DNA from: Allacma fusca
Lineage: Eukaryota > Arthropoda > Collembola > Symphypleona > Sminthuridae
Direction of reading: 5' to 3'
Length of the DNA stretch: 64,000 nucleotides
NCBI GenBank assembly: GCA_947179485.1
Contig: OX359246.1
Location: 46,851,632 to 46,915,631, forward strand
Below the pieces are notes generated by a model, which saw only the letters and a program-made list of their open reading frames with translations, ran no database searches and was not told the origin of the DNA. Positions 1-64,000 of the stretch are shown here, in pieces; position 1 is the first letter of the stretch, and the number at the start of each line of letters is the position of its first letter. Both the position numbers and the translations under genes were made by a program.

Positions 1-21
1 TCAAATCTTGTGTATTACAAT

Positions 22-1163
22 CAGACCTGCGTTCGGGTCAAATATTTTGAGGATCCGAACTTGAACTTGACCTGCACTTGAACTTCCAAGTAGATATTCG
101 TCAGTACCCGAACTTGGCGTTTCGGTTCACAGGAATTACTTGCCATACCAAGTCATATCTTGCAAGTAATTTTTCCTAAACCCGAACTTGATCTGATACT
201 TGAATGTCGGGTCCATAAATCTTGAGAACCGAACTTGGAATTGACTTGAACCCGAACTTGGATTTCAAGTAATTACTTGAATCTTGCAACTTTGTAGTAT
301 GAAGTCGCAAAACCATTCCAACGGGTGGAGCTAAGATTTTCAATTTCCATCGTCTCTATTAAATTCAGATTCGGGTTCACTCATGGTTTTTTCCTAGTGT
401 TACAGTCTCACCTGACAATTTACTTCAACAGTTTTTCAAAAAAGACGAAAAATTAGAAGAATAGTTTTAAGCACGACGATTTACAGAATACACAAAAGTC
501 ACTGCAAATGAAAGTGAGCTCCAGCTTCTGTGCATGTCTCTGCAGGCATGGTTTCTAGTAGGGATGCCAATGGTCTGGTCCGGACCATTTATAATGGTGC
601 ATTATTGGTCTGGTCCGGTCTGATACAACACTTGGACCACACCAGATACAATTGGTCCAGCTTCAGGACCAGACCAGACCTGATCACAGGATCATGGTCT
701 CAAACGTACGCAAAATAAAAATCTATGAGTTAACGAAATCCCATTGAACAAGTTAAAACTGACATTTCTGGAGATAAAAGAAGAATTTGACGGGATAAAA
801 TTAATAATGATAATCACTAGTTTCTAGAATGCGTGTTACAGAAGTGCGAACAACCAATGGCGAAGGACGCACAAAGGAATCAAACGTTGGAACTAAGATA
901 CTTGAATCGGTACTTGAAAGTTCAAGTTCGGGTTCAAGTAAAATCCATGCCTAGATCCGAACTTGAACTTGATCCTTAGTGCAAGTCAATTCTGTGGGCT
1001 TGCACTTGGACCAGAACCGACTTGAAGTTCCAAGTTCGGATCCAGCAAATACTTGAACTTGACCCGATTCAACCAAGTAGAAACGCTCATGATCCCGAAC
1101 TTGCCCCGAACTTGACCTGACTTGATACTTGTCAAGTACTACTTGAACTTGAGCGCAGCTCTG
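22..1163. mobile_element. hAT-like non-autonomous element built from CCGAACTTGA-type repeats
   Basis: The element is bounded by an exact 8-bp target-site duplication, ATTACAAT, at 14-21 and 1164-1171. The terminal inverted repeats are imperfect: CAGACCTGCGTTCGGGTCAA on the left against CAGAGCTGCGCTCAA read inward from the right. Both arms (about 22-300 and 900-1163) are filled with degenerate copies of motifs such as CCGAACTTGAC and CAAGTTCGGG. The middle is not repetitive and appears to hold a second, nested element (559-819). An 8-bp duplication is typical of hAT transposons. No transposase coding was seen, so mobilisation would be in trans. Confidence 0.8.
559..819. mobile_element. tentative nested hAT-like element with GGTCTGGTCC repeats
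   Basis: An exact 8-bp direct repeat, GTTTCTAG, lies at 551-558 and 820-827. The interval starts TAGGGATGCC and its complement from the other end starts TAGTGATTAT, so terminal symmetry is weak beyond TA. The left half is dense in GGTCTGGTCCGGACC-like quasi-palindromes. It sits inside the element at 22-1163. The direct repeat is good evidence; the poor inverted repeat keeps this tentative. Confidence 0.5.
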
Positions 1164-1171
1164 ATTACAAT

Positions 1172-1974
1172 ACAATTCATTCTTCGATTGTTTGGATAAC
1201 ACACCAAACAAACTTTGAAGGTGTGTTGTTTATAATGCATACAAGTGTATAATGAGTTTCAGAAGAATTCATTTTAAGTGCATGTATTCGTGAGATTGTG
1301 ACAATTATTTTGGAAGGAGCCATTCTTCTGTAAATATTCTAAATTGTTGATTTAATCATGTAATAAAAGTGAATTCAATTCCAAAATTATTTGTATTATT
1401 TAATTTCCAATTATTGTATCTTTATAGTTGCATAGTATTTTAACTTGGATAATTGTTAGAATAAATGTCTACCGCCATGCGGTAGAGATGTAAAATAAGA
1501 ATCATTATCATTGGGTGGAAACACAGGTCAAAATTACCCCGCGCTCAGAAAGTATCTCTGTTATCATTATGAGTACATAATTTTTATTCAATTTTGAAAA
1601 TTTGATGTTTTCGTTATGAATAACACCCCACAGCATGTACCACTGAAGTCATTCTGGATTTATTATGTTCTTACAGTGCTAGCTTGGTCGTAAAACTCGT
1701 GGGGGGGGGCCAACGCTAGGTCACCAGGGCAAAGTCCCTTGGTATATGCGTAAACGTTTGTAAATTTCAAGGGAACTTACAATTAGGAAAATAGAGCTTT
1801 GACATTACATGTAGTGGGGCTTCACAGCCTAAGTGACTTTAACATGTGGTGCTGATCACTGAATATTTTTAAGAATAATTCGTATAAAAGAATCATTTAT
1901 TTTATTCTTACAATTTACAACCTGTAACAAATACATAAGATCTGGTAGGTAAGTTTCTTTTTGTAATATAATAG
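1172..1974. other. intergenic, no gene seen
   Basis: AT-rich sequence with a run of nine G at about 1701-1709. From about 1866 it matches the 3' flank of the degenerate transporter copy (about 8580), so the transporter duplication extends at least 110 bp past the stop codon. No coding signal was found. Confidence 0.5.
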
Positions 1975-4715
1975 CTAAACATCCTTCCTACTGTCCAACT
2001 TCAAAATATTATTATCAGCCACCACAGAAGTTAATGGGATATTTATATTTCGGTTATCAACACCCATTTTCATTATCTCCTCGCTCAAATCTGGAGAAAG
2101 CACTTCAGAATCATGATCTAGACTGGAACTCAACGCTTGCAATCGTAAACTCCAGCGGGAGGATTTCCTGGAAGTAAGATCTCTTCTTGTCAACTTTCTT
2201 TTAGGTTTGTGACACAATAGGAAATACATTACGATGATGATTCCCTGTTTATACAAAAAAAAAGGTTTAACTATATTAGCTCAATTAGAAATAAATTTAT
2301 TACAAAAAGAAATTCCGCCACTGCAATGCTTCAAAATTGTCTCAACAAGTATTCCACTTACGTATACAATCATTAAAGTTCCGTAAACGGCAGAAGTGTA
2401 AGCGTAGCCAATGCCCTCTACTAAAAACCCAGCCGCAAAATTTCCAATAACGGCCCTATTCAAATATTTTTAAAAAGGTTTCGCCTATTTTAAAAACTGT
2501 TGGTACAGAAATCTTTTAAAAAAAATTATTATCCCAAAATTCGTAATTACCCAATATTAAAACAAGTGGATATCATACTAGAAACAATGGCGTATGTTGC
2601 AAGTCCGTCCTGATGGCCAGCTTCACTGAAAATAAAAACTTGATTATGTTATATATTGTAGCACGTTTATATAATTAAAACAAATAAAAACATGGTGTAT
2701 ACTCATTGTTAGTTTCGTTTTACAATCACATAAAACATTCCTGAAACTTTTTCGTGTAGATGCTTCAGGACTTGTACTGTCAGATTTGGTCAATTATTTT
2801 TATTTACATTGTATGCAGTAGACAAGCTTCAGTGGCAGGAACATTTACACCAGCAAGGCAGGTCCTAATGACAGCCAGGCAGATAGCATTCAACCAAACG
2901 GTGCTGAATTGGAGGTACAAAGTCATTCAATAAATCCTATTTGGACACATTTCCATTCACCTGACAAATGCAAGTGACGTGTAATAATTAAACTTGCTCA
3001 ACACTCTCACGTACTTCCCCAGTCCAAAAATTGGTAATGGCCCGAGAAAGTAGAAAGTAGCTCCTCCAACGACCAAACATGACACCATGAGTTTCCAAGG
3101 TCTCTGCATTTTGTCAGCTATGAAGCCCCACACAGGGCTTGATAATCCGTATGCAACTACAGTGATTTGAAACATAGCCGCCGTTTGATTGCTTGAAAGT
3201 TTTAGCTAGAAAGTTGATTTAAAACAATTCGTTTAGAAGATTATTCCAAATGAATTCCAGAGCAAACAAATTAGTGTCAGGAAATATAGAAGGAGTCCTG
3301 CATTCACAGCAATACCGGAGCTAGATGTCGCTCTAAAGTGGAGTCCATAAATGCCCAGCAAATATCAGTTGTCAAAACACACATGGATATGAGCATGGCC
3401 CCTGGTATCTTCAGCAGGTGCCATGGCTTGATGTTATTTTCTTGTGGAGTCACATATTCAGTATTTTCCACTTTTTTACTTTTTGGAAGCTCCTGATCAA
3501 CCTCGGGATTTTCTGATGTGGAAATATCCGGTTCTTCATCCGACGGAAGCAAATACATATGGAGAAAAATTGACAGGATTTCTATGACTCCGAAGACAAC
3601 GAAAGGTAGCATGAATCCTCCTAACTATAAGAACAAGATGAACTGCGGTTAAAGAAATGTTAGTGTGAATTACCACAATGATCATGAAATTATTAAAGAT
3701 TAAAAAATATCGTCAAAATTTTAATTCAGGGTCTGTTTGATACTAGTAAAGAGCATTACGCCATGTAGAAATCCTCCTAAAGCAAGTGCTACAAATTCCG
3801 CAATTGAAATGTACAGTTCCATTGTTCCCTAACAAATCACAAAAAAAATTTATTGTGAATGGGTTCTATCATTCGTAAAGCATTATTTCCTTTAAATATC
3901 TCAGCAATGGTAAAATGTTAAATTTTGCAAAAAATAAGGACTCACAATTGTTAGATTTAAATTCTCAGGAAATAATTTAACAGCATAAGTGAGAGCAGTA
4001 GTGAAAATAACCGAGCCACCCAGGTTAGTCATTATGAGGCACACAAAAGACCCTACAATAAACCACAATCTGGACGGAGAATATTGTAGAAGACTACGCT
4101 CGGCAAATAAAAGAATGCAAGAATTACAATTATTTAATTGAGTAAATATAATCTGTAATTTTCGAAAAAATTTAAGTTTAGCCTTTACCCGAGAAAGATG
4201 CTAAATATCGCATTTGTACCGACTCCTGTTATGAAGCAGATTTTTGGACCAAACGCTGCAATCTGCAAAATTCAAATTAAAGTATGTGCCACATTTTATG
4301 ACCATGTGCCATGGACCGTGAATTATTTTTTACAATATTATTATAGACAATAAAATTGCCCATTTAGTTAATTTGGATGATCACAAAAATTAAATAACAG
4401 CATCGGACTCAACTCACAGCCATTCCTATTAACGGTCCGAACACAACGCTCACGGCTTCCCGTACTGAATACATGATTCCTATTAAAATTGCTGTGACTT
4501 CATATTTTTCTCCCTGGAAACCCATCAAGATTAGTAAACAAAAATTGGGAATTCCTCAAAATAGTACAAATAGGGACACTTTACTCTACCTCAGCAGGAA
4601 AGAACGGTGAAATAAGTACAGGAGGCGCGACCATTGCAAAGTATCCTCCGAACAGAGCCAAGAACACGAGCTTTTGTTCCCGGCTTAAATTTCGGAGCAT
4701 GTCCATACAAGCCAT
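1975..4715 (-). CDS. SLC18B1-like MFS transporter (gene A), 11 exons
   Basis: Predicted major-facilitator transporter of the SLC18B1 (vesicular amine/polyamine-type) group, an integral membrane exporter or antiporter. Exons in transcript order: 4590-4715, 4418-4513, 4189-4262, 3946-4093, 3760-3828, 3316-3624, 3015-3205, 2808-2903, 2551-2625, 2362-2455, 1975-2244. All junctions have GT/AG and compatible phases; the total is 1548 nt, or 515 residues. The start gives MACMDMLRNLSREQKLVF, then a first membrane segment ending SPFFPAE, where the family has PFFP(K/A)E. Other family-like stretches are FGPLIGMA, LPSDEE before a long cytoplasmic loop, SPVWGFIADK and FFLGPLPIFG-like residues. The C-terminus is polar and serine-rich. 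The substrate cannot be assigned. It is the founder type of the neighbouring duplicated copies. Confidence 0.85.
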
Positions 4716-5860
4716 TTTAACTCAACGATTGACTCTGAGAGTTCTGTAAAAAACCAGAATTTTTCACATTTATTTATTCCTGCAATTATCTGTGGCAATT
4801 AGATCCACGCACTTGTTTGAATTACCTTTCCTAGAGAGTGTAATGGCTTGGTGAACAAAAGTGTGACACTTTTGTATGCGATAAGCCTAAAATGTCAGTG
4901 TAAACAGTCACATAATCGTGTCCATATGAAGCCCTGCAAAGTTCTGTAACTTGCTGATTGGAAGTTAGTACCAAAGTAACAAGAGTGGAGAAATATCTGC
5001 GTAACTCCACATCCCTCACTGATGTGAGATTCATTCACGCAGCTGATAAATAGTGGATCCTGTATATTTGTATGAAGTCTGAGGAAGTATAGCAGCAGCT
5101 CAGACCATTTGCGTTATAAACAAGTGCAAATATTTTACAAAAAAATGCATTGCCCCGTGATGAAACTTGTTTGAATGGGCTAGATCCATACAAGCACTCC
5201 TTAGCTTAAAATAAAGTTACAATTAGTTACTACTGTAAGTACATACATACTGGTGTACTGTGGCATATATATCGGTGTGATGATCTTACACAAAGGAAAC
5301 TGTCATTACATCATTGAATGGTTGTATCCACACGTTTTAACCTGGAAAGGCTAATTTAATTGCTAGTACAAGGAGGAAAAATATGATTTTATGAAAAGGA
5401 AATGTATTATATTATTATTATTATCTGTATTAAATGTTGGAAGAAACACTGCTGGAAAAAATTCAGATACCAGGATCCAGGATGCAAAAAATGAAAATTA
5501 CAGAGAATAAATAAATGAAATTGAATTGCAAGCAGGTTGGTTGATGGTGATTTCACAGCAAATAGGAGCAAGCAATAACTGGAAGAACGGATGCTCAAAA
5601 TTAAACCATTACATCTTTTTCATCCTTGATAATGCTTCCCGTACTTACAGAGTTTTCTTGTTGAGACTAATTCGATCTATTGTTACTTTTTATGTTGCTA
5701 TAACCGATGACTTTATTGAAACTCCTTATTTAGATGAGATTGAATTTGTACATACAAGTTGTAACAATCTGTGAAGATATAGTTAGATATTTGTACAAGT
5801 GAAGAAATGTATGTAATTATGTAACTAAAGGTTATGCGTTTAACACTTCGTATTGGAGCA
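4716..5860. other. upstream region of gene A, repeated elsewhere in the cluster
   Basis: No gene was seen. About 4970-5170 recurs at about 10020-10260 and 21270-21480, each with the same CTCACTGATGTGAGATTCAT-type core. It is therefore the transporter 5' flank carried along in each duplication. It may hold the promoter, but no TATA box can be placed confidently. Confidence 0.5.
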
Positions 5861-6480
5861 AGCTGTGAAATTTTTAGGTCACGGAGTCATAAGTCAAATT
5901 TAGTAGAGAATGGTCATCATTTGTCATTCGCCCGTTGAAACTCAATTTTTACATAATACTTACGCATGTCACGGTTAATAATAATTTCTCTCAGTAATAC
6001 TTAAATACTTATTGTCGCTTGTGCTTCCAAAATAAAGTGTCATAATAGTTTTATCTACTGTAGGAAGTTTCTGCATTTTACAGCCGTCCCAATTTTCCAG
6101 TCATACAAATATTACTTATATGATCATTTTCATCTGAACCTACGGCATGTAACGATTGTAGGATAAATTGAGTTTATCGTGGTGCTAACATAATTGTGAG
6201 TGTATTAACTAGATGGATGATGAGAACTGACTCTGGAAATTCCGTTGACACTGGGGAAGCAGGGAGTCAAATTATTTTATGTAACTGAGATACTTAAACC
6301 TCATTTCAAGGTTCCCTCGCAAAAAATTCGACACTGACTCAAAAGTGCAAGCAAATTGACCGTCTTCGCAGCAAAGCAAGCCGATTTGTTCGGCTGCCCA
6401 CTTTGAAGTATCACGTCCGTGAGTGCGTGACTTGCCAATCCTTTATGGGTCTGAATTGAAGGTCACTATGTCTATGTTAT
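5860..6480. repeat. duplicated spacer, copy 1 of 3
   Basis: About 600 bp, beginning at GCAAGCTGTGAAATTTTTAG and running past GCCGATTTGTTCGGCTGCCC. It recurs at about 10680-11290 and 22710-23310 with few substitutions. It marks the start of the segmental duplication unit. No coding frame is conserved among the three copies. Confidence 0.85.
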
Positions 6481-8028
6481 AGGGTTCAAATATTGCCATA
6501 ATATTAATTTATGGCAAAAACTTCAAACCGAAATGTCTCCTGTAAAATTTGCCGTTCGCAGAAAATTAGGAAAAGTAACTTAAAAATCGATTTGATAGAA
6601 ACTAGCTGGTACTCTGGGGCGTGTGGAAGTCAATCATTTTTTTTAATAATTTAAAGCAAAAATATTTTAAAAGCTGGAAAGAGGGACAATTTTTCCTTTA
6701 ATTTCCTTTTTTCTCCTTATTCCGATTCGACACTCTATCAATGATTTTATGAGGATCATTAAAATTTGTATATTTTGTCCATCACTCATTGTTATTCTCA
6801 CATCTTTATTCAACCTTGAGCCAAACCGCCAATCGTAAACCTGACACTGCAACTGGAGCATCAAACTACGAACCACATCTTCTCAAAACAGATCCAGGCC
6901 GCTAGGAAAAATTAAAGGAATTGAAAGCATTTTGTTCTCATGGTTCAGCTCAAAAAATTCTCAAATGCTGTAATAATATTATTGAAATCAATATTTTTCC
7001 ACCATTTTCTTTTGCCCTGCAGTCCTTAACATCTACAAATGATCCTTTTATATAGCCACCAAAATAATAATATTAATTATTATTATTTGGCAACCAGGAC
7101 TGAATTTAAGAAGTGCATTGAGTTGCATGGCTTTAAATTCTATCTATCCACTTTTCCTTACAAACGAGCAGTAACACCACAATAAAAACAATATGTACTT
7201 TTAGCTTTCCTTCGCTCGTAAATAAACTCACCATTTCAAAAAGTACGGAGAGTTGGAAAGCTCCCACAATGAGGGACAAAAATAGCACACAATTCAACAG
7301 AGCTTCCACACAAAACAAATTTACTACGGTGAACTTCGCGAAACCCACGCTTTGGAACGTCATGAAAGCGTTAATAAAGCATTGTTGAGTGGAAGCTCAA
7401 TCTCTTTATTAGAGGAAAGAAGGAGATAATGTGAGATGTAGGGTGGCGACAGCTACGTCCATAACATTATAGTAGGATGTGTGTGAGGCCTGAACACATA
7501 GGACATGTGTGTTATTAGCAATTCCATTGAATGCGTATTAATGCCATTGATTACCTTTGTTTGAATTTAAAAATTTCAGGTCTTGAACATCAGTAGATTT
7601 CATCTAAATATGAATTCAGCCTTACTATTGACACAAGTAGTAGCCATAAAATGTCATTGAAATCCGTGAGATATTATCCAGAAGGTCAAACAGACATACG
7701 GATGTACTGACAGGGGTATCTTACTAGGGGCTTAATTCCCTCTTTTAACCGTTCTAAAATTCAAAAGATCATCAATCTAGTTCCGCTGATCATTTTGGAT
7801 ATGCAGGTAGGTACAGCATCTGCTGAATCATCCGCTGTAAGTAATGAGATAGAGCTCCAGATCTGAGAGAGGAACAACTCGTAACCGCGACCTACGGATC
7901 AAATAAAAAGTGAGGGCCTCAGTGGGAAGTTTGCCAAGGTTGTCGAACCATGGCTTTTTATGTAATGCCAAGTAGTCATATGAAACTAGTACTTATACTT
8001 AATTATTATAATAATTATGTCTTTACAG
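6481..8028. other. intergenic, no gene seen
   Basis: AT-rich with scattered ATT/AAT runs. Parts of 6640-6900 resemble 11480-11640 and 23460-23630 in the later copies. The longer open frames here have no recognisable product and are not conserved in those copies. Confidence 0.4.
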
Positions 8029-8365
8029 CAGGGACGGGAAGGGGCATGAATACGAATACTTTTTTAAAACTTGAGATACGAAGGAAATACTTGACAAAGA
8101 GCTTTGTACGGTCGAAACAAATTTACAATTCTTGATATTTTTTTTCGGATACTAATTCCGATTCCGATTCCAATACTTTTCTTTAAACCCATTTTGTTGG
8201 TATTGTAAGTATCGAATTTCAAAAATTCTTTGTAAATTCCGATTCTACTATTATTGATCCATTTGTCTATACTTACAACTAATCAATGCAACTGTCCATT
8301 TACAAACAATCGAGGTACAAAGTTTTCGGGGCACTGTGAAATTCGGATTCCGATTCCCGTCCCTG
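8029..8365. mobile_element. short hAT-like element with GAATTCCGATT-type repeats
   Basis: Exact 8-bp target-site duplication CTTTACAG at 8021-8028 and 8366-8373. Terminal inverted repeats CAGGGACGGGAA / TTCCCGTCCCTG (12 bp, exact). At 337 bp this is the smallest clear member here. The ends carry degenerate ATTCCGATTCC/GAATACGAATAC repeats. It shares its terminal repeat with the larger element at 46062-47011, which keeps a hAT transposase remnant, so the two belong to one family. Confidence 0.9.
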
Positions 8366-8689
8366 CTTTACAGATTATATTATTTGCTATAATTGTAAGT
8401 TACATCAACTAGACATCACAGGCATTTTAAATGACCTTTCGAAAATAAATACTCATCATGTTAAGTAAATTATTCTGTAATTTTTAATAATGTTATACTC
8501 GGCCCATATAATGAATGTACTTCAAAATATCACTGCGCGTACAGTTTTCGCAGCTTGTGTCATAGCCATGTAATAGGGATTTTTAAGAATAATTCGTATA
8601 AAAGAAGGATTTATTCTTGCAATTATTTGTAACCTGTAATAAATAAGATGTGGTAGGTAAGTTTATTTTCGTTTTAGTAGCTAAATATC

Positions 8690-9990
8690 TTTTCTATTTT
8701 TCGTATTACAAATTTTATTACCAGTCATAATTAAAAATAATAATTGAATATTTAAATTGATTTTTTCGCTCCAATCTGGAGATCGACGCTTGCAACCATA
8801 ATCTGTGGCGGGAGGATTTCCTAGAAGTAAGATCTTTTCTTGTCAACTTGTTTTAGGTTTGTGTCACAATGGGAAATATATCACAACGATGAATCCCTGT
8901 TTATGTAAATATAATTATTACAAAAATATCCTTTAATTTTTAATCAATTAGAAATAAATTGTATACAAAAATAAATCCACCACTGTAAATGCTTCCAAGT
9001 TGTCTAAACGATTATTCCACTCACGTAATTATGCAATACATACTGTAATGGTTCCGTAAACTGCAGATGTATAAACGAAGCCAATACCTTTCACTAGAAA
9101 CCCGGCGGAAAATTGCCGGTGTCGGTCCTATTCAAATATGGTATATAGTCTCACCCATCTAATTTTAAGATTATTGATAATGTTAATAAATCTTTAAAAG
9201 TTGATTATTCTAAAAATCATGCTTACCCGAACTCAAAACAAGTCGATATCAAATTAAAAACTTTTGCGTACGTAGCGAAGTTCATACTGATGACCAGCTT
9301 CACTAAAAATAAAACGTTGATTACGTTCGTAGGCAAATATTTTGTAATATAATAGTTTTTGCCTTTCTCTGTATAGCTGACAAAGGGATAAGATGAAAAA
9401 CCCAGTCGATTATTTTTATGTACGTTGTAAGTAGCAGAAATCTTTACACCAGCAAAACAGGTCGTGACGATAACCAGGCAGATAGCAGTCAACCGAATTG
9501 TGCTGAATTGGAGAAATCAAATCATTTAACAAATTCCAGTTTGAAACACACACAAGTTTTAGCTAAAAAATGGAATAATTAAAATAATTGGTAGTTCATC
9601 CACTGAAATAATACTTTCTTTTAGAAATTAACCTCAATTGAAATCCCCAGCAAACAAATTATAGTCTGGAAATATGGAAGTATTCCTCCACTCAAATCAA
9701 TACCGAAGCTAGATGTCGCTCTAAAGTGGAGTCCATAAATGCCCAGCAAATATCAGTTGTCGAAACACACATGGATATGAGCATGGCCCCTGGTGTCTTA
9801 AGCAGGTACCATGGCTTGATGTTATTTTCTGGTAGAGTCACACTCAGTATTTTCCACTGTTTGACTTGTTGAAAGCTCCTGATCAACCTCGGGTTTTTCT
9901 GTTGTGGAAATATCCTGTTCTTCATCCGACGGAAGTAAATATGTACATGTGAAGGAATATTGAAAATAATTCTACAACTCCCAAGGTGAC
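8690..9990 (-). pseudogene. degenerate copy of transporter gene A
   Basis: Minus-strand remnants line up with gene A. The last exon lies at about 8690-8905, exon 10 at about 9030-9130, exon 9 at about 9230-9305, exon 8 at about 9410-9510 and exon 6 at about 9715-9990. The exon 6 relic still reads through WAFMDSTLERHL, identical to gene A there. Exons 1-5 and 7 are missing: exon 7 survives only as a few bases near 9550, and after exon 6 the sequence jumps directly to the gene A upstream flank at about 10020. Reading frames are interrupted in several relics. It is very unlikely to make a transporter. Confidence 0.85.
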
Positions 9991-10260
9991 GAAAGGCAGT
10001 TTAAATCAGCTGAATTTAAGGTAGTACCAAAGTAATAACAGCACAAAAATATTTTCGTAGCTCCACGTAACTCACTGATGTGAGATTCATTTACGGAGCT
10101 GATAAATACTAGTGAGTGAATCCTGTGTGCTTGAATGAAGTCTGAAGGAGTAAAGCAGCTCAGACAATTTGCGGTGTAAACAAGTGTCATTTGAAGAAAA
10201 ACCTTTGCCTCGTGAAGAAGCTGTTTTCTTGTTGGCATGGGTTGCGTGGTTCCTGTTTAA

Positions 10261-12323
10261 TTCATGATTCTGAAATACGGTACATTGTCTATATACGAGC
10301 GTTCCTTAATAGAGAGCCAAGACTTAGTTATTAATGTGTGAACTGATTTTAGATTTTACTGTAGTTGTAGGAGTCATATTCAAATTCATTAGTAAATAGG
10401 AATAAGCAATAATTGGAATAATGGATGTTCAAAATTAAACCATTACGTCTGTTCGTTGCCACAAATACAGCGTTTTCTGGTTGAGACTAATTCGATCTAT
10501 TGTTACTTTTTATGTTGCTTTAACCTACGACTTTATTAAAACTCCTTATTCAGATGAAATTAAATTTGTACATTTACACAAGGTATAATAAACGGTGAAA
10601 ATAGAGTTAGATATTTGTACAAGTGAAAAAATATATGTAATTATGTAACTAAAGGTTACGCACTTAACACTTCTTATTGGAGCAAGCTGTGAAATTTTTA
10701 GGTCACGGAGTCATAAGTCAAATTTAGCTGAGAATGGTCATCATTTGTCATTCGCCCGTTGAAACTCAATTTTTACATAATACTTACGCATGTCACGGTT
10801 AATAATAATTCCTACCACTAAACCTTACTTAGTTTTTATTTTGCTTGTGCTTCCAAAATAAAATGTCATAATAGTTTTATCTACTGTAGGAATCTTCTCC
10901 CTTTTACGACCGTTCCCATTTTTCTGTCATACAAATATTACTTATATGATCATTTTCATCTGAACTTACGGCGTGGAACGATTGTACGATAAATTGGATT
11001 CATCATGGTGCTAACATAAGTGTGAGAATAATAACTAGCTGAATGATGAGAACTGACTCTGGAAATTCCATTGAGACTGGTGAAGCAGGGAGTCGAATTA
11101 TTTTATGTAATTGAGATACTTAAACCTCATTTCAAGGTTTCTTCGCAAAAAAATCGACACTGACTCAAAAGTGCAAGCAAATTGATCGTCTTTGCAGCAA
11201 CCCAAGCCGATTTGTTCGGCTGCCCACTTTGAAGTATCACGTCCGTGAGTGCGTGACTTGTCAATCTTTTATGGGTCCGAATTGGAGGTCATATTTTAGG
11301 TTTCAAAGAACGTCACTAAATTAATTTGGGGTGCATGTTACTTCAGAAATAAGCCAGCATGTTCCCCGTAAACAATAATTGACGAATCGCAGAAAACTAA
11401 GACGACATGCAAATTATGTTTGAGTTAATTATTAGAAACTAGCAGATCAACTGCGAGGTACTGAAGGCGATAATTATTATTATTTTTTGAGAATGTAACG
11501 CATTTTTTTTTAAAGCTAGAAATAAAAGCGATTTTCCAATATCCATTTTTTCTCTTCATTTCAGGTTGCAAATCCATTATCAGCATAAATAATACGAGGA
11601 TCATTAAAATTCCCACATATGTCCTGTTCATGAATCATAACTTTCCTCCTTCATCTACAGTAGTCCGGCAGGAGTCAAAGCTATCCACTAATCGTAATCA
11701 TGACATTGCCACTGGTTGATGTCAGAATATATGAATCGTATAGCACTGTAGGAATTATATGCATATTGTTTGTTGCATTCGGTCGTAAATAATTTATAAA
11801 TCGCCTTACAAAATTTGGGTTTCCGAAATTAAACATGGCAGGATAGTAAGTTCGTCACATTTCCTGAAATTCTTACAACCAGGCCAGTGTTTATGCAATC
11901 AAAAGATGACCAAACAATTTCAGGAAAAAAATCCACAAGTTTATAGATATTCATTGAAAGTGAACGGATGTGCAAAGAGCAAGCAGAAAAGCCAAAAACA
12001 TTTGAGAGGAATTCTCATTTGCAACTGATAGATACATGTATATTTTTTCAAGTAGATCCTTTTAAGTTTGAGTTTCTTTCTATAAAATAAAAATTGCAAG
12101 CCAGAAGGTCAAAAAACATGTTTACCCTCCTAGAACCTTCGTTCAATTTAGTGCAATTATTTGGCACACCAGTTTTATTGTCCGGAAAGTGGCTAAAGAA
12201 TTCATTCACTGCTCATAGATTATATTTAACAAGGAAACGATCTACAAAAGGTCTATATCTATAGGGAAATTAGAAAGTATTACAATGAACCCATTGAAGT
12301 GGTGAACCAATTCCTAAACAGCT
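10261..12323. other. spacer within first unit, no gene seen
   Basis: Includes duplicated spacer copy 2 (about 10680-11290) and about 1 kb (11300-12320) that aligns with about 23320-24300. Short open frames are not conserved between the two copies, so they are unlikely to be genes. Confidence 0.6.
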
Positions 12324-15041
12324 TTATTCCTTTTTGTTCAAGTTACTGTCGTCTCCAGCAACAACAGAAGTTAATGGACCATCTATATTTTGTTTCCCAT
12401 CTTCCATCATCTTCATTTCGACATTCAAATCTTCAGCCAGTGCCTCAGGATGATTGTGCTCTAGACTTGAGGCTAAAGCTTGCACGCGTACACTGCGACG
12501 GGTGGATGTCCCGGAAGCGATACCCCTCGCTCTCAAACGTTTATTTGGTTTGTGGAATATCAGGAAATACATGAGGATAATCAAGCCCTGCGCACACGGG
12601 ATTACGTTAGCAGTTAACACTTTAAAATTCAATCCAAGTGGGAAAATTTTATGACAGCAAATTTTAAAAAATTTGTTTACAAGTATCTGTATGTAATGTT
12701 GGCATTGTAATGTTAAAGTATGGCTACTTACATAAGCCAGCATAATACTACCGAAGACCGCTGATGTTAAAGGGTAACCAATACCTTCCACTAGAAACCC
12801 AGCTGCGAAGGCACCAATGACGGATCTAAATATCATAAACTATCATTTCAAAACAGAAATGTCTTTTCTCGCCTTTAAGATATAAATCAGCCCTTAATTT
12901 GAAGTTCGAATTTTTCAATTTCTTACCCTGAGGAATAACCAGTGGATATTAAGCTACATACCATCGCATAGGTAGCGGTTTCATCAGGGTGACCAGCTTC
13001 ACTGTAAATAAAATTATTCTTGAATAATCATTCGAATTTAATTTGGATATGTAATCAAAATTATTCAATAAATGTAAATTAAACCAATAAATTACATTGT
13101 CGAAAGTAAGCAGGCCTCGGTGGCTGGAATGTTAGCGAGGGATACTCCGATTGTAATTCCTACCAGGGCAATAATATTTGACCAGACCGTGCTAAAATTG
13201 AAGTGAAATATTGATTGCAACTATATGTCCTGAATTCCAGTTGTAGTTAAATAAGTAACAATTCAATTCATACAGTCAAATAATCGAAATGTTATCATGG
13301 AATCATCATGTAAAATCTTACTTATCCAACCCGAATATAGGCAATGGTCCGAGTAAGTAAAATGCTCCTCCCCCAAGAACCAACCCGGACACTATAAGAA
13401 TCCAAGTGCGAGTCATTTTGTCAGCTAAAAATCCCCACAGAGGACATACTATCCCATAAAGAACTATAGTGATTTGAAACATAGCTGCCGTTTGACTGCT
13501 GGAGAGTTTTAACTGTGAAGAACAATTTCCAATTTATATGCTGCAATATATACAATATGACATTATAATTGAGCAAAACAATGGAAGTAGTACTGGAGAA
13601 AGATGTCGCTCTAAAGTTGAGTCCATAAAAGCCCAGGACGTTTCTGTGATCAGAACGACCATGACCATCAGCATGGCGCCCGGGATCTTTAATAAGTGCC
13701 AAGGTCTGATATTATTTTTCTGAGGGAGAGTGACCACCTCACCATCAGTGGTGACCTCTTGCTTATTTTTGTCCTGTTCTGGTCCATCGTAAACAGGATT
13801 CTCTAATTGCGAGTCAGCTATTACAGAAGTTTTTTTTTGATCGGAGGGAAGCAAGAAGAAATGTAACGCTAATGAGATAATGTTAAGAGCTCCAAAAAAA
13901 ATTAATGAGACTGCGAATCCTGCTGCCTGGAATCAATTTAAATGTGACCATACATTTAGAGCAAACTGAAAGGGTCTAAGTAGGAAAGCCTTTAGAATTT
14001 TAGAAAATGTTCAGTTTAATTTAATTTTTAATATAGTCAGTAATAAGCTCATTGTAATACTTACGCCATGAAGAACTCCTCCTATGGACAGGGCTGTAAA
14101 TTCAGCAATACCAATGAATAACTCGGAAGCTCCCTATAAACAACAGAGCTAGCATAAATCTTTGTGAGTACGCTCAGGTCTAATCCGCTATCACATTAAA
14201 GTCTGAAATTTTAGGTTACGTTTTTTCATGGGGGGTAGAGTACAGATTAACGACTAAATGAGAATAAATATTCTAGAATTTGAACACTGCCTACTGCTTA
14301 AGAGTAGTAAAATGACTCACTAAGAAGAGGTTAAAATTATCGGGAAACATTTTGGCAGCGTAGGTCTGAATTGTAATAAAGGTAATTGAACCACCTAAAG
14401 ACGCCATGCTCAGGCATGTAAATGAGCCTGCAATGAACCAATTGTATGAGGGAGCCATTTCTAGTAGCCTGCAAAGAATAATAAAATCCAAGTTATTGTT
14501 AACAAGAACACGAGCATTTACAGAACATCGGCTATGGAAATGGATGACATCCTTTACCCAAGAAAGATAATGAAGATGGAATTCATAGAGATTCCAGTGA
14601 TAAAGCAAGTTTTTGGTCCAAAGGCTACAATCTGAAAGAATTTAGTTTAAATTATTTGATTAAATAGCTGACAACTCACCATTTATGTCTTGTTCGTTAA
14701 AATACTTACAGCCATTCCTATAAATGGTCCGAATATGACGCTGACCGCCTGCTGGACTGAGAACATGATTCCTCTTAGGATATTTCCAACTCCATGTTTC
14801 TCTGACTGGAAGTCCGAAAAGTGACGGGAAATGGTAGATGACATCAATTTATTATAATTTTACTACTTTACAAACGAAATTAGTAATGGTTGAAAATAAA
14901 ACATTCAATACGTACCTCCGCTGGGAAAAAAGGCGTTATTAGCGAGCTCGGAGCAACCACACAGAAAAGCCCATAAAATAAAGCCACAAACACCAATTTT
15001 TGTTCCCGAGTCAAATTTCGGACGTCATTGAGGAATGACAT
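12324..15041 (-). CDS. SLC18B1-like MFS transporter (gene B), 11 exons
   Basis: Paralogue of gene A with identical intron positions. Exons: 14916-15041, 14710-14805, 14558-14631, 14321-14468, 14065-14133, 13594-13926, 13322-13512, 13096-13191, 12927-13001, 12732-12825, 12324-12587; total 1566 nt, or 521 residues. The start MSFLNDVRNLTREQKLVF and the segment ending ITPFFPAE match gene A in position. Exon 6 is 24 nt longer than in gene A, in the charged central loop (around QLENPVYDG). The tail is polar, ending NLNKKE. A polyadenylation-type AATAAA on the minus strand (12323-12328) overlaps the stop codon. The function is inferred as membrane export of a small organic cation or amine. Confidence 0.87.
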
Positions 15042-17189
15042 TTCTACCAGTGTGAATTCCCTATTACGTGTAATAATTATATCTGGAATAAAAAAGCAAA
15101 CTGAACTAATTACTAACGTCCAGAGGCTAAATATAGTTTTTTTTAATCTGTAATATTAATCTGACAGTTTCCATAAAAAATATAAAATTCTCACAGTGGA
15201 AAGGTTATATAAAAACTACATATTTTGTTAGCATTGCTGGATAACAAAACTGGGAGTGAGTGTCTATTCACACGACAAAGTTGTTAAAGGTTTCTGAATT
15301 CAAGGTTGCTGTAGAATGAATAGAAAAAGAACAAAAAACGGCGTAATAATTCGTATTGTGTTGAGTATCTCAACGCCAGCCACTGATCGCTTTAAATTCA
15401 ACTTCTCATGCTCATTTTGTCAAATACTTTGTCCACATACACTTTTAATCTTTTAAATTAAAGGGCATTGAAGTTTTATGCATGGGGCTTTTCCCTGCGG
15501 TGTACACAAAATTGCTATTACCTTAAAATTAAATTATTTGAAATACATTTACATAATTATTAGTAAATTATGTTTACGCTGCAGGTCTTTGACTTCGTTT
15601 GAAATTATGCACATGTGTTATGACTTAGCACTGGGCAGATACTGCTTTAATATTTTAACAATAGACATAAAAAACCTACCAATTCAATCTTTAGAAGCTC
15701 TTTGTATGAACAGTATTTTTATAAGTACTGCAGTTAATGTTTTACTGAAGGAGAACCACTTCACTTATTTCTGCTCGTTATCTCACAAGCGTTGGGTTGA
15801 GACTACAGAACTTCGAGTCAAACCTCTCTGTCTGAATCTCCTATAATTATTATGTACAAGGAGTATGTCAAGTCCTTGCACAGATTTTTTGCTTTATTGA
15901 AGTTACATAAAATAACAGTATATACTTTTCTTGATTTGTACTACTTAGTAACATGGGTTTAAGAAAATTATTCACTTATCTCTATACACAACAAGTTCTC
16001 TTACAGTATTCAATACAGGTTTAATCAACGTTATGGAGCCGCTTTTGAAAGTTGTATGTTTGGGGGGTTAAGTGCGAAATTTTAATTCCTACTGCATTAA
16101 GTCTTCAAACTCCTGGAATTTTCTTTCCGAAGTTTCCGTGACCTTAGTGCACATGATAGGGGTCACCTCATTCCACTTGTTCAGTAAACGTTTCCAAAAT
16201 CCGGTTTTTTCAAATTTGTCGAAAATTTGTAAAAAATGCTCTTTAAATACAAGACTGAAAAATCCAAAGGAAAGAAACAATCGTTTTAATAATGATAATA
16301 ATAATAATTAATATTAATTTACCTTTACTCATGCTGAATTATGGAGCAATAATGAAACCTCATAGAAAAAATTAAAAGACAGAAACGTACAATTACTATA
16401 AATCAATCAAATTTGTATGAATGAATGTTACGCGAGTCAGTTTTATGGATAATTTATGTCAATGAAGAAGAGTTTCTTCAGGATCTCACAAGTCTCACAA
16501 TCAGCTTGACGTATGTACTTATATGCTTTTCTACGTACATGTGTATCTCTATGTAGGTACGTGCGTACATACGTGAGTATGGGCAAGTTGAGTTTTAAAT
16601 TCAAGTATTTATTATATTTAATAAACTTCGTCGCTTATCTCAACTCATACAAGAAAATGAAAGAATTTGACAAAATTACGCTTCAGACTGAGCGTTGCGT
16701 TACATTTTAAATGAGGAATCGCAGGGCCACATGCATAAAATTCAATTACTGCGATTTATTTGGTTATTCACCCTGGTTGGGACTATTGGAATGAAATATA
16801 TAGATTCCAGGCGTTCCTGTTTTTATAGAATCGTTCTTGTTAACTTCCTTCGTCGTTGAATCTGGAATAATACTTCTCTAGTTTTAGAATTTTAGAGAGG
16901 GGAGGAATTCCAAGTGAATTAATTATCTCACCCTTCCCTTGCAGCGATAAAAACTGGTCTTTATAATTGTTATGCTATATATAAGTACTTTCAAAGAACT
17001 TTTCCCTGGAATTATTATTTTTTATTATTGATAGTTTTTACATTGACTAGATCCTATAATAATTAATATTATTGGAGTGAGCTTTAATTATTGAAAAAAT
17101 GTTTCTTCTCATTAAAAAGATGAAATTATCTGCTTCTATACATATTGGGAAATAATTAACACGGATGTATAGTACACAGGTTTAACGCC
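15042..17189. other. intergenic between gene B and P450 relic
   Basis: Aligns with about 27024-28260 plus 30555-31540 of the second unit. At about 16262 the two halves are joined directly, whereas the second unit carries about 2.3 kb more at that point. The open frames at 15478-15846 and 16072-16311 are not kept intact in the second copy, so no gene is called. Confidence 0.6.
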
Positions 17190-17774
17190 TCAACGGTGTT
17201 TCAAAATAATTTCAAATGGCTTCGGGGACAGCGTGGCCCCAAGGTGTGGTTCTAGACTTGGTAATTTTCCGGTCGAGGATACTACAAACCTTTGGAACAA
17301 TGCAGTAGAAAACAGAAATAGTTCATCTCTTGCTAAACTTTCCCCAATGCAAACCCGTTTCCCAGTCGAAAAGGGCATCATACTCTCATTTTTCTTGAAT
17401 TTACCATCCTCATGTAAAAATCTACTAGGACGAAAATCCTGGGGATCACCCCATACAGCTTCGTCAAAATGAGCACTGTAGGAGTTCGTAATGATCATAG
17501 TGTCCTTTGGTATGAAAAACCCGTGGAACTCCAAATCTTCGGTTGTACTGTGAAAATTCATAGCGGCAACAGATGAGTATCGCATGGTTTCACTGATAAC
17601 TGCCTCAGTGTAAGGCATGGACGGACGATCCCCCAAAGATGGAAGTCGTTCTTTCCCAACCACCTCGTCAATCTCTTCCTGTAATTTCTCTTGAACTCCT
17701 GGATGATGAAGCAAGAACACATAGATCCAAGCCAAAGTCGTACTGGTTGTTTTGGATCCTGCTTCGATTAAATC

Positions 17775-18747
17775 CCCAGTTAGTACTGGAAGAATATAAT
17801 GATTTCAAAATGACTTCAGTGGCCCTGTAGCGTATTGGTCATTATGACAACAGCACTTTTTCAATATGAAATCAAAATGATACAATTATGATCCTGAAAT
17901 GTCCGCTTACTTGGCTCATTAAGCTGTCGTAATGGCATTACATTAATTACATTTTAGACAAAATATTGTCATTGAATAACTTACAATTGCGAGGTCAGAT
18001 TCGTTTTTTTTGTTAACTTTCCCCTTCAGAAGAAAATTTTAACCAAAACATCGTGTTCAATGCTATTATTGTATTATTACGTACACATGTACTGTATTTG
18101 TATATGTTAAACTCACTGCACTTCACTAATAATTTGAGTTAGTAAATAATGTGTAGAAACACGGTGAACGTTGAGTTTGTGAGGTCTAAATTAAACTACT
18201 AAGAACCAGTTAGTCTTCTAATTTTACTGTTGAAAATCAGTAGTTTTATTTTTAGTGGAAAGTACTTTAAATTAGGCCATTACTTATTTAATAATATCTA
18301 CATAATAGCCTTCATTCACACTGGTTAAGTAATTTGGCACACTAGTAATTTTTATGATATACTTCACGTTCAAAAATTAATACTTTTGAGTAAATTGGAA
18401 ACGATGAACGCACGCACTAATAAACCAACTTGGAATTGGTTTAGTTAGAGTTAATTCATGCAATGGTCTCGCGACTTCGTAATCAGCCTGCGCAGAAAGT
18501 CATTTCATAATTTTAACGGAAAATGAATAGATTATGGGCTAGTTCGTTTTGATCCTGACGTACTGAAAACCAAATGAAGAATCCCAGCAACTGTAATATA
18601 TTATGCACTATTTCAGAGCCGTCTCAGAAATTGTTAATTGCTAAGAAGCCTATTGGAAGTTATAATCTCATATAAAAGACATAAGTGGTTATGAATTTCG
18701 AGCATTAGTTATGATATCATTGTGATGTTCAGTGCCAGCTGGGTCAC
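17775..18747. mobile_element. insertion splitting P450 relic at the I-helix
   Basis: About 970 bp with no counterpart in the intact P450 copy. The ends are weakly inverted (CCCAGTTAG on the left, CCCAGCTGG read inward on the right). No coding region or clear target-site duplication was found. It could be a DNA transposon remnant or other inserted DNA. Confidence 0.5.
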
Positions 18748-18843
18748 GAAGAGCAAACGGCATTACTCCACGTTCAGGGTGGAAGCTTGAATTCGAATCT
18801 TTAGTTATTATAACTTCGTCTATGTAAGCATCAACATAGTCCC

Positions 18844-19599
18844 TGTTTAGGCGTACATTGCTTTGACTACTAACTACTATGCATATTTGAGTTTGTATGT
18901 TCCATGACTTCTTCATATACCATTATGGGGTAATGTGAGGAAGGACTGTAACAAGGTCATTTTCGCGTCATTTGCTGATAACTTTTGAACCAATCTACTA
19001 TCGTAGTGATTATACTTTACCAGCGTGTAGCCGGTAAGGAGTAGATGCTGTTGCTATGTATTTTCAGTAAGATTGCCTAAACACCTCAAACGTTATGCTA
19101 ATTTGAAGTCATGGAATGACCGTAAATTAGTCATTTTCTCATCATTTGCTGATAACTTTTTAACAAATCTACTATCGTTGAGGTTTGTCATTACCAGCGT
19201 GTATCCGGTAATGAGTAGATGATATAGTTATGTAAAATTGGTGAATTTGCCCGAATAGCTTAAACGTTATGCTAAGTTGAAGTTATGCCATTTGTATGTA
19301 TTGAATGACCATTGCTAATAGTGTATAAATAAGAATGTGCCATTATACTTCGGCGTCACTTGGTTTTTAGCAAGCTGTTGCTCTGCTTGAACCTCTGCTA
19401 TTTTATCCCTTATATTAGATCTGACATTGTTATTATTAACTATATTTTTGACGTAATTAAATACTAATTCGCTTAGCATTCGCAGAGAGAAAACTGAATT
19501 ACCAGCTATTGCTTTATTCTTATTGTTACCATCTGCCCACAAGCATACCAAAAAGCACATTCACTTAGGATGCTAGTACCACAACCCGTACGTTCGTAC
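18844..19599. mobile_element. second insertion in P450 relic
   Basis: About 756 bp bounded by AGTCCC direct repeats (18838-18843 and 19600-19605); absent from the intact P450 copy. It contains a two-copy direct repeat of about 174-bp period (from 18956 and 19130) and a partial third copy. A minus-strand frame at 19315-19560 has no recognisable domain. The class is unknown. Confidence 0.6.
18946..19312. repeat. tandem repeat, about 174-bp period
   Basis: Two diverged copies, with GTCATTTTCGCGTCATTTGC at 18956 and GTCATTTTCTCATCATTTGC at 19130, then a short partial copy ending near 19312. It is confined to the second P450 insertion. Confidence 0.75.
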
Positions 19600-19815
19600 A
19601 GTCCCTTGGTTGTTCCGGGACATAGTTTGCGTTGTGTTGATCGATCGTTTTGTTGATGAAATTGTTCAGTGGAGTGGCTTCCTCCATCATCTTGACATAT
19701 CCTGACAATGTAGGAGAGATTTTGTTTATCGATTTTGTTTATCAATTTTGTTTTAAAGATGGCAAGGCTTGCAAAAACGCTGATGTTTTGGAAGTTTCTG
19801 GCAAGTATTAGCAAA

Positions 19816-21268
19816 TACTAAATCAATCAGAAGTTTCGTGTTTCATTACATGGCATCATTTAATTATTCATCTACATCCGAGCTGGCAAAAAACGTGTAA
19901 TGCGCATTATCTGTATGTATCAGTGTTTGTCTTTTAAGGTGTAGCAAGACTCATTTCTCTTTTGCCTTGTAGTAGCAGATGTTTAAAATATTTTGGAATT
20001 TAAAGGAAGGTTTTAAAGAATGTTTCAAAAACACCTGCATTGACTGTATACTATTGACTAGATATTATTGTAATTTTATTATGTGGCTAACAGTTCTAGC
20101 CAAGAAGAGAACGTCAGGTAGTCGGAAAACTGAGAGCAGAGAGAGAAGGTCATATCTGCGCGAATTCAAAGTTTGATTCCTACTTATTTATAAACACTGA
20201 GTTATTTGTCAATAAATATTTGTTGTAAAATTAAAGAATACCTTTACTTACTTGCAATTTGTAACACACAAGTCGGCAATTAGAATAATTAATAAGATTA
20301 CTGCCTCTCGCAGTGTAATTCATACAGATATTAACAATCTGTCATCAACCCCTGATCTTTAGCAGAACCGACCAAAGTCATCAATCGAACCGACCAAACG
20401 ACTGATTGCATTGGTTGTCAACAATAGACATCCAAGAAGTTTTAGTGCCTGTCCTGCCAGCAACATGTTGACCAGGTCAACCCATAAGATCATATTACTC
20501 AAATAGTAAAACAGAGTTAACATTTTCAATTTTGAACCATATGTAACGAATTTGACCGCTGTAATCCCAGTTCACATTCAGTATCTCGTTAAAATCTGGA
20601 AAACGACTTTTTAAAAACTTGTTTAGTTAAGGCTTTGAAAGGCAAATACTTCGTAACACCCTGCAAATAATACTAAATACAAATTATTATTTTAAACCAT
20701 ACATAAGAAATGAGTTAAATACTATGATATTTAAGGGAAGGTTCTTGTCCACTGCAAATTCCTTTGCATCCTGAATTATGCACCTGTTCCTAACTAGCTT
20801 GTCCTGTTTCTTAGGATTTTTCCTAATTTGACTAGGAGAGAATAATCTCCATCGGAACTATGTTCAATCAATAGAAGCTTTGCTGGTCCACGCCCTGAGA
20901 GGAAAAGACAGAGACAGTTGTATTTTGGGATTCAAGCTGTAGTCTGGATCTCTTGGAAATTATATATCTCGTACTGAAATATAACGTAAATATTAATAAA
21001 CTACATTCCTGAGTAGATTCAAAAAGTATAACCCAACTCAATACACAATTAATTATTTCAACGCCTCATAAACAATCACCCAATCACTTCATATAAATAC
21101 CCTTGTCACGTAGACAGTACCCCCTTACTTGCGAATGACTTAATCATCTGATTTTAGGAGTTACGTGAAACGGCTCCTTTGATTATAAAACATATAGTTA
21201 CACCAGTATGAATCCTAAGGATTATCCCCAAAATTTTAATTCAAGAATAACCAAAAACCTATATGTTT
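19816..21268. other. intergenic between units, no intact gene
   Basis: About 20550-20740 matches the P450 intron of the intact copy (32740-32905), so this is the decayed 5' side of the broken P450. From about 20745 no similarity to P450 exons 1-4 can be found. Nothing else was recognised up to the next transporter upstream relic. Confidence 0.55.
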
Positions 21269-21480
21269 CAAACTCAAAAATATCTTCGTAACTCCACATG
21301 CCTCACTGAAGTGAGATTCATTTACGCAGCTGATAAATACTAGTGAGTGAATCCTGTATTGAATGAAGTCTGAAGGATTAAAGCAGCTCCGACAATTGGC
21401 GATGTAAACAAGTAGCATTTCAAGAAAAGCCTTTGCCTCGTGAAGAAGCTGTTTTCTTATTTGCAAGGGTTGCATGGTTC

Positions 21481-24307
21481 CTGTTTGATTTGTGATTCTG
21501 AAATACAGTACATTGTCTATACACGAGCGCCCCTTAATAGTGAGGCAAGACTTAAAATTATTAATATTAACGTGTGTACTCATGATCTTACACGAGTAAA
21601 AATCATCATTACACTAAATGGGAGTATCCACATATTTTTACCCTGGAAAGACTAATTAAATGCTCGTATGAGGAAAGATGTGATTTAATTAAACGGAAAT
21701 TTATTGAATTATTATTTTTGCCAGTATAAACAATTTTAAAATAATTTATAATGTGAACACAAACATTGCAGTTACTAAGAATAAGAGCCTGCGAATAATC
21801 CCTAATGTTAAATACCCGTGATCCTCACACTTGTAGATATTCATAACAAGTATGTCAAATTAATGAAGCCTCCCATTTCACCCTGCCTACATTTGGAGTG
21901 ACAGATCCTTAACTTTAATCTTCTTTACAATTGTGAGGAATTATTTCTCACATTTATCCATACTTAAGTATGAACTAATACCTACTATGTCTAACAATAA
22001 GAATCATAGCACTCGTATTTATTATCTATTCTTGGTTAGCATCAAGTCTCATTTTTACGGGTTCATTTGAGAATAATAACTCATAAAAATTTAGTTTAAT
22101 TTATCCGAAGGGCTATAATGAACGTTTTTTGGAGCTGCAACGTTTTGGCTTGGAAAAACAAGTAATTTAACAACTATATACCAAATCAATAAATATAAGT
22201 CCCCAGCGCATGGAGCAGTTTTAGAGTTTACTGTAGTTGTAGGAGTCATTTTCAAATTTTGGGCTCTAATTCCCAGACTAAAATTACAACCAAATTAGAG
22301 AGCTCAGAATACAAAGAATGAAAATTGCTGAGAAATATAAGTTAAAGCAAAAATTAAAACCAGCAAACAAATTGATAGTGGGTTGGCGGATGGCTGTTCC
22401 ATCAATAAATAGGAATACGCAATAACTAAAAAATGGATGTTCAAAATTAAACCATTACATCTGTTCCATTTTTGATACTTGCCTCACTTACGGAGAATTT
22501 TGGTCGAGACTAATTCTATCTATTGTTACATTTTATGTCCCTGGCCTATGATTGTATTGGAACTCCTTAAATAGGTAACATCACTTGTATGTGTTTCGTG
22601 TACAAGTATAATAGTATACAAATTTATCTAAACATAGTTACGTGTACAAGTGAAGAAATGTATGTATGTAATTATGTAACTAATGGTTACACACTTAACA
22701 CTTCGTAATGGAAAAAGCTGTGAAATTTTTAGGTCACGGAGTCATACTTCAAATTTACCAGAGAATGGTCATCATTTGTCGTTCGTCCGTTGAAACTCAA
22801 TTTGTACATAATACTTACGCATGTCACAGCTAATAATAATTCCTACCACTAAACATTACTTAGTTTTTATTTTGATTGTACTTCCAAAGTAAAATGTTAT
22901 AATAGTTTTATTTACTGTAGGAACTTACTGTCTTTTACGACCGTTCCCATTTTCCTGTCATAAGAATATTACTTGTATGATAATTTTCATTTGAACTTAC
23001 GGTGTGGAACGATTGTACGATAAATTGGGTTTATCATGGTGCTAACATAAGTGTGAGAATATTAACTAGCTGAATGATGAGAACTGACTCTGGAAATTCC
23101 ATTGACACTCGGGAAGCAGGGAGTCAAATTATTTTATGTAATTCAGCTAAAACCTCATTGCAAGGTTTCCTCGCAAAAAAATCAACACTGATTCAAACGT
23201 GCAAGCAAATTGGTCGTCTTTGCAGCAACCCAAGCCGGTTTGATTGGCTGCCCACTTTGAAGTTTCACATCCGTGAGTGCGTGATCTTTTATGGGTCCGA
23301 ATTGAAGGTCATTGTAGGCATCGTAGATCGTCATTTAATGAATTTGGGGTGCATGTTATTTCAGAAACAAGCAAGAATGTTTCCCGTCAATTATAATTTA
23401 CGAATCGCAAGAAAATTAAGACATGCAATTTATGTTTATATATAAATTGCAAGGTCCTGAAAGCAATAATTATTTTTTGAGAATATAGCGCAATGTTTTT
23501 TAAAAGCTCGAAATAGAAGCGATTTTCCAGTGTCCATTTTTGCTCTTCATTTCAGGTTGGCACTCTATTATCAGCATTACTAATACGAGGATCATTAAAA
23601 TTTGTACAAATTGTCTTGTTCATCATTCATAATTTTTCTCCCCATCTACAGTAGTCTAACAGGAGTCAAAGCTATCCACTAATCGTAATCATGACATTGT
23701 AACTGGTTGATGTCAGAATATATGAATCGTTTAGCACTGTAGGAATTATATGATTATTGTTATATGTTGCATATTGTGGCCTCACAAAATTTGGGCTTCC
23801 GAAATTAAACGTGGCAGGAAGCTAAGTTCGTCGCAATTACCGAAATTCTCCCAACCAGGCCAGTGTTTGTGCATTCAAAAGATGACCAAACAATTTCATC
23901 AACAAAATCCACAAAGTCATGGATATTTATTGAAATTGAACGGATGTGTAAAAAGCAAGCAAAAAAGCGAAAAATGTTTGAGAGGAATTCTGATTTGCAA
24001 CTGATTCATGTACATATATTGTTTCAAGTAGATACTTTTACGTTTGATTTTATTTCTAAACAAAAAAAATTGGATGCCAAAAGGTCAAATTTTCTCTAAA
24101 AAATGTGACAAATTTGTACCCACTCTGAACTTTCGTTCAATTAAATGTAATTAGTTGGCACTCTAGTTTTATTGTCCGCAAAGTGATTTAAGAATTCATT
24201 CACTGTTCATAGGTTCTATTTAACAAGGAAACGATCTACAAAATTACTATACCTATAGTGAAGTTAGAAAGTATTAAAAAGAACCCATTGAAATGCTGAG
24301 CCGATTA
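21481..24307. other. spacer within second unit, no gene seen
   Basis: The 22710-23310 part is copy 3 of the duplicated spacer. 23320-24300 aligns with 11300-12320. The frame at 23074-23445 is open only in this copy, so it is not called. Confidence 0.6.
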
Positions 24308-27023
24308 CTAAGCAGCATTATTCCTTTTGTTCAAGTTACTGTCGTCTCCCGCAACAACAGAAGTTAATGGACCATCTATATTTTGTTTCCCATCGTCCAT
24401 CATCTTCATTTCGACATTCAAATCTTCAGCCAGTGCCTCAAGATGATTGTGCTCTAGACTTGAGGCTAAAGCTTGTACACGTACACTGCGACGGGTGGAT
24501 GTTCCGGAAACGATACCCCTCGCTCTCAAACGTTTATTTGGTTTGTGAAATATGAGAAAATACAGGATGATAATCAAGCCCTGTGAACATGGGATTACGT
24601 TAACAGTTAACACTTCAAAATTCATCCCAAGTGGGAAAATTTGATGGCAGCAAATTTTAAAGAATTTGTTTCTAAGTAATTATCTGTATGTAATGTTATG
24701 TAAGTATGGCTACTTACATAAGCCAGCATAATACTACCGAAGACCGCTGATGTTAAAGGGTAACCAATACCTTCCACTAGAAACCCAGCTGCGAAGGAAC
24801 CAATGACGGATCTAAATATCATAAACTGTCATTTCAAACCAGAAGTGTCTCTTCTCTCCTTTAAGATATAAATCAGACTATAATTTGTAGTTCGAATTTT
24901 TCAATTTCTTACCCTAAGGAATAACCAGTGGATATTAAGCTACATACCATCGCACAGGTAGCGGTTTCATCAGGGAGACCAGCTTCACTGTAAATAAAAT
25001 TATTCTTGAATAATCACTCACTCATTCGAATTTCATTTAATTCAGATTTGTAATCAAAAGTATTTAATACATTCAAATTAAACCAGTAAATTACATTGTC
25101 GAAAGTAAGCAGGCCTCGGTGGCAGGAATGTTAGCGAGGGATACTCCGACCGTAATTACTACCAACGAAATAATATTTGACCAGACAGTGCTAAAATTGA
25201 AGTGAAATATTGTTTGCCACTTCCTGAATTCTAGCTTTAGTGAAATAATGTCAATTCATACAGTCAAATCATCGAAATGTTATCATGGAATCATCATGTA
25301 AAATCTTACTTATCCAACCCGAATATAGGCAATGGTCCGAGTAAGTAAAATGCTCCTCCCCCAAGAACCAACCCGGACACTATAAGAATCCAAGTGCGAG
25401 TCATTTTGTCAGCTAAAAATCCCCACAGAGGACATACTATCCCATAAAGAACTATAGTGATTTGAAACATAGCTGCCGTTTGACTGCTGGAGAGTTTTAA
25501 CTGTGAAGAACAATTTCCAATTTATATGCTGCAATATATACAATATCTCATTAGAATTGAGCAAAACAACGGAAGTAGTACCGGAGAAAGATGTCGCTCT
25601 AAAGTTGAATCCATAAAAGCCCAGGACGTTTCGGTGATCAGAACGACCATGACCATCAGCATGGCTCCAGGGATCTTTAATAAGTGCCAAGGTCTGATAT
25701 TATTTTTCTGAGGGAGAGTGACCACCTCACCATCAGTGGTGACCTCTTGCTTATTTTTGGTATGTTCTGGTCCATCGTAAACAGGATTCTCTAATTGCGA
25801 GTCAGCTATTACGGAAGTTTTTTTCTGATCGGATGGAAGTAAGAAGATATGGAACGCTATCGAGATAATGTTAAGAGCTCCAAAAGAAATGAATGCGAGT
25901 GCGAATCCTCCTGCCTGGAAATAATTTGAATGTGACCAAACATTTTCAGCAAGCAGAAAGTGTCTAAGTAGAAAAGCCTTTAGAATTTTAGAAAACGTTT
26001 AGTTTAATTTAATTTTTAATATAGTCAGTAATAAGCTCATTGTAATATTTACGCCATGAAGAGCTCCTCCTATGGACAGGGCTGTAAATTCAGCAATACC
26101 AACGAACAACTCGGAAGCTCCCTACTAACAACAGAACCAGCATAAATCTTTGTATATACGCTCAGGACAAATGCGTTATCACATTAAATTCCGAAACATT
26201 AGGTTACATTTTTTCAGGACGTGGAGAACAGATTAACCTTTAAATGAGAATAATCTAGAACTTGAACATTGCTTACTGCTTAAGAGTAGTAAAATGACTC
26301 ACTAAGATGAGGTTAAAATTATCGGGAAATAATTTGGCTGCATAGGTGTGGATTGTAATAGAGGTAATTGAACCACCTAAAGAAGCCATGCTCAGGCATG
26401 TAAATGAACCTGCAATGAACCAATTGTCTGAGGGAGCCATTTCTAGTAGCCTGCACTGAATAATAAAATCAAAGTTATTGTTAACAAGGACACGAGCATT
26501 TACAGAACATCGGCTATGGAAATGGATGACATCCTTTACCCAAGAAAGATAATGAAGATGGAATTCATAGAGATTCCAGTGATAAAGCAAGTTTTTGGTC
26601 CAAAGGTTACAATCTGGAAGAATTTCGTTTAAATTAGTTGATTAAATAGCTGACAACTCACCATTTATGTCTTGTTCGTTAAAATACTTACAGCCATTCC
26701 TATAAATGGTCCGAATATGACGCTGACCGCCTGCTGGACTGAGAACATGATTCCTCTTAGGATATTTCCAACTCCATGTTTCTCTGACTGGAAGTCCGAA
26801 AAGTGACGGGAAATGGTAGATGACATCAATTTATTATAATTTTACTACTTTACAAATGAAATTAGTAATGGTTGAAAATAAAACATTAAATACGTACCTC
26901 CGCTGGGAAAAAGGGCGTTATTAGTGAGCTCGGAGCAACCACACAGAAAAGCCCATAAAATAAAGCCACAAACACCAATTTTTGTTCCCGAGTCAAATTT
27001 CGGACGTCATTGAGGAATGACAT
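24308..27023 (-). CDS. SLC18B1-like MFS transporter (gene C), near-identical to gene B
   Basis: Same 11-exon structure as gene B. The first exon is 26898-27023 and the last exon starts at 24308 on its 3' side. Splice signals seen in gene B are kept and no internal stop was found in the exons checked. Nearly all residues match gene B; examples of change are DNW for YNW and TSIT for TFIT in exon 4, and HTKN for QDKN in the loop of exon 6. One A of the final lysine run is lost, so the end reads NLNKRNNAA instead of NLNKKE and the stop lies further on. It is probably a recent duplicate with the same function. Differences in spacer insertions suggest the two genes have separate flanking control. 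Confidence 0.85.
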
Positions 27024-28341
27024 TTCTTCCAATGTGAATTCGCTACTAGGTGTAATAATTATATCTGGAATAAAAAAGCAAACTGAACTAATTACTAACG
27101 TCCAGAGGCTAAATATAGTTTTTTTTAATCTGTAATATTAATCTGACAGTTTCCATAAAAAATATAAAATTCTCACAGTGGAAAGGTTATATAGACACTA
27201 CATATTTTGTTAGCATTGCTGGATAACAAAACTGGGAGTGAGTGCCTATTCACACGACAAAGTTGTTAAAGGTATCTGAATTCAAGGTTGCTGTAGAATG
27301 AATAGAAAAAGAACAAAAAACAGCGTAATAATTCGTATTGTGTTGAGTATCTCAACGCCAACCAATGATCGCTTTAAAATCAACTTCTCATGCTCATTTT
27401 GTCAAATACTTTGTCCACATACACTTTTAATCTTTTAAATTAAAGGGCATTGAAGTTTTATGTATGGGGTTGTTTCCTGCAAGGTACACAAAATTGCTAT
27501 TACCGTAAAATTAAATGATTTGAAATAATTATATTTACATAATTATTAGTAAATCATGTTTACGCTGCAGGTCTTTGACTTCGATCGAAATTATGCACAT
27601 ACGTTATGACTTAGCACTGGGCAGATACTGCTTTAATATTTTAACAATAAACATAAAAATCCAACTAATTCAATCTTTAGAAGCTCTTTGTATAAACAGT
27701 ATTTTTATAAGTACTACAGTCAATGTTTTACTGAACGCTGAAGGAGAACCACTTCACTTATTTCTACTCGTTATCTCACATGTGTTGAGTTGAGACTACA
27801 GAACTTTGAGTCAAACCTCTCTGTCTGAATCTACTATAATTATTATGTACAAGGAGTATGTCAAGTCCTTGCACAGATTTTTTGCTTTATTGAAGTTACA
27901 TAAAATAACAGTGCATATACTTTTCTTGATTTGTACTAATTACATATTACTAATACATGGGTTTAAGAAAATTATTCACTTATCTCTATACACAACAAGT
28001 TCTCTTACAGTATTCAATACAGGTTTAATCAACGTTACAGAGCCGCTTTTGAAAGTTGTATTTTTTGGGGGTTAATGAGTAATTTGAATTAAGTCTTCAA
28101 ACTCCTGGAATTTTCTTTCCGAAGATTCCGTGACCTTAGTGCACATGATTAGGGGTCACCTCATTCCACTTGCTCAGTAAACGTTTCCAAAATCCGGTTT
28201 TTTCAAATTTGTCAAAAATTTGTAAAAAATGTTCACTAAATACAAGACTGAAAAGTTCAAAGGAAGCAATTTTTGGTACTTCCTTGGGATGTTCGCTACC
28301 CGTGTGGTGTAGGTATTGCGACTCTGCCATGTAGTGTGAGG
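27024..28341. other. upstream region of gene C, no gene seen
   Basis: Aligns with 15042-16262 of the first unit until about 28262, where the second unit's extra block begins. The short open frames differ between copies and are not called. Confidence 0.55.
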
Positions 28342-28900
28342 CAGAGATGCGCAGCCTTCGAAGGCTAGCCTTCCAAGAAGGCTTACTTGAAGGCGGAAAG
28401 GTAACTTTCTTAGCGTTGCAGAAGGAATGGAAGGATGGGGATACTTTTTTCTGGAGGCTGAAGGAAGCCTTCACAAAAACTAGCAATGAAGGATTGTGAA
28501 GGAAGGCTTCCTAAATATTAGCCCTCTAAGGCCGTGAAGGCTTCCAGGTACACGACATATCTACAACGTGTAAGCATAGCATATGAAACGACGTTTTGCT
28601 GCTCGCTCAACAATGCAGTCAATTCGTGAACTCACAACTGACAATGTGTGCCCGCTCTCTTCACTGCACTGAATCCTGCTGGTGCAAAAAGTTTTTAAGC
28701 GGGTTGTAGTTTAAAATTGAAGGAAGGCTATTTTTAAAAGAAGACTGAAGGCAAAAACGAGTGTAAATATTTTGGAAGGAAGGGTGAAGGAAGGCAGATT
28801 TTTTAGAGGGCTTTATTCTAAGATATGTGGAAGGGGAAAGTTTTACTGAATTTTCGCCTTCGAAGGCTTGAAGGAAGGCTATTTCTTTTGCGCATCTCTG
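28342..28900. mobile_element. hAT-like element with GAAGGCTTCC repeats
   Basis: Exact 8-bp target-site duplication GTGTGAGG at 28334-28341 and 28901-28908. Exact 12-bp terminal inverted repeats CAGAGATGCGCA / TGCGCATCTCTG. Most of the 559 bp is degenerate AAGGAAGGCTT/CCTTCGAAGG repeats, densest beside the ends, with a short unique middle. No transposase was seen. It is absent from the first segmental unit, so it may have inserted after that duplication. Confidence 0.92.
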
Positions 28901-29067
28901 GTGTGAGGTAAAAATCCTGTGTAATTTGTGTTACAGTAGGTCTGAAAAAAAGTTTCTGTAACGAGAATCTATGTACATATCTAAGAAACAGTCAACTATG
29001 ACAAGTATTTGTTCTTAGATTTTTCGTGAATACCTCGATTTTTAATTTTTTCCACCTATGCACCACC

Positions 29068-30302
29068 TAGTGCCCCGCATGGGTACAAAAATGTTGTACC
29101 TGGACCTGAACCTGTACCTGAATCATGGGTACATGGATTTTTTGAACCTATACCCGTACCTGTACCTGAATACCTGGGTTCAATTTTCCTGAACCTGTAC
29201 CTGTACTTAAACTAAATCAGGAGTACCTGTACCTGAAAATTACCTGTACCCAAAAAGTACCCAAAAAAGTACCTGTACCCGGGTATATTTTAAAAGTACC
29301 TGAAACTACCCGGGTATTTTCCATTGTACTAATTTAAAGGATTAATAAAATATATTACGCGAAATAAAAATTAAAATATCTGGACCAAAACATTTTGACT
29401 TATTGTTAGTAGATTTATTTATCAGATTAGATTTATTTATATTTTTTATTCTTCGAAAGCATGACTAAGTACTAGAATTATCAGTAGCTATAAATGATTA
29501 TCTGTACATAAAGGTTGAAAAGGTAATAGATAGCAAAATCTACGGTATGAATAAGTTCAATCCAACAATGCAAATGCAGTGTAATATTTTCTAAACTTTC
29601 AATAATGCCGAGAAATTAAACTATTAAGAATTTGGTTTGCACCTTGCAGTTGCTTTCGCAATGGAAAACATTTTTTTGAATTCAAACTCCTCAGATTTTA
29701 ACTTCAGCCAAGCTGAGACAAAAACATTTCCTAACGTAACTCCACTCTTATATAAACGTTTATGCGTCAGAAGATCTGGACCATTGGAGAAGGCTTGCTC
29801 TATCTGTAGATCTCTGTTCTTTAGCAGTTCCAGGAAAAAAATCTAAAAAATCTCTGGTCATTCCAGCTAATGCAGGGTAACTAGTCACGTGTTCCTATAC
29901 GGTGGAATTCTGGAATTTCCTGACTAAGCTTATACTTATAAATTTTAATGTAAAATGTTTCAAGGTCAAAAATTGGGAGGAGTTTTTAAAGCTCAACAAC
30001 ACCTATACAGGCGTTACTTGGAAATTATTACTGACTGTGAAGTACCTGAAAGTTCAGGTATTTTACATTCAGGTTCAGGTATTTACCCAGTGCGTACCCG
30101 TACCTGATGGGTTTATACCCAACGATTGGTTTTTGAACCTGTACCCATACCTGAACCTGAACCTGAATTTTCAGGTATCTAACGACTGAACCTGAACCTG
30201 TACCCAAATTGGATGGGTACAAGAAATATGTACCTGATACGTACCTGTACCTGAACCTGTACCCAAATACCCGGGTAAAACCTGTACCCATGAGGGGCAC
30301 TA
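29068..30302. mobile_element. hAT-like element with ACCTGTACCTGA repeats
   Basis: Exact 8-bp target-site duplication GCACCACC at 29060-29067 and 30303-30310. Terminal inverted repeats start TAGTGCCCC and continue (C/A)ATGGGTAC on both sides, about 18 bp with one mismatch. About 250 bp at each end is ACCTGTACC/TGAACCTG repeat with a six-base rhythm. The middle (about 29330-30030) is unique and AT-rich without a recognised product. It is absent from the first segmental unit. Confidence 0.92.
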
Positions 30303-31540
30303 GCACCACCACAGTAATTATTATACCTAGCTGGAAACAAAGGTGTCCAAATAATCAGGCAATGTGGACAGATGTGGTGAGATAACAAATTCTTAACTCT
30401 ACCACGAAGTTACATTATACAAAACGAAACTTGTTGCAAAAGTGTCCCAGAAAACAAAGTGGCTCTATAATGTTGATTGGACCACGTATTAGCATTTGAA
30501 GATGTGCTTACATATTTACAGATGCAAACCAACACACTGACAAAAGCTGCACGAAAGAAACAATCGTTTTAATAATGATAATAATAATTATTATATTAAT
30601 TAATAATAATTTCGGTCATAGTAAATAAACAGTAAATGAAAGCATGCAATATCTGGAGTATTTTTGTGAGACTTCAAGCTAGAAACCTTTACTCATGCTG
30701 AATTATGGAGCAATAATGAAACCTCTTAGGAAAAATTAAAAGACAGAAATGTACAATTAGTATAAATCAATCAAATTTGTATGAATGAATGTTATGTGAG
30801 TCAGTTTTATGGATAATTTATGTCAATGAAGATTAGTTTCTTCAGCGTCTCACAAGACTCACAATCAGCTTCACGTATGTACTTATATTCTTTTTTACGT
30901 ACGTATGTATCTCTATGTATGTACATGCGTACATACGTGAGTATGGGCAAGTTGAGGTTTAAATTCATGTGTTTATTATATTTAATAAAGGCGTCGCTTA
31001 TCTCAACTCATACAAGAAGCTGAAAGAATTTGACAAAATTACACTTATGACATGACTGAGCGTTGCATTACATTTAAATGGTGAATCGCAGGGCCAAATT
31101 CAATTACTGCGATTAATTTGGTTATTCACCCTGGTTGGGACTATTAGGAATGAAATATATAGATTCCAGGCGTTCTAGTTTGTATAGAATCGTTCATGTT
31201 AACTTCATTCGTCTGATTGAATCTGGAATAATAGTTCTCTTGTTTTAGAATTTTAGAGGGGGGGTTTCATAGTGAATGAATTATCTCACCCTTGCCTTGT
31301 AAACTAAAGTCTTTATAATTGTTATGCTATATTTACTTTCAAATAACTTTTCACATTAATTATTATTTTTTATTATTGCTACTTTTTACATTGACTAGAA
31401 CCTATAATAATTAATATTATTGCAGTGATTTTTAATTATTGAAAAAAAGTTTATCCTCATTAAAAAGATGAAATTATCTGCTTCTATACATATTGGCAAA
31501 TAATTAACACGGATGTATAGTACACAGGTTTATTAACGCC
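30303..31540. other. downstream flank of P450, no gene seen
   Basis: From about 30555 it aligns with 16263-17189 of the first unit. It contains short AT repeats. The AATAAA complement at 31529-31534 is annotated separately. Confidence 0.5.
31529..31534 (-). terminator. candidate polyadenylation signal of P450
   Basis: AATAAA on the minus strand just past the P450 stop codon. The broken copy has a four-base shorter sequence here and lacks the hexamer. Confidence 0.45.
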
Positions 31541-33890
31541 TCAACGGTGTTTCAAAATAATTTCAAATGGCTTCGGAGACAGCGTGGCCCCAAGGTGTGG
31601 TTCTAGACTTGGTAATTTTCCGGTCGAGGATACTACAAACCTTTGGAACAATGCAGTAGAAAACAGAAATAGTTCATCTCTTGCTAAACTTTCCCCAATG
31701 CAAACCCGTTTCCCAGTCGAAAAGGGCATCATACTCTCATTTTTCTTGACTTTACCATCCTCATGTAAAAATCTACTGGGACGAAAATCCTGAGGGTCAC
31801 CCCATACAGCTTCGTCAAAATGAGCACCGTAGGAGTTCGTAATGATCATAGTGTCCTTTGGTATGAAAAACCCGTGGAACTCCAAATCCTCGGTTGTACT
31901 GTGAAAATTCATAGCGGCAACAGATGAGTATCGCATGGTTTCACTGATAACTGCCTCAGTGTAAGGCATGGACGGACGATCCCCCAAAGATGGAAGTCGT
32001 TCTTTCCCAACCACCTCGTCAATCTCTCCCTGTAATTTCTCTTGAACTCCTGGATGATGAATCAGGTACACACAGATCCAAGCCAACGTCGTACTGGTTG
32101 TTTCGGATCCTGCTTCGAATAAATCAAGAAGAGCAAACGGCATTACCCCACGTTCAGGGTGGAAGCTTGAATTCGGATCTTTAGTTTTTCTGACTTCGTC
32201 CGTGTAAGCATCAACATAATCCCTTGGTTGTTCCGGGATATAGTTTGCATTGTGTTGATCAATCTTTTTGTTGATGAAATTGTTCAGAGGAGTAGCTTCC
32301 TCCATCATCTTGATATATCCTGACAATGTAGGAGAGATTTTGTTTATCCAGGGCATGAAGATGGCAAGGCTTGCAAAAACGCTGATGTTTCGGAAATTTC
32401 TGGAAAGTATTATCAAATACTACATCAATCAGAAGTTTCGTGTTTAATCACATGGTATCATTTAATTATTTATCTACATCCGAGCTGGCAATAAATGTGT
32501 AATGTTCGTTATCTATCTGTATCAGTAATTGCCTTTTAAGGCGTAACTTATTTCTCCCCTGCCTCGTAGTAGAAGGTGTTTGAAATATTTTTGAATTTAA
32601 AGGAAGGTTTTCGCGAATGAAAACCTGCATTGACCTAGTCAAACCATGACATCATATCCCTCATCAAATGAGTGACACAAAGTTAGGATTATTTTTCGAG
32701 AAACATTTCCAATTTTGGAATTCCCATATGTAGCGAATTCGACAGCTGGAATCCAACGCCAATTCTGGTGTCTTGTCAAAATCTGTAAGTCGAATTCTTA
32801 AACGCTTGTTTAATTGAGACTGGGAAGGTAAATACATACTTCGTTACACCCTATACATTATACTAAATACAAATTATTATTTTAAATCATACATGAGAAA
32901 TGAGACTTACGCCGTTATTCTAGTAACAATATCCCGTACTTCTGGATCCTCTGGGTCAAGACGCTCTCCAAACATGATACTCCATAAAGCATTGACCATG
33001 GCAGCATTGAACACATTTTGTACCTCCATGGGCTTCCCTTCATTAGCCTCAAGTCTACCCAACAAGGCCGTGACCTCCTCTTGAACTTTTGCTTCCATTG
33101 TTTTTGTACCGAAACCGAAATCTCGGAGATTTCGTAAAGCAAACCTGCGTTGTTCTGTCCATTCTTGACCATCAGTGAAGACGACGCCTAGCAATAAGAA
33201 TAAACAACAACATTCAAATTACCTCACAATCACTTCTTCAAAGACACTTTCAAGTAGCTGCTCCCCATGTATGTACATATATATAATTATTTATACCTTT
33301 TGCAACCCCATCGCTTCTTGCCGTAGTAAAGTTCAGGGGGGGTCTTCCTGAGAACGTGTTCAAGTTCAAGGCTTCCTTAATTAATTTTGTATCCTGTATT
33401 ACCACCGTTCTAAATTTATTCACAGTGTTATAAAAATGATTAGAGTAATCATACCTTCAAAGTGTATTCGCATGCATTTTTAAAATTAAATAAATTTAAA
33501 TAGCAGTAATAATAATTCAACTTATAATCTCTAGGAAGTGCGTCAGATCACAGATATTGCATACCGATAGCTGCCAAACCAGATCCCAATTATTGGCCCG
33601 TAAGATTTCTTCCATTTGATAAGAGTCTCGTGAGATTTTGGCCCTAACAGTGGCAAATGGCCCAGTAATGGAAATCCCCATGGACCTGCAGTAAATTAAT
33701 AAACACAAAATTTACGTTCCCGATTTACCTTAAATTTGTTAAACAAAAAAGTTATTATAATTACAACTAGAATAATTATTATTATTCCATGTGATTTATG
33801 AATATTACCTGGAGGAAAGTTTTTAGGCCTTGATGACAAGTTCCAGACGACAAATAATAAAACAACAAAAGCAACAAGTTCAAGTATCAT
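31541..33890 (-). CDS. cytochrome P450, CYP2-clan-like, intact, 5 exons
   Basis: Microsomal haem monooxygenase; the substrate is unknown. Exons: 33809-33890, 33565-33685, 33297-33409, 32911-33187, 31541-32399; junctions are in phase and total 1452 nt, or 483 residues, normal for the family. The N-terminus is a hydrophobic anchor (MILELVAFVVLLFVVW) followed by a proline-rich hinge ending in GPWGFPLLGHLP. The C-helix WTEQR, I-helix EAGSETTSTT, ExxR ETMR, DFRPSRF and haem loop FSTGKRVCIGE, with the ligating cysteine, are all present. Oxygen-activation and redox-partner features therefore look complete. It lies next to transporter gene C, and the same pairing occurs in the other unit, where the P450 is broken. 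A role in oxidising small hydrophobic compounds is inferred from family membership only. Confidence 0.93.
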
Positions 33891-34207
33891 TTTGAAAATT
33901 AATTTTGATAGTTAATTTTTTGTGTTAGTGTGTTAGGAAGATCTGATTCCAGCTTCTGTAGCAGAAGTACGAATGCCAAGATAAATAATTATGTAATGTA
34001 GAAGTACTGCTCAGTGGTTCAGGCTTGACTGATTGTGAGACCTTTACAAAAATAGCCTTGAATGATATGTATAATTATGTATGTATGATGCAAAGCACTT
34101 TTATTTACTATGACCTTCGTCTATACTGACATGTATTTTAAGATAAAAAATATTCATAGCTTCCAATCTACCCATCCCAGGATGAAGATATAAAAAACCA
34201 CTGACAG

Positions 34208-35950
34208 CAGGGATGTCAACGATTAATAATCACGATTAATGATTAACGATTAATGATTACTAATTATTAATCATCAATCGTTAATTTAGTAAGCTTGGAT
34301 TTTTTGAAATAATCATCAATTGTAATCATCAATTAACCTTTTTGCAAAAATTAATCATCAATTGTAATCATCAATTAACCTTTTTCAAAAATCAATCATC
34401 AATTGTAATAATCAATTAACCTTTTTCAAAAATCAATTATCAATTGTAATCATCAATTTACCGTTTTCAAAAACCAATTATCAATTGTAATCATCAATTA
34501 ACCGTTTTCAAAAATCAATTATCAATTGTAATCATCAATTAGCCGTTTTCAAAAATCAATTATCAATTGTAATCATCAATTAGCCGTTTTCAAAAATCAA
34601 TTATCAATTGTAATCATCAATTATCGGGCTGGCGACGTCTCCAAAATTCTAAGCAGTCTAGGGTTCGAAGAAGTTTTTACTAAGCAGTGTCCGATGTATC
34701 TGGCTGATAATATAAAGGATATAATACACTCTGTTTACGATCAGAGCAGTTTACACGACATGAACAGAATCCTGAACTCCTCGTCTCACCCTTTGTACAA
34801 GTTAGCTTTTTAAAATGATAAAAGCAGTATCTAAATACCCACATTCCATTGTCACTCAAAGCCCTACTGTGCCAGTTTCGACTCAACAGCAGTAGGCTAA
34901 TCTATCGAATGAACTGTATTATATTTAATGCAGAATTTTGTTAGCTGTGTGGCCCACCTACACTTTATGACATTGAGCACATTCTGTATGACTGCAAGTA
35001 CTTATGTGATATTAGAACTAAGTACTTTTCACACATCTCAAGAGACTAGTCCTTCGTAATATTTGTAACGCCGACGTGAATCTATGTAAACAACTAGCCT
35101 TCTTCCTAATTTCATGCATTCAAAAATTTGTATCTATGTAATGCATTATGGGTAAGCCCGATTAAATGCAATAAACTGGCCGAACAGGCCTTGATTGATT
35201 GAAAAATAATTGTAATCGACAATTAAATGTTAAAAAGAATTAACAATCATTGTAATCGACAATTAAATGTTAAAAAAAATTAACAATAATTGTAATCGAC
35301 AAATAAATGTTAAAAAAATAAACAATAATTGTAATCGACAAACAAATGTTAAAAAAAATAAACAATAATTGTAATCGACAATTAAATATTTTGTTAAAAG
35401 ATAATCGTTAATTGCAATCCTCAATTAATTAATTTTCAAAATAATCGTTAATCGTTAATTGCAATCATCAATGAAAATTATTTTTAAAGTAATCGTTAAT
35501 TGTAATCATCAATGAAAATTATTTTCGAAGTAATCGTTAATTGTAATCATCAGTGAAAATTATTTCTAAAGTAATCGTTAATTGTAATCAACAATGAAAA
35601 TTATTTTAAAAGTAATCGTTAATTGTAATCAACAATGAAAATTATTTTAAAAGTAATCGTTAATTGTAATCATCAGTGAATAATATTTTCAAAGTAATCG
35701 TTAATTGTAATCATCAGTGAAAATTATTTCTAAAGTAATCGTTAATATTAATCATCAGTGAAAATTATTTCTAAAGTAATCGTTAATTTTAATCATCAGT
35801 GAAAATTATTTCTAAAGTAATCGTTAATCGTAATTATTAATTATTAGTTATAAGCCCATTAATCATTAATTGTAATTATAAATTCATTTTGTTTTCGAAG
35901 TAATCGTTAATCGTAAATTGTAATCACAAAATTGGAAATTGACATCCCTG
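34208..35950. mobile_element. hAT-like element made of 41-bp tandem repeats
   Basis: Exact 8-bp target-site duplication ACTGACAG at 34200-34207 and 35951-35958. Exact 12-bp terminal inverted repeats CAGGGATGTCAA / TTGACATCCCTG. Left (34250-34620) and right (35195-35900) parts are arrays with a period of about 41 bp; the shared core AATTGTAATCATCA has the same orientation on both sides, so the element is not a foldback. Left, inner-right and outer-right units differ in the non-core part (for example GCCGTTTTCAAAAATC against GTGAAAATTATTTC). The centre is a non-LTR retrotransposon fragment (34622-35195). A CGATTAAT motif sits next to the terminal repeat and resembles the array core. Confidence 0.93.
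34622..35195 (+). pseudogene. 5'-truncated non-LTR retrotransposon 3' end
   Basis: Plus-strand frames encode the region after a reverse transcriptase: first a stretch with ILNSSSHPLYKLAF (to about 34814), then, in another frame (about 34866-35035), LCQFRLNSSRLIYRMNC and a CGPP...HILYDCKYL zinc-finger-like end typical of the C-terminus of LINE ORF2 proteins. One in-frame stop lies between the paired cysteines and a frame change separates the two parts, so it is dead. The 3' end finishes with TTGATTGATTG-type short repeats, as in several non-LTR clades. It is inserted inside the 41-bp repeat element. The clade is not assigned. Confidence 0.75.
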
Positions 35951-36434
35951 ACTGACAGTCATCACATTCACTTTATTGCAAGCCTATGTAAAAAAAATTG
36001 AAAAGAATTGAAGCCTTGAATATGAACTCAAATGTAGGTAAAAAACCGAATAGTTTGGGAGAATAGGTATGGACTATATTTTTTATTAAGACTTGAAAGT
36101 TTGCCCATAAGGATTACTATTCCTATCCACGCTTTGCGGGATTGGGATCATGAATGGATTACATTTCCAAAATATTAACATATGGATAACAGTGATAACT
36201 TATAGTGATTAACATCAAGTAGGATTTTTGTTTAGGATTAATTCATCCGATTACGAACTGACAAATTAATTAATGCATCTTGAGTACCACCGGTTAGCAA
36301 TAACTGGAATAATTATTACAGATGTCACACTATTATATTTGAAAAAAACATTACTCGCGCAATATCTCAGGTCTAAACCAAAAGTGTGCAATTTATTTAT
36401 ATTCAGATAGAGCTACATATTTTCATTCCAAACC
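35951..36434. other. intergenic, no gene seen
   Basis: Short AT-rich gap between the repeat element and the 3' end of the chemoreceptor-like gene. No features were recognised. Confidence 0.5.
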
Positions 36435-38152
36435 CTAGAGGGTAATTAGAACCTGTCGAACGATTTTGCAAACGGTAATAACAATCACCAATGGAGTCCT
36501 GCTTTTATACTTGATGCCGTAAGCTTTGATAGTGATCGGGCGCAATCGCATCCTCTTCCTATTCGAGTAATTTAACAAACTGCCACAGTTATTAACGAGT
36601 TTCTGTGAATCTTCGTAAACCTGCCCAACTTTGAGGAAGTAAATTAGTTCCATGAAGGGTGATACCAGGAAAGCCCAATTTGAGAAGCTGACCAATGTAT
36701 AAATTGCCATACTGTCATGAAACTTCACCATCCCATAAAATGATACCAAATGGTAGAACACAATGAGAAAGGTCATTATCCTAAAGCTTACTTCGAACCA
36801 GCATGATTGAACGTAAGTATTAAATATTAGCAGTTGTGTGTACAGTTTCCGACTCTCTGCTATTTTCAAGCTAGTTGAATCCGTTCCTCGAATAGCTGTC
36901 ATTCCATTTGTGAACTTGATTTTGGCTCTTAGGTAGCTTAATGAGTTTAGGATGGCAATGAGATAAAATATAGTTGAAAGGAACGTCCAATTAAAGATGA
37001 AGAACCCAATGACGGTGTGATAGTACTCAACGACAAAGAGTATCAGGTACGATGCTGTTGTTTGGGCGTATTTGGGGAGTAATGAGAAGAAATAGCGCGG
37101 ATTGGTCGGCTCGATTGCGTAGAGCAAATTACATGCAAAACTATTGAAATACACGCAAGTAATTGCAACGGCAGGAAGTAGTTGCAAGCATTTTGCGAAT
37201 TTGTTGGCCGGTTGAAGTGGTGAAGCCCCTGCGTAAAAATTGTAGTGTAATAAATCCTCTTACTGTCTAAAGAAAAACAAAAATGCAAAATATTTAAAAG
37301 AGAATGTCCGCGTGCAAAGGGTATCCTAAAGATATTCCTACAATCTTGAGTCTACACATCTCACAGAAACAAAAAGCCTGCAGGATAAAACTGAACTTGA
37401 GCAATTTTATGAACTTTTCTTCGAAGTTATCTAAAGGGTCATTACTGCTTGCGCATTTTAGGCAGTTCCAAGAAAATTTAAGTAAAATTATTAATTAATT
37501 ATTTATTAAAGTATATAATAATATATTGTTACTACAAGAGTACGTGCTACTAGTAGTATCATGCAAAAATATATGATAAATTAAAATTATTAGTAGAGCA
37601 TAAGAATAGATGTAATGTGTATATTTAATCTATGTGTATCTATGTATGTATATAGAAAATATACACATTTTTTGTACACATATGTAAACTGGTATAATGA
37701 CTATTAATCTATAATCACTAAAAAATGGATTAGTATAAATCAAAACTGGAAAGTTACAATTACTACATGCATACGTGCATATACTCACCTGATCGAATAG
37801 AAAAGGTTACTATGAAATTGAACCCATGGACCAAGTCCTCAGATTTCTTCCACATTATAAGATACATAATGAAAGCTGATATATTTATACAGAGCCAGAA
37901 TGAATCCATTACCAAAATTTTTGGCTCTCTTTTGGTGACAATACCAACAGCGAAATTTATTAGCTGATGGACACTCTTTAAACCTACTAGTACCATAGTT
38001 AATTTCCAACCTTTGCTCTGGTTAGCTCTTCTGAATCTTTTCATCTCGCCGGACCAAATCATCGGCAGTAGGTAGAAAGAATTACCTACATTTACGGTTG
38101 ATCCGAAATTTGATAGAAACGATGATTGTTTCAGTCTTTGCATAGAGACCAA
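36435..38152 (-). CDS. putative seven-transmembrane chemoreceptor-like protein
   Basis: Two exons, 37789-38152 and 36435-37228. The donor G|GTGAGT and the acceptor ending CGCAG are in phase; the total is 1158 nt, or 385 residues, the usual size of arthropod gustatory/odorant-type receptors. An in-frame second Met lies at 38143. Several hydrophobic segments are visible, for example around residues 50-65 and 80-100 and, in exon 2, LLPAVAITCVYFNSF, YLILFVVEYY, TFLSTIFYLIAIL and IMTFLIVFYHLV. The C-terminus has a polar loop with RKRMRLRPITIKAYG and then a last hydrophobic helix, an arrangement like the C-terminal region of gustatory receptors. The signature TYhhhhhQF is not evident, so family assignment is inference. 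Ligand unknown. Confidence 0.55.
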
Positions 38153-38298
38153 GAATTAAATTATTCCAAGTTTTTTGGGATTTCACTGCTTATAATTCAC
38201 CGCTCATTCAATTTACATGGCACATATGACAGCTATTTCACACACATGAACTTTTTACTTCCTTGATCGTTCAATGATTTCATATTTCATGTATCTAT

Positions 38299-39108
38299 TA
38301 GGCATGAGCGTATCGTTCAATTTTAAAATATCGTTAATATCGGTATCGTTAACAAGAAAAATCACGATACCGATATCCATGAGCGATATATCGGTATTTG
38401 ATTAAATTTAAAGCAATATACTAATTTTGATGAAACTCTATCAGATTTAACGTATTTTTGCAGAATATTCAATATTTGTAATTTATTCTCCTTAAAACAG
38501 CCCGTAAAATCAAATTCCTTGAAAGGTTGAACTTTAAGACCTGTAATACTTCACTTATGACATACCCTGGATTTTTTCATATTAGGAACTGGAGAGCTGG
38601 TAAACGGTGGATCGTTTGAACTTCAATAATTTAAGTAAAATGATTCCGTTCAATTCAAACTGAACCAATCGGTTCAGTTTCGTCTTGAATTGAATCGAAA
38701 TTTTCCGACTCAGAATTGAATTGGTCCGAGCACTATCGGCATCGGCCAGCTCAAACAAACTAAGTTTGAAAATGCTTGCTTACTACAAATAAGCATTTTT
38801 TTTGTATTACTACAGTTCTAACTTCGAATTCAGACAGGTATTTTTAAAATGCTCAAGTTTTATCCGTTTTGCCCAGACTTTTTCAGTGACATTTGTAACG
38901 TTTCACATTCCTTAATAGCTTTACTTAAAAAACAAGTAGTAAGAGGGACACAGGGTGGCATTTTTGAAAATTAAACTTCCTATGTACGATATTAAAATTA
39001 ACCGATATATCGCTTTAAAATTGCGAGAAATATCGTGACATATCGTTGCTTAAAAATGTACGATATGGACCGATATATCGTATCGTTATATCGTTCCGCT
39101 CATGCCTA
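38299..39108. mobile_element. hAT-like element with CGATATATCG repeats
   Basis: Exact 8-bp target-site duplication GTATCTAT at 38291-38298 and 39109-39116. Exact 12-bp terminal inverted repeats TAGGCATGAGCG / CGCTCATGCCTA. The ends hold degenerate ATATCGTTAATATCGG / ACCGATATATCG repeats. A second repeat type (about 38640-38730, TTCAATTCAAACTGAACC-like) lies inside, perhaps a nested remnant. No coding was seen. Confidence 0.92.
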
Positions 39109-39513
39109 GTATCTATAAGTATGATCCGAGAATACGGTGAAGCTAAAGATTATCAACACAAGGTTTGTGAAAGAATAAATTACTAGAAATAATTCTTGGC
39201 AGTATTATCAGTAGTTTTAGCAAGTAAGCCAGTATTCAGGAATGTACTATCTATATACATATGTGCATATTTAATTGTGTGCAATTAACTAAATAAACGC
39301 TCATTGCGTAATAGCTGTAATATCGATATACATTTGGTAAACCATTATATGTAATCATCAGTGAAGCAGTTCTGCTTTTAAATTGTTTGCACAGGTTTAA
39401 CAAAACGGTTAATGAAACTGGTGTAGTTTTTTGGAACGCTGCAGTTAACTATAAGTGCGATAGTTCAGCACACACTGTTAACCTTTAGCTATCAGATATA
39501 AGTGTCCTGTAGG

Positions 39514-40615
39514 CAGGCGCGTAGCCAGGAACTGACCAAGGGGGGGGCAACATTAATTAGAACGTACATAATATGACACATTCAATGGGAAATCCAATTT
39601 TACGAATGTAAAACGCATCAAATTTTGCAAACCGAATTTCAGGATTTTTATATTCTCCACGTTTTACGATTCCATCAAATTTGAATGATTTTGGACCAGA
39701 TTTTCAATTTATATTAATATTTTTTTTATTTAATATTTTCAAATGATCCGATTTCCGAGAATTTCCAGACCTGGGTTCGCTTCTATCGTTTCAGCTGGTA
39801 CTTAACCTACTGTTCCTGTGATACACGTCTTTGTTTCGAAAAGAAACTGCGGATATCAGGCGTGCTTGATCTTTTCATAATGAAGAATTAATTACAATTT
39901 ACTAATTTAATAATTCTATCCAGCTTAAAAATTCCCTCAAAGCGATGCGTGTAAGTTACAGGAGCTAAAATCTTTTAATATAAAAATATTTAAAGCCGCT
40001 GTTACCATACTTTTGTTGCCGTTGAAGGTTGAAGTCGAATCGACGAGGCAAAGTGAAATCGGGATTTGGCAATGCATTCAAATGACCCGCTAAGCAAGAA
40101 TGAATACAATAAAAATATACTCTAGAATCACCCAAAACGTCGCTGTAGTGAATGGTTTATTACCCACGTCTACTTCCGGTCAAAAGTTGACCCATCCATA
40201 CGGGCGAAAATCGTATCAAAATGCTTTTCCATTTCGTTAGAAATTTATTGATCTATAAATCCTTTGCTCACGCAATGGACAAACATTGCGATACAATTTC
40301 CGCGCGTATGGATGGGTCAATTAATGACGGGAGGAGCCGTGGGTAATAAATCATTCACACGAAACATGTAAACTTCATGGGTGATTCTAGAGTTATGCTG
40401 TTTATACCCAGATATTTACATGGATTACTGAATATTTTGAGTTTCGCAGATTTTGTTTACAAATAAAAAAAATTGCACTGTCAAATCACTGAAAAGGTTT
40501 GCATGTCTCGGTATGGACTGATTTATTTTTAACTTTTTGAGTGATTTGATAGTATTTTATTTCGAAAGGGGGGGGCAATTGCCCCCTTTGACCCCCTCCC
40601 TTGGCTACGCGCCTG
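39514..40615. mobile_element. hAT MITE with CAGGCGCGTAGCCA ends
   Basis: Exact 8-bp target-site duplication CCTGTAGG at 39506-39513 and 40616-40623. Terminal inverted repeats begin CAGGCGCGTAGCCA, followed by a G-rich run and GGGGGCAA on both sides. Ends of this kind (C-A-G-G-x-G-C-G-T-A-G-C-C) are widespread in animal hAT elements. The interior is unique apart from a nested palindromic element (40119-40393). No transposase was found. Confidence 0.92.
40119..40393. mobile_element. nested palindromic MITE
   Basis: Nearly the full 275 bp is an inverted repeat. It has terminal ACTCTAGAATCACCCA on both arms, then TGAATGGTTTATTACCCACG against TGAATGATTTATTACCCACG, and inner TTGACCCATCCATACG on both arms. 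It is flanked by TAT on each side (40116-40118, 40394-40396), compatible with a 3-bp or TA duplication. It lies inside the hAT MITE and so inserted later. Transcription would give a long hairpin. Confidence 0.85.
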
Positions 40616-41384
40616 CCTGTAGGTAGAAAATCGCTTATAATTGACTCAAGGCGGCAAATAACTGCAACATCAAAGATAAACTGTGGTTTTAGAAATACGT
40701 ATTTTTAAAATATATAATTACATATAATCTATAGATATTTAATTCTATTTGGAAACGTGGAGAGCTATAAACACATGAACTGGCTCACTCTGAATCTATG
40801 AATTACCTCTGAAGAATAATTAGTAAATGGGCTACTGACACTTCCAAAACACACATACCCTACAAATTGTTTCATTGAATGGTCCCACTTTCAATAAACT
40901 TAAACGTTCTATACTTAATTCGTTTTATATCTTTGTAATTATTATCGAGTTGCAGTCATGGTATTGCTCGGACTGCTACTGTCTGGAACAAAAATTGTCT
41001 AGTTGTTCCGATCTGGTCTTGCACCATTTGAAACGATCCTTTTATGCCGGACCATTGAATCTGTTCCAAAATTTTGGCCCAGACCATTAGGACCGTTCCT
41101 GCATAAGGGTCATGACAGACCTTTTGGTCGGACTAAAACTCAAACGTCAGTAAAAGGAGTTTATTTGTAGCTATATCTATTATAGGAATAAATACTGATT
41201 GGTTGATATTTTGCTTCAAATAATTAGCCGTCACAAATTTTTGGTTCAAATGGTCAGGTCCGATGGATGGACCAGGTCATAATACTGGAGTGCTTTAATT
41301 GCATCAACAGTTAAAAATGAGGGTAAAACATTGAAATGAACTTGTCCGTCTGCCGAGCTAAAATACATTAATATAGCCTAAGGT
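40616..41384. other. intergenic with a diffuse GGTCC/GGACC-rich patch
   Basis: About 40870-41290 contains scattered GGTCCGGACC-, ATGGTCC- and GGACCAGGTC-like words resembling those in 559-819. No terminal repeat or target-site duplication was found, so this is probably a decayed relative. Confidence 0.45.
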
Positions 41385-42229
41385 CACTACCCATGTAGCA
41401 CCAAACCGTAAATATTGCGTTAAAATCGCGAAACTTCATACACGACATGTCGTTAATATCGCGTAACTATTTCGTGAAAATTTAGTTCGAATGAAGTAAT
41501 TATCAAGCGAAAATGTCCAACTATATTTACGTTAAATTGTTAGCGTAAAAATAACGCATCAGCATTTACCATATCTTTGCCATGGACGTTATTATTGCGC
41601 TTTATTTACATTAACTTCTAACGTAAAATGTACGCAAATGCATGATGGGCATGCAAATGAAATAATAATTTGTATTTGATTATAATTTATTTCATTTGTA
41701 ATTTCCGGTATTTATTATTGAAATTAGTAATAACATCCAGTAGACTACATACAAAACAATACTCCATAGTTCTATAATTATTATATTAACATTAACACTA
41801 AATATCAGTAACAAAACACCGCAAACTAAATACACATCCCCATGTGTAGACCAAAAACAACACGGATTTGTACCAACGCCACAACTACATGTAAAAAAAT
41901 CTAATATTTCACATCACAATATATCTAGGTCAAATAATCTATTAAAAACTAATATTAATAACCTTATTAATAAATTTTGAAAAATTAATAAATGTATTTA
42001 CAACATATGCTATTGTTCAAGTAGGATAAAAACTTACGCATGTGCAAGACTGAAAATTATTGATCAATTTACACGGAAATATACGAGCGGAACTCAAACG
42101 CAGAAAATTATTTGTCAGTGGATTACTCTAAAAATGTGATCGTTCAAAAAAGGCTGGACGAAAAAAATAAGAACACAAAATAGTACAAAATATTTGTTTT
42201 GTTCTAATTACAACAAATTATTTCTTCGA

Positions 42230-43708
42230 CGATAGTAATCTTCCGGGGGCTGCTTTTAACCAGTCCTTGATGGCATTTTCAATACAAGAAACATTTCCTT
42301 CCTTTTTCCCAAAAAATCCATGCACACAATCTGAAAAATATTTCAAAAATTACTTAATAATTTAAACTACACATCGTGAATTTAAAATATTTGGTTTGAA
42401 CTTAAATTATTTATTTTAAATTGCTTTTTGATTTTTTAACCAACTTGTGACGATAGTGCAGAGTTCAAACATTTTGAATCCTTGCTTTCCATTGTGACCA
42501 GACCAATTAAGTCCAGCGGCGACTTCATTAGACATAATTTTCTGCATTGTCTTGAACACACAGTCCCGTAAATTTTTTCCTCCAATCCAGTCAAGTCGAT
42601 TTGCCTAATCAAATAATTGCATGGCTGTGAAGCTTGGAATTTATTGCGTATTATTTACATAATCCAAAAATTAATTACAATTTCTGCATAAGTATCCGGA
42701 TCATTTGCTATTTGAGATTCCATGCGAATGAACTCTTCAAGTGTTTTAATCGGCAAATTAATATTAAACCTCGGCTGGCTACGCAAAATGGAATTACCCA
42801 ACCGTTCTTGTATCTGCGATTGATTGTCGTGCAGTTGATCCATCTTCATTTTGAGCTATGCAAGGGAAGATAAGACAGACTCGCGAAATTCTATTAAGTA
42901 ATACCAAAATAGTGAAATAATTTTATTTACAAAATGAGTTGGCATAGTAAACATTTCAAACATTACTTTGCTCAGATCCAACTAGTTCAAGTGGACGGGA
43001 TTTACAATAACTTGCTGGTGTACTTGTTGGGATAGATCCAAAGTTTAAATTTCTCCTTGGTTCGACTTGAGCAGTTTCGTTCAATCTTGAGGGCGACTCT
43101 GAAATTTTATTCAAAAACTAACCTACAAACCTATTATGTAGTTGTTTGAAACGTTAGTGAGTAGCTACAAACTTTGTTTTGCAAGACGTGTCGATTGTGG
43201 GGAAGAAGCAGGACTGTCCTGAAAACTTGGTATGGAATTCGGAACGCTGGGCAATGATGAGTCGGATGAGCATGAAGGACTGTGTGGTTTTCGCCGTTGC
43301 ACCCTCTTGGATTTCATAGGAGGACTTTCAAAATGTTTTGTCGGTTTTCGTCTTCTTTTTCCATTAGGGTCACTGGTTTCCACGTCATTATCCATACGAA
43401 CTAACTTTTGCCGAGCCTCCAGAACAGTCTCTGGGATAAAAAATAAAATTTAAAAGTTTCGAAAACAAAAATTTTATTAAAAATGTAGGAACAAATTTCA
43501 ATAACTATTTACCATATAAACCATGAACTTCCTTTACTTTATGAATTTTCCAAGTCCCATCAGGATCACTTATGCGATTAACAGCAGTTGTTATTTTGTC
43601 TGCTTTAGCACATGATGGCCAGTACGTTTTCTTGCATTCATCAAAAAGCCATTTATACGGAACGACATCATAATTACCACCCCGAAATTCCACTACTGCA
43701 TACTGCAT
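42230..43708 (-). CDS. transposon-encoded DUF4806-domain protein, multi-exon
   Basis: Accessory gene of the CACTA-like element. Exon 1 (about 43513-43708) encodes MQYAVVEFRGGNYDVVPYKW and YWP, the N-terminal block common in DUF4806 proteins. Exon 2 (about 43165-43437) is basic and serine-rich. A further piece lies at about 42960-43090. The DUF4806 domain spans about 42650-42850 (LPIKTLEEFIRMESQIANDP), 42425-42605 (LDWIGGKNLRDCVFKTMQKI and WSGHNGKQGF) and 42230-42330, ending in AIKDWLKAAPGRL. The splice sites of the middle exons were not all resolved, so the full frame is unproven. Function unknown; DUF4806 proteins are often found with transposases. Confidence 0.65.
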
Positions 43709-43726
43709 TCTATAAAAACATTGTTT

Positions 43727-45749
43727 TTAATTATTGTTAATATGTAATATCGGAATGCCTATTTTATATCCTTTCATGTCATGTACAAATATTTTTGACA
43801 AAACTTTGTCTACAGGAATTTCGGTTAAACTTGAGCGGTCTTTAGATTGAAATTTATAAATCTTTAGAGTTTTTGAAGAGCACGGTGATTTAAAATAGTC
43901 GACAAGATTATTGTAAACAAATCCAATAAGTATGATTTCGATATTTCTTTGGACTATACTTTTAACTTTGAAAATAGTTTGGTCATAGGTTAACACATAG
44001 TTGTTGCCAGGTAACTTTGTAATGCAGAAATTCTTTGTTGCGATTCTTCTAAAAAATTGTCCCTCCTCATTTTCACTTATTGAACAAGCTGATTCAATTG
44101 TTAGATCAGCTAGGCTAAATTTTCTTGAATGCTCATTTGAAGCAACAGGTATGTAGTGCTGACGCTCTTGAAGTCTCTTTATAATTTGTTGAAGAGGCCA
44201 TTTTCCACCACGAACAAATTTTTTAACTTGCTGCAAATTATTTTCAAAAGGAAAAGAGCTGAATTCGTCTAGTGTCCCAAATCGTCTAGCATCGGAACAA
44301 ATATGAAGAAGTCCGTGTATGTTGTGTGAAACTTGCTCTTTGCCATATATCTGTGCAAACTTTCCTACGAAGTACGTCATCAAGGATTCCGCATAATTAA
44401 TCATTTTCGGTAAAAGGGATTTGCTACACAGTATGTAAACTGCACAATAAAAGCACAGAAAATGATTATAAACCTCATGTGTTAAAATTCCTTTTAGTAC
44501 TACAGGTGATAAATACAACAAAAATAAACGGAATTCAGTGCATTTCCATCTTGCCAGTTCCGACAATGATCGAGGTATTCGAGCAAATTCAGAAGGAGTA
44601 GATTTTCGTTTTGAAAGTATTAGTTCAGAGAGTAAAATTATTTTGGAGCGAGGAATTCTAAACGGTCTTCGTTTGCCATGGGTCCACAAATTGATCAATT
44701 TTTTAGTAGCCCCAATAAGTATCAAATGCAGGTAATCCAAAGGAACTTGACTCACGAGTCCGACCCGAAGATCTTGGAAAATTGTATCTCCTTTGTGATG
44801 TTGTTGTTGTTCTTTCAGTCTGAATGAATCATCAGTTCGGGGAGTACCTGATACACTTTCAAAACAAACTCTGCGATCTCTGTACTTGCCTTTTTGTTGA
44901 CACTTGCTACACGCATAGTAACCTCCATGGCTGACAGTATTAAGTACAAATGCTTTAGCAGGGGCATCACAAATTATCGCGTTAATTTGTACATAAAATT
45001 TGCGACCATTAAAAATAGCACCTTCAGACTCTAAAAGTTTCATTTCCTCCACAAAGTCGAATAAAAACTCGTTGCAGCTTGCAGGTTTTGAATTTCCATG
45101 AAATATACCAACCACATGAGGAGATGTAGACCCTGGAATTTTAACTTATATAGGCCACACGCTGCTAGATACTACTACTTTTTGTTAATGGTAAACCATC
45201 GATATTAACGTCGATTTTAATAATTTCTTGGTTGTAATAGTTGTTCTTGCTTATTTCTTCCCGTAAACAATTTTCGACTCCCGCATGAAAATATTTTCCT
45301 CGTGAAACGTCACGTAAGCTTAAGGTTCTTGGTGTTTTTAAAAAGGTCCGAGCGTCACGAGGTAATGATTTGCATTCAATGATTTTGTCTTTTAAAATCC
45401 GCAATAATTTATTTAAACTTTTATGGGAAATATTTTTTGTTAAGGCCCATCTTCGAAGTAAGTCTGAAAACGAAACTGATTTGTTTTGAGGCAAAACATT
45501 GGCACGATTTGGAACCGAATGAATTGCAGGATTTATTTCACAATCAGGTATTTCACTATGGATTTCACTGTAAATAACTGGATTTTCAGAAAATTCCCTA
45601 ACAGTTGGAAGATCGCTCGTTGCCAGCTCGAAGTTTTTTGCTGCCTTTTTAGCCAGCCTTGTAGTATGTCTGGAACTTTGAAATGTCATTATAAAAATTA
45701 AACCTACCTGCTCAAGTTCGGGTTCCGTTTTCGTTTTAGTAATTTTCAC
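43727..45749 (-). pseudogene. CACTA/EnSpm-like transposase, frame broken
   Basis: Two consecutive minus-strand open frames make one transposase. The upstream frame (45165-45749, 194 codons) has the N-terminal block with LLRRWALTKNISHKSLNKLL, LPRDARTFLKTPR and VNIDGLPLTKSSS. The downstream frame (43727-45115, 462 codons) has VVGIFHGNSKP, ICDAPAKAF, a GYYACSKCQQKGKY zinc-finger-like motif, RTDDSFR, an HH pair and VPLDYLHLILIGATKKL. A similar order occurs in an animal transposase family usually linked to EnSpm/CACTA. Between them (45116-45164) a frameshift and one stop break the frame, although WPI and SPHVVGIF are still readable. It is probably recently inactivated. Confidence 0.78.
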
Positions 45750-46061
45750 TTCAACCAGTTTGACATTAAACTAATTCAAATCCGTAAATAATAGACTGAG
45801 AATATAATCCGAGCAAGAATCTAACAAGATTCTAGATTGTATTTGGAGCACGCCGTTTTTTAGCAAAAAGCTCGTTAAGGACCCGCTTGATGTCTCTAGT
45901 GCTGTTTGGTAAAGTTTATCGACGTTATTTATTCGTAAACATTACATTATCGAAACGGATAAAATTGACGTACATGTTTCGGTCTTTCTTGCACGCAATT
46001 TTTACGTCAATTTTGTGCAAAATAATTTGCGTCAGATCTTAAGCGCTAATTTACAGTAAAC

Positions 46062-47011
46062 CAGGGACGGGAATTCGAATTCGAATCGGAATTAGAATCG
46101 GAATTATATTCAAAACATTCGGGTATCCGAATCGATATTAGAATTGGAAAACAATTCACCACGGTATTTGTATCCGAAATTGGATTAGAATAAAAACAAT
46201 GGTATTCGAATCGGTATTCGAATATTTTTTAACGAATTCCGATTCCAATAAAGTATCGAGTTTATTGGGTTTTATACTGTCACGTGCGAGAAAATGTTCA
46301 TAGGAAGCATTTTGGAAAGCCGCACGCATGCAATTATAAAACCCACTGGGCAAGTAACGTTTGGTAAACGCAATGTGTATGGTTGGTAATGGGCAGTGAT
46401 TTATAGCCCTAAAATTCCTACAAATAGGATGAGATAGCCGCATGGTGTCGGTCTTACAGGACGATTAAGTGAATCAAGTGTCTTCTTTCTTAATTCTTGT
46501 TCTCATCATGGGGATGAGTAAAACTAATTCCGTTGAAGTGCATTTTAGTTACGATGTGTTATCAAACAAATCGATTTGCAAATATATACTGTCAGAAAAA
46601 ACTAACCGGAAAAGTAGACAGGTTTACAGATTACTCCGAATTTTAAAAAAATGTTATTGGATCAATCCTTGCTTTTCTAGTTACTTACATTTCAGTTGAG
46701 CGTGTGTTTTCTGCGCTTAAATTTATATTAAATGATTGCGTGGTAATGTATAGATACAAAAACGCTTAATGTGTTATGTATCGCTTATGTTTTTGCGATT
46801 AAATTGTTCATTTGAATAAATTCCTATTTTTTTACGAATATCCGAAACGTATTTGAATCGGAATTCAAATTCAGCAAGTATTCAAATATATTGGAATCCG
46901 TATCGGAATTCAAATTTTTATGTATTATAAACAATAATTAAAATTGAAATCAAAACCAGAAAGTATTCGAATTCAAATTTAAATCCGTATTTTTCCGATA
47001 TCCCGTCCCTG
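46062..47011 (+). mobile_element. hAT deletion derivative with transposase remnant
   Basis: Exact 8-bp target-site duplication CAGTAAAC at 46054-46061 and 47012-47019. Terminal inverted repeats CAGGGACGGGA / TCCCGTCCCTG, shared with 8029-8365. Both ends (about 46070-46250 and 46840-47000) are degenerate GAATTCGAATCGGAATT repeats. The middle encodes, at about 46692-46736 on the plus strand, SVERVFSALKFILND, the conserved start of the hAT C-terminal dimerisation domain, soon followed by stops. The rest of the transposase is missing. It is nested in the CACTA-like element. Confidence 0.92.
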
Positions 47012-47591
47012 CAGTAAACAAAGCGTTATATTTTAAACCGTTTATAATTTTGCCCATATAAACACGTGTTTTCATGGTGTTGTGCTACGTGGGTAGTCAT
47101 ACCAGTCAGACGTCAAACTCTATTATTCTGTCGAGTTTTCCAAAGTGTATAGTTTTGGGGGCTTCTTTTTCAAAACGGTGAAGTGGGCGTGTTTGACGTG
47201 ACACTTTCACTGATTGTGAGGACTTTGAGGCGGTTAGCAGCATCCTAGATAGTTGACAACGGTATTACGATTGAAAATTAGAGAACTGATAAATTGTTTA
47301 TTGCTCTACAGCAGTTAAATAGGAATGATGTGGAGTTTATTGATACTCATTTGAACAAACGAAAATTGATTATCGGAACTCTGCAATTAAGCAATAGCCC
47401 ACATCAATCCCCATCCTTAACCATTATATAACTTCGGGTAAGCTCCACATGGCGAAAATATAATTATTTTGTGTACAAGCAATCCTGCTTGCGAAAATCA
47501 GTAATAACCTTCGTATAATCAACGCAATTTGCAAATAACAATATTAAGCCTTATTAGAATTATGTAGACTTAAATATTATATTATATTATT

Positions 47592-47702
47592 TAATATCGT
47601 TGGCTAAATTCTAAAAAGTACCATTTTCATTTCATAACCTATGCTTTTTAAATGGGTTCGAAAATGAAAATGGTACTTTTTAGAATTTAGCCAACGATAT
47701 TA
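47592..47702. repeat. perfect 41-bp inverted repeat with 29-bp loop
   Basis: Left arm 47592-47632 is exactly complementary to right arm 47662-47702; loop 47633-47661. The arms begin TAATATCGTTGGCTAAATTC. An RNA copy would fold into a long unbroken stem. No coding capacity. Confidence 0.95.
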
Positions 47703-48383
47703 GTTCTAAAATTTCATAAAAAATTTGCTTAAAATTCCTAAAAGAGTAATGAATTTTTGAAACACATATGGAGAGATACATCGGGTTTATATTTTGTATG
47801 GATTATGTGGAAGGATATTAGTAAACTGAGGGTTACGGAGGCTACTGGCACTTTTAAAATCCACTTAATACACTATACATATTATATTTATAAACATCTT
47901 ATCATTTCGAAAAATATACAAGCTAATGCTTTTTACAAGTCACTGAGGACTGTGAATAGATTATGAATCAAGGTGAAGAAGTTCCTTCATCACGCGAAGT
48001 TGAGGAAAACAAAGAGATGCAGGAAATTCTCATGTTATAATTTTTTCATCCATGAAAGACTTGCGGTTTTAAAATGTTTTCAACATGAAAGACTTCTTTC
48101 ACATTTTATGAGGAAATGACCAAAATTTATTTTAATAGCCTAATTAACAGGGACGGAAACCAGAGTCCTAATTACACATTGCCCCAAACATTTTGAACCT
48201 CCTTTGTACTCAAATAGCCAGTCTTAATAATTAGTTGTAGGCTCAGAAAAATATATCAAAGATAGCAGAATCGGAATTTAATAAGGATTTTTAAATACCG
48301 GTACTTACAATACCTATAAAATTGTATGTATATAAAAATCCGTGCACTGCACTGATTTGGGCAAACTTTGTTTGCATGTGCAG

Positions 48384-48722
48384 GAAAGTGAAACTTATAT
48401 TTAAAGATTTTTAGTAGGGTAGGGAAATAGAGTTTGATTGTTATCTGCAAAGGACGCATGTCCATACGTCAATCCGTTGGAAAGGTATAGCAAATGCAAG
48501 ATTTTTTGATAATTGTATCCAGAAATTAATTTTCAGAGGTCAAACGGTTGACCCTGGGTCAGGGAAAATATCAAAAGACACATCTAGAATGTATGTTCGA
48601 TTTTTTGGGACAAGTCCCATGTCCGTATGTCAATCCGTTGTTGAGTTGTGCGACTCACAAGATTTTGTAGACGGACGGACGGACGGACGGAAATGACTCA
48701 TTTATAAGAAAGTTTCACTTTC
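48384..48722. repeat. inverted-repeat element with (GACG)n
   Basis: The ends carry GAAAGTGAAACTTATA and the complement of TATAAGAAAGTTTCACTTTC, an inverted repeat with a small gap. Inside are two related blocks containing TCCATACGTCAATCCGTTGG and TCCGTATGTCAATCCGTTG, and a GACG microsatellite at 48670-48691. It is probably an interspersed repeat; the class is not assigned. Confidence 0.6.
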
Positions 48723-49831
48723 TAAAAAGTATTAGAGTCAAGATACGGAATTAGTATACGAAAATAACCTAACTGAGATTGACCATTGTCCATATCTCTC
48801 TCAAACATTTCCTTCGTATCTCAAGAATTACACAAAAGTATTCACATTCAAGCCCATCCCATCCCTGCTAATTTAAAGTCAAAAATTTAATCTGCTTTCG
48901 AGGACAATCTCCTACAAATGTTACGCAGTGAACATTTTTGTTCGGAGTTCTCTGCGTTACATAATTATATTATATTATTTAAGAACTGGAGTGAGCTATA
49001 TATTCACGCACACCCTGTACAAGCATTGTGAATCAATTAGTTGAAGCAGCCGTGATGGGATGTGAACTCATGTTCAAAGGTTTTGCACGAAATTCAAATA
49101 CGTAAAGTTAAATACATTCATATTTCCATTATTTCCATTTGGGGTCATTTCCCATTTGCAGCTAAAAAGCATGCATAATAAAATCAGTTTAAACGATCTG
49201 TGATTTTGTTATCAACGTCCGGTCTACACATATTAATTCAAAACCGATCAATTTTTAATTTGTATCAAAGCGTAAAAAAAACGAAAATAGGGAACTCTGT
49301 TTTTTTTGTCCCTAAAAAGTGTTCACTCGTTCCGGTCGAACATTGACCGTCATAAAATACACAAACACTAGATATTTTGAAATTTTGTTTGCGTTTCTGT
49401 TCTTTAAAAAATTTCCGTTAAAAAATGGGCTGTGAATAATTATTCTAGTCGCACATTTAGATTTGGAAACATTTATTTTGGATATGGCTCTTCAATCCAG
49501 CACTCTCAATTAATTATTGTTCCGCACTCATTAATTAATTAGAATTTGTAACCCAAGTTTCTGTTCTCAGTTCATCCTTAAATTGCTATAAATGCATGAA
49601 CGACCATGTTTTTGTATTAAATACAGGTAAATAGTCATTTTGGTAATTATTATATAGAATTTTTGAGGGAAATAATTTAGTGTGAAACAGTTTGGGTTGA
49701 AAAGATCAGTGAGGAAGGACAATGCGGATGCTAGCAGGAGACTCGTGGAATATTATTATGTTCAATGTTTTCATTACCTTGGTCGGGGTTGTTTTCATTA
49801 TTATTTTTTTAGTTTTGATTCATTTTATATA

Positions 49832-49919
49832 ATGAACCCTCCCACACAGAATGTATGGCAGGACCTTCAAGAGACATACAAAACCTTTAATACAGGAACA
49901 CAATCAGGGAATGCTAGGC
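49832..49919 (+). other. possible non-coding 5' exon or upstream ORF of PHD gene
   Basis: A short open stretch starting MNPPTQNVWQDLQETYK ends at a good donor (C|GTAAGT at 49920). Joined to the acceptor at 50159 it is out of frame with the PHD-protein ATG at 50169, and an in-frame TAG lies just before that ATG. It may be a leader exon. Confidence 0.3.
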
Positions 49920-50168
49920 GTAAGTGAAGGTTAATTCGCTAGCAATTGCAATTATAACTGCCAGCTGTTATATGCTATATAAATAATTAAGCAACAGAGC
50001 TCTACTTTCATAGTGCACATATTTTGTATTTAGATACAGCACAAAAATTAGATTTAGGGCAAGTATAAAATTGCTTAAATAGAAATTTTGAAGTATCAAA
50101 ATACAATTGGATTGTGAAACGACAATTATGATGAGAATTTTTAATTGGTTTGTTTTAGGAAGTAGAGA

Positions 50169-52326
50169 ATGGGGGAGGTTGAAGGAACAGATGCAATATT
50201 CTCCCAAACGTCAAACGTGTTTATGCAGTCCCCACGGAACTTCCCGTCCGGGACTCCTGAGACGCTCCTGCATTTATTTGGAGTTGACGGGATGTTGGAT
50301 ATTGGTGATGAAGTGACAGTGCCGTCCTCACCCCTGTCATTCCATACAGACTCAGATCACTCTTACTTTTCTTTGGCAACTCCACGCTTTGACTGCATCT
50401 CGGAATCCAGCTTACCAGAATTTCATGATTTATTTGACTTCCATTCCATCCAGCCTTTTGATCTGATTCAGGGGGACAGTAATATTGATGTTCAAGAGCA
50501 GATTATAGAAAGTAATCAACCCAAAGAGTCTCAAAATAATATTGCGAACAGCCAAGTGTGGATGCACCAAGGATCTGACTCGAGGGAGTCGGGGACGGAG
50601 AGCAATGACTTGGACAGTAGTAATAGTAGTTGCGACAGCGATCAGGAGCAAGAGAGAGTTATGAGTATGAGCGATGGAGAGAGAAATAAAACTAGTAAGC
50701 CGCGATTTAGCAATCATCACACTGGTCCCTTTCCCCATACTTTCATTTCCACTCCAGGAGATCGAAGAATTCGCTTTTGTTTTGGGCTACAAACCATTAT
50801 CAAAAAGGTGTGGTGATTGTAAACCAACTATTGTTAATAAAATAATAATTTCGAAAATTTTGAATGGAGAATATCGTGTATTGTTGGAGGTTTTTAGTGT
50901 TAACATGCCGAATATTCCAGATAAAAGCCTTGATGAGTCGTACTGGTGCATCAGCGAACTTTCGAGCAGACTTTGAGGGGCACGCGTTTACCTTAGAAAA
51001 TGCCGATAAACTTTTGAAATTCTCTGATCGATCTCAAAAAGCTAAAGGGAGTAAAAAGGAGGAGGCTTGTAGCTCTGACTGTTTATCGCCTTCGTCTTCC
51101 TTGGGCCCAGATGATGATCACAGATATGCTGCTACCATTCTGACACAGTCCGAATCGTCGTAAGTGATGTCCTCTTTTGTTTTCAAAATATTTTTACATT
51201 AAAATATCTACTTATACTAGCTCTATTTTACTTGTCGTTCACCACAAAATTGTAGCACATTACAGTATGTCTGCATTAATAGAAGTATAGTTTTTGGGTA
51301 TTAACGTGATTTTCATGAATTAGGTACGATGTAAGGGATCATCAGTACAATGACCTGGGCACTGCAGAAATTCAAGGGAAAAAACATGGAAAAAAGTCGG
51401 TGCAAAAGTCATTCATCCGAACCCGATATGCTAGGGAAAGGTGGTTAAGGAAAGGTGCAACTACTATTTATTCCAAGGTATCAAGCTGTAGAAAGAAATA
51501 TTCACTTCGCAATATATTCGCTTCATTGGGCATAATTCATGTGACTTTCCTTGACTTTATTCGACTGATTTTATTATTGTGTCTTGCGTACTATTACTTG
51601 CAGATGCAAAGACTGATGAACCGTACTGGAGCAAAGATGACACTTACTATAGAATACCAAGGACTGCTGGTGACCCCAAAAAACTACAAGGAGCTACAAC
51701 ATCTCTTTGGGCAGTACCAGCCTACCATGAAGAAATTCAATACCAAGATAATAATTGAAAAGAAGAATAGTTGCAATCGCCCGAACAATACTTTCGATAG
51801 TCTACCTAAAAATGGTAATGCTACTGTGATGAAAGTGAGCTTCCCTCAATCTCAACGTGGAGGTAGACTTAGACCGTCTCTCAATGTGGAATTTCTGGAA
51901 GCTGCTGTAGTGAAGAACAAAGGAAGCTTGCAGACGGTTGTAGAGTCAGATCATGATTATGAGAGCAGTCATTCCCCCAATCTGGGCCCTTCAGAATACC
52001 CTGCTTCACCTGCTTCTTCAACATCTGCCCCGGAACTATCAATTTTGCCTGAACCGCACGTTGAGTCATTTGAATCCTTTGCTGGCAATGAGAAAGTCGA
52101 TATGAGTCCAGAAAATTACGCGAAACTTGTGGAGAAGACTGATGTTGCCACGAATACAGAAATCAGTTGTGAGGTCTGTGGAACGTCGGAGGAAGGCAAG
52201 AATTGGATTCGATGTGCAAATCCCTTGTGTCACTATTTGGTTCATCCAGCCTGTATCGGATTCTTTGTAATGAATCTCCATCAACTTCAATTCCTACCGC
52301 CATACTTCTGCCCTAGTCACCGATAA
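50169..52326 (+). CDS. PHD-finger protein with duplicated RTGA motif, 4 exons
   Basis: Exons 50169-50807, 50921-51159, 51324-51477 and 51604-52326 splice in phase (1755 nt, 584 residues). An in-frame TAG directly before 50169 fixes the start. Residues 1-213 are acidic and serine-rich, resembling a disordered regulatory region. Two related blocks follow: LMSRTGAS...FEGHAFTLEN (from about residue 217, exon 2) and LMNRTGAK...YQGLLVTPKN (from about 348, exon 4), separated by a basic segment in exon 3. A further disordered S/P-rich stretch leads to a C-terminal PHD-like finger at residues 533-583: CEVC, WIRCANPLC, HYLVHPAC and FCPSH, the last ligand being His rather than Cys. A nuclear, chromatin-reading role is inferred from the finger. 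I do not recognise the orthologue. Confidence 0.75.
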
Positions 52327-53768
52327 TAGAAATTATCGTCGCTAGTAATTTTACAACGATAAACTGATTAATTTATTTCGTAGTTAAACTTTACTCTGAT
52401 TTACGAGCACTTGCTCCTTGTTAGTTGTTAAGAATTTGTGTAATGTGGTCACCTTATGTGACTGGACGGGATATATCCGTTTAAAAGCGTTTTCATTACT
52501 TACTAGCACTACAAAATACATTCATTTGAATTTCTCACGGGATACAACAAGGAAATTAAAAATTTACCACTCCATTTTGTAGGCATTATAAAGGAGGATT
52601 TTATCCTAGACCTGATTCAGGAAGTCAAAAGTGTTTTCGTCAAAAATGTGTGAAATTCACCGATTTTGACACTAGTTTTGCGGTTGCTGTAAAGTTTTTA
52701 AGTAGTTTATCAAGTAACGTTAGATTTTGGTGAAAATATATTTGGCCACTACAAATCAGTTTTGACTGCAATAAAATTGGTACAGAGAGTTTCAAAAACC
52801 GCCAAGTAAGGTCTAAAATGGACAAGAATGACGGTGTAAGCCGTAAATACATCCTAGGGATCGCAAAAACTTTCAACTCGAAATGGTAACTTTCACATTA
52901 GTCCATGACCCAATGTTTTTAATCAGTTGGTCTCTGGAGGTCACAGATATATAAATTTTTGGGCAACAAAAAGGCAAAAATTAAACGGGTAGATCCGTTA
53001 ACAACACACCAGAACAGAAGAAAGCGGTGTGGGGATCACAAGCTCCACAGAGTTCTAAACCCGGAATCGGGTAACTTAAGGTTTGCAGGTCAAAAATCTT
53101 ACTCTTAGGCGCATTTAGGGCATGTTCCCTCATTCTTGCACATTCTGGGCAAAATTTAGTCTGGCGGCTCGTCTACAGGAGAAAGCTCAAAAAAAAGTAT
53201 ACATACATAATTATATATTTCTGACGTGATTAGATTTCGAGTCTAACCAGGTCGATCAGGGAGATCAGATGGTAAGCAGCAAGTTTGTGGCCGATAGTTT
53301 AATTCCTTGATTGTTGATATAACTACTCTTGCCGTCTCTAGCCGTGAATTATTACTTTTCAGGACGGATGTCGGTATTTAATATCCTATTCGCTTATTTT
53401 AACGTGCTTTAATATGTAGATACATAAATATATAAGTAATGTAATTTTGTTTCACGATTGTTACAAGAATACACGAGAATCTCATCCGAATTATTATGAT
53501 CATGCCGTACATAATAACATTTGTGAAGTTTGTGCACCTTTCATGTTGTAACGTAACTACTTAACTGTTAGTTATGGTCCCACATACAAACACATGGCTT
53601 TGTGATTGAGCCGGAATAAAATAAATTGCACTTTCGTAAAGAAAATTTCTATAGAGAATTTTATTCACTAAATGTTCGACGTACTACAGTCAAAATGAGT
53701 AGATCTTCATCCACTCACTCCGCCCTATAACATTATTGGCGAATAATGACTAAAATTTGTTACATTTT
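52327..53768. other. intergenic, no gene seen
   Basis: Lies between the 3' ends of the PHD gene and NDUFA13, which converge. AT-rich; no recognised repeats or RNA genes. Confidence 0.5.
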
Positions 53769-54653
53769 TTACAGATACTTGAAGAAGTTGCAGTGATAGT
53801 TCAAATCACTCTTATAAGCATGAACAAAGTATTCATTGGTGGTAATATCATGCCACTCATTATCAGGTCGAGTCCAATAAATCTTATCTCCATAGTAAGT
53901 TCCCACTTCCCATCCAGGAACATCCTTCATGAGCTCCGTCTCCAAATCCCGATTCTTACGGATTACTTTCAAATACCTTCATTCCCATAATAAAGAATAT
54001 CCAACATTATACTAAATTCTACGCTAACGGATCATAAAAATCCATCCATCAGGCTAAATTCACATAAGTTAAAAAAATAACTTACGCTCGATCCTTTTCC
54101 GCTTGCAGCATCGGAATCGTAGCCATATTACCACTCCGGGCTTCCACCTTCCATTGGGTCAACTTCCTATCACCCCTTAACCAAATAAAGCAGGCAGAGG
54201 TTTGGACAAATGCATAAATAAGGAACATGGTACGTCCTGAAATAAAACAATAATTCATAGCCAAATTAAAACATGGACTACAAAAATGTACATCTTCGAT
54301 GTTACAACGAACCCCAAATTATACAAATTATACACAATTCAGATAGAAAAATCCCATTTAATACTGTTTCAGATTTTGATTCATTTTTGCATCAAATTTC
54401 CGACAAATCCTGACCCAACCATTGACCATAGGACTTATTTTTAGGTCAAACTCTGTACTTGGCTGGGGCGTGGGGGTCACGCAGGATAGTACAAACTGGT
54501 TTAAATTAACTCAATTTATTACAAAATAGCTACTTAATTTTTTTTTAACTCACCTGACATGTACGTTTTTGCAGGGATCCTTTTGTAGTTAATGGGCTGG
54601 TACCCCCCCGGCGGGGGTAAGTCCTGCCGAATATTTACCGTCGGGGTGGCCAT
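53769..54653 (-). CDS. NDUFA13: NADH dehydrogenase 1 alpha subcomplex subunit 13 (GRIM-19)
   Basis: Accessory subunit of mitochondrial respiratory complex I in the inner membrane, needed for assembly and membrane potential. Exons 54554-54653, 54086-54236 and 53769-53976 splice in phase (459 nt, 152 residues; the family is about 144-155). The N-terminus has the family block QDLPPPGGYQPINYKR, followed by a single hydrophobic segment around residues 38-53 (LIYAFVQTSACFIWL), where other members have their one membrane helix. Then come a basic, charged stretch, IPMLQAEKDRAYLK (others have LPLLQAE.DR) and MKDVPGWEVG, close to the family's MKDVPDWKVG. The C-terminus ends NYHCNFFKYL. A single-copy housekeeping gene, transcribed convergently with the PHD gene. 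Confidence 0.95.
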
Positions 54654-55493
54654 CGTCCCGGACAATCCTCGATTACTGAAAACTTGAATTTTGTTCCTTC
54701 CTTCACTCCACTAAAGAAATTCATGTGACTTCGAGAGTAGGAATTTTTGAAATTGTCTTGAGCAAGGATATCTGCTCGTTTATGCTTCTACTTGATTTTT
54801 GACTCGAACTCAAAAACCAGTATGTACGTAAAAGTACTCACAATTTTAAAATTGAGGATTTTTCTGGAATTAAATTAAATTAAATTAATCCCACTTATTT
54901 AGTAACTAGCCAAAATGTTAAAATATTAAATTCCAAATTGACTAGTCAAATTAATTGGGGGTTAACACACGTAATCCTTTAGTTTGTCCCCGAAATAAAC
55001 ACGTGTAATGGAAAATGCAATGCCAAAAATGATTCCGAATTTTTTTGGGAAATAAATGGAAATAATGTTCAAATTTAAGGTACTTAAGTACCAGATATAC
55101 AATCACAATATTTTTTTATTTAATTAAATGTTGCTCAAAATATTTTATTTCATTTCGAAAAACTATAGATACTAGAAACAACAGGGTATAATCACAACTA
55201 TTTTTCGTGTTTAAATATTAATACAATTTACATGGTTATATACAATTTTAACAAATTCTGGAGCTAGACAAGTTCCTATTCTTTTTTTGTACGAAGTTAA
55301 AAATGAAGCCATTCATTTAGACAAACAATATCATTTAAGTACGTGTATGTATAGAGACTAGAGACTACATAAACACAAGTATACTGTTGTATGGATGAAT
55401 GACGAAATTATAGGAGTACTGCATCATACATAATTATATAAATAGTAAATAAATCTACAAAATAGGAATTTCGTCCTGAAGAGTAACTATTAT
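54654..55493. other. intergenic between NDUFA13 and sHSP, no gene seen
   Basis: The NDUFA13 upstream region and the sHSP 3' flank share this gap. AT-rich; nothing else recognised. Confidence 0.5.
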
Positions 55494-56087
55494 TCAGTTC
55501 TTGCTTTCGGCAGCAACAGGAGCCTCCTGATGACTGATGGGGATCTCCTTCGGCTCCACCTTCACGGCTCCTTCCTGAGGTAGAGGCGCCTCAATGCGGA
55601 GGATCCCCTCAGGAGACAGGACAGACTTGAGCTCTTTTACGTCAATGTTGTCCGGCAAAGTGAATCTACGACTGATTTCTTGGTAAACTCTGGATGACCC
55701 ATCTTCAGACACTACCTCTCCTTTGGCTTCAATAGTGAGGAGCCTGTCCTTCAAAGAGATTTTGACATCTTCAGGCTTGAACTGCTCTCCCACGTTCACG
55801 TTCAATGTGTACTTGCTGGGCTTCCCCTCTGAGAAAAGTTCGGACTCAATCCAGGGTCGGAGCTGGACGGCCCAAGGTCTTGAAAATCCTCTAAATCTCT
55901 GGTCAAACTCACGCTCCATTCTTTGGAAATGTCGGTCCATGTCCTTCATAGTGTCTTCAATGACTGATAACTCATTTCTAGGATAACGGCGACCAAAGAA
56001 TGTTCGGAGGGGTTGTTGGTATTTTCCAGGAGCTGCAGTAAGGAGTCGGTTCACTGGGACCACCAATCTTCCGCAGTTTCGGTACAT
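55494..56087 (-). CDS. small heat shock protein, probably mitochondrial
   Basis: ATP-independent holdase chaperone of the Hsp20/alpha-crystallin family. Single coding exon, 197 residues. The first about 38 residues (MYRNCGRLVVPVNRLLTA...FFGRRYPR) are rich in Arg and free of acidic residues, as in a mitochondrial presequence. A charged helix with EREFDQRFRGF follows. The alpha-crystallin domain runs from about residue 85 to 170: VNVGEQFKPEDVKISLKD, LTIEAKGE, RRFTLPDNID and LSPEGILRIEAPLP, the last containing the conserved GxLxIxxP-type motif (GILRIEAP). The C-terminus is a variable tail with EIPI, a likely I-x-I/V-like oligomerisation element. The base composition is higher in GC than its surroundings. 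The organelle assignment is inference. Confidence 0.9.
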   Translation of the reverse strand: MYRNCGRLVVPVNRLLTAAPGKYQQPLRTFFGRRYPRNELSVIEDTMKDMDRHFQRMEREFDQRFRGFSRPWAVQLRPWIESELFSEGKPSKYTLNVNVGEQFKPEDVKISLKDRLLTIEAKGEVVSEDGSSRVYQEISRRFTLPDNIDVKELKSVLSPEGILRIEAPLPQEGAVKVEPKEIPISHQEAPVAAESKN

Positions 56088-56466
56088 TCTATAAAATAAT
56101 CAAAAAGGTATGAGTAAACTTGGTCTGGAATTATTTCCTACTGTTATCACGATGATAAAGTTTGAATTATTGCAATTTAAAATACAAATTCTAAATAGCT
56201 GCAAATATCACAATGTATCTACTTGGACTGGACTGGATCCTAATTTAAAAGGGCAAAATTTGCGTATACTTACTTTGTAACTATTGTTTTTTCAATGAAT
56301 AAACAATCCAATAATTTCGTATAGGCTGAGATTCTTTGGTGTTACGCTTTACAACCACTTTCTAAAAAAAATGAAATACGGGTATACTGAGAGGCTTTTT
56401 CTTTCACTTGATTATTCCACAACTGCAAAGGCAAAACTGATGTTATGGGTGTTGGGGCATCGTGAC

Positions 56467-56513
56467 TTATATAGCCAACAGAGTGTAGGGCATTTCTACC
56501 TCTGCGAAATTTC
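56467..56513 (-). promoter_or_regulatory. candidate heat-shock promoter (TATA plus HSE half)
   Basis: On the minus strand, TATATAAG (56467-56474) lies about 380 bp before the sHSP ATG, preceded at 56506-56513 by GAAATTTC, a two-unit heat-shock element (AGAAATTTC with a flanking A). Another TTCCAGAGA-type partial element is at about 56530-56545. A 5' leader with an intron would fit the gap to the ATG. Confidence 0.45.
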
Positions 56514-58095
56514 TAGCTAAAGTTGCATCATCTCTGGAACGATCGAGACAGTTCTCGACAAAATCTCGCTTCAGGTTTATTAGAGAGGAGTCGTAGTGTA
56601 CAGGGTAACAGCACTGGTAATGGTAGTGCTTTTACTATACTGTTCCCATGCATACTGCGTGTGTGTAGAATAGCTCCAAATGTTTTTTTTACATTGCTTC
56701 ATTATATGTTGGTAGTAGGTATGTATTTGCATTGTAGGTCTACAGTACGCTTGAAGCTGCTCGAAGCTGGGCAAGGTTATACTTTCTAGGTTCTTGTAGG
56801 CCTGCGTTGACCCAGACGCCACTGGAACTTTCACGAAATTAATACGGAATCAAATCCAGAGGATAGAGCACGTCTGAGAATGCTGCGGGGAAAAGGTCTT
56901 TCCCGATTTTTCTTGAGTATTCCAAAAACTCTTTTCACTTTTACATTTTTCATTCGATTCTTTTTCTTTACTCATTTCATTGGTTCAAATTACCATGTAT
57001 ACAGATGTATAAACATATATCTACTATTTATTCGTATAACGGACATTGAATTTGGACCTGTTTTTTAGCAGAACTGTAATACATGTATATGTAGAATTGA
57101 ACTAAGAATTGTATAATTATCGGAAAACATCTTTAAATGGTAACTTTTCTTTTAAAATTCGTAAATAACATTTTAGCGATAGTTCTTGGGTGGCAAATAT
57201 TAAATTGGTATTTTGTATTATTTAAGGTATTCTATTTTGGTCTTTCAATCAATACTGAAAAAAAAAGAGTCTCGCAACGCCCCACCAAGTAGCACACGAG
57301 ATTTCTAATTGTGCGTTTGGAGACTTGGGGAGACATCAGCAAAGAATAAAACTAGTTACCTTGAAAAAATCGAAAAGTGTGTTATCTATAGCATTTTCGT
57401 TATGAAAGTAACAATAAAATTACATTAACATTTTTTAACAAACACAAATACAAATTTTGTTTCACTAATATTGACCATGGTATGCTCGCTACGTTGATGC
57501 TAATCTTAATTCCAGACCAGAATTACACAAGCGTTGGTTAAAGTTAATACTCGGGTGGAAGCTAATACAATAGCGCAAAATGTTTGAGCAATAATTTCGT
57601 GTTGTTTGTTTTGTTTTTTTTTTGTGTCATTTAGAGATTATAATTGTTATGCTTTCTACTCAAGTGTATTATTTTATAATCTGAAGAGAAATTGATTCCA
57701 TAATCTGATGCAATTATATAGTATTACTTGGGTAAGCCTTGCACGTTCACGTCGGCTGGACAACTATCTTAAATTGAACAATCAACAACAGATACTTTTA
57801 TCGTCACGTGTCAACACTGGTTGTGAATATTTAAGTTCACACAGTGCTGGAAACCGGTAAATATGTACAAACGAGAAGGGTGTACATAGACACACGTGTT
57901 TTTAAAAACATTAAAACTAAAATGCTAGAATAAAAAATGCAAAAATACATTCCACTAGGTCGACATGAACAAGTAGAGATATTTTATCTGTAGTCGTTGA
58001 AGCCTTAATTTTGAGTATACAACTAAACCAATTTGAAGTGTATACAAAAACTGTGAAACTTTAGTGCTATGAATGATGAAATTATTTTCAGTGCA
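56514..58095. other. intergenic, no gene seen
   Basis: AT-rich sequence between the sHSP promoter and the 3' end of the second chemoreceptor-like gene. Short open frames only; nothing recognised. Confidence 0.5.
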
Positions 58096-59541
58096 TTAGT
58101 GTGATTTTTGAAATAGCTCTACATTACTCAGAAGGTATATTTGAATTTTTATGATTGAATATGCAATTATATGAATTAACTTGGGTGGTAACCACTGTTT
58201 GAAAATGTTGAATGAGCTGCACAACTTCGGTAAACCGAGGGATGAGGAGTAAATGCATCTGCTTTTAGATCTAGAATCACTCCGATAATGAATAATGTCT
58301 GTGTTAATAGACTTGGCGAGGATGTATAAATCAGCGGAAATTTTGTGGAATATCAATTGGAAACCAATGGTAATGGTCATTACCATGGGGTAAACGCCGT
58401 AAAAATGGGGGCTGACCTTGTTGTATAGCTGCATTGCACCGTAGCTACTAGCAATCATGAGCGGGATCACTACTGCTTTATGTCCTGTCATTACCAATGG
58501 GGAGGTACATTCTTCGAAGCGATGATTCAGAATATGTAAATATTGATATTTCAGTATAATTTCCCCCCGTGAAGATTTTTTAGTCTCGGTTTTGAGCTTA
58601 AGACTGAAATGAAACAAAACATTAAAATTTTGAAACACTGACATTATATCATTACATATTGTAAGTATATTTATATTTTTACAAATTTAATCTTACAAGA
58701 TTACACACATCGAAGTGACACTAGTGTAGGTTTAATGCGATAATTAAATTTCTTACCATATTTCCTGTAACCACATTGTCATTGCTGAGAGGTAGCTGAG
58801 GATAATAAATACATAAAATAGTATCACAGTCCAATTGTAAATGTACAGTGAGCTTTCAAAAGCTACGAAAATGAAAATAAATATAATATGGAGGTCCACA
58901 AATTCAAGGACGAATCCGGAAATGAAATATATTTTGTGTCGATAGATTATATTTGCAACAATGCAGAGAAATGTGTGACCGATTGCAATGAGTATGAATA
59001 ATACCAGCAAAGTATTTAAATTTGAGTTTGGATTTTTATCCCTTGCGGAGCTCACCAGATCTGGAAATGAAATTTATTTAAGAAAGGTTAAAAGTATAAA
59101 CATAAATAATATATATATTTATATTCTTAGTTCATTTAAGTACGTCGGTAAATTCAACTTACAATTTTGCTGCAGCTTGGAGAATCGGAAAAACTGGTTG
59201 AGAAAGTTCAATGTTGTGTCACGATTGCAGATAATGCTAGAATGTAACAGACTTACTAGGAAATATGTCTCACACCATGTAAAATGAATTGTGAGTTCCG
59301 CAACACTTCTTTGTTGTCGCCTCACAAAATATATGAAAAATATTTGTATTGTCAAGTAGGCTAAGTAACAAAAAGTAATTGCAACCCGGAACTTCCAAAC
59401 CCGTATTTTTGCTTTTATTCCCTGATGAAGTAAACCTTCTGTCATGGGATCCCACCTGTACGGTAAGGCTCCGGTCGTAGATGCAAATTTTAGGAAAATT
59501 TCGAAACCAAGAATGGTTTTGGAGTTTATACAGTTGTCCAT
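58096..59541 (-). CDS. putative seven-transmembrane chemoreceptor-like protein
   Basis: Three exons, 59163-59541, 58757-59060 and 58096-58603, with GT/AG junctions in phase: 1191 nt, 396 residues. The N-terminal block has GALPYRWDPMTEG then RVWKFRVAITFCYLAYL, an arrangement (Y-x-W-D, then R-x-W-K-F-R before the first helix) typical of arthropod chemoreceptor families. Exon 2 is almost all membrane helices, for example TLLVLFILIAIGHTFLCIVA and IIFIFIFVAFE. Exon 3 begins with a charged loop and two further hydrophobic stretches. The last about 45 residues, from RSKSRC onward, do not look like a receptor C-terminus and may reflect a missed intron or decay. Ligand unknown. Similar in size and shape to the gene at 36435-38152. 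Confidence 0.5.
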
Positions 59542-62017
59542 GTTGAAATCCAGTAATGCAGTGAATGTTATACCACAAAGGTATTGTGTGTTACTGGGTG
59601 AAAACTTTTATTTTTTTCCAGGAAATAAATGGGCAATTATTTATGAATGGAATTGCATAGTTGAAGGCCTTTGCATAATTTGCACCATACGGGTATCTTA
59701 TATATGTATGTATAAATGTATAACATTTAGTGGTTTAATTACTTGATGTCCATTAACTTCATTGGATGATAAATATCAATCGGTGGACTCAACAACACAA
59801 CGTCAATCCCAATGTACAATGTACGCAATACGATAATAACCAAATAGTCAAATAAACTGACAATAAGGATCAATTCATTTTCACAGGGAGTGGAACTTGA
59901 ATTTAATGAATAAAGTAGCCAATAATTAATATCCGTTGAATGCTAATATTATTAATTAGAACTATCTCTCTTTTTTCACGCACTTTGATGTAGTTATTAC
60001 TTTGAGACCTCCACGTTCTTGTGACTTACATTTTTGCAGTTACTTGTTAAAAAAATGGTTCACACAATGTTACTTGGTCAATTTCGGTTTTCACTTGTCG
60101 TCATTCAGACATATTACTTGTTTGATTGGTCCGCATTTTTCTGTACTATATCTATTCATGACTAAATGCTGGAAAAAATGGGTATTGCGGATATGGATCG
60201 ATCTTACAAATTGTTTCTAAATTGGCTAATCAAGTATAATAAAATAATAATATAAAAACTAAGAAGAGAGTTATAATTATGTACAACGATCAGTATTTTT
60301 TCAATGAAATGCAAATGCAATAATGGTCATGCTGTCACATAATTCTGAAGGATTCACCTGTAGTTTCGGGCAATTGTCAATTTTAATAATCATCTATTAT
60401 AATTCATCTGTATGAATAATTGATTCATCCTGGCAGTAATTAAGTAACCAATTGCCAACATTTCAACACTTTAATTGTTCCAGTAGAAACGAGTACGTAT
60501 ACTGTAGTTTGAGTAAACACTATTATGGGAATGGGAAAGGGAAAGGACCCAGCGGGTAGCACGTTTTACTTCAAAACGCTTTGGAACTCCTTTTAAGGCG
60601 AAAACACTTCTATAAATACTATACATATAGATATAATATAATTACATTGATAATTACTTATATTGGATGTCAGCAATGTTTGTATGCATTGAAGGGGAAA
60701 ATATAAAGGAAAACACAAAATATGGAATGTAGCTTACAATAGAGGCTCTGATTTGTACATTATTCTGTGAGTTCAATTCAATTTATTTTAATAAGGACTT
60801 AAGTTAATTGTGCATGTGACGAATTTATTAAACAATTAAGAAATTATATCTAAATTGGAAAAATAATTCCTGTATGTTCTCATACCCAGTTAATTTGGAG
60901 GTCCGCGTAGCATACTGTAAATAATCTGTTGTTTAGTTCTCGGGGATAAATACTCCGGGCTCTTTTATTAACTACGATTAAGAATATCTATCCATCATGA
61001 CCGTCATCAGAAAGTTATTTACAATTTTTGAGATACTGTACAAATAGAGTCAGAACCCGAATTCAGTACGCAGGTATACGTTCCTATAAAAGTTTTAACG
61101 GGCCTTAAATTTGTAAATGTGGAATCAATGTAACAAATTAAATAGATAAAAAAAATTAGTTGTTAGTAGTACACTGTGTGTAATCAGAAATACCGTATAA
61201 ACATTCTTAGAGGTTAAATACAATGTATGTATGTTATGGATGACTTAAGTAATTAAGTATTCCCTTTATGTCAAACGATCTTATCCGTGCGGATTATGTT
61301 TTCCTTCGGTATTTCTCTTGTAAAAATTTGATCTTGAATTCATGCAAAGTGTCATGTTCGTGCAGTAAAATTTTGTCATCTGACAGTGCACCTGGCTTCC
61401 TCAAAATTGTTATTGGGATAGGTAAAAAGTTACTACAGAAAGAATAAGTTCTAACGAAAGAACTGCACGACATAGGAGAAATTGAGTTTCCAAACAAATG
61501 AAAACACGGTTGAGGTTATGTACGTCTCGAGTGCCTTATTTGCGAAAACAACAAATGGAAACTCGTTTGACGAGGCTAAAAAAAATAAAATTGCTATAAT
61601 ACTTAAGTTCCATTTTCCATTCAAAATATGTTTTGTTGTTCAAAATATTTTTCACACCTCCTAATATGTATACATATGTAATTATCATATTCTATGAAAG
61701 AACCGTGTCAAAAATTTGGAAATGATAGCTAGTTTTACCGGAAGGTGTATTTTTTAAATTTCGACGTAGTCACGTTTCTGTAGTCACTGACTCCTTTGAT
61801 CACTATAATTTAAATCTTATTTCCGCTTCAGTCTATTTGATGCTAATTCTAGTAATTTTCCTTCTAGTTGTACAAAAGTAAATAAAAGACTGAAAAAATA
61901 AAAAATCCAGCGTCGTAGGCTTCTGTCCACCATTCTAACATCGACAATCAGAACCGCAGAAGCTGGAAATATTTCTCCTTCAGTTATTTTTTTATTTGAC
62001 TTCATCCTATTCCAAAA
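59542..62017. other. intergenic, no gene seen
   Basis: Between the divergent starts of the second chemoreceptor-like gene and the odorant-binding-protein-like gene. AT-rich with short open frames; no recognised repeats or coding exons. Confidence 0.5.
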
Positions 62018-63102
62018 ATGAATTTGACACTTTGGTCAGTTGGAGTTTGTTTGGGAACTATTTTGGTGCTTCTGGTAAGTAAATCAGAAAGAAATTTAAT
62101 GAGGCTTCCAAAGCTGCTTTACAATTAATTTTAATTTGTTTTACAAAAGCAATCTGTTAAATCTGACGACAAGAAAGAGGAAGAAGTTCACTGCAAGGAG
62201 TTGATTGTGGAGAATGTAAAGAAAGCTATGAAAGAAGTTGCTAAATGTACCAAATCGTTGGGACTTAAGACGAAGGAACAGAAGAAGGAAAGGGCTGCTG
62301 TAAGTTTTCTGTTTAATTAAATCTGAAAATCTAGGGGCTATTTTTAATTTTACAATAAATAAAATGTTTGGGGTATTGTAAATATTTGACCTTTATTATT
62401 TTTGAAATTTCATGTGGAACCTTCAGTGTATAATGAAATGTGTAGCTATTAACATTGGTTTGGTAAGATTTTATAAAATTTGCAATGCACAGTGCACTTC
62501 CCCTACAGGAGCACCCGTAAAAGGGCTCTTTTAGTGGGGTCTCACATGGCGACACTACTTATAAAAAATATAATAATAATTATGGGTGTAGGTAAACTGA
62601 GTTCAAACCTTCCCTACAGGTTAAGTAGCAATAGTGCTAATGTACATGTGGTAATTTTTGAAAACTGTAGTTAAGTCCAAAAGGCGAAATTGATGAGAAG
62701 TTAGTCATCATGTTTGTAGATGACAATGTGCCCTTGAAGTACCACGATCATGCTTACGAAGTCATGGCCGATTGCATGCATCACACAGGTAATTGTTGTT
62801 CACTTTATTAATTGTGTCTACGCAAAACGAGGCTTTAGTGTTATTGATATTTCGAAAGGCACATTATCTTACATAATCAAAAACTTAATATTTCTTCAGG
62901 GAGTCTGGATCCAAATGAAGTAAACTGCAAGAGTTATGACCCCGTTTTTAAATGTGTTACTGATTCTGCTACCAAATTTGCAAAGGTAGAATTGCTTTTG
63001 CAGCTCTTATTAGATTTTGAACTTGTCAATATATTTAAATAATTATTACACGTTACCTGTACCTTTTTCTATTATTTATAGTTGTGCTCCGAAGGTTCCT
63101 GA
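62018..63102 (+). CDS. six-cysteine odorant-binding-protein-like secreted protein
   Basis: Exons 62018-62074, 62150-62299, 62671-62788, 62900-62985 and 63082-63102 splice in phase (432 nt, 143 residues). Residues 1-19 (MNLTLWSVGVCLGTILVLL) form a signal peptide. The mature part is helical and lysine-rich with six cysteines: VHC, AKC, ADC, NC, KC and LC. The last pairs include C-KSYDPVFK-C, eight residues apart, the C5-x8-C6 spacing of PBP/GOBP-type odorant-binding proteins. The classical C2-x3-C3 pair is not present, and C1-C2 is 18 residues, so this is either an atypical OBP or another small ligand-binding protein. Its short exons and length match OBPs. It would be exported, perhaps into sensory lymph. 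Ligand unknown. Confidence 0.65.
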
Positions 63103-64000
63103 AAATCTGTCCATCACGGAGTCCAAGTTTAAAATTTTATCAAATATATCTTTGGTAAACAGAAAATTGACAAAAAATAAAGTTGTGAATAAAAATTACG
63201 CCGTTACTATGTGTGGAACCAGACTGACAATATTTAATTATAATAATTATTAGATTAAGCACGTTACCTTTTCGGAAATTTCCCTTTCGTAGGAAATAAA
63301 TTGAAGTTTGGATTAAATCTTACAATGTTATGATTATTAGATGTGTGTAGATGATGAAAAGAAAAACTAAGTACCAACCATAAATTTCCTATTTTCAGGG
63401 AAATTACAACATTGCTAACAGTAATATTTGGAATTTTAGCTGGTAAAGAAAATACACTACTAATTTTGGAAAATTTTGTCAACAGGTTATAATCACTCAT
63501 TTATACTAACCATATAATTATTATAAAAAAGTTAACTCAAAGTTTTGCTGTTTCTTCCCTGTATATTTATAATTACACCAAAAACTACAAAGCTGACTTG
63601 TCACTTTTACGCCGCAAGGTTTGGGGTAATGGGATAATCTGTTCAGGCATCAAGTGTTTCAAGTGTTTTTAAACATATTTTGATTGAAAATTCACCTTTT
63701 TTCATTCATTGAGATTGGGGGAGAAGTAAAATGATCTAGATGAGTTTTCGTTTAGGGCAAATTGAGTTAGTTGCATGAGAACATCAAACTTTTCAACGTG
63801 CGTACTTACTCACTTAGTGCATTTTACATTGAGGTTTTAGTTTTCGTAAGAAACTGGCGAGTTTTTGATATAATCATGCGTGAAAGTTTTTGACAATTTT
63901 GAAATGGAGAATTTTTCAATTTTTCTGGTACAACAATTTTGCTTAAATTCTATCCAATTATTTTTTAATCCTCCACGTGCTTCTCTTAATATCTTCTTTT
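63103..64000. other. 3' flank, no gene seen
   Basis: AT-rich sequence after the odorant-binding-protein-like stop codon. Nothing else was recognised to the window end. Confidence 0.5.

Follow-up and report, generated by a model that had tools for sequence, protein, structure and literature searches.

The window, the 64,000-nucleotide stretch of Allacma fusca DNA analysed here, contains eight small hAT-type elements, seven of which carry arrays of short motifs:

22-1163, unstranded: non-autonomous hAT element; target-site duplication (TSD) ATTACAAT at 14-21 and 1164-1171; ends CAGACCTGCG/CAGAGCTGCG; arrays at both ends, motifs ACTTGAA/AAGTTCGG.
8029-8365, unstranded: short hAT element; TSD CTTTACAG; ends CAGGGACGGGAA; GAATCGG-type motif.
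28342-28900, plus strand: hAT element; TSD GTGTGAGG; ends CAGAGATGCGCA; GAAGG/AAGGC motif.
29068-30302, unstranded: hAT element; TSD GCACCACC; ends TAGTGCCCC; ACCTG/GTACC hexamer arrays of period 6.
34208-35950, unstranded: hAT element; TSD ACTGACAG; ends CAGGGATGTCAA; ATTAAT/ACGATTA motifs; tandem units of 40-41 bp at left, middle and right.
38299-39108, unstranded: hAT element; TSD GTATCTAT; ends TAGGCATGAGCG; ATATCG motif at both ends.
39514-40615, unstranded: eighth element; TSD CCTGTAGG; hAT-like ends CAGGCGCGTAGC; no motif array.
46062-47011, plus strand: hAT element; TSD CAGTAAAC; ends CAGGGACGGGA; GAATCGG/AATTCG arrays.

The element at 39514 had been overlooked in the original prediction, and provides an array-free contrast case. 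The elements are referred to below by their first coordinate.

Exact 8-bp TSDs and short terminal inverted repeats (TIRs) had been predicted for the other seven, and both were found. The flanks are identical at 8/8 positions in all seven, and 10-12 of the 12 terminal bases match in each; the count was made over 12 bases, the range for hAT TIRs being 5-27 bp. In 30 order-3 Markov randomizations of the window, 8-bp repeats with inverted ends matching at 10 or more of 12 bases arose as a mean of 1.1 pairs, falling to 0.07 for at least 11/12 and to none for 12/12. The TIR match of element 22 is only 10/12, and its identification leans also on its genomic copies. In 43 TSDs, drawn from three families only, the Ac-type pattern nTnnnnAn (T2/A7) was observed at 60/86 positions, compared with 27/86 for T4/A5 of nnnTAnnn; the pattern is weaker in the 34208 family alone (8/16 compared with 2/16). 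Membership of the hAT superfamily is supported by these Ac-type TSDs, and by hAT dimerization domains that adjoin termini of the same kind as those of the window elements.

The arrays were scored by repeated 6-mers against 1,089 background windows of 200 bp, for which the 99th percentile is 18; each array score is the best of several windows, so that the comparison is slightly generous. Six of the seven elements exceed the threshold at both ends. The exception is 28342, where the left end passes and the right end scores 13, so the predicted position of arrays next to the TIRs holds at both ends in six elements of seven. The ends of 39514 score 13 and 9, and thus the plan proposed as common to these elements is shared by those six but is not universal here. 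Nor does the motif differ in every element as had been suggested, since 8029 and 46062 have in common both the terminus CAGGGACGGGAA and a GAATCGG-type motif. The description of the elements as almost entirely motif fits 34208, where 7-mers occurring at least four times cover 67% of the length, but not the other six (11-44%). By this measure 8029 (0.11) and 46062 (0.16) fall below the highest values among 200 control stretches, 0.202 and 0.262 respectively. The arrays extend over hundreds of base pairs. Long tandem arrays were reported by TRF in 34208 only (the 40-41-bp units). A micro-period of 6 bp is present in 22, 8029, 29068 and 46062 and one of 7 bp in 34208, with no clear micro-period in 28342 and 38299. 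An EM motif search with 8-bp models was set aside, having returned low-information motifs for several elements.

Five families (22, 29068, 34208, 38299 and 46062) were counted genome-wide. Each has dozens of copies or approximately 250 termini, and all five are short, non-coding and multicopy in the manner of MITEs. For 29068 there are 33 near-full-length matches including the window copy, and for 38299 there are 38 matches spanning 809 bp or more of the 810; one tandem array on C1 accounts for 15 of these. The left terminus of 34208 has 251 matches with up to two mismatches, compared with 8 for a reversed control. Among 40 scored candidates for 22-1163 there is one further contiguous copy, with 100% identity (rounded), and most others are in two pieces around a stretch absent from the window copy. 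A perfect TSD flanks 39 of 46 fetched copies of three families, window copies included (34208, 8/8; 29068, 8/8; 46062, 23/30), and at least 7/8 positions agree in 27 of the 30 copies of 46062. A search for empty sites, a check proposed originally for related strains, was made with 47 joined flanks (7 from the window and 40 of 43 other fetched copies, with L025, L030 and L035 dropped; element 22 was omitted because its left flank is too short). Excluding spanning matches within the element's own locus, the counterparts of five insertions contain a single copy of the target. The window also includes a duplicated block (10387-16272 with 22400-28265, and 16321-17774 with 30685-32125). This was considered as an empty site for 28342 and 29068, but is uninformative as the other copy is without the entire surrounding host stretch.

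Arrays are also present in coding elements. The right 189 bp of 28342 match the 3′ end of a transposase locus, L063, with 86% identity. A related full element (L071 plus L046) is 4,206 bp long, with a perfect TSD, GAAGG arrays at each end and a PF05699 match with E = 1.7e-16. We sampled 18 transposase groups, 15 of which had a placed array segment; in 12 of these the array score near the 3′ end exceeds the background 99th percentile, whereas it does not in L040, L047 and L053. The best window of L053 belongs to a neighboring element, and L058 may owe its array to a neighbor as well. Since 12 of the 18 groups sampled show arrays, non-coding elements are not alone in having this design, and a separate class set apart by motif expansion is not supported; the window elements most likely descend from coding elements by deletion. 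Of the autonomous relatives anticipated, a coding relative was traced for 28342, through the end shared with L063, and the related full element L046 contains the dimerization domain; none was found for the other families. No coding parent was found for 22, 29068, 34208, 38299 or 46062, and PF05699 gave no match in the reading frames scanned in 29068. For 34208, the nearest pair of terminus and PF05699 match among those listed (99 termini and 89 PF05699 matches on C1, C5 and C8, 100 of the 251 termini being listed) is 15.5 kb apart. In 46062, positions 46647-46766 may be a remnant of a dimerization domain, judging from a PF05699 match of E = 0.18 and 12 bits, where the cut-off is 21.4. For L043, L062 and L063, no 5′ end was located within the fetched stretches. 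No Pfam match to zf-BED was obtained in six ORFs of the L071/L046 element, and by eye the ORF at L071:719-922 contains a CxxxxC...HxxH pattern.

The similarity of array motifs between 14 groups correlates with the identity of their transposases, with r = 0.671, a value reached in 0 of 10,000 permutations. For the control, noncoding DNA past the stop codon of the same 14 groups, r = −0.001 (4,903 of 10,000 permutations). The conclusion relies on this control, which replaced an earlier one drawn from the 300 bp preceding the domain (r = −0.015), because the domain's coding DNA together with 150 bp correlates as well (r = 0.53). The 14 termini were chosen by eye, from comparison of copies in groups that had several, and in the rest from the shape of the TIR. 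L039, L049 and L055 have no placed terminus and are in no lineage test, and L062, whose terminus was not placed, was included in earlier tests and left out of this one. The correlation survives the masking of alignable stretches (r = 0.495, 0 of 5,000), although the similarity of L046 and L063 then drops from 0.55 to 0.05; motif sharing between L052 and L056 is small (0.04). By eye, the related groups L041, L043 and L060 have the motifs GTAGAG, GTAGTG and GTAACG. Because the array motifs track transposase relatedness while nearby noncoding DNA does not, these comparisons argue for selection acting on the array motifs.

We therefore consider it probable, on the basis of sequence comparison, that these are non-autonomous Ac-type hAT transposons in which the arrays are hypertrophied subterminal repeats, putative docking sites for transposase. 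The agreement of motif content with transposase lineage supports the earlier suggestion that they are amplified transposase-binding sites; we infer that the motifs are the sites bound and that their number matters. Each array would comprise many degenerate copies of the short sequence that the transposase of that lineage recognizes through its DNA-binding part. Such an enzyme, as a multimer, would be expected to dock on several sites together and so locate the ends, followed by cleavage at the short inverted termini and insertion with an 8-bp duplication. Each lineage would have its own motif, kept by selection while the protein diverges, and the layout of the array would turn over, some families having amplified whole 29-41-bp units in tandem.

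Repeated subterminal sites are known in hATs, the motif of Ac being AAACGG. In another superfamily, both ends of CACTA elements have subterminal repetitive regions made up of many short, degenerate repeats, and the TSD is 3 bp. What is unusual here is the size of the arrays and how closely they track enzyme lineages. The house fly hAT Hermes similarly repeats AAG(T/C) at both ends (17 and 14 copies), with an nTnnnnAn target, asymmetric ends and, in one of them, a quasi-palindrome within bp 11-27 that is bound by two BED domains (PMC10368747). Compared with Hermes as described there, the motifs in A. fusca vary by lineage, and the arrays are longer, denser and partly built of tandem 29-41-bp units. 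Ac, Tag1 and Tol2 require ends extending approximately 100-200 bp inside the TIR (cited in PMC10368747), and Herves has the subterminal motif CG/AATTCAT (PMC3143072), but array-dominated ends are not among the features given for these four elements in the accounts consulted. The hAT MITE Mar is likewise short and non-coding, with 11-bp TIRs, an 8-bp TSD and coding relatives with the same ends; its TSDs are however Buster-type nnnTAnnn, in contrast to nTnnnnAn here, and arrays are not among the features described in the source consulted (PMC3517528). A parallel in binding preference comes from CGGBP-like hAT proteins (hAT-19 and others), whose protein-specific motifs match the subterminal regions of their own elements and are AT-rich in two insects; on DNA arrays four hAT proteins preferred motifs that match those found subterminally in their respective Repbase models (PMC8097297). 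Proteins were assayed in that study, whereas here motifs are read from arrays, across many groups of a single genome.

A perfect 14-bp palindrome lies at bp 12-25 of 28342 and 46062, near the position of the two-BED quasi-palindrome of Hermes (bp 11-27; PMC10368747), and three left or 5′ ends have it in all. At least 7 of 8 pairs of the pattern are present in 3 of 31 ends, against a background of 0.79%, the significance being overstated as the pattern was spotted before testing. In the 46062 family the palindrome is perfect in 25 of 30 copies, but with a minor-base frequency of 0.040, compared with 0.020-0.030 in the arrays and middle, it is no better kept. The array-free 39514 has a palindrome too, which is 16 bp long and lies within its right end (bp 30-45).

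Other origins for the arrays can be weighed against docking. They might serve another step, such as transcription, chromatin or small RNAs, or some feature of the inner end other than BED sites that Hermes requires. Hermes ends scrambled past bp 50 or 140 have little or no mobility, yet the BED motifs there are dispensable, and motif copies beyond 50 bp are not needed, which argues against inner sites being required (PMC10368747). Against such a role, motifs preferred by transposases are found in subterminal regions (PMC8097297), and unlike a promoter the arrays occupy both ends of six elements out of seven; we regard it as unlikely. We think it similarly improbable that replication slippage, or repair at the ends of the transposon, left the arrays as by-products with no role in binding. 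Slippage as a local process is suggested by the 41-bp units of 34208, whose exact anchor strings vary among eight copies (6-9 left, 4-7 middle, 9-12 right), by 29-bp units in L045 and by short micro-periods in many families, but nothing links it to hAT excision repair, as had been proposed. Slippage alone would not lead us to expect motifs that track transposase lineage, even after masking, when the noncoding DNA at these loci shows no such relation; and the length of 46062 is nearly constant (948-970 bp in 30 copies). Binding sites might instead have multiplied as a selfish strategy, by which non-coding copies outcompete coding ones for transposase. The repeat content of 34208 and its approximately 250 termini would fit this, but the coding relatives also bear arrays, and the 189-bp end shared by 28342 with one of them makes it doubtful to a like degree. 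Nothing was found in favor of insertion into, or construction from, pre-existing simple sequence. This reading is already contradicted by the arrays being enclosed by the TIRs and accompanying the element at many sites whose TSDs differ, and has a negligible chance of being correct.

If the arrays are docking sites, they may constitute a genome-readable record of transposase specificity, the motif changing stepwise with the protein, a view that we advance only tentatively. If true, the protein-to-motif code of a class of DNA-binding domain, and its coevolution, would be readable from sequence alone. This bears on the role of the inner subterminal sites, in Hermes as well, and on how a transposase shifts its specificity without losing its ends. 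The presence of many lineages with large, lineage-specific arrays in one genome provides a natural experiment, in which each lineage allows its motif to be set against its protein. Motif-dense blocks that may get masked as low-complexity sequence can be the ends of transposons.

Seven hAT-like elements, named here by their start in the window, had been predicted from sequence, and exact 8-bp target-site duplications (TSDs) were present at the predicted positions of all seven, each with short inverted termini in which 10 to 12 of the 12 terminal bases match. The whole window was scanned for exact 8-bp repeats 150-4,000 bp apart that flank inverted ends, with a threshold of at least 10/12. This returned the seven elements and one more at 39514-40615 (CCTGTAGG; CAGGCGCGTAGC), which has inverted ends and a TSD, lacks motif arrays and was absent from the original prediction. 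Thirty order-3 Markov sequences gave a mean of 1.1 such pairs at ≥10/12 and 0.07 at ≥11/12. Seven of the eight elements have ends matching at ≥11/12. The ends of element 22-1163 match at 10/12, and its assignment rests also on its copies.

Arrays were scored as repeated 6-mers per 200-bp window; in 1,089 background windows the 99th percentile was 18 and the maximum 33.

Array scores at the left/right ends of the elements
Element 22: 59/53
Element 8029: 37/35
Element 28342: 33/13 (right end below 18)
Element 29068: 83/85
Element 34208: 123/116
Element 38299: 30/27
Element 46062: 62/35
Element 39514: 13/9 (below 18)

By this score, the arrays predicted for every element are found at both ends of 22, 8029, 29068, 34208, 38299 and 46062, and only at the left end of 28342. 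By coverage with 7-mers occurring at least four times, 8029 and 46062 scored no higher than the highest of 200 control stretches. The micro-period is 6 bp in 22, 8029, 29068 and 46062 and 7 bp in 34208; the same analysis gave none that was clear in 28342 or 38299. The 34208 family has additional units of 40-41 bp, and exact anchor strings in eight copies number 6-9 in the left block, 4-7 in the middle and 9-12 in the right. Arrays of similar style to this 41-bp array were seen at two other loci, as a long run of TTTGAGGCTCAAAGG units past the terminus in the last 800 bases of L061, and as 29-bp GAAGG units at the 3' end of L045.

In the 393-Mb assembly (91 contigs), the elements 22, 29068, 34208, 38299 and 46062, for which copies were counted, are multi-copy families. 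Family 34208 has 63 matching pieces among 39 candidates scored. Its left terminus, allowing ≤2 mismatches, occurs 131 times forward and 120 times reverse genome-wide, against 4 + 4 for the reversed control, and all eight fetched copies (1,671-1,918 bp) have a perfect TSD. For each other family 40 candidates were scored. Among 30 fetched copies of 46062 the TSD is perfect in 23, matches at 7/8 in four and at fewer positions in three. Family 29068 has 13 full-length matches at ≥97% identity, including that of the window, with a perfect TSD in 8/8 fetched copies. Element 22 has one other contiguous full-length match (100%, rounded), most others being in two pieces. For 38299, at least 809 of 810 bp are covered in 38 matches, 15 of which lie in G000:C1:14558088-14589146, 14 of them at 2.03-kb spacing; here the transposon is part of a larger unit repeated in tandem.

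For 47 insertions, the two flanks were fused around a single TSD copy and matched against retrieved sequences. In five cases (L028, L013, L024, L003 and L010) a counterpart at another locus continues across the insertion site. L028 is a 46062 copy within a 34208 relative, and its empty state is represented by the 34208 element of the window; L013 is a 46062 copy within a 38299 relative. The original prediction requires a single target copy at empty sites, and this is what all five counterparts carry; in those of L013 and L003 one of the 8 bp is substituted, and that of L024 has a gap 8 bp past the target.

The hAT dimerisation domain (PF05699) was used to look for coding relatives, giving 860 candidates, of which 150 were scored and the best 30 fetched, forming 18 groups. 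The 3'-side array segment could be placed in 15 and the terminus in 14; array scores exceed the background 99th percentile in 12 of the 15. Motif types include TAGAG, GTAGT, GAAGG, AAGGC, GAGTT, TAACG, TGAAC and GGATA. One complete coding element (L071+L046, 4,206 bp), flanked by a perfect TSD, carries the domain and has arrays at each end. For 28342 a coding relative that shares one of its ends was found: the right end of 28342, with its array and terminus, aligns over 189 bp with the 3' end of L063 at 86% identity, so in this lineage the array is common to both. Just past the terminus of L048, whose transposase is of a different lineage, lies sequence resembling the end of element 22 (CAGTGCTGCGATCGGGTCAAGTAA...).

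We compared 5-mer content in the 150 bp adjoining the terminus with transposase identity in 14 groups. The two are correlated (r = 0.671; 0/10,000 permutations), and 12 pairs with ≥60% protein identity have a mean motif similarity of 0.306 vs 0.048. In a 15-group set the correlation remains when alignable stretches are masked (r = 0.495; 0/5,000), and unmasked r stays ≥0.49 whichever single group is left out. The noncoding stretch after the stop codon at the same loci (116-150 bp) gives r = -0.001 (4,903/10,000). Since this neighbouring DNA lacks the correlation that the arrays have, the comparison argues for selective constraint on the array motifs. Against this, the domain's own coding DNA also correlates with transposase identity (r = 0.53), the similarity of the pair L046/L063 falls from 0.55 to 0.05 on masking, and L052/L056 have little motif in common. 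Part of the signal therefore reflects common ancestry at the outermost bases.

The window has other features. A block at 10387-17774 is duplicated at 22400-32125 (pieces 89% and 92% identical) and includes P450 reading frames (Pfam, 31541-32419); 28342 and 29068 lie within a longer insert in its second copy. Further reading frames have no Pfam match.

Reading frames without a Pfam match
43727-45770, minus strand: frames of 472 and 201 aa, possibly a transposon-derived gene
36435-37259, 58096-58686 and 59119-59607, minus strand: frames hydrophobic by eye, possibly chemoreceptors

Subterminal repeats are already established for hAT elements, so those described here are known in kind. Among the titles and abstract openings listed by searches of an open-access library, a coverage that omits most subscription journals, we found no report of array-dominated hAT ends, nor of motif content traced across transposase lineages within one genome.

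For Hermes, BED domains are described as binding a short motif that recurs at the ends. Two of them occupy a quasi-palindrome within bp 11-27 at the left end, and the octamer is proposed to bring together domains in sufficient number to locate this end (PMC10368747). In a similar place, bp 12-25, elements 28342, 46062 and L046 have a perfect 14-bp palindrome, differing in sequence and confined to the left or 5' end. This fits a putative two-domain site placed as in Hermes, in a small sample where the pattern was spotted before testing. Four hAT proteins are reported to favor motifs that correspond to subterminal sequence in their own elements (PMC8097297). Docking along the whole array is, however, opposed by the report that mutating the inner left-end motifs of Hermes leaves ~70% of its activity; its authors conclude that motifs past 50 bp are dispensable and some other inner feature is required (PMC10368747). 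Even so, the arrays are most likely transposase sites, whose number and layout would drift by local duplication.
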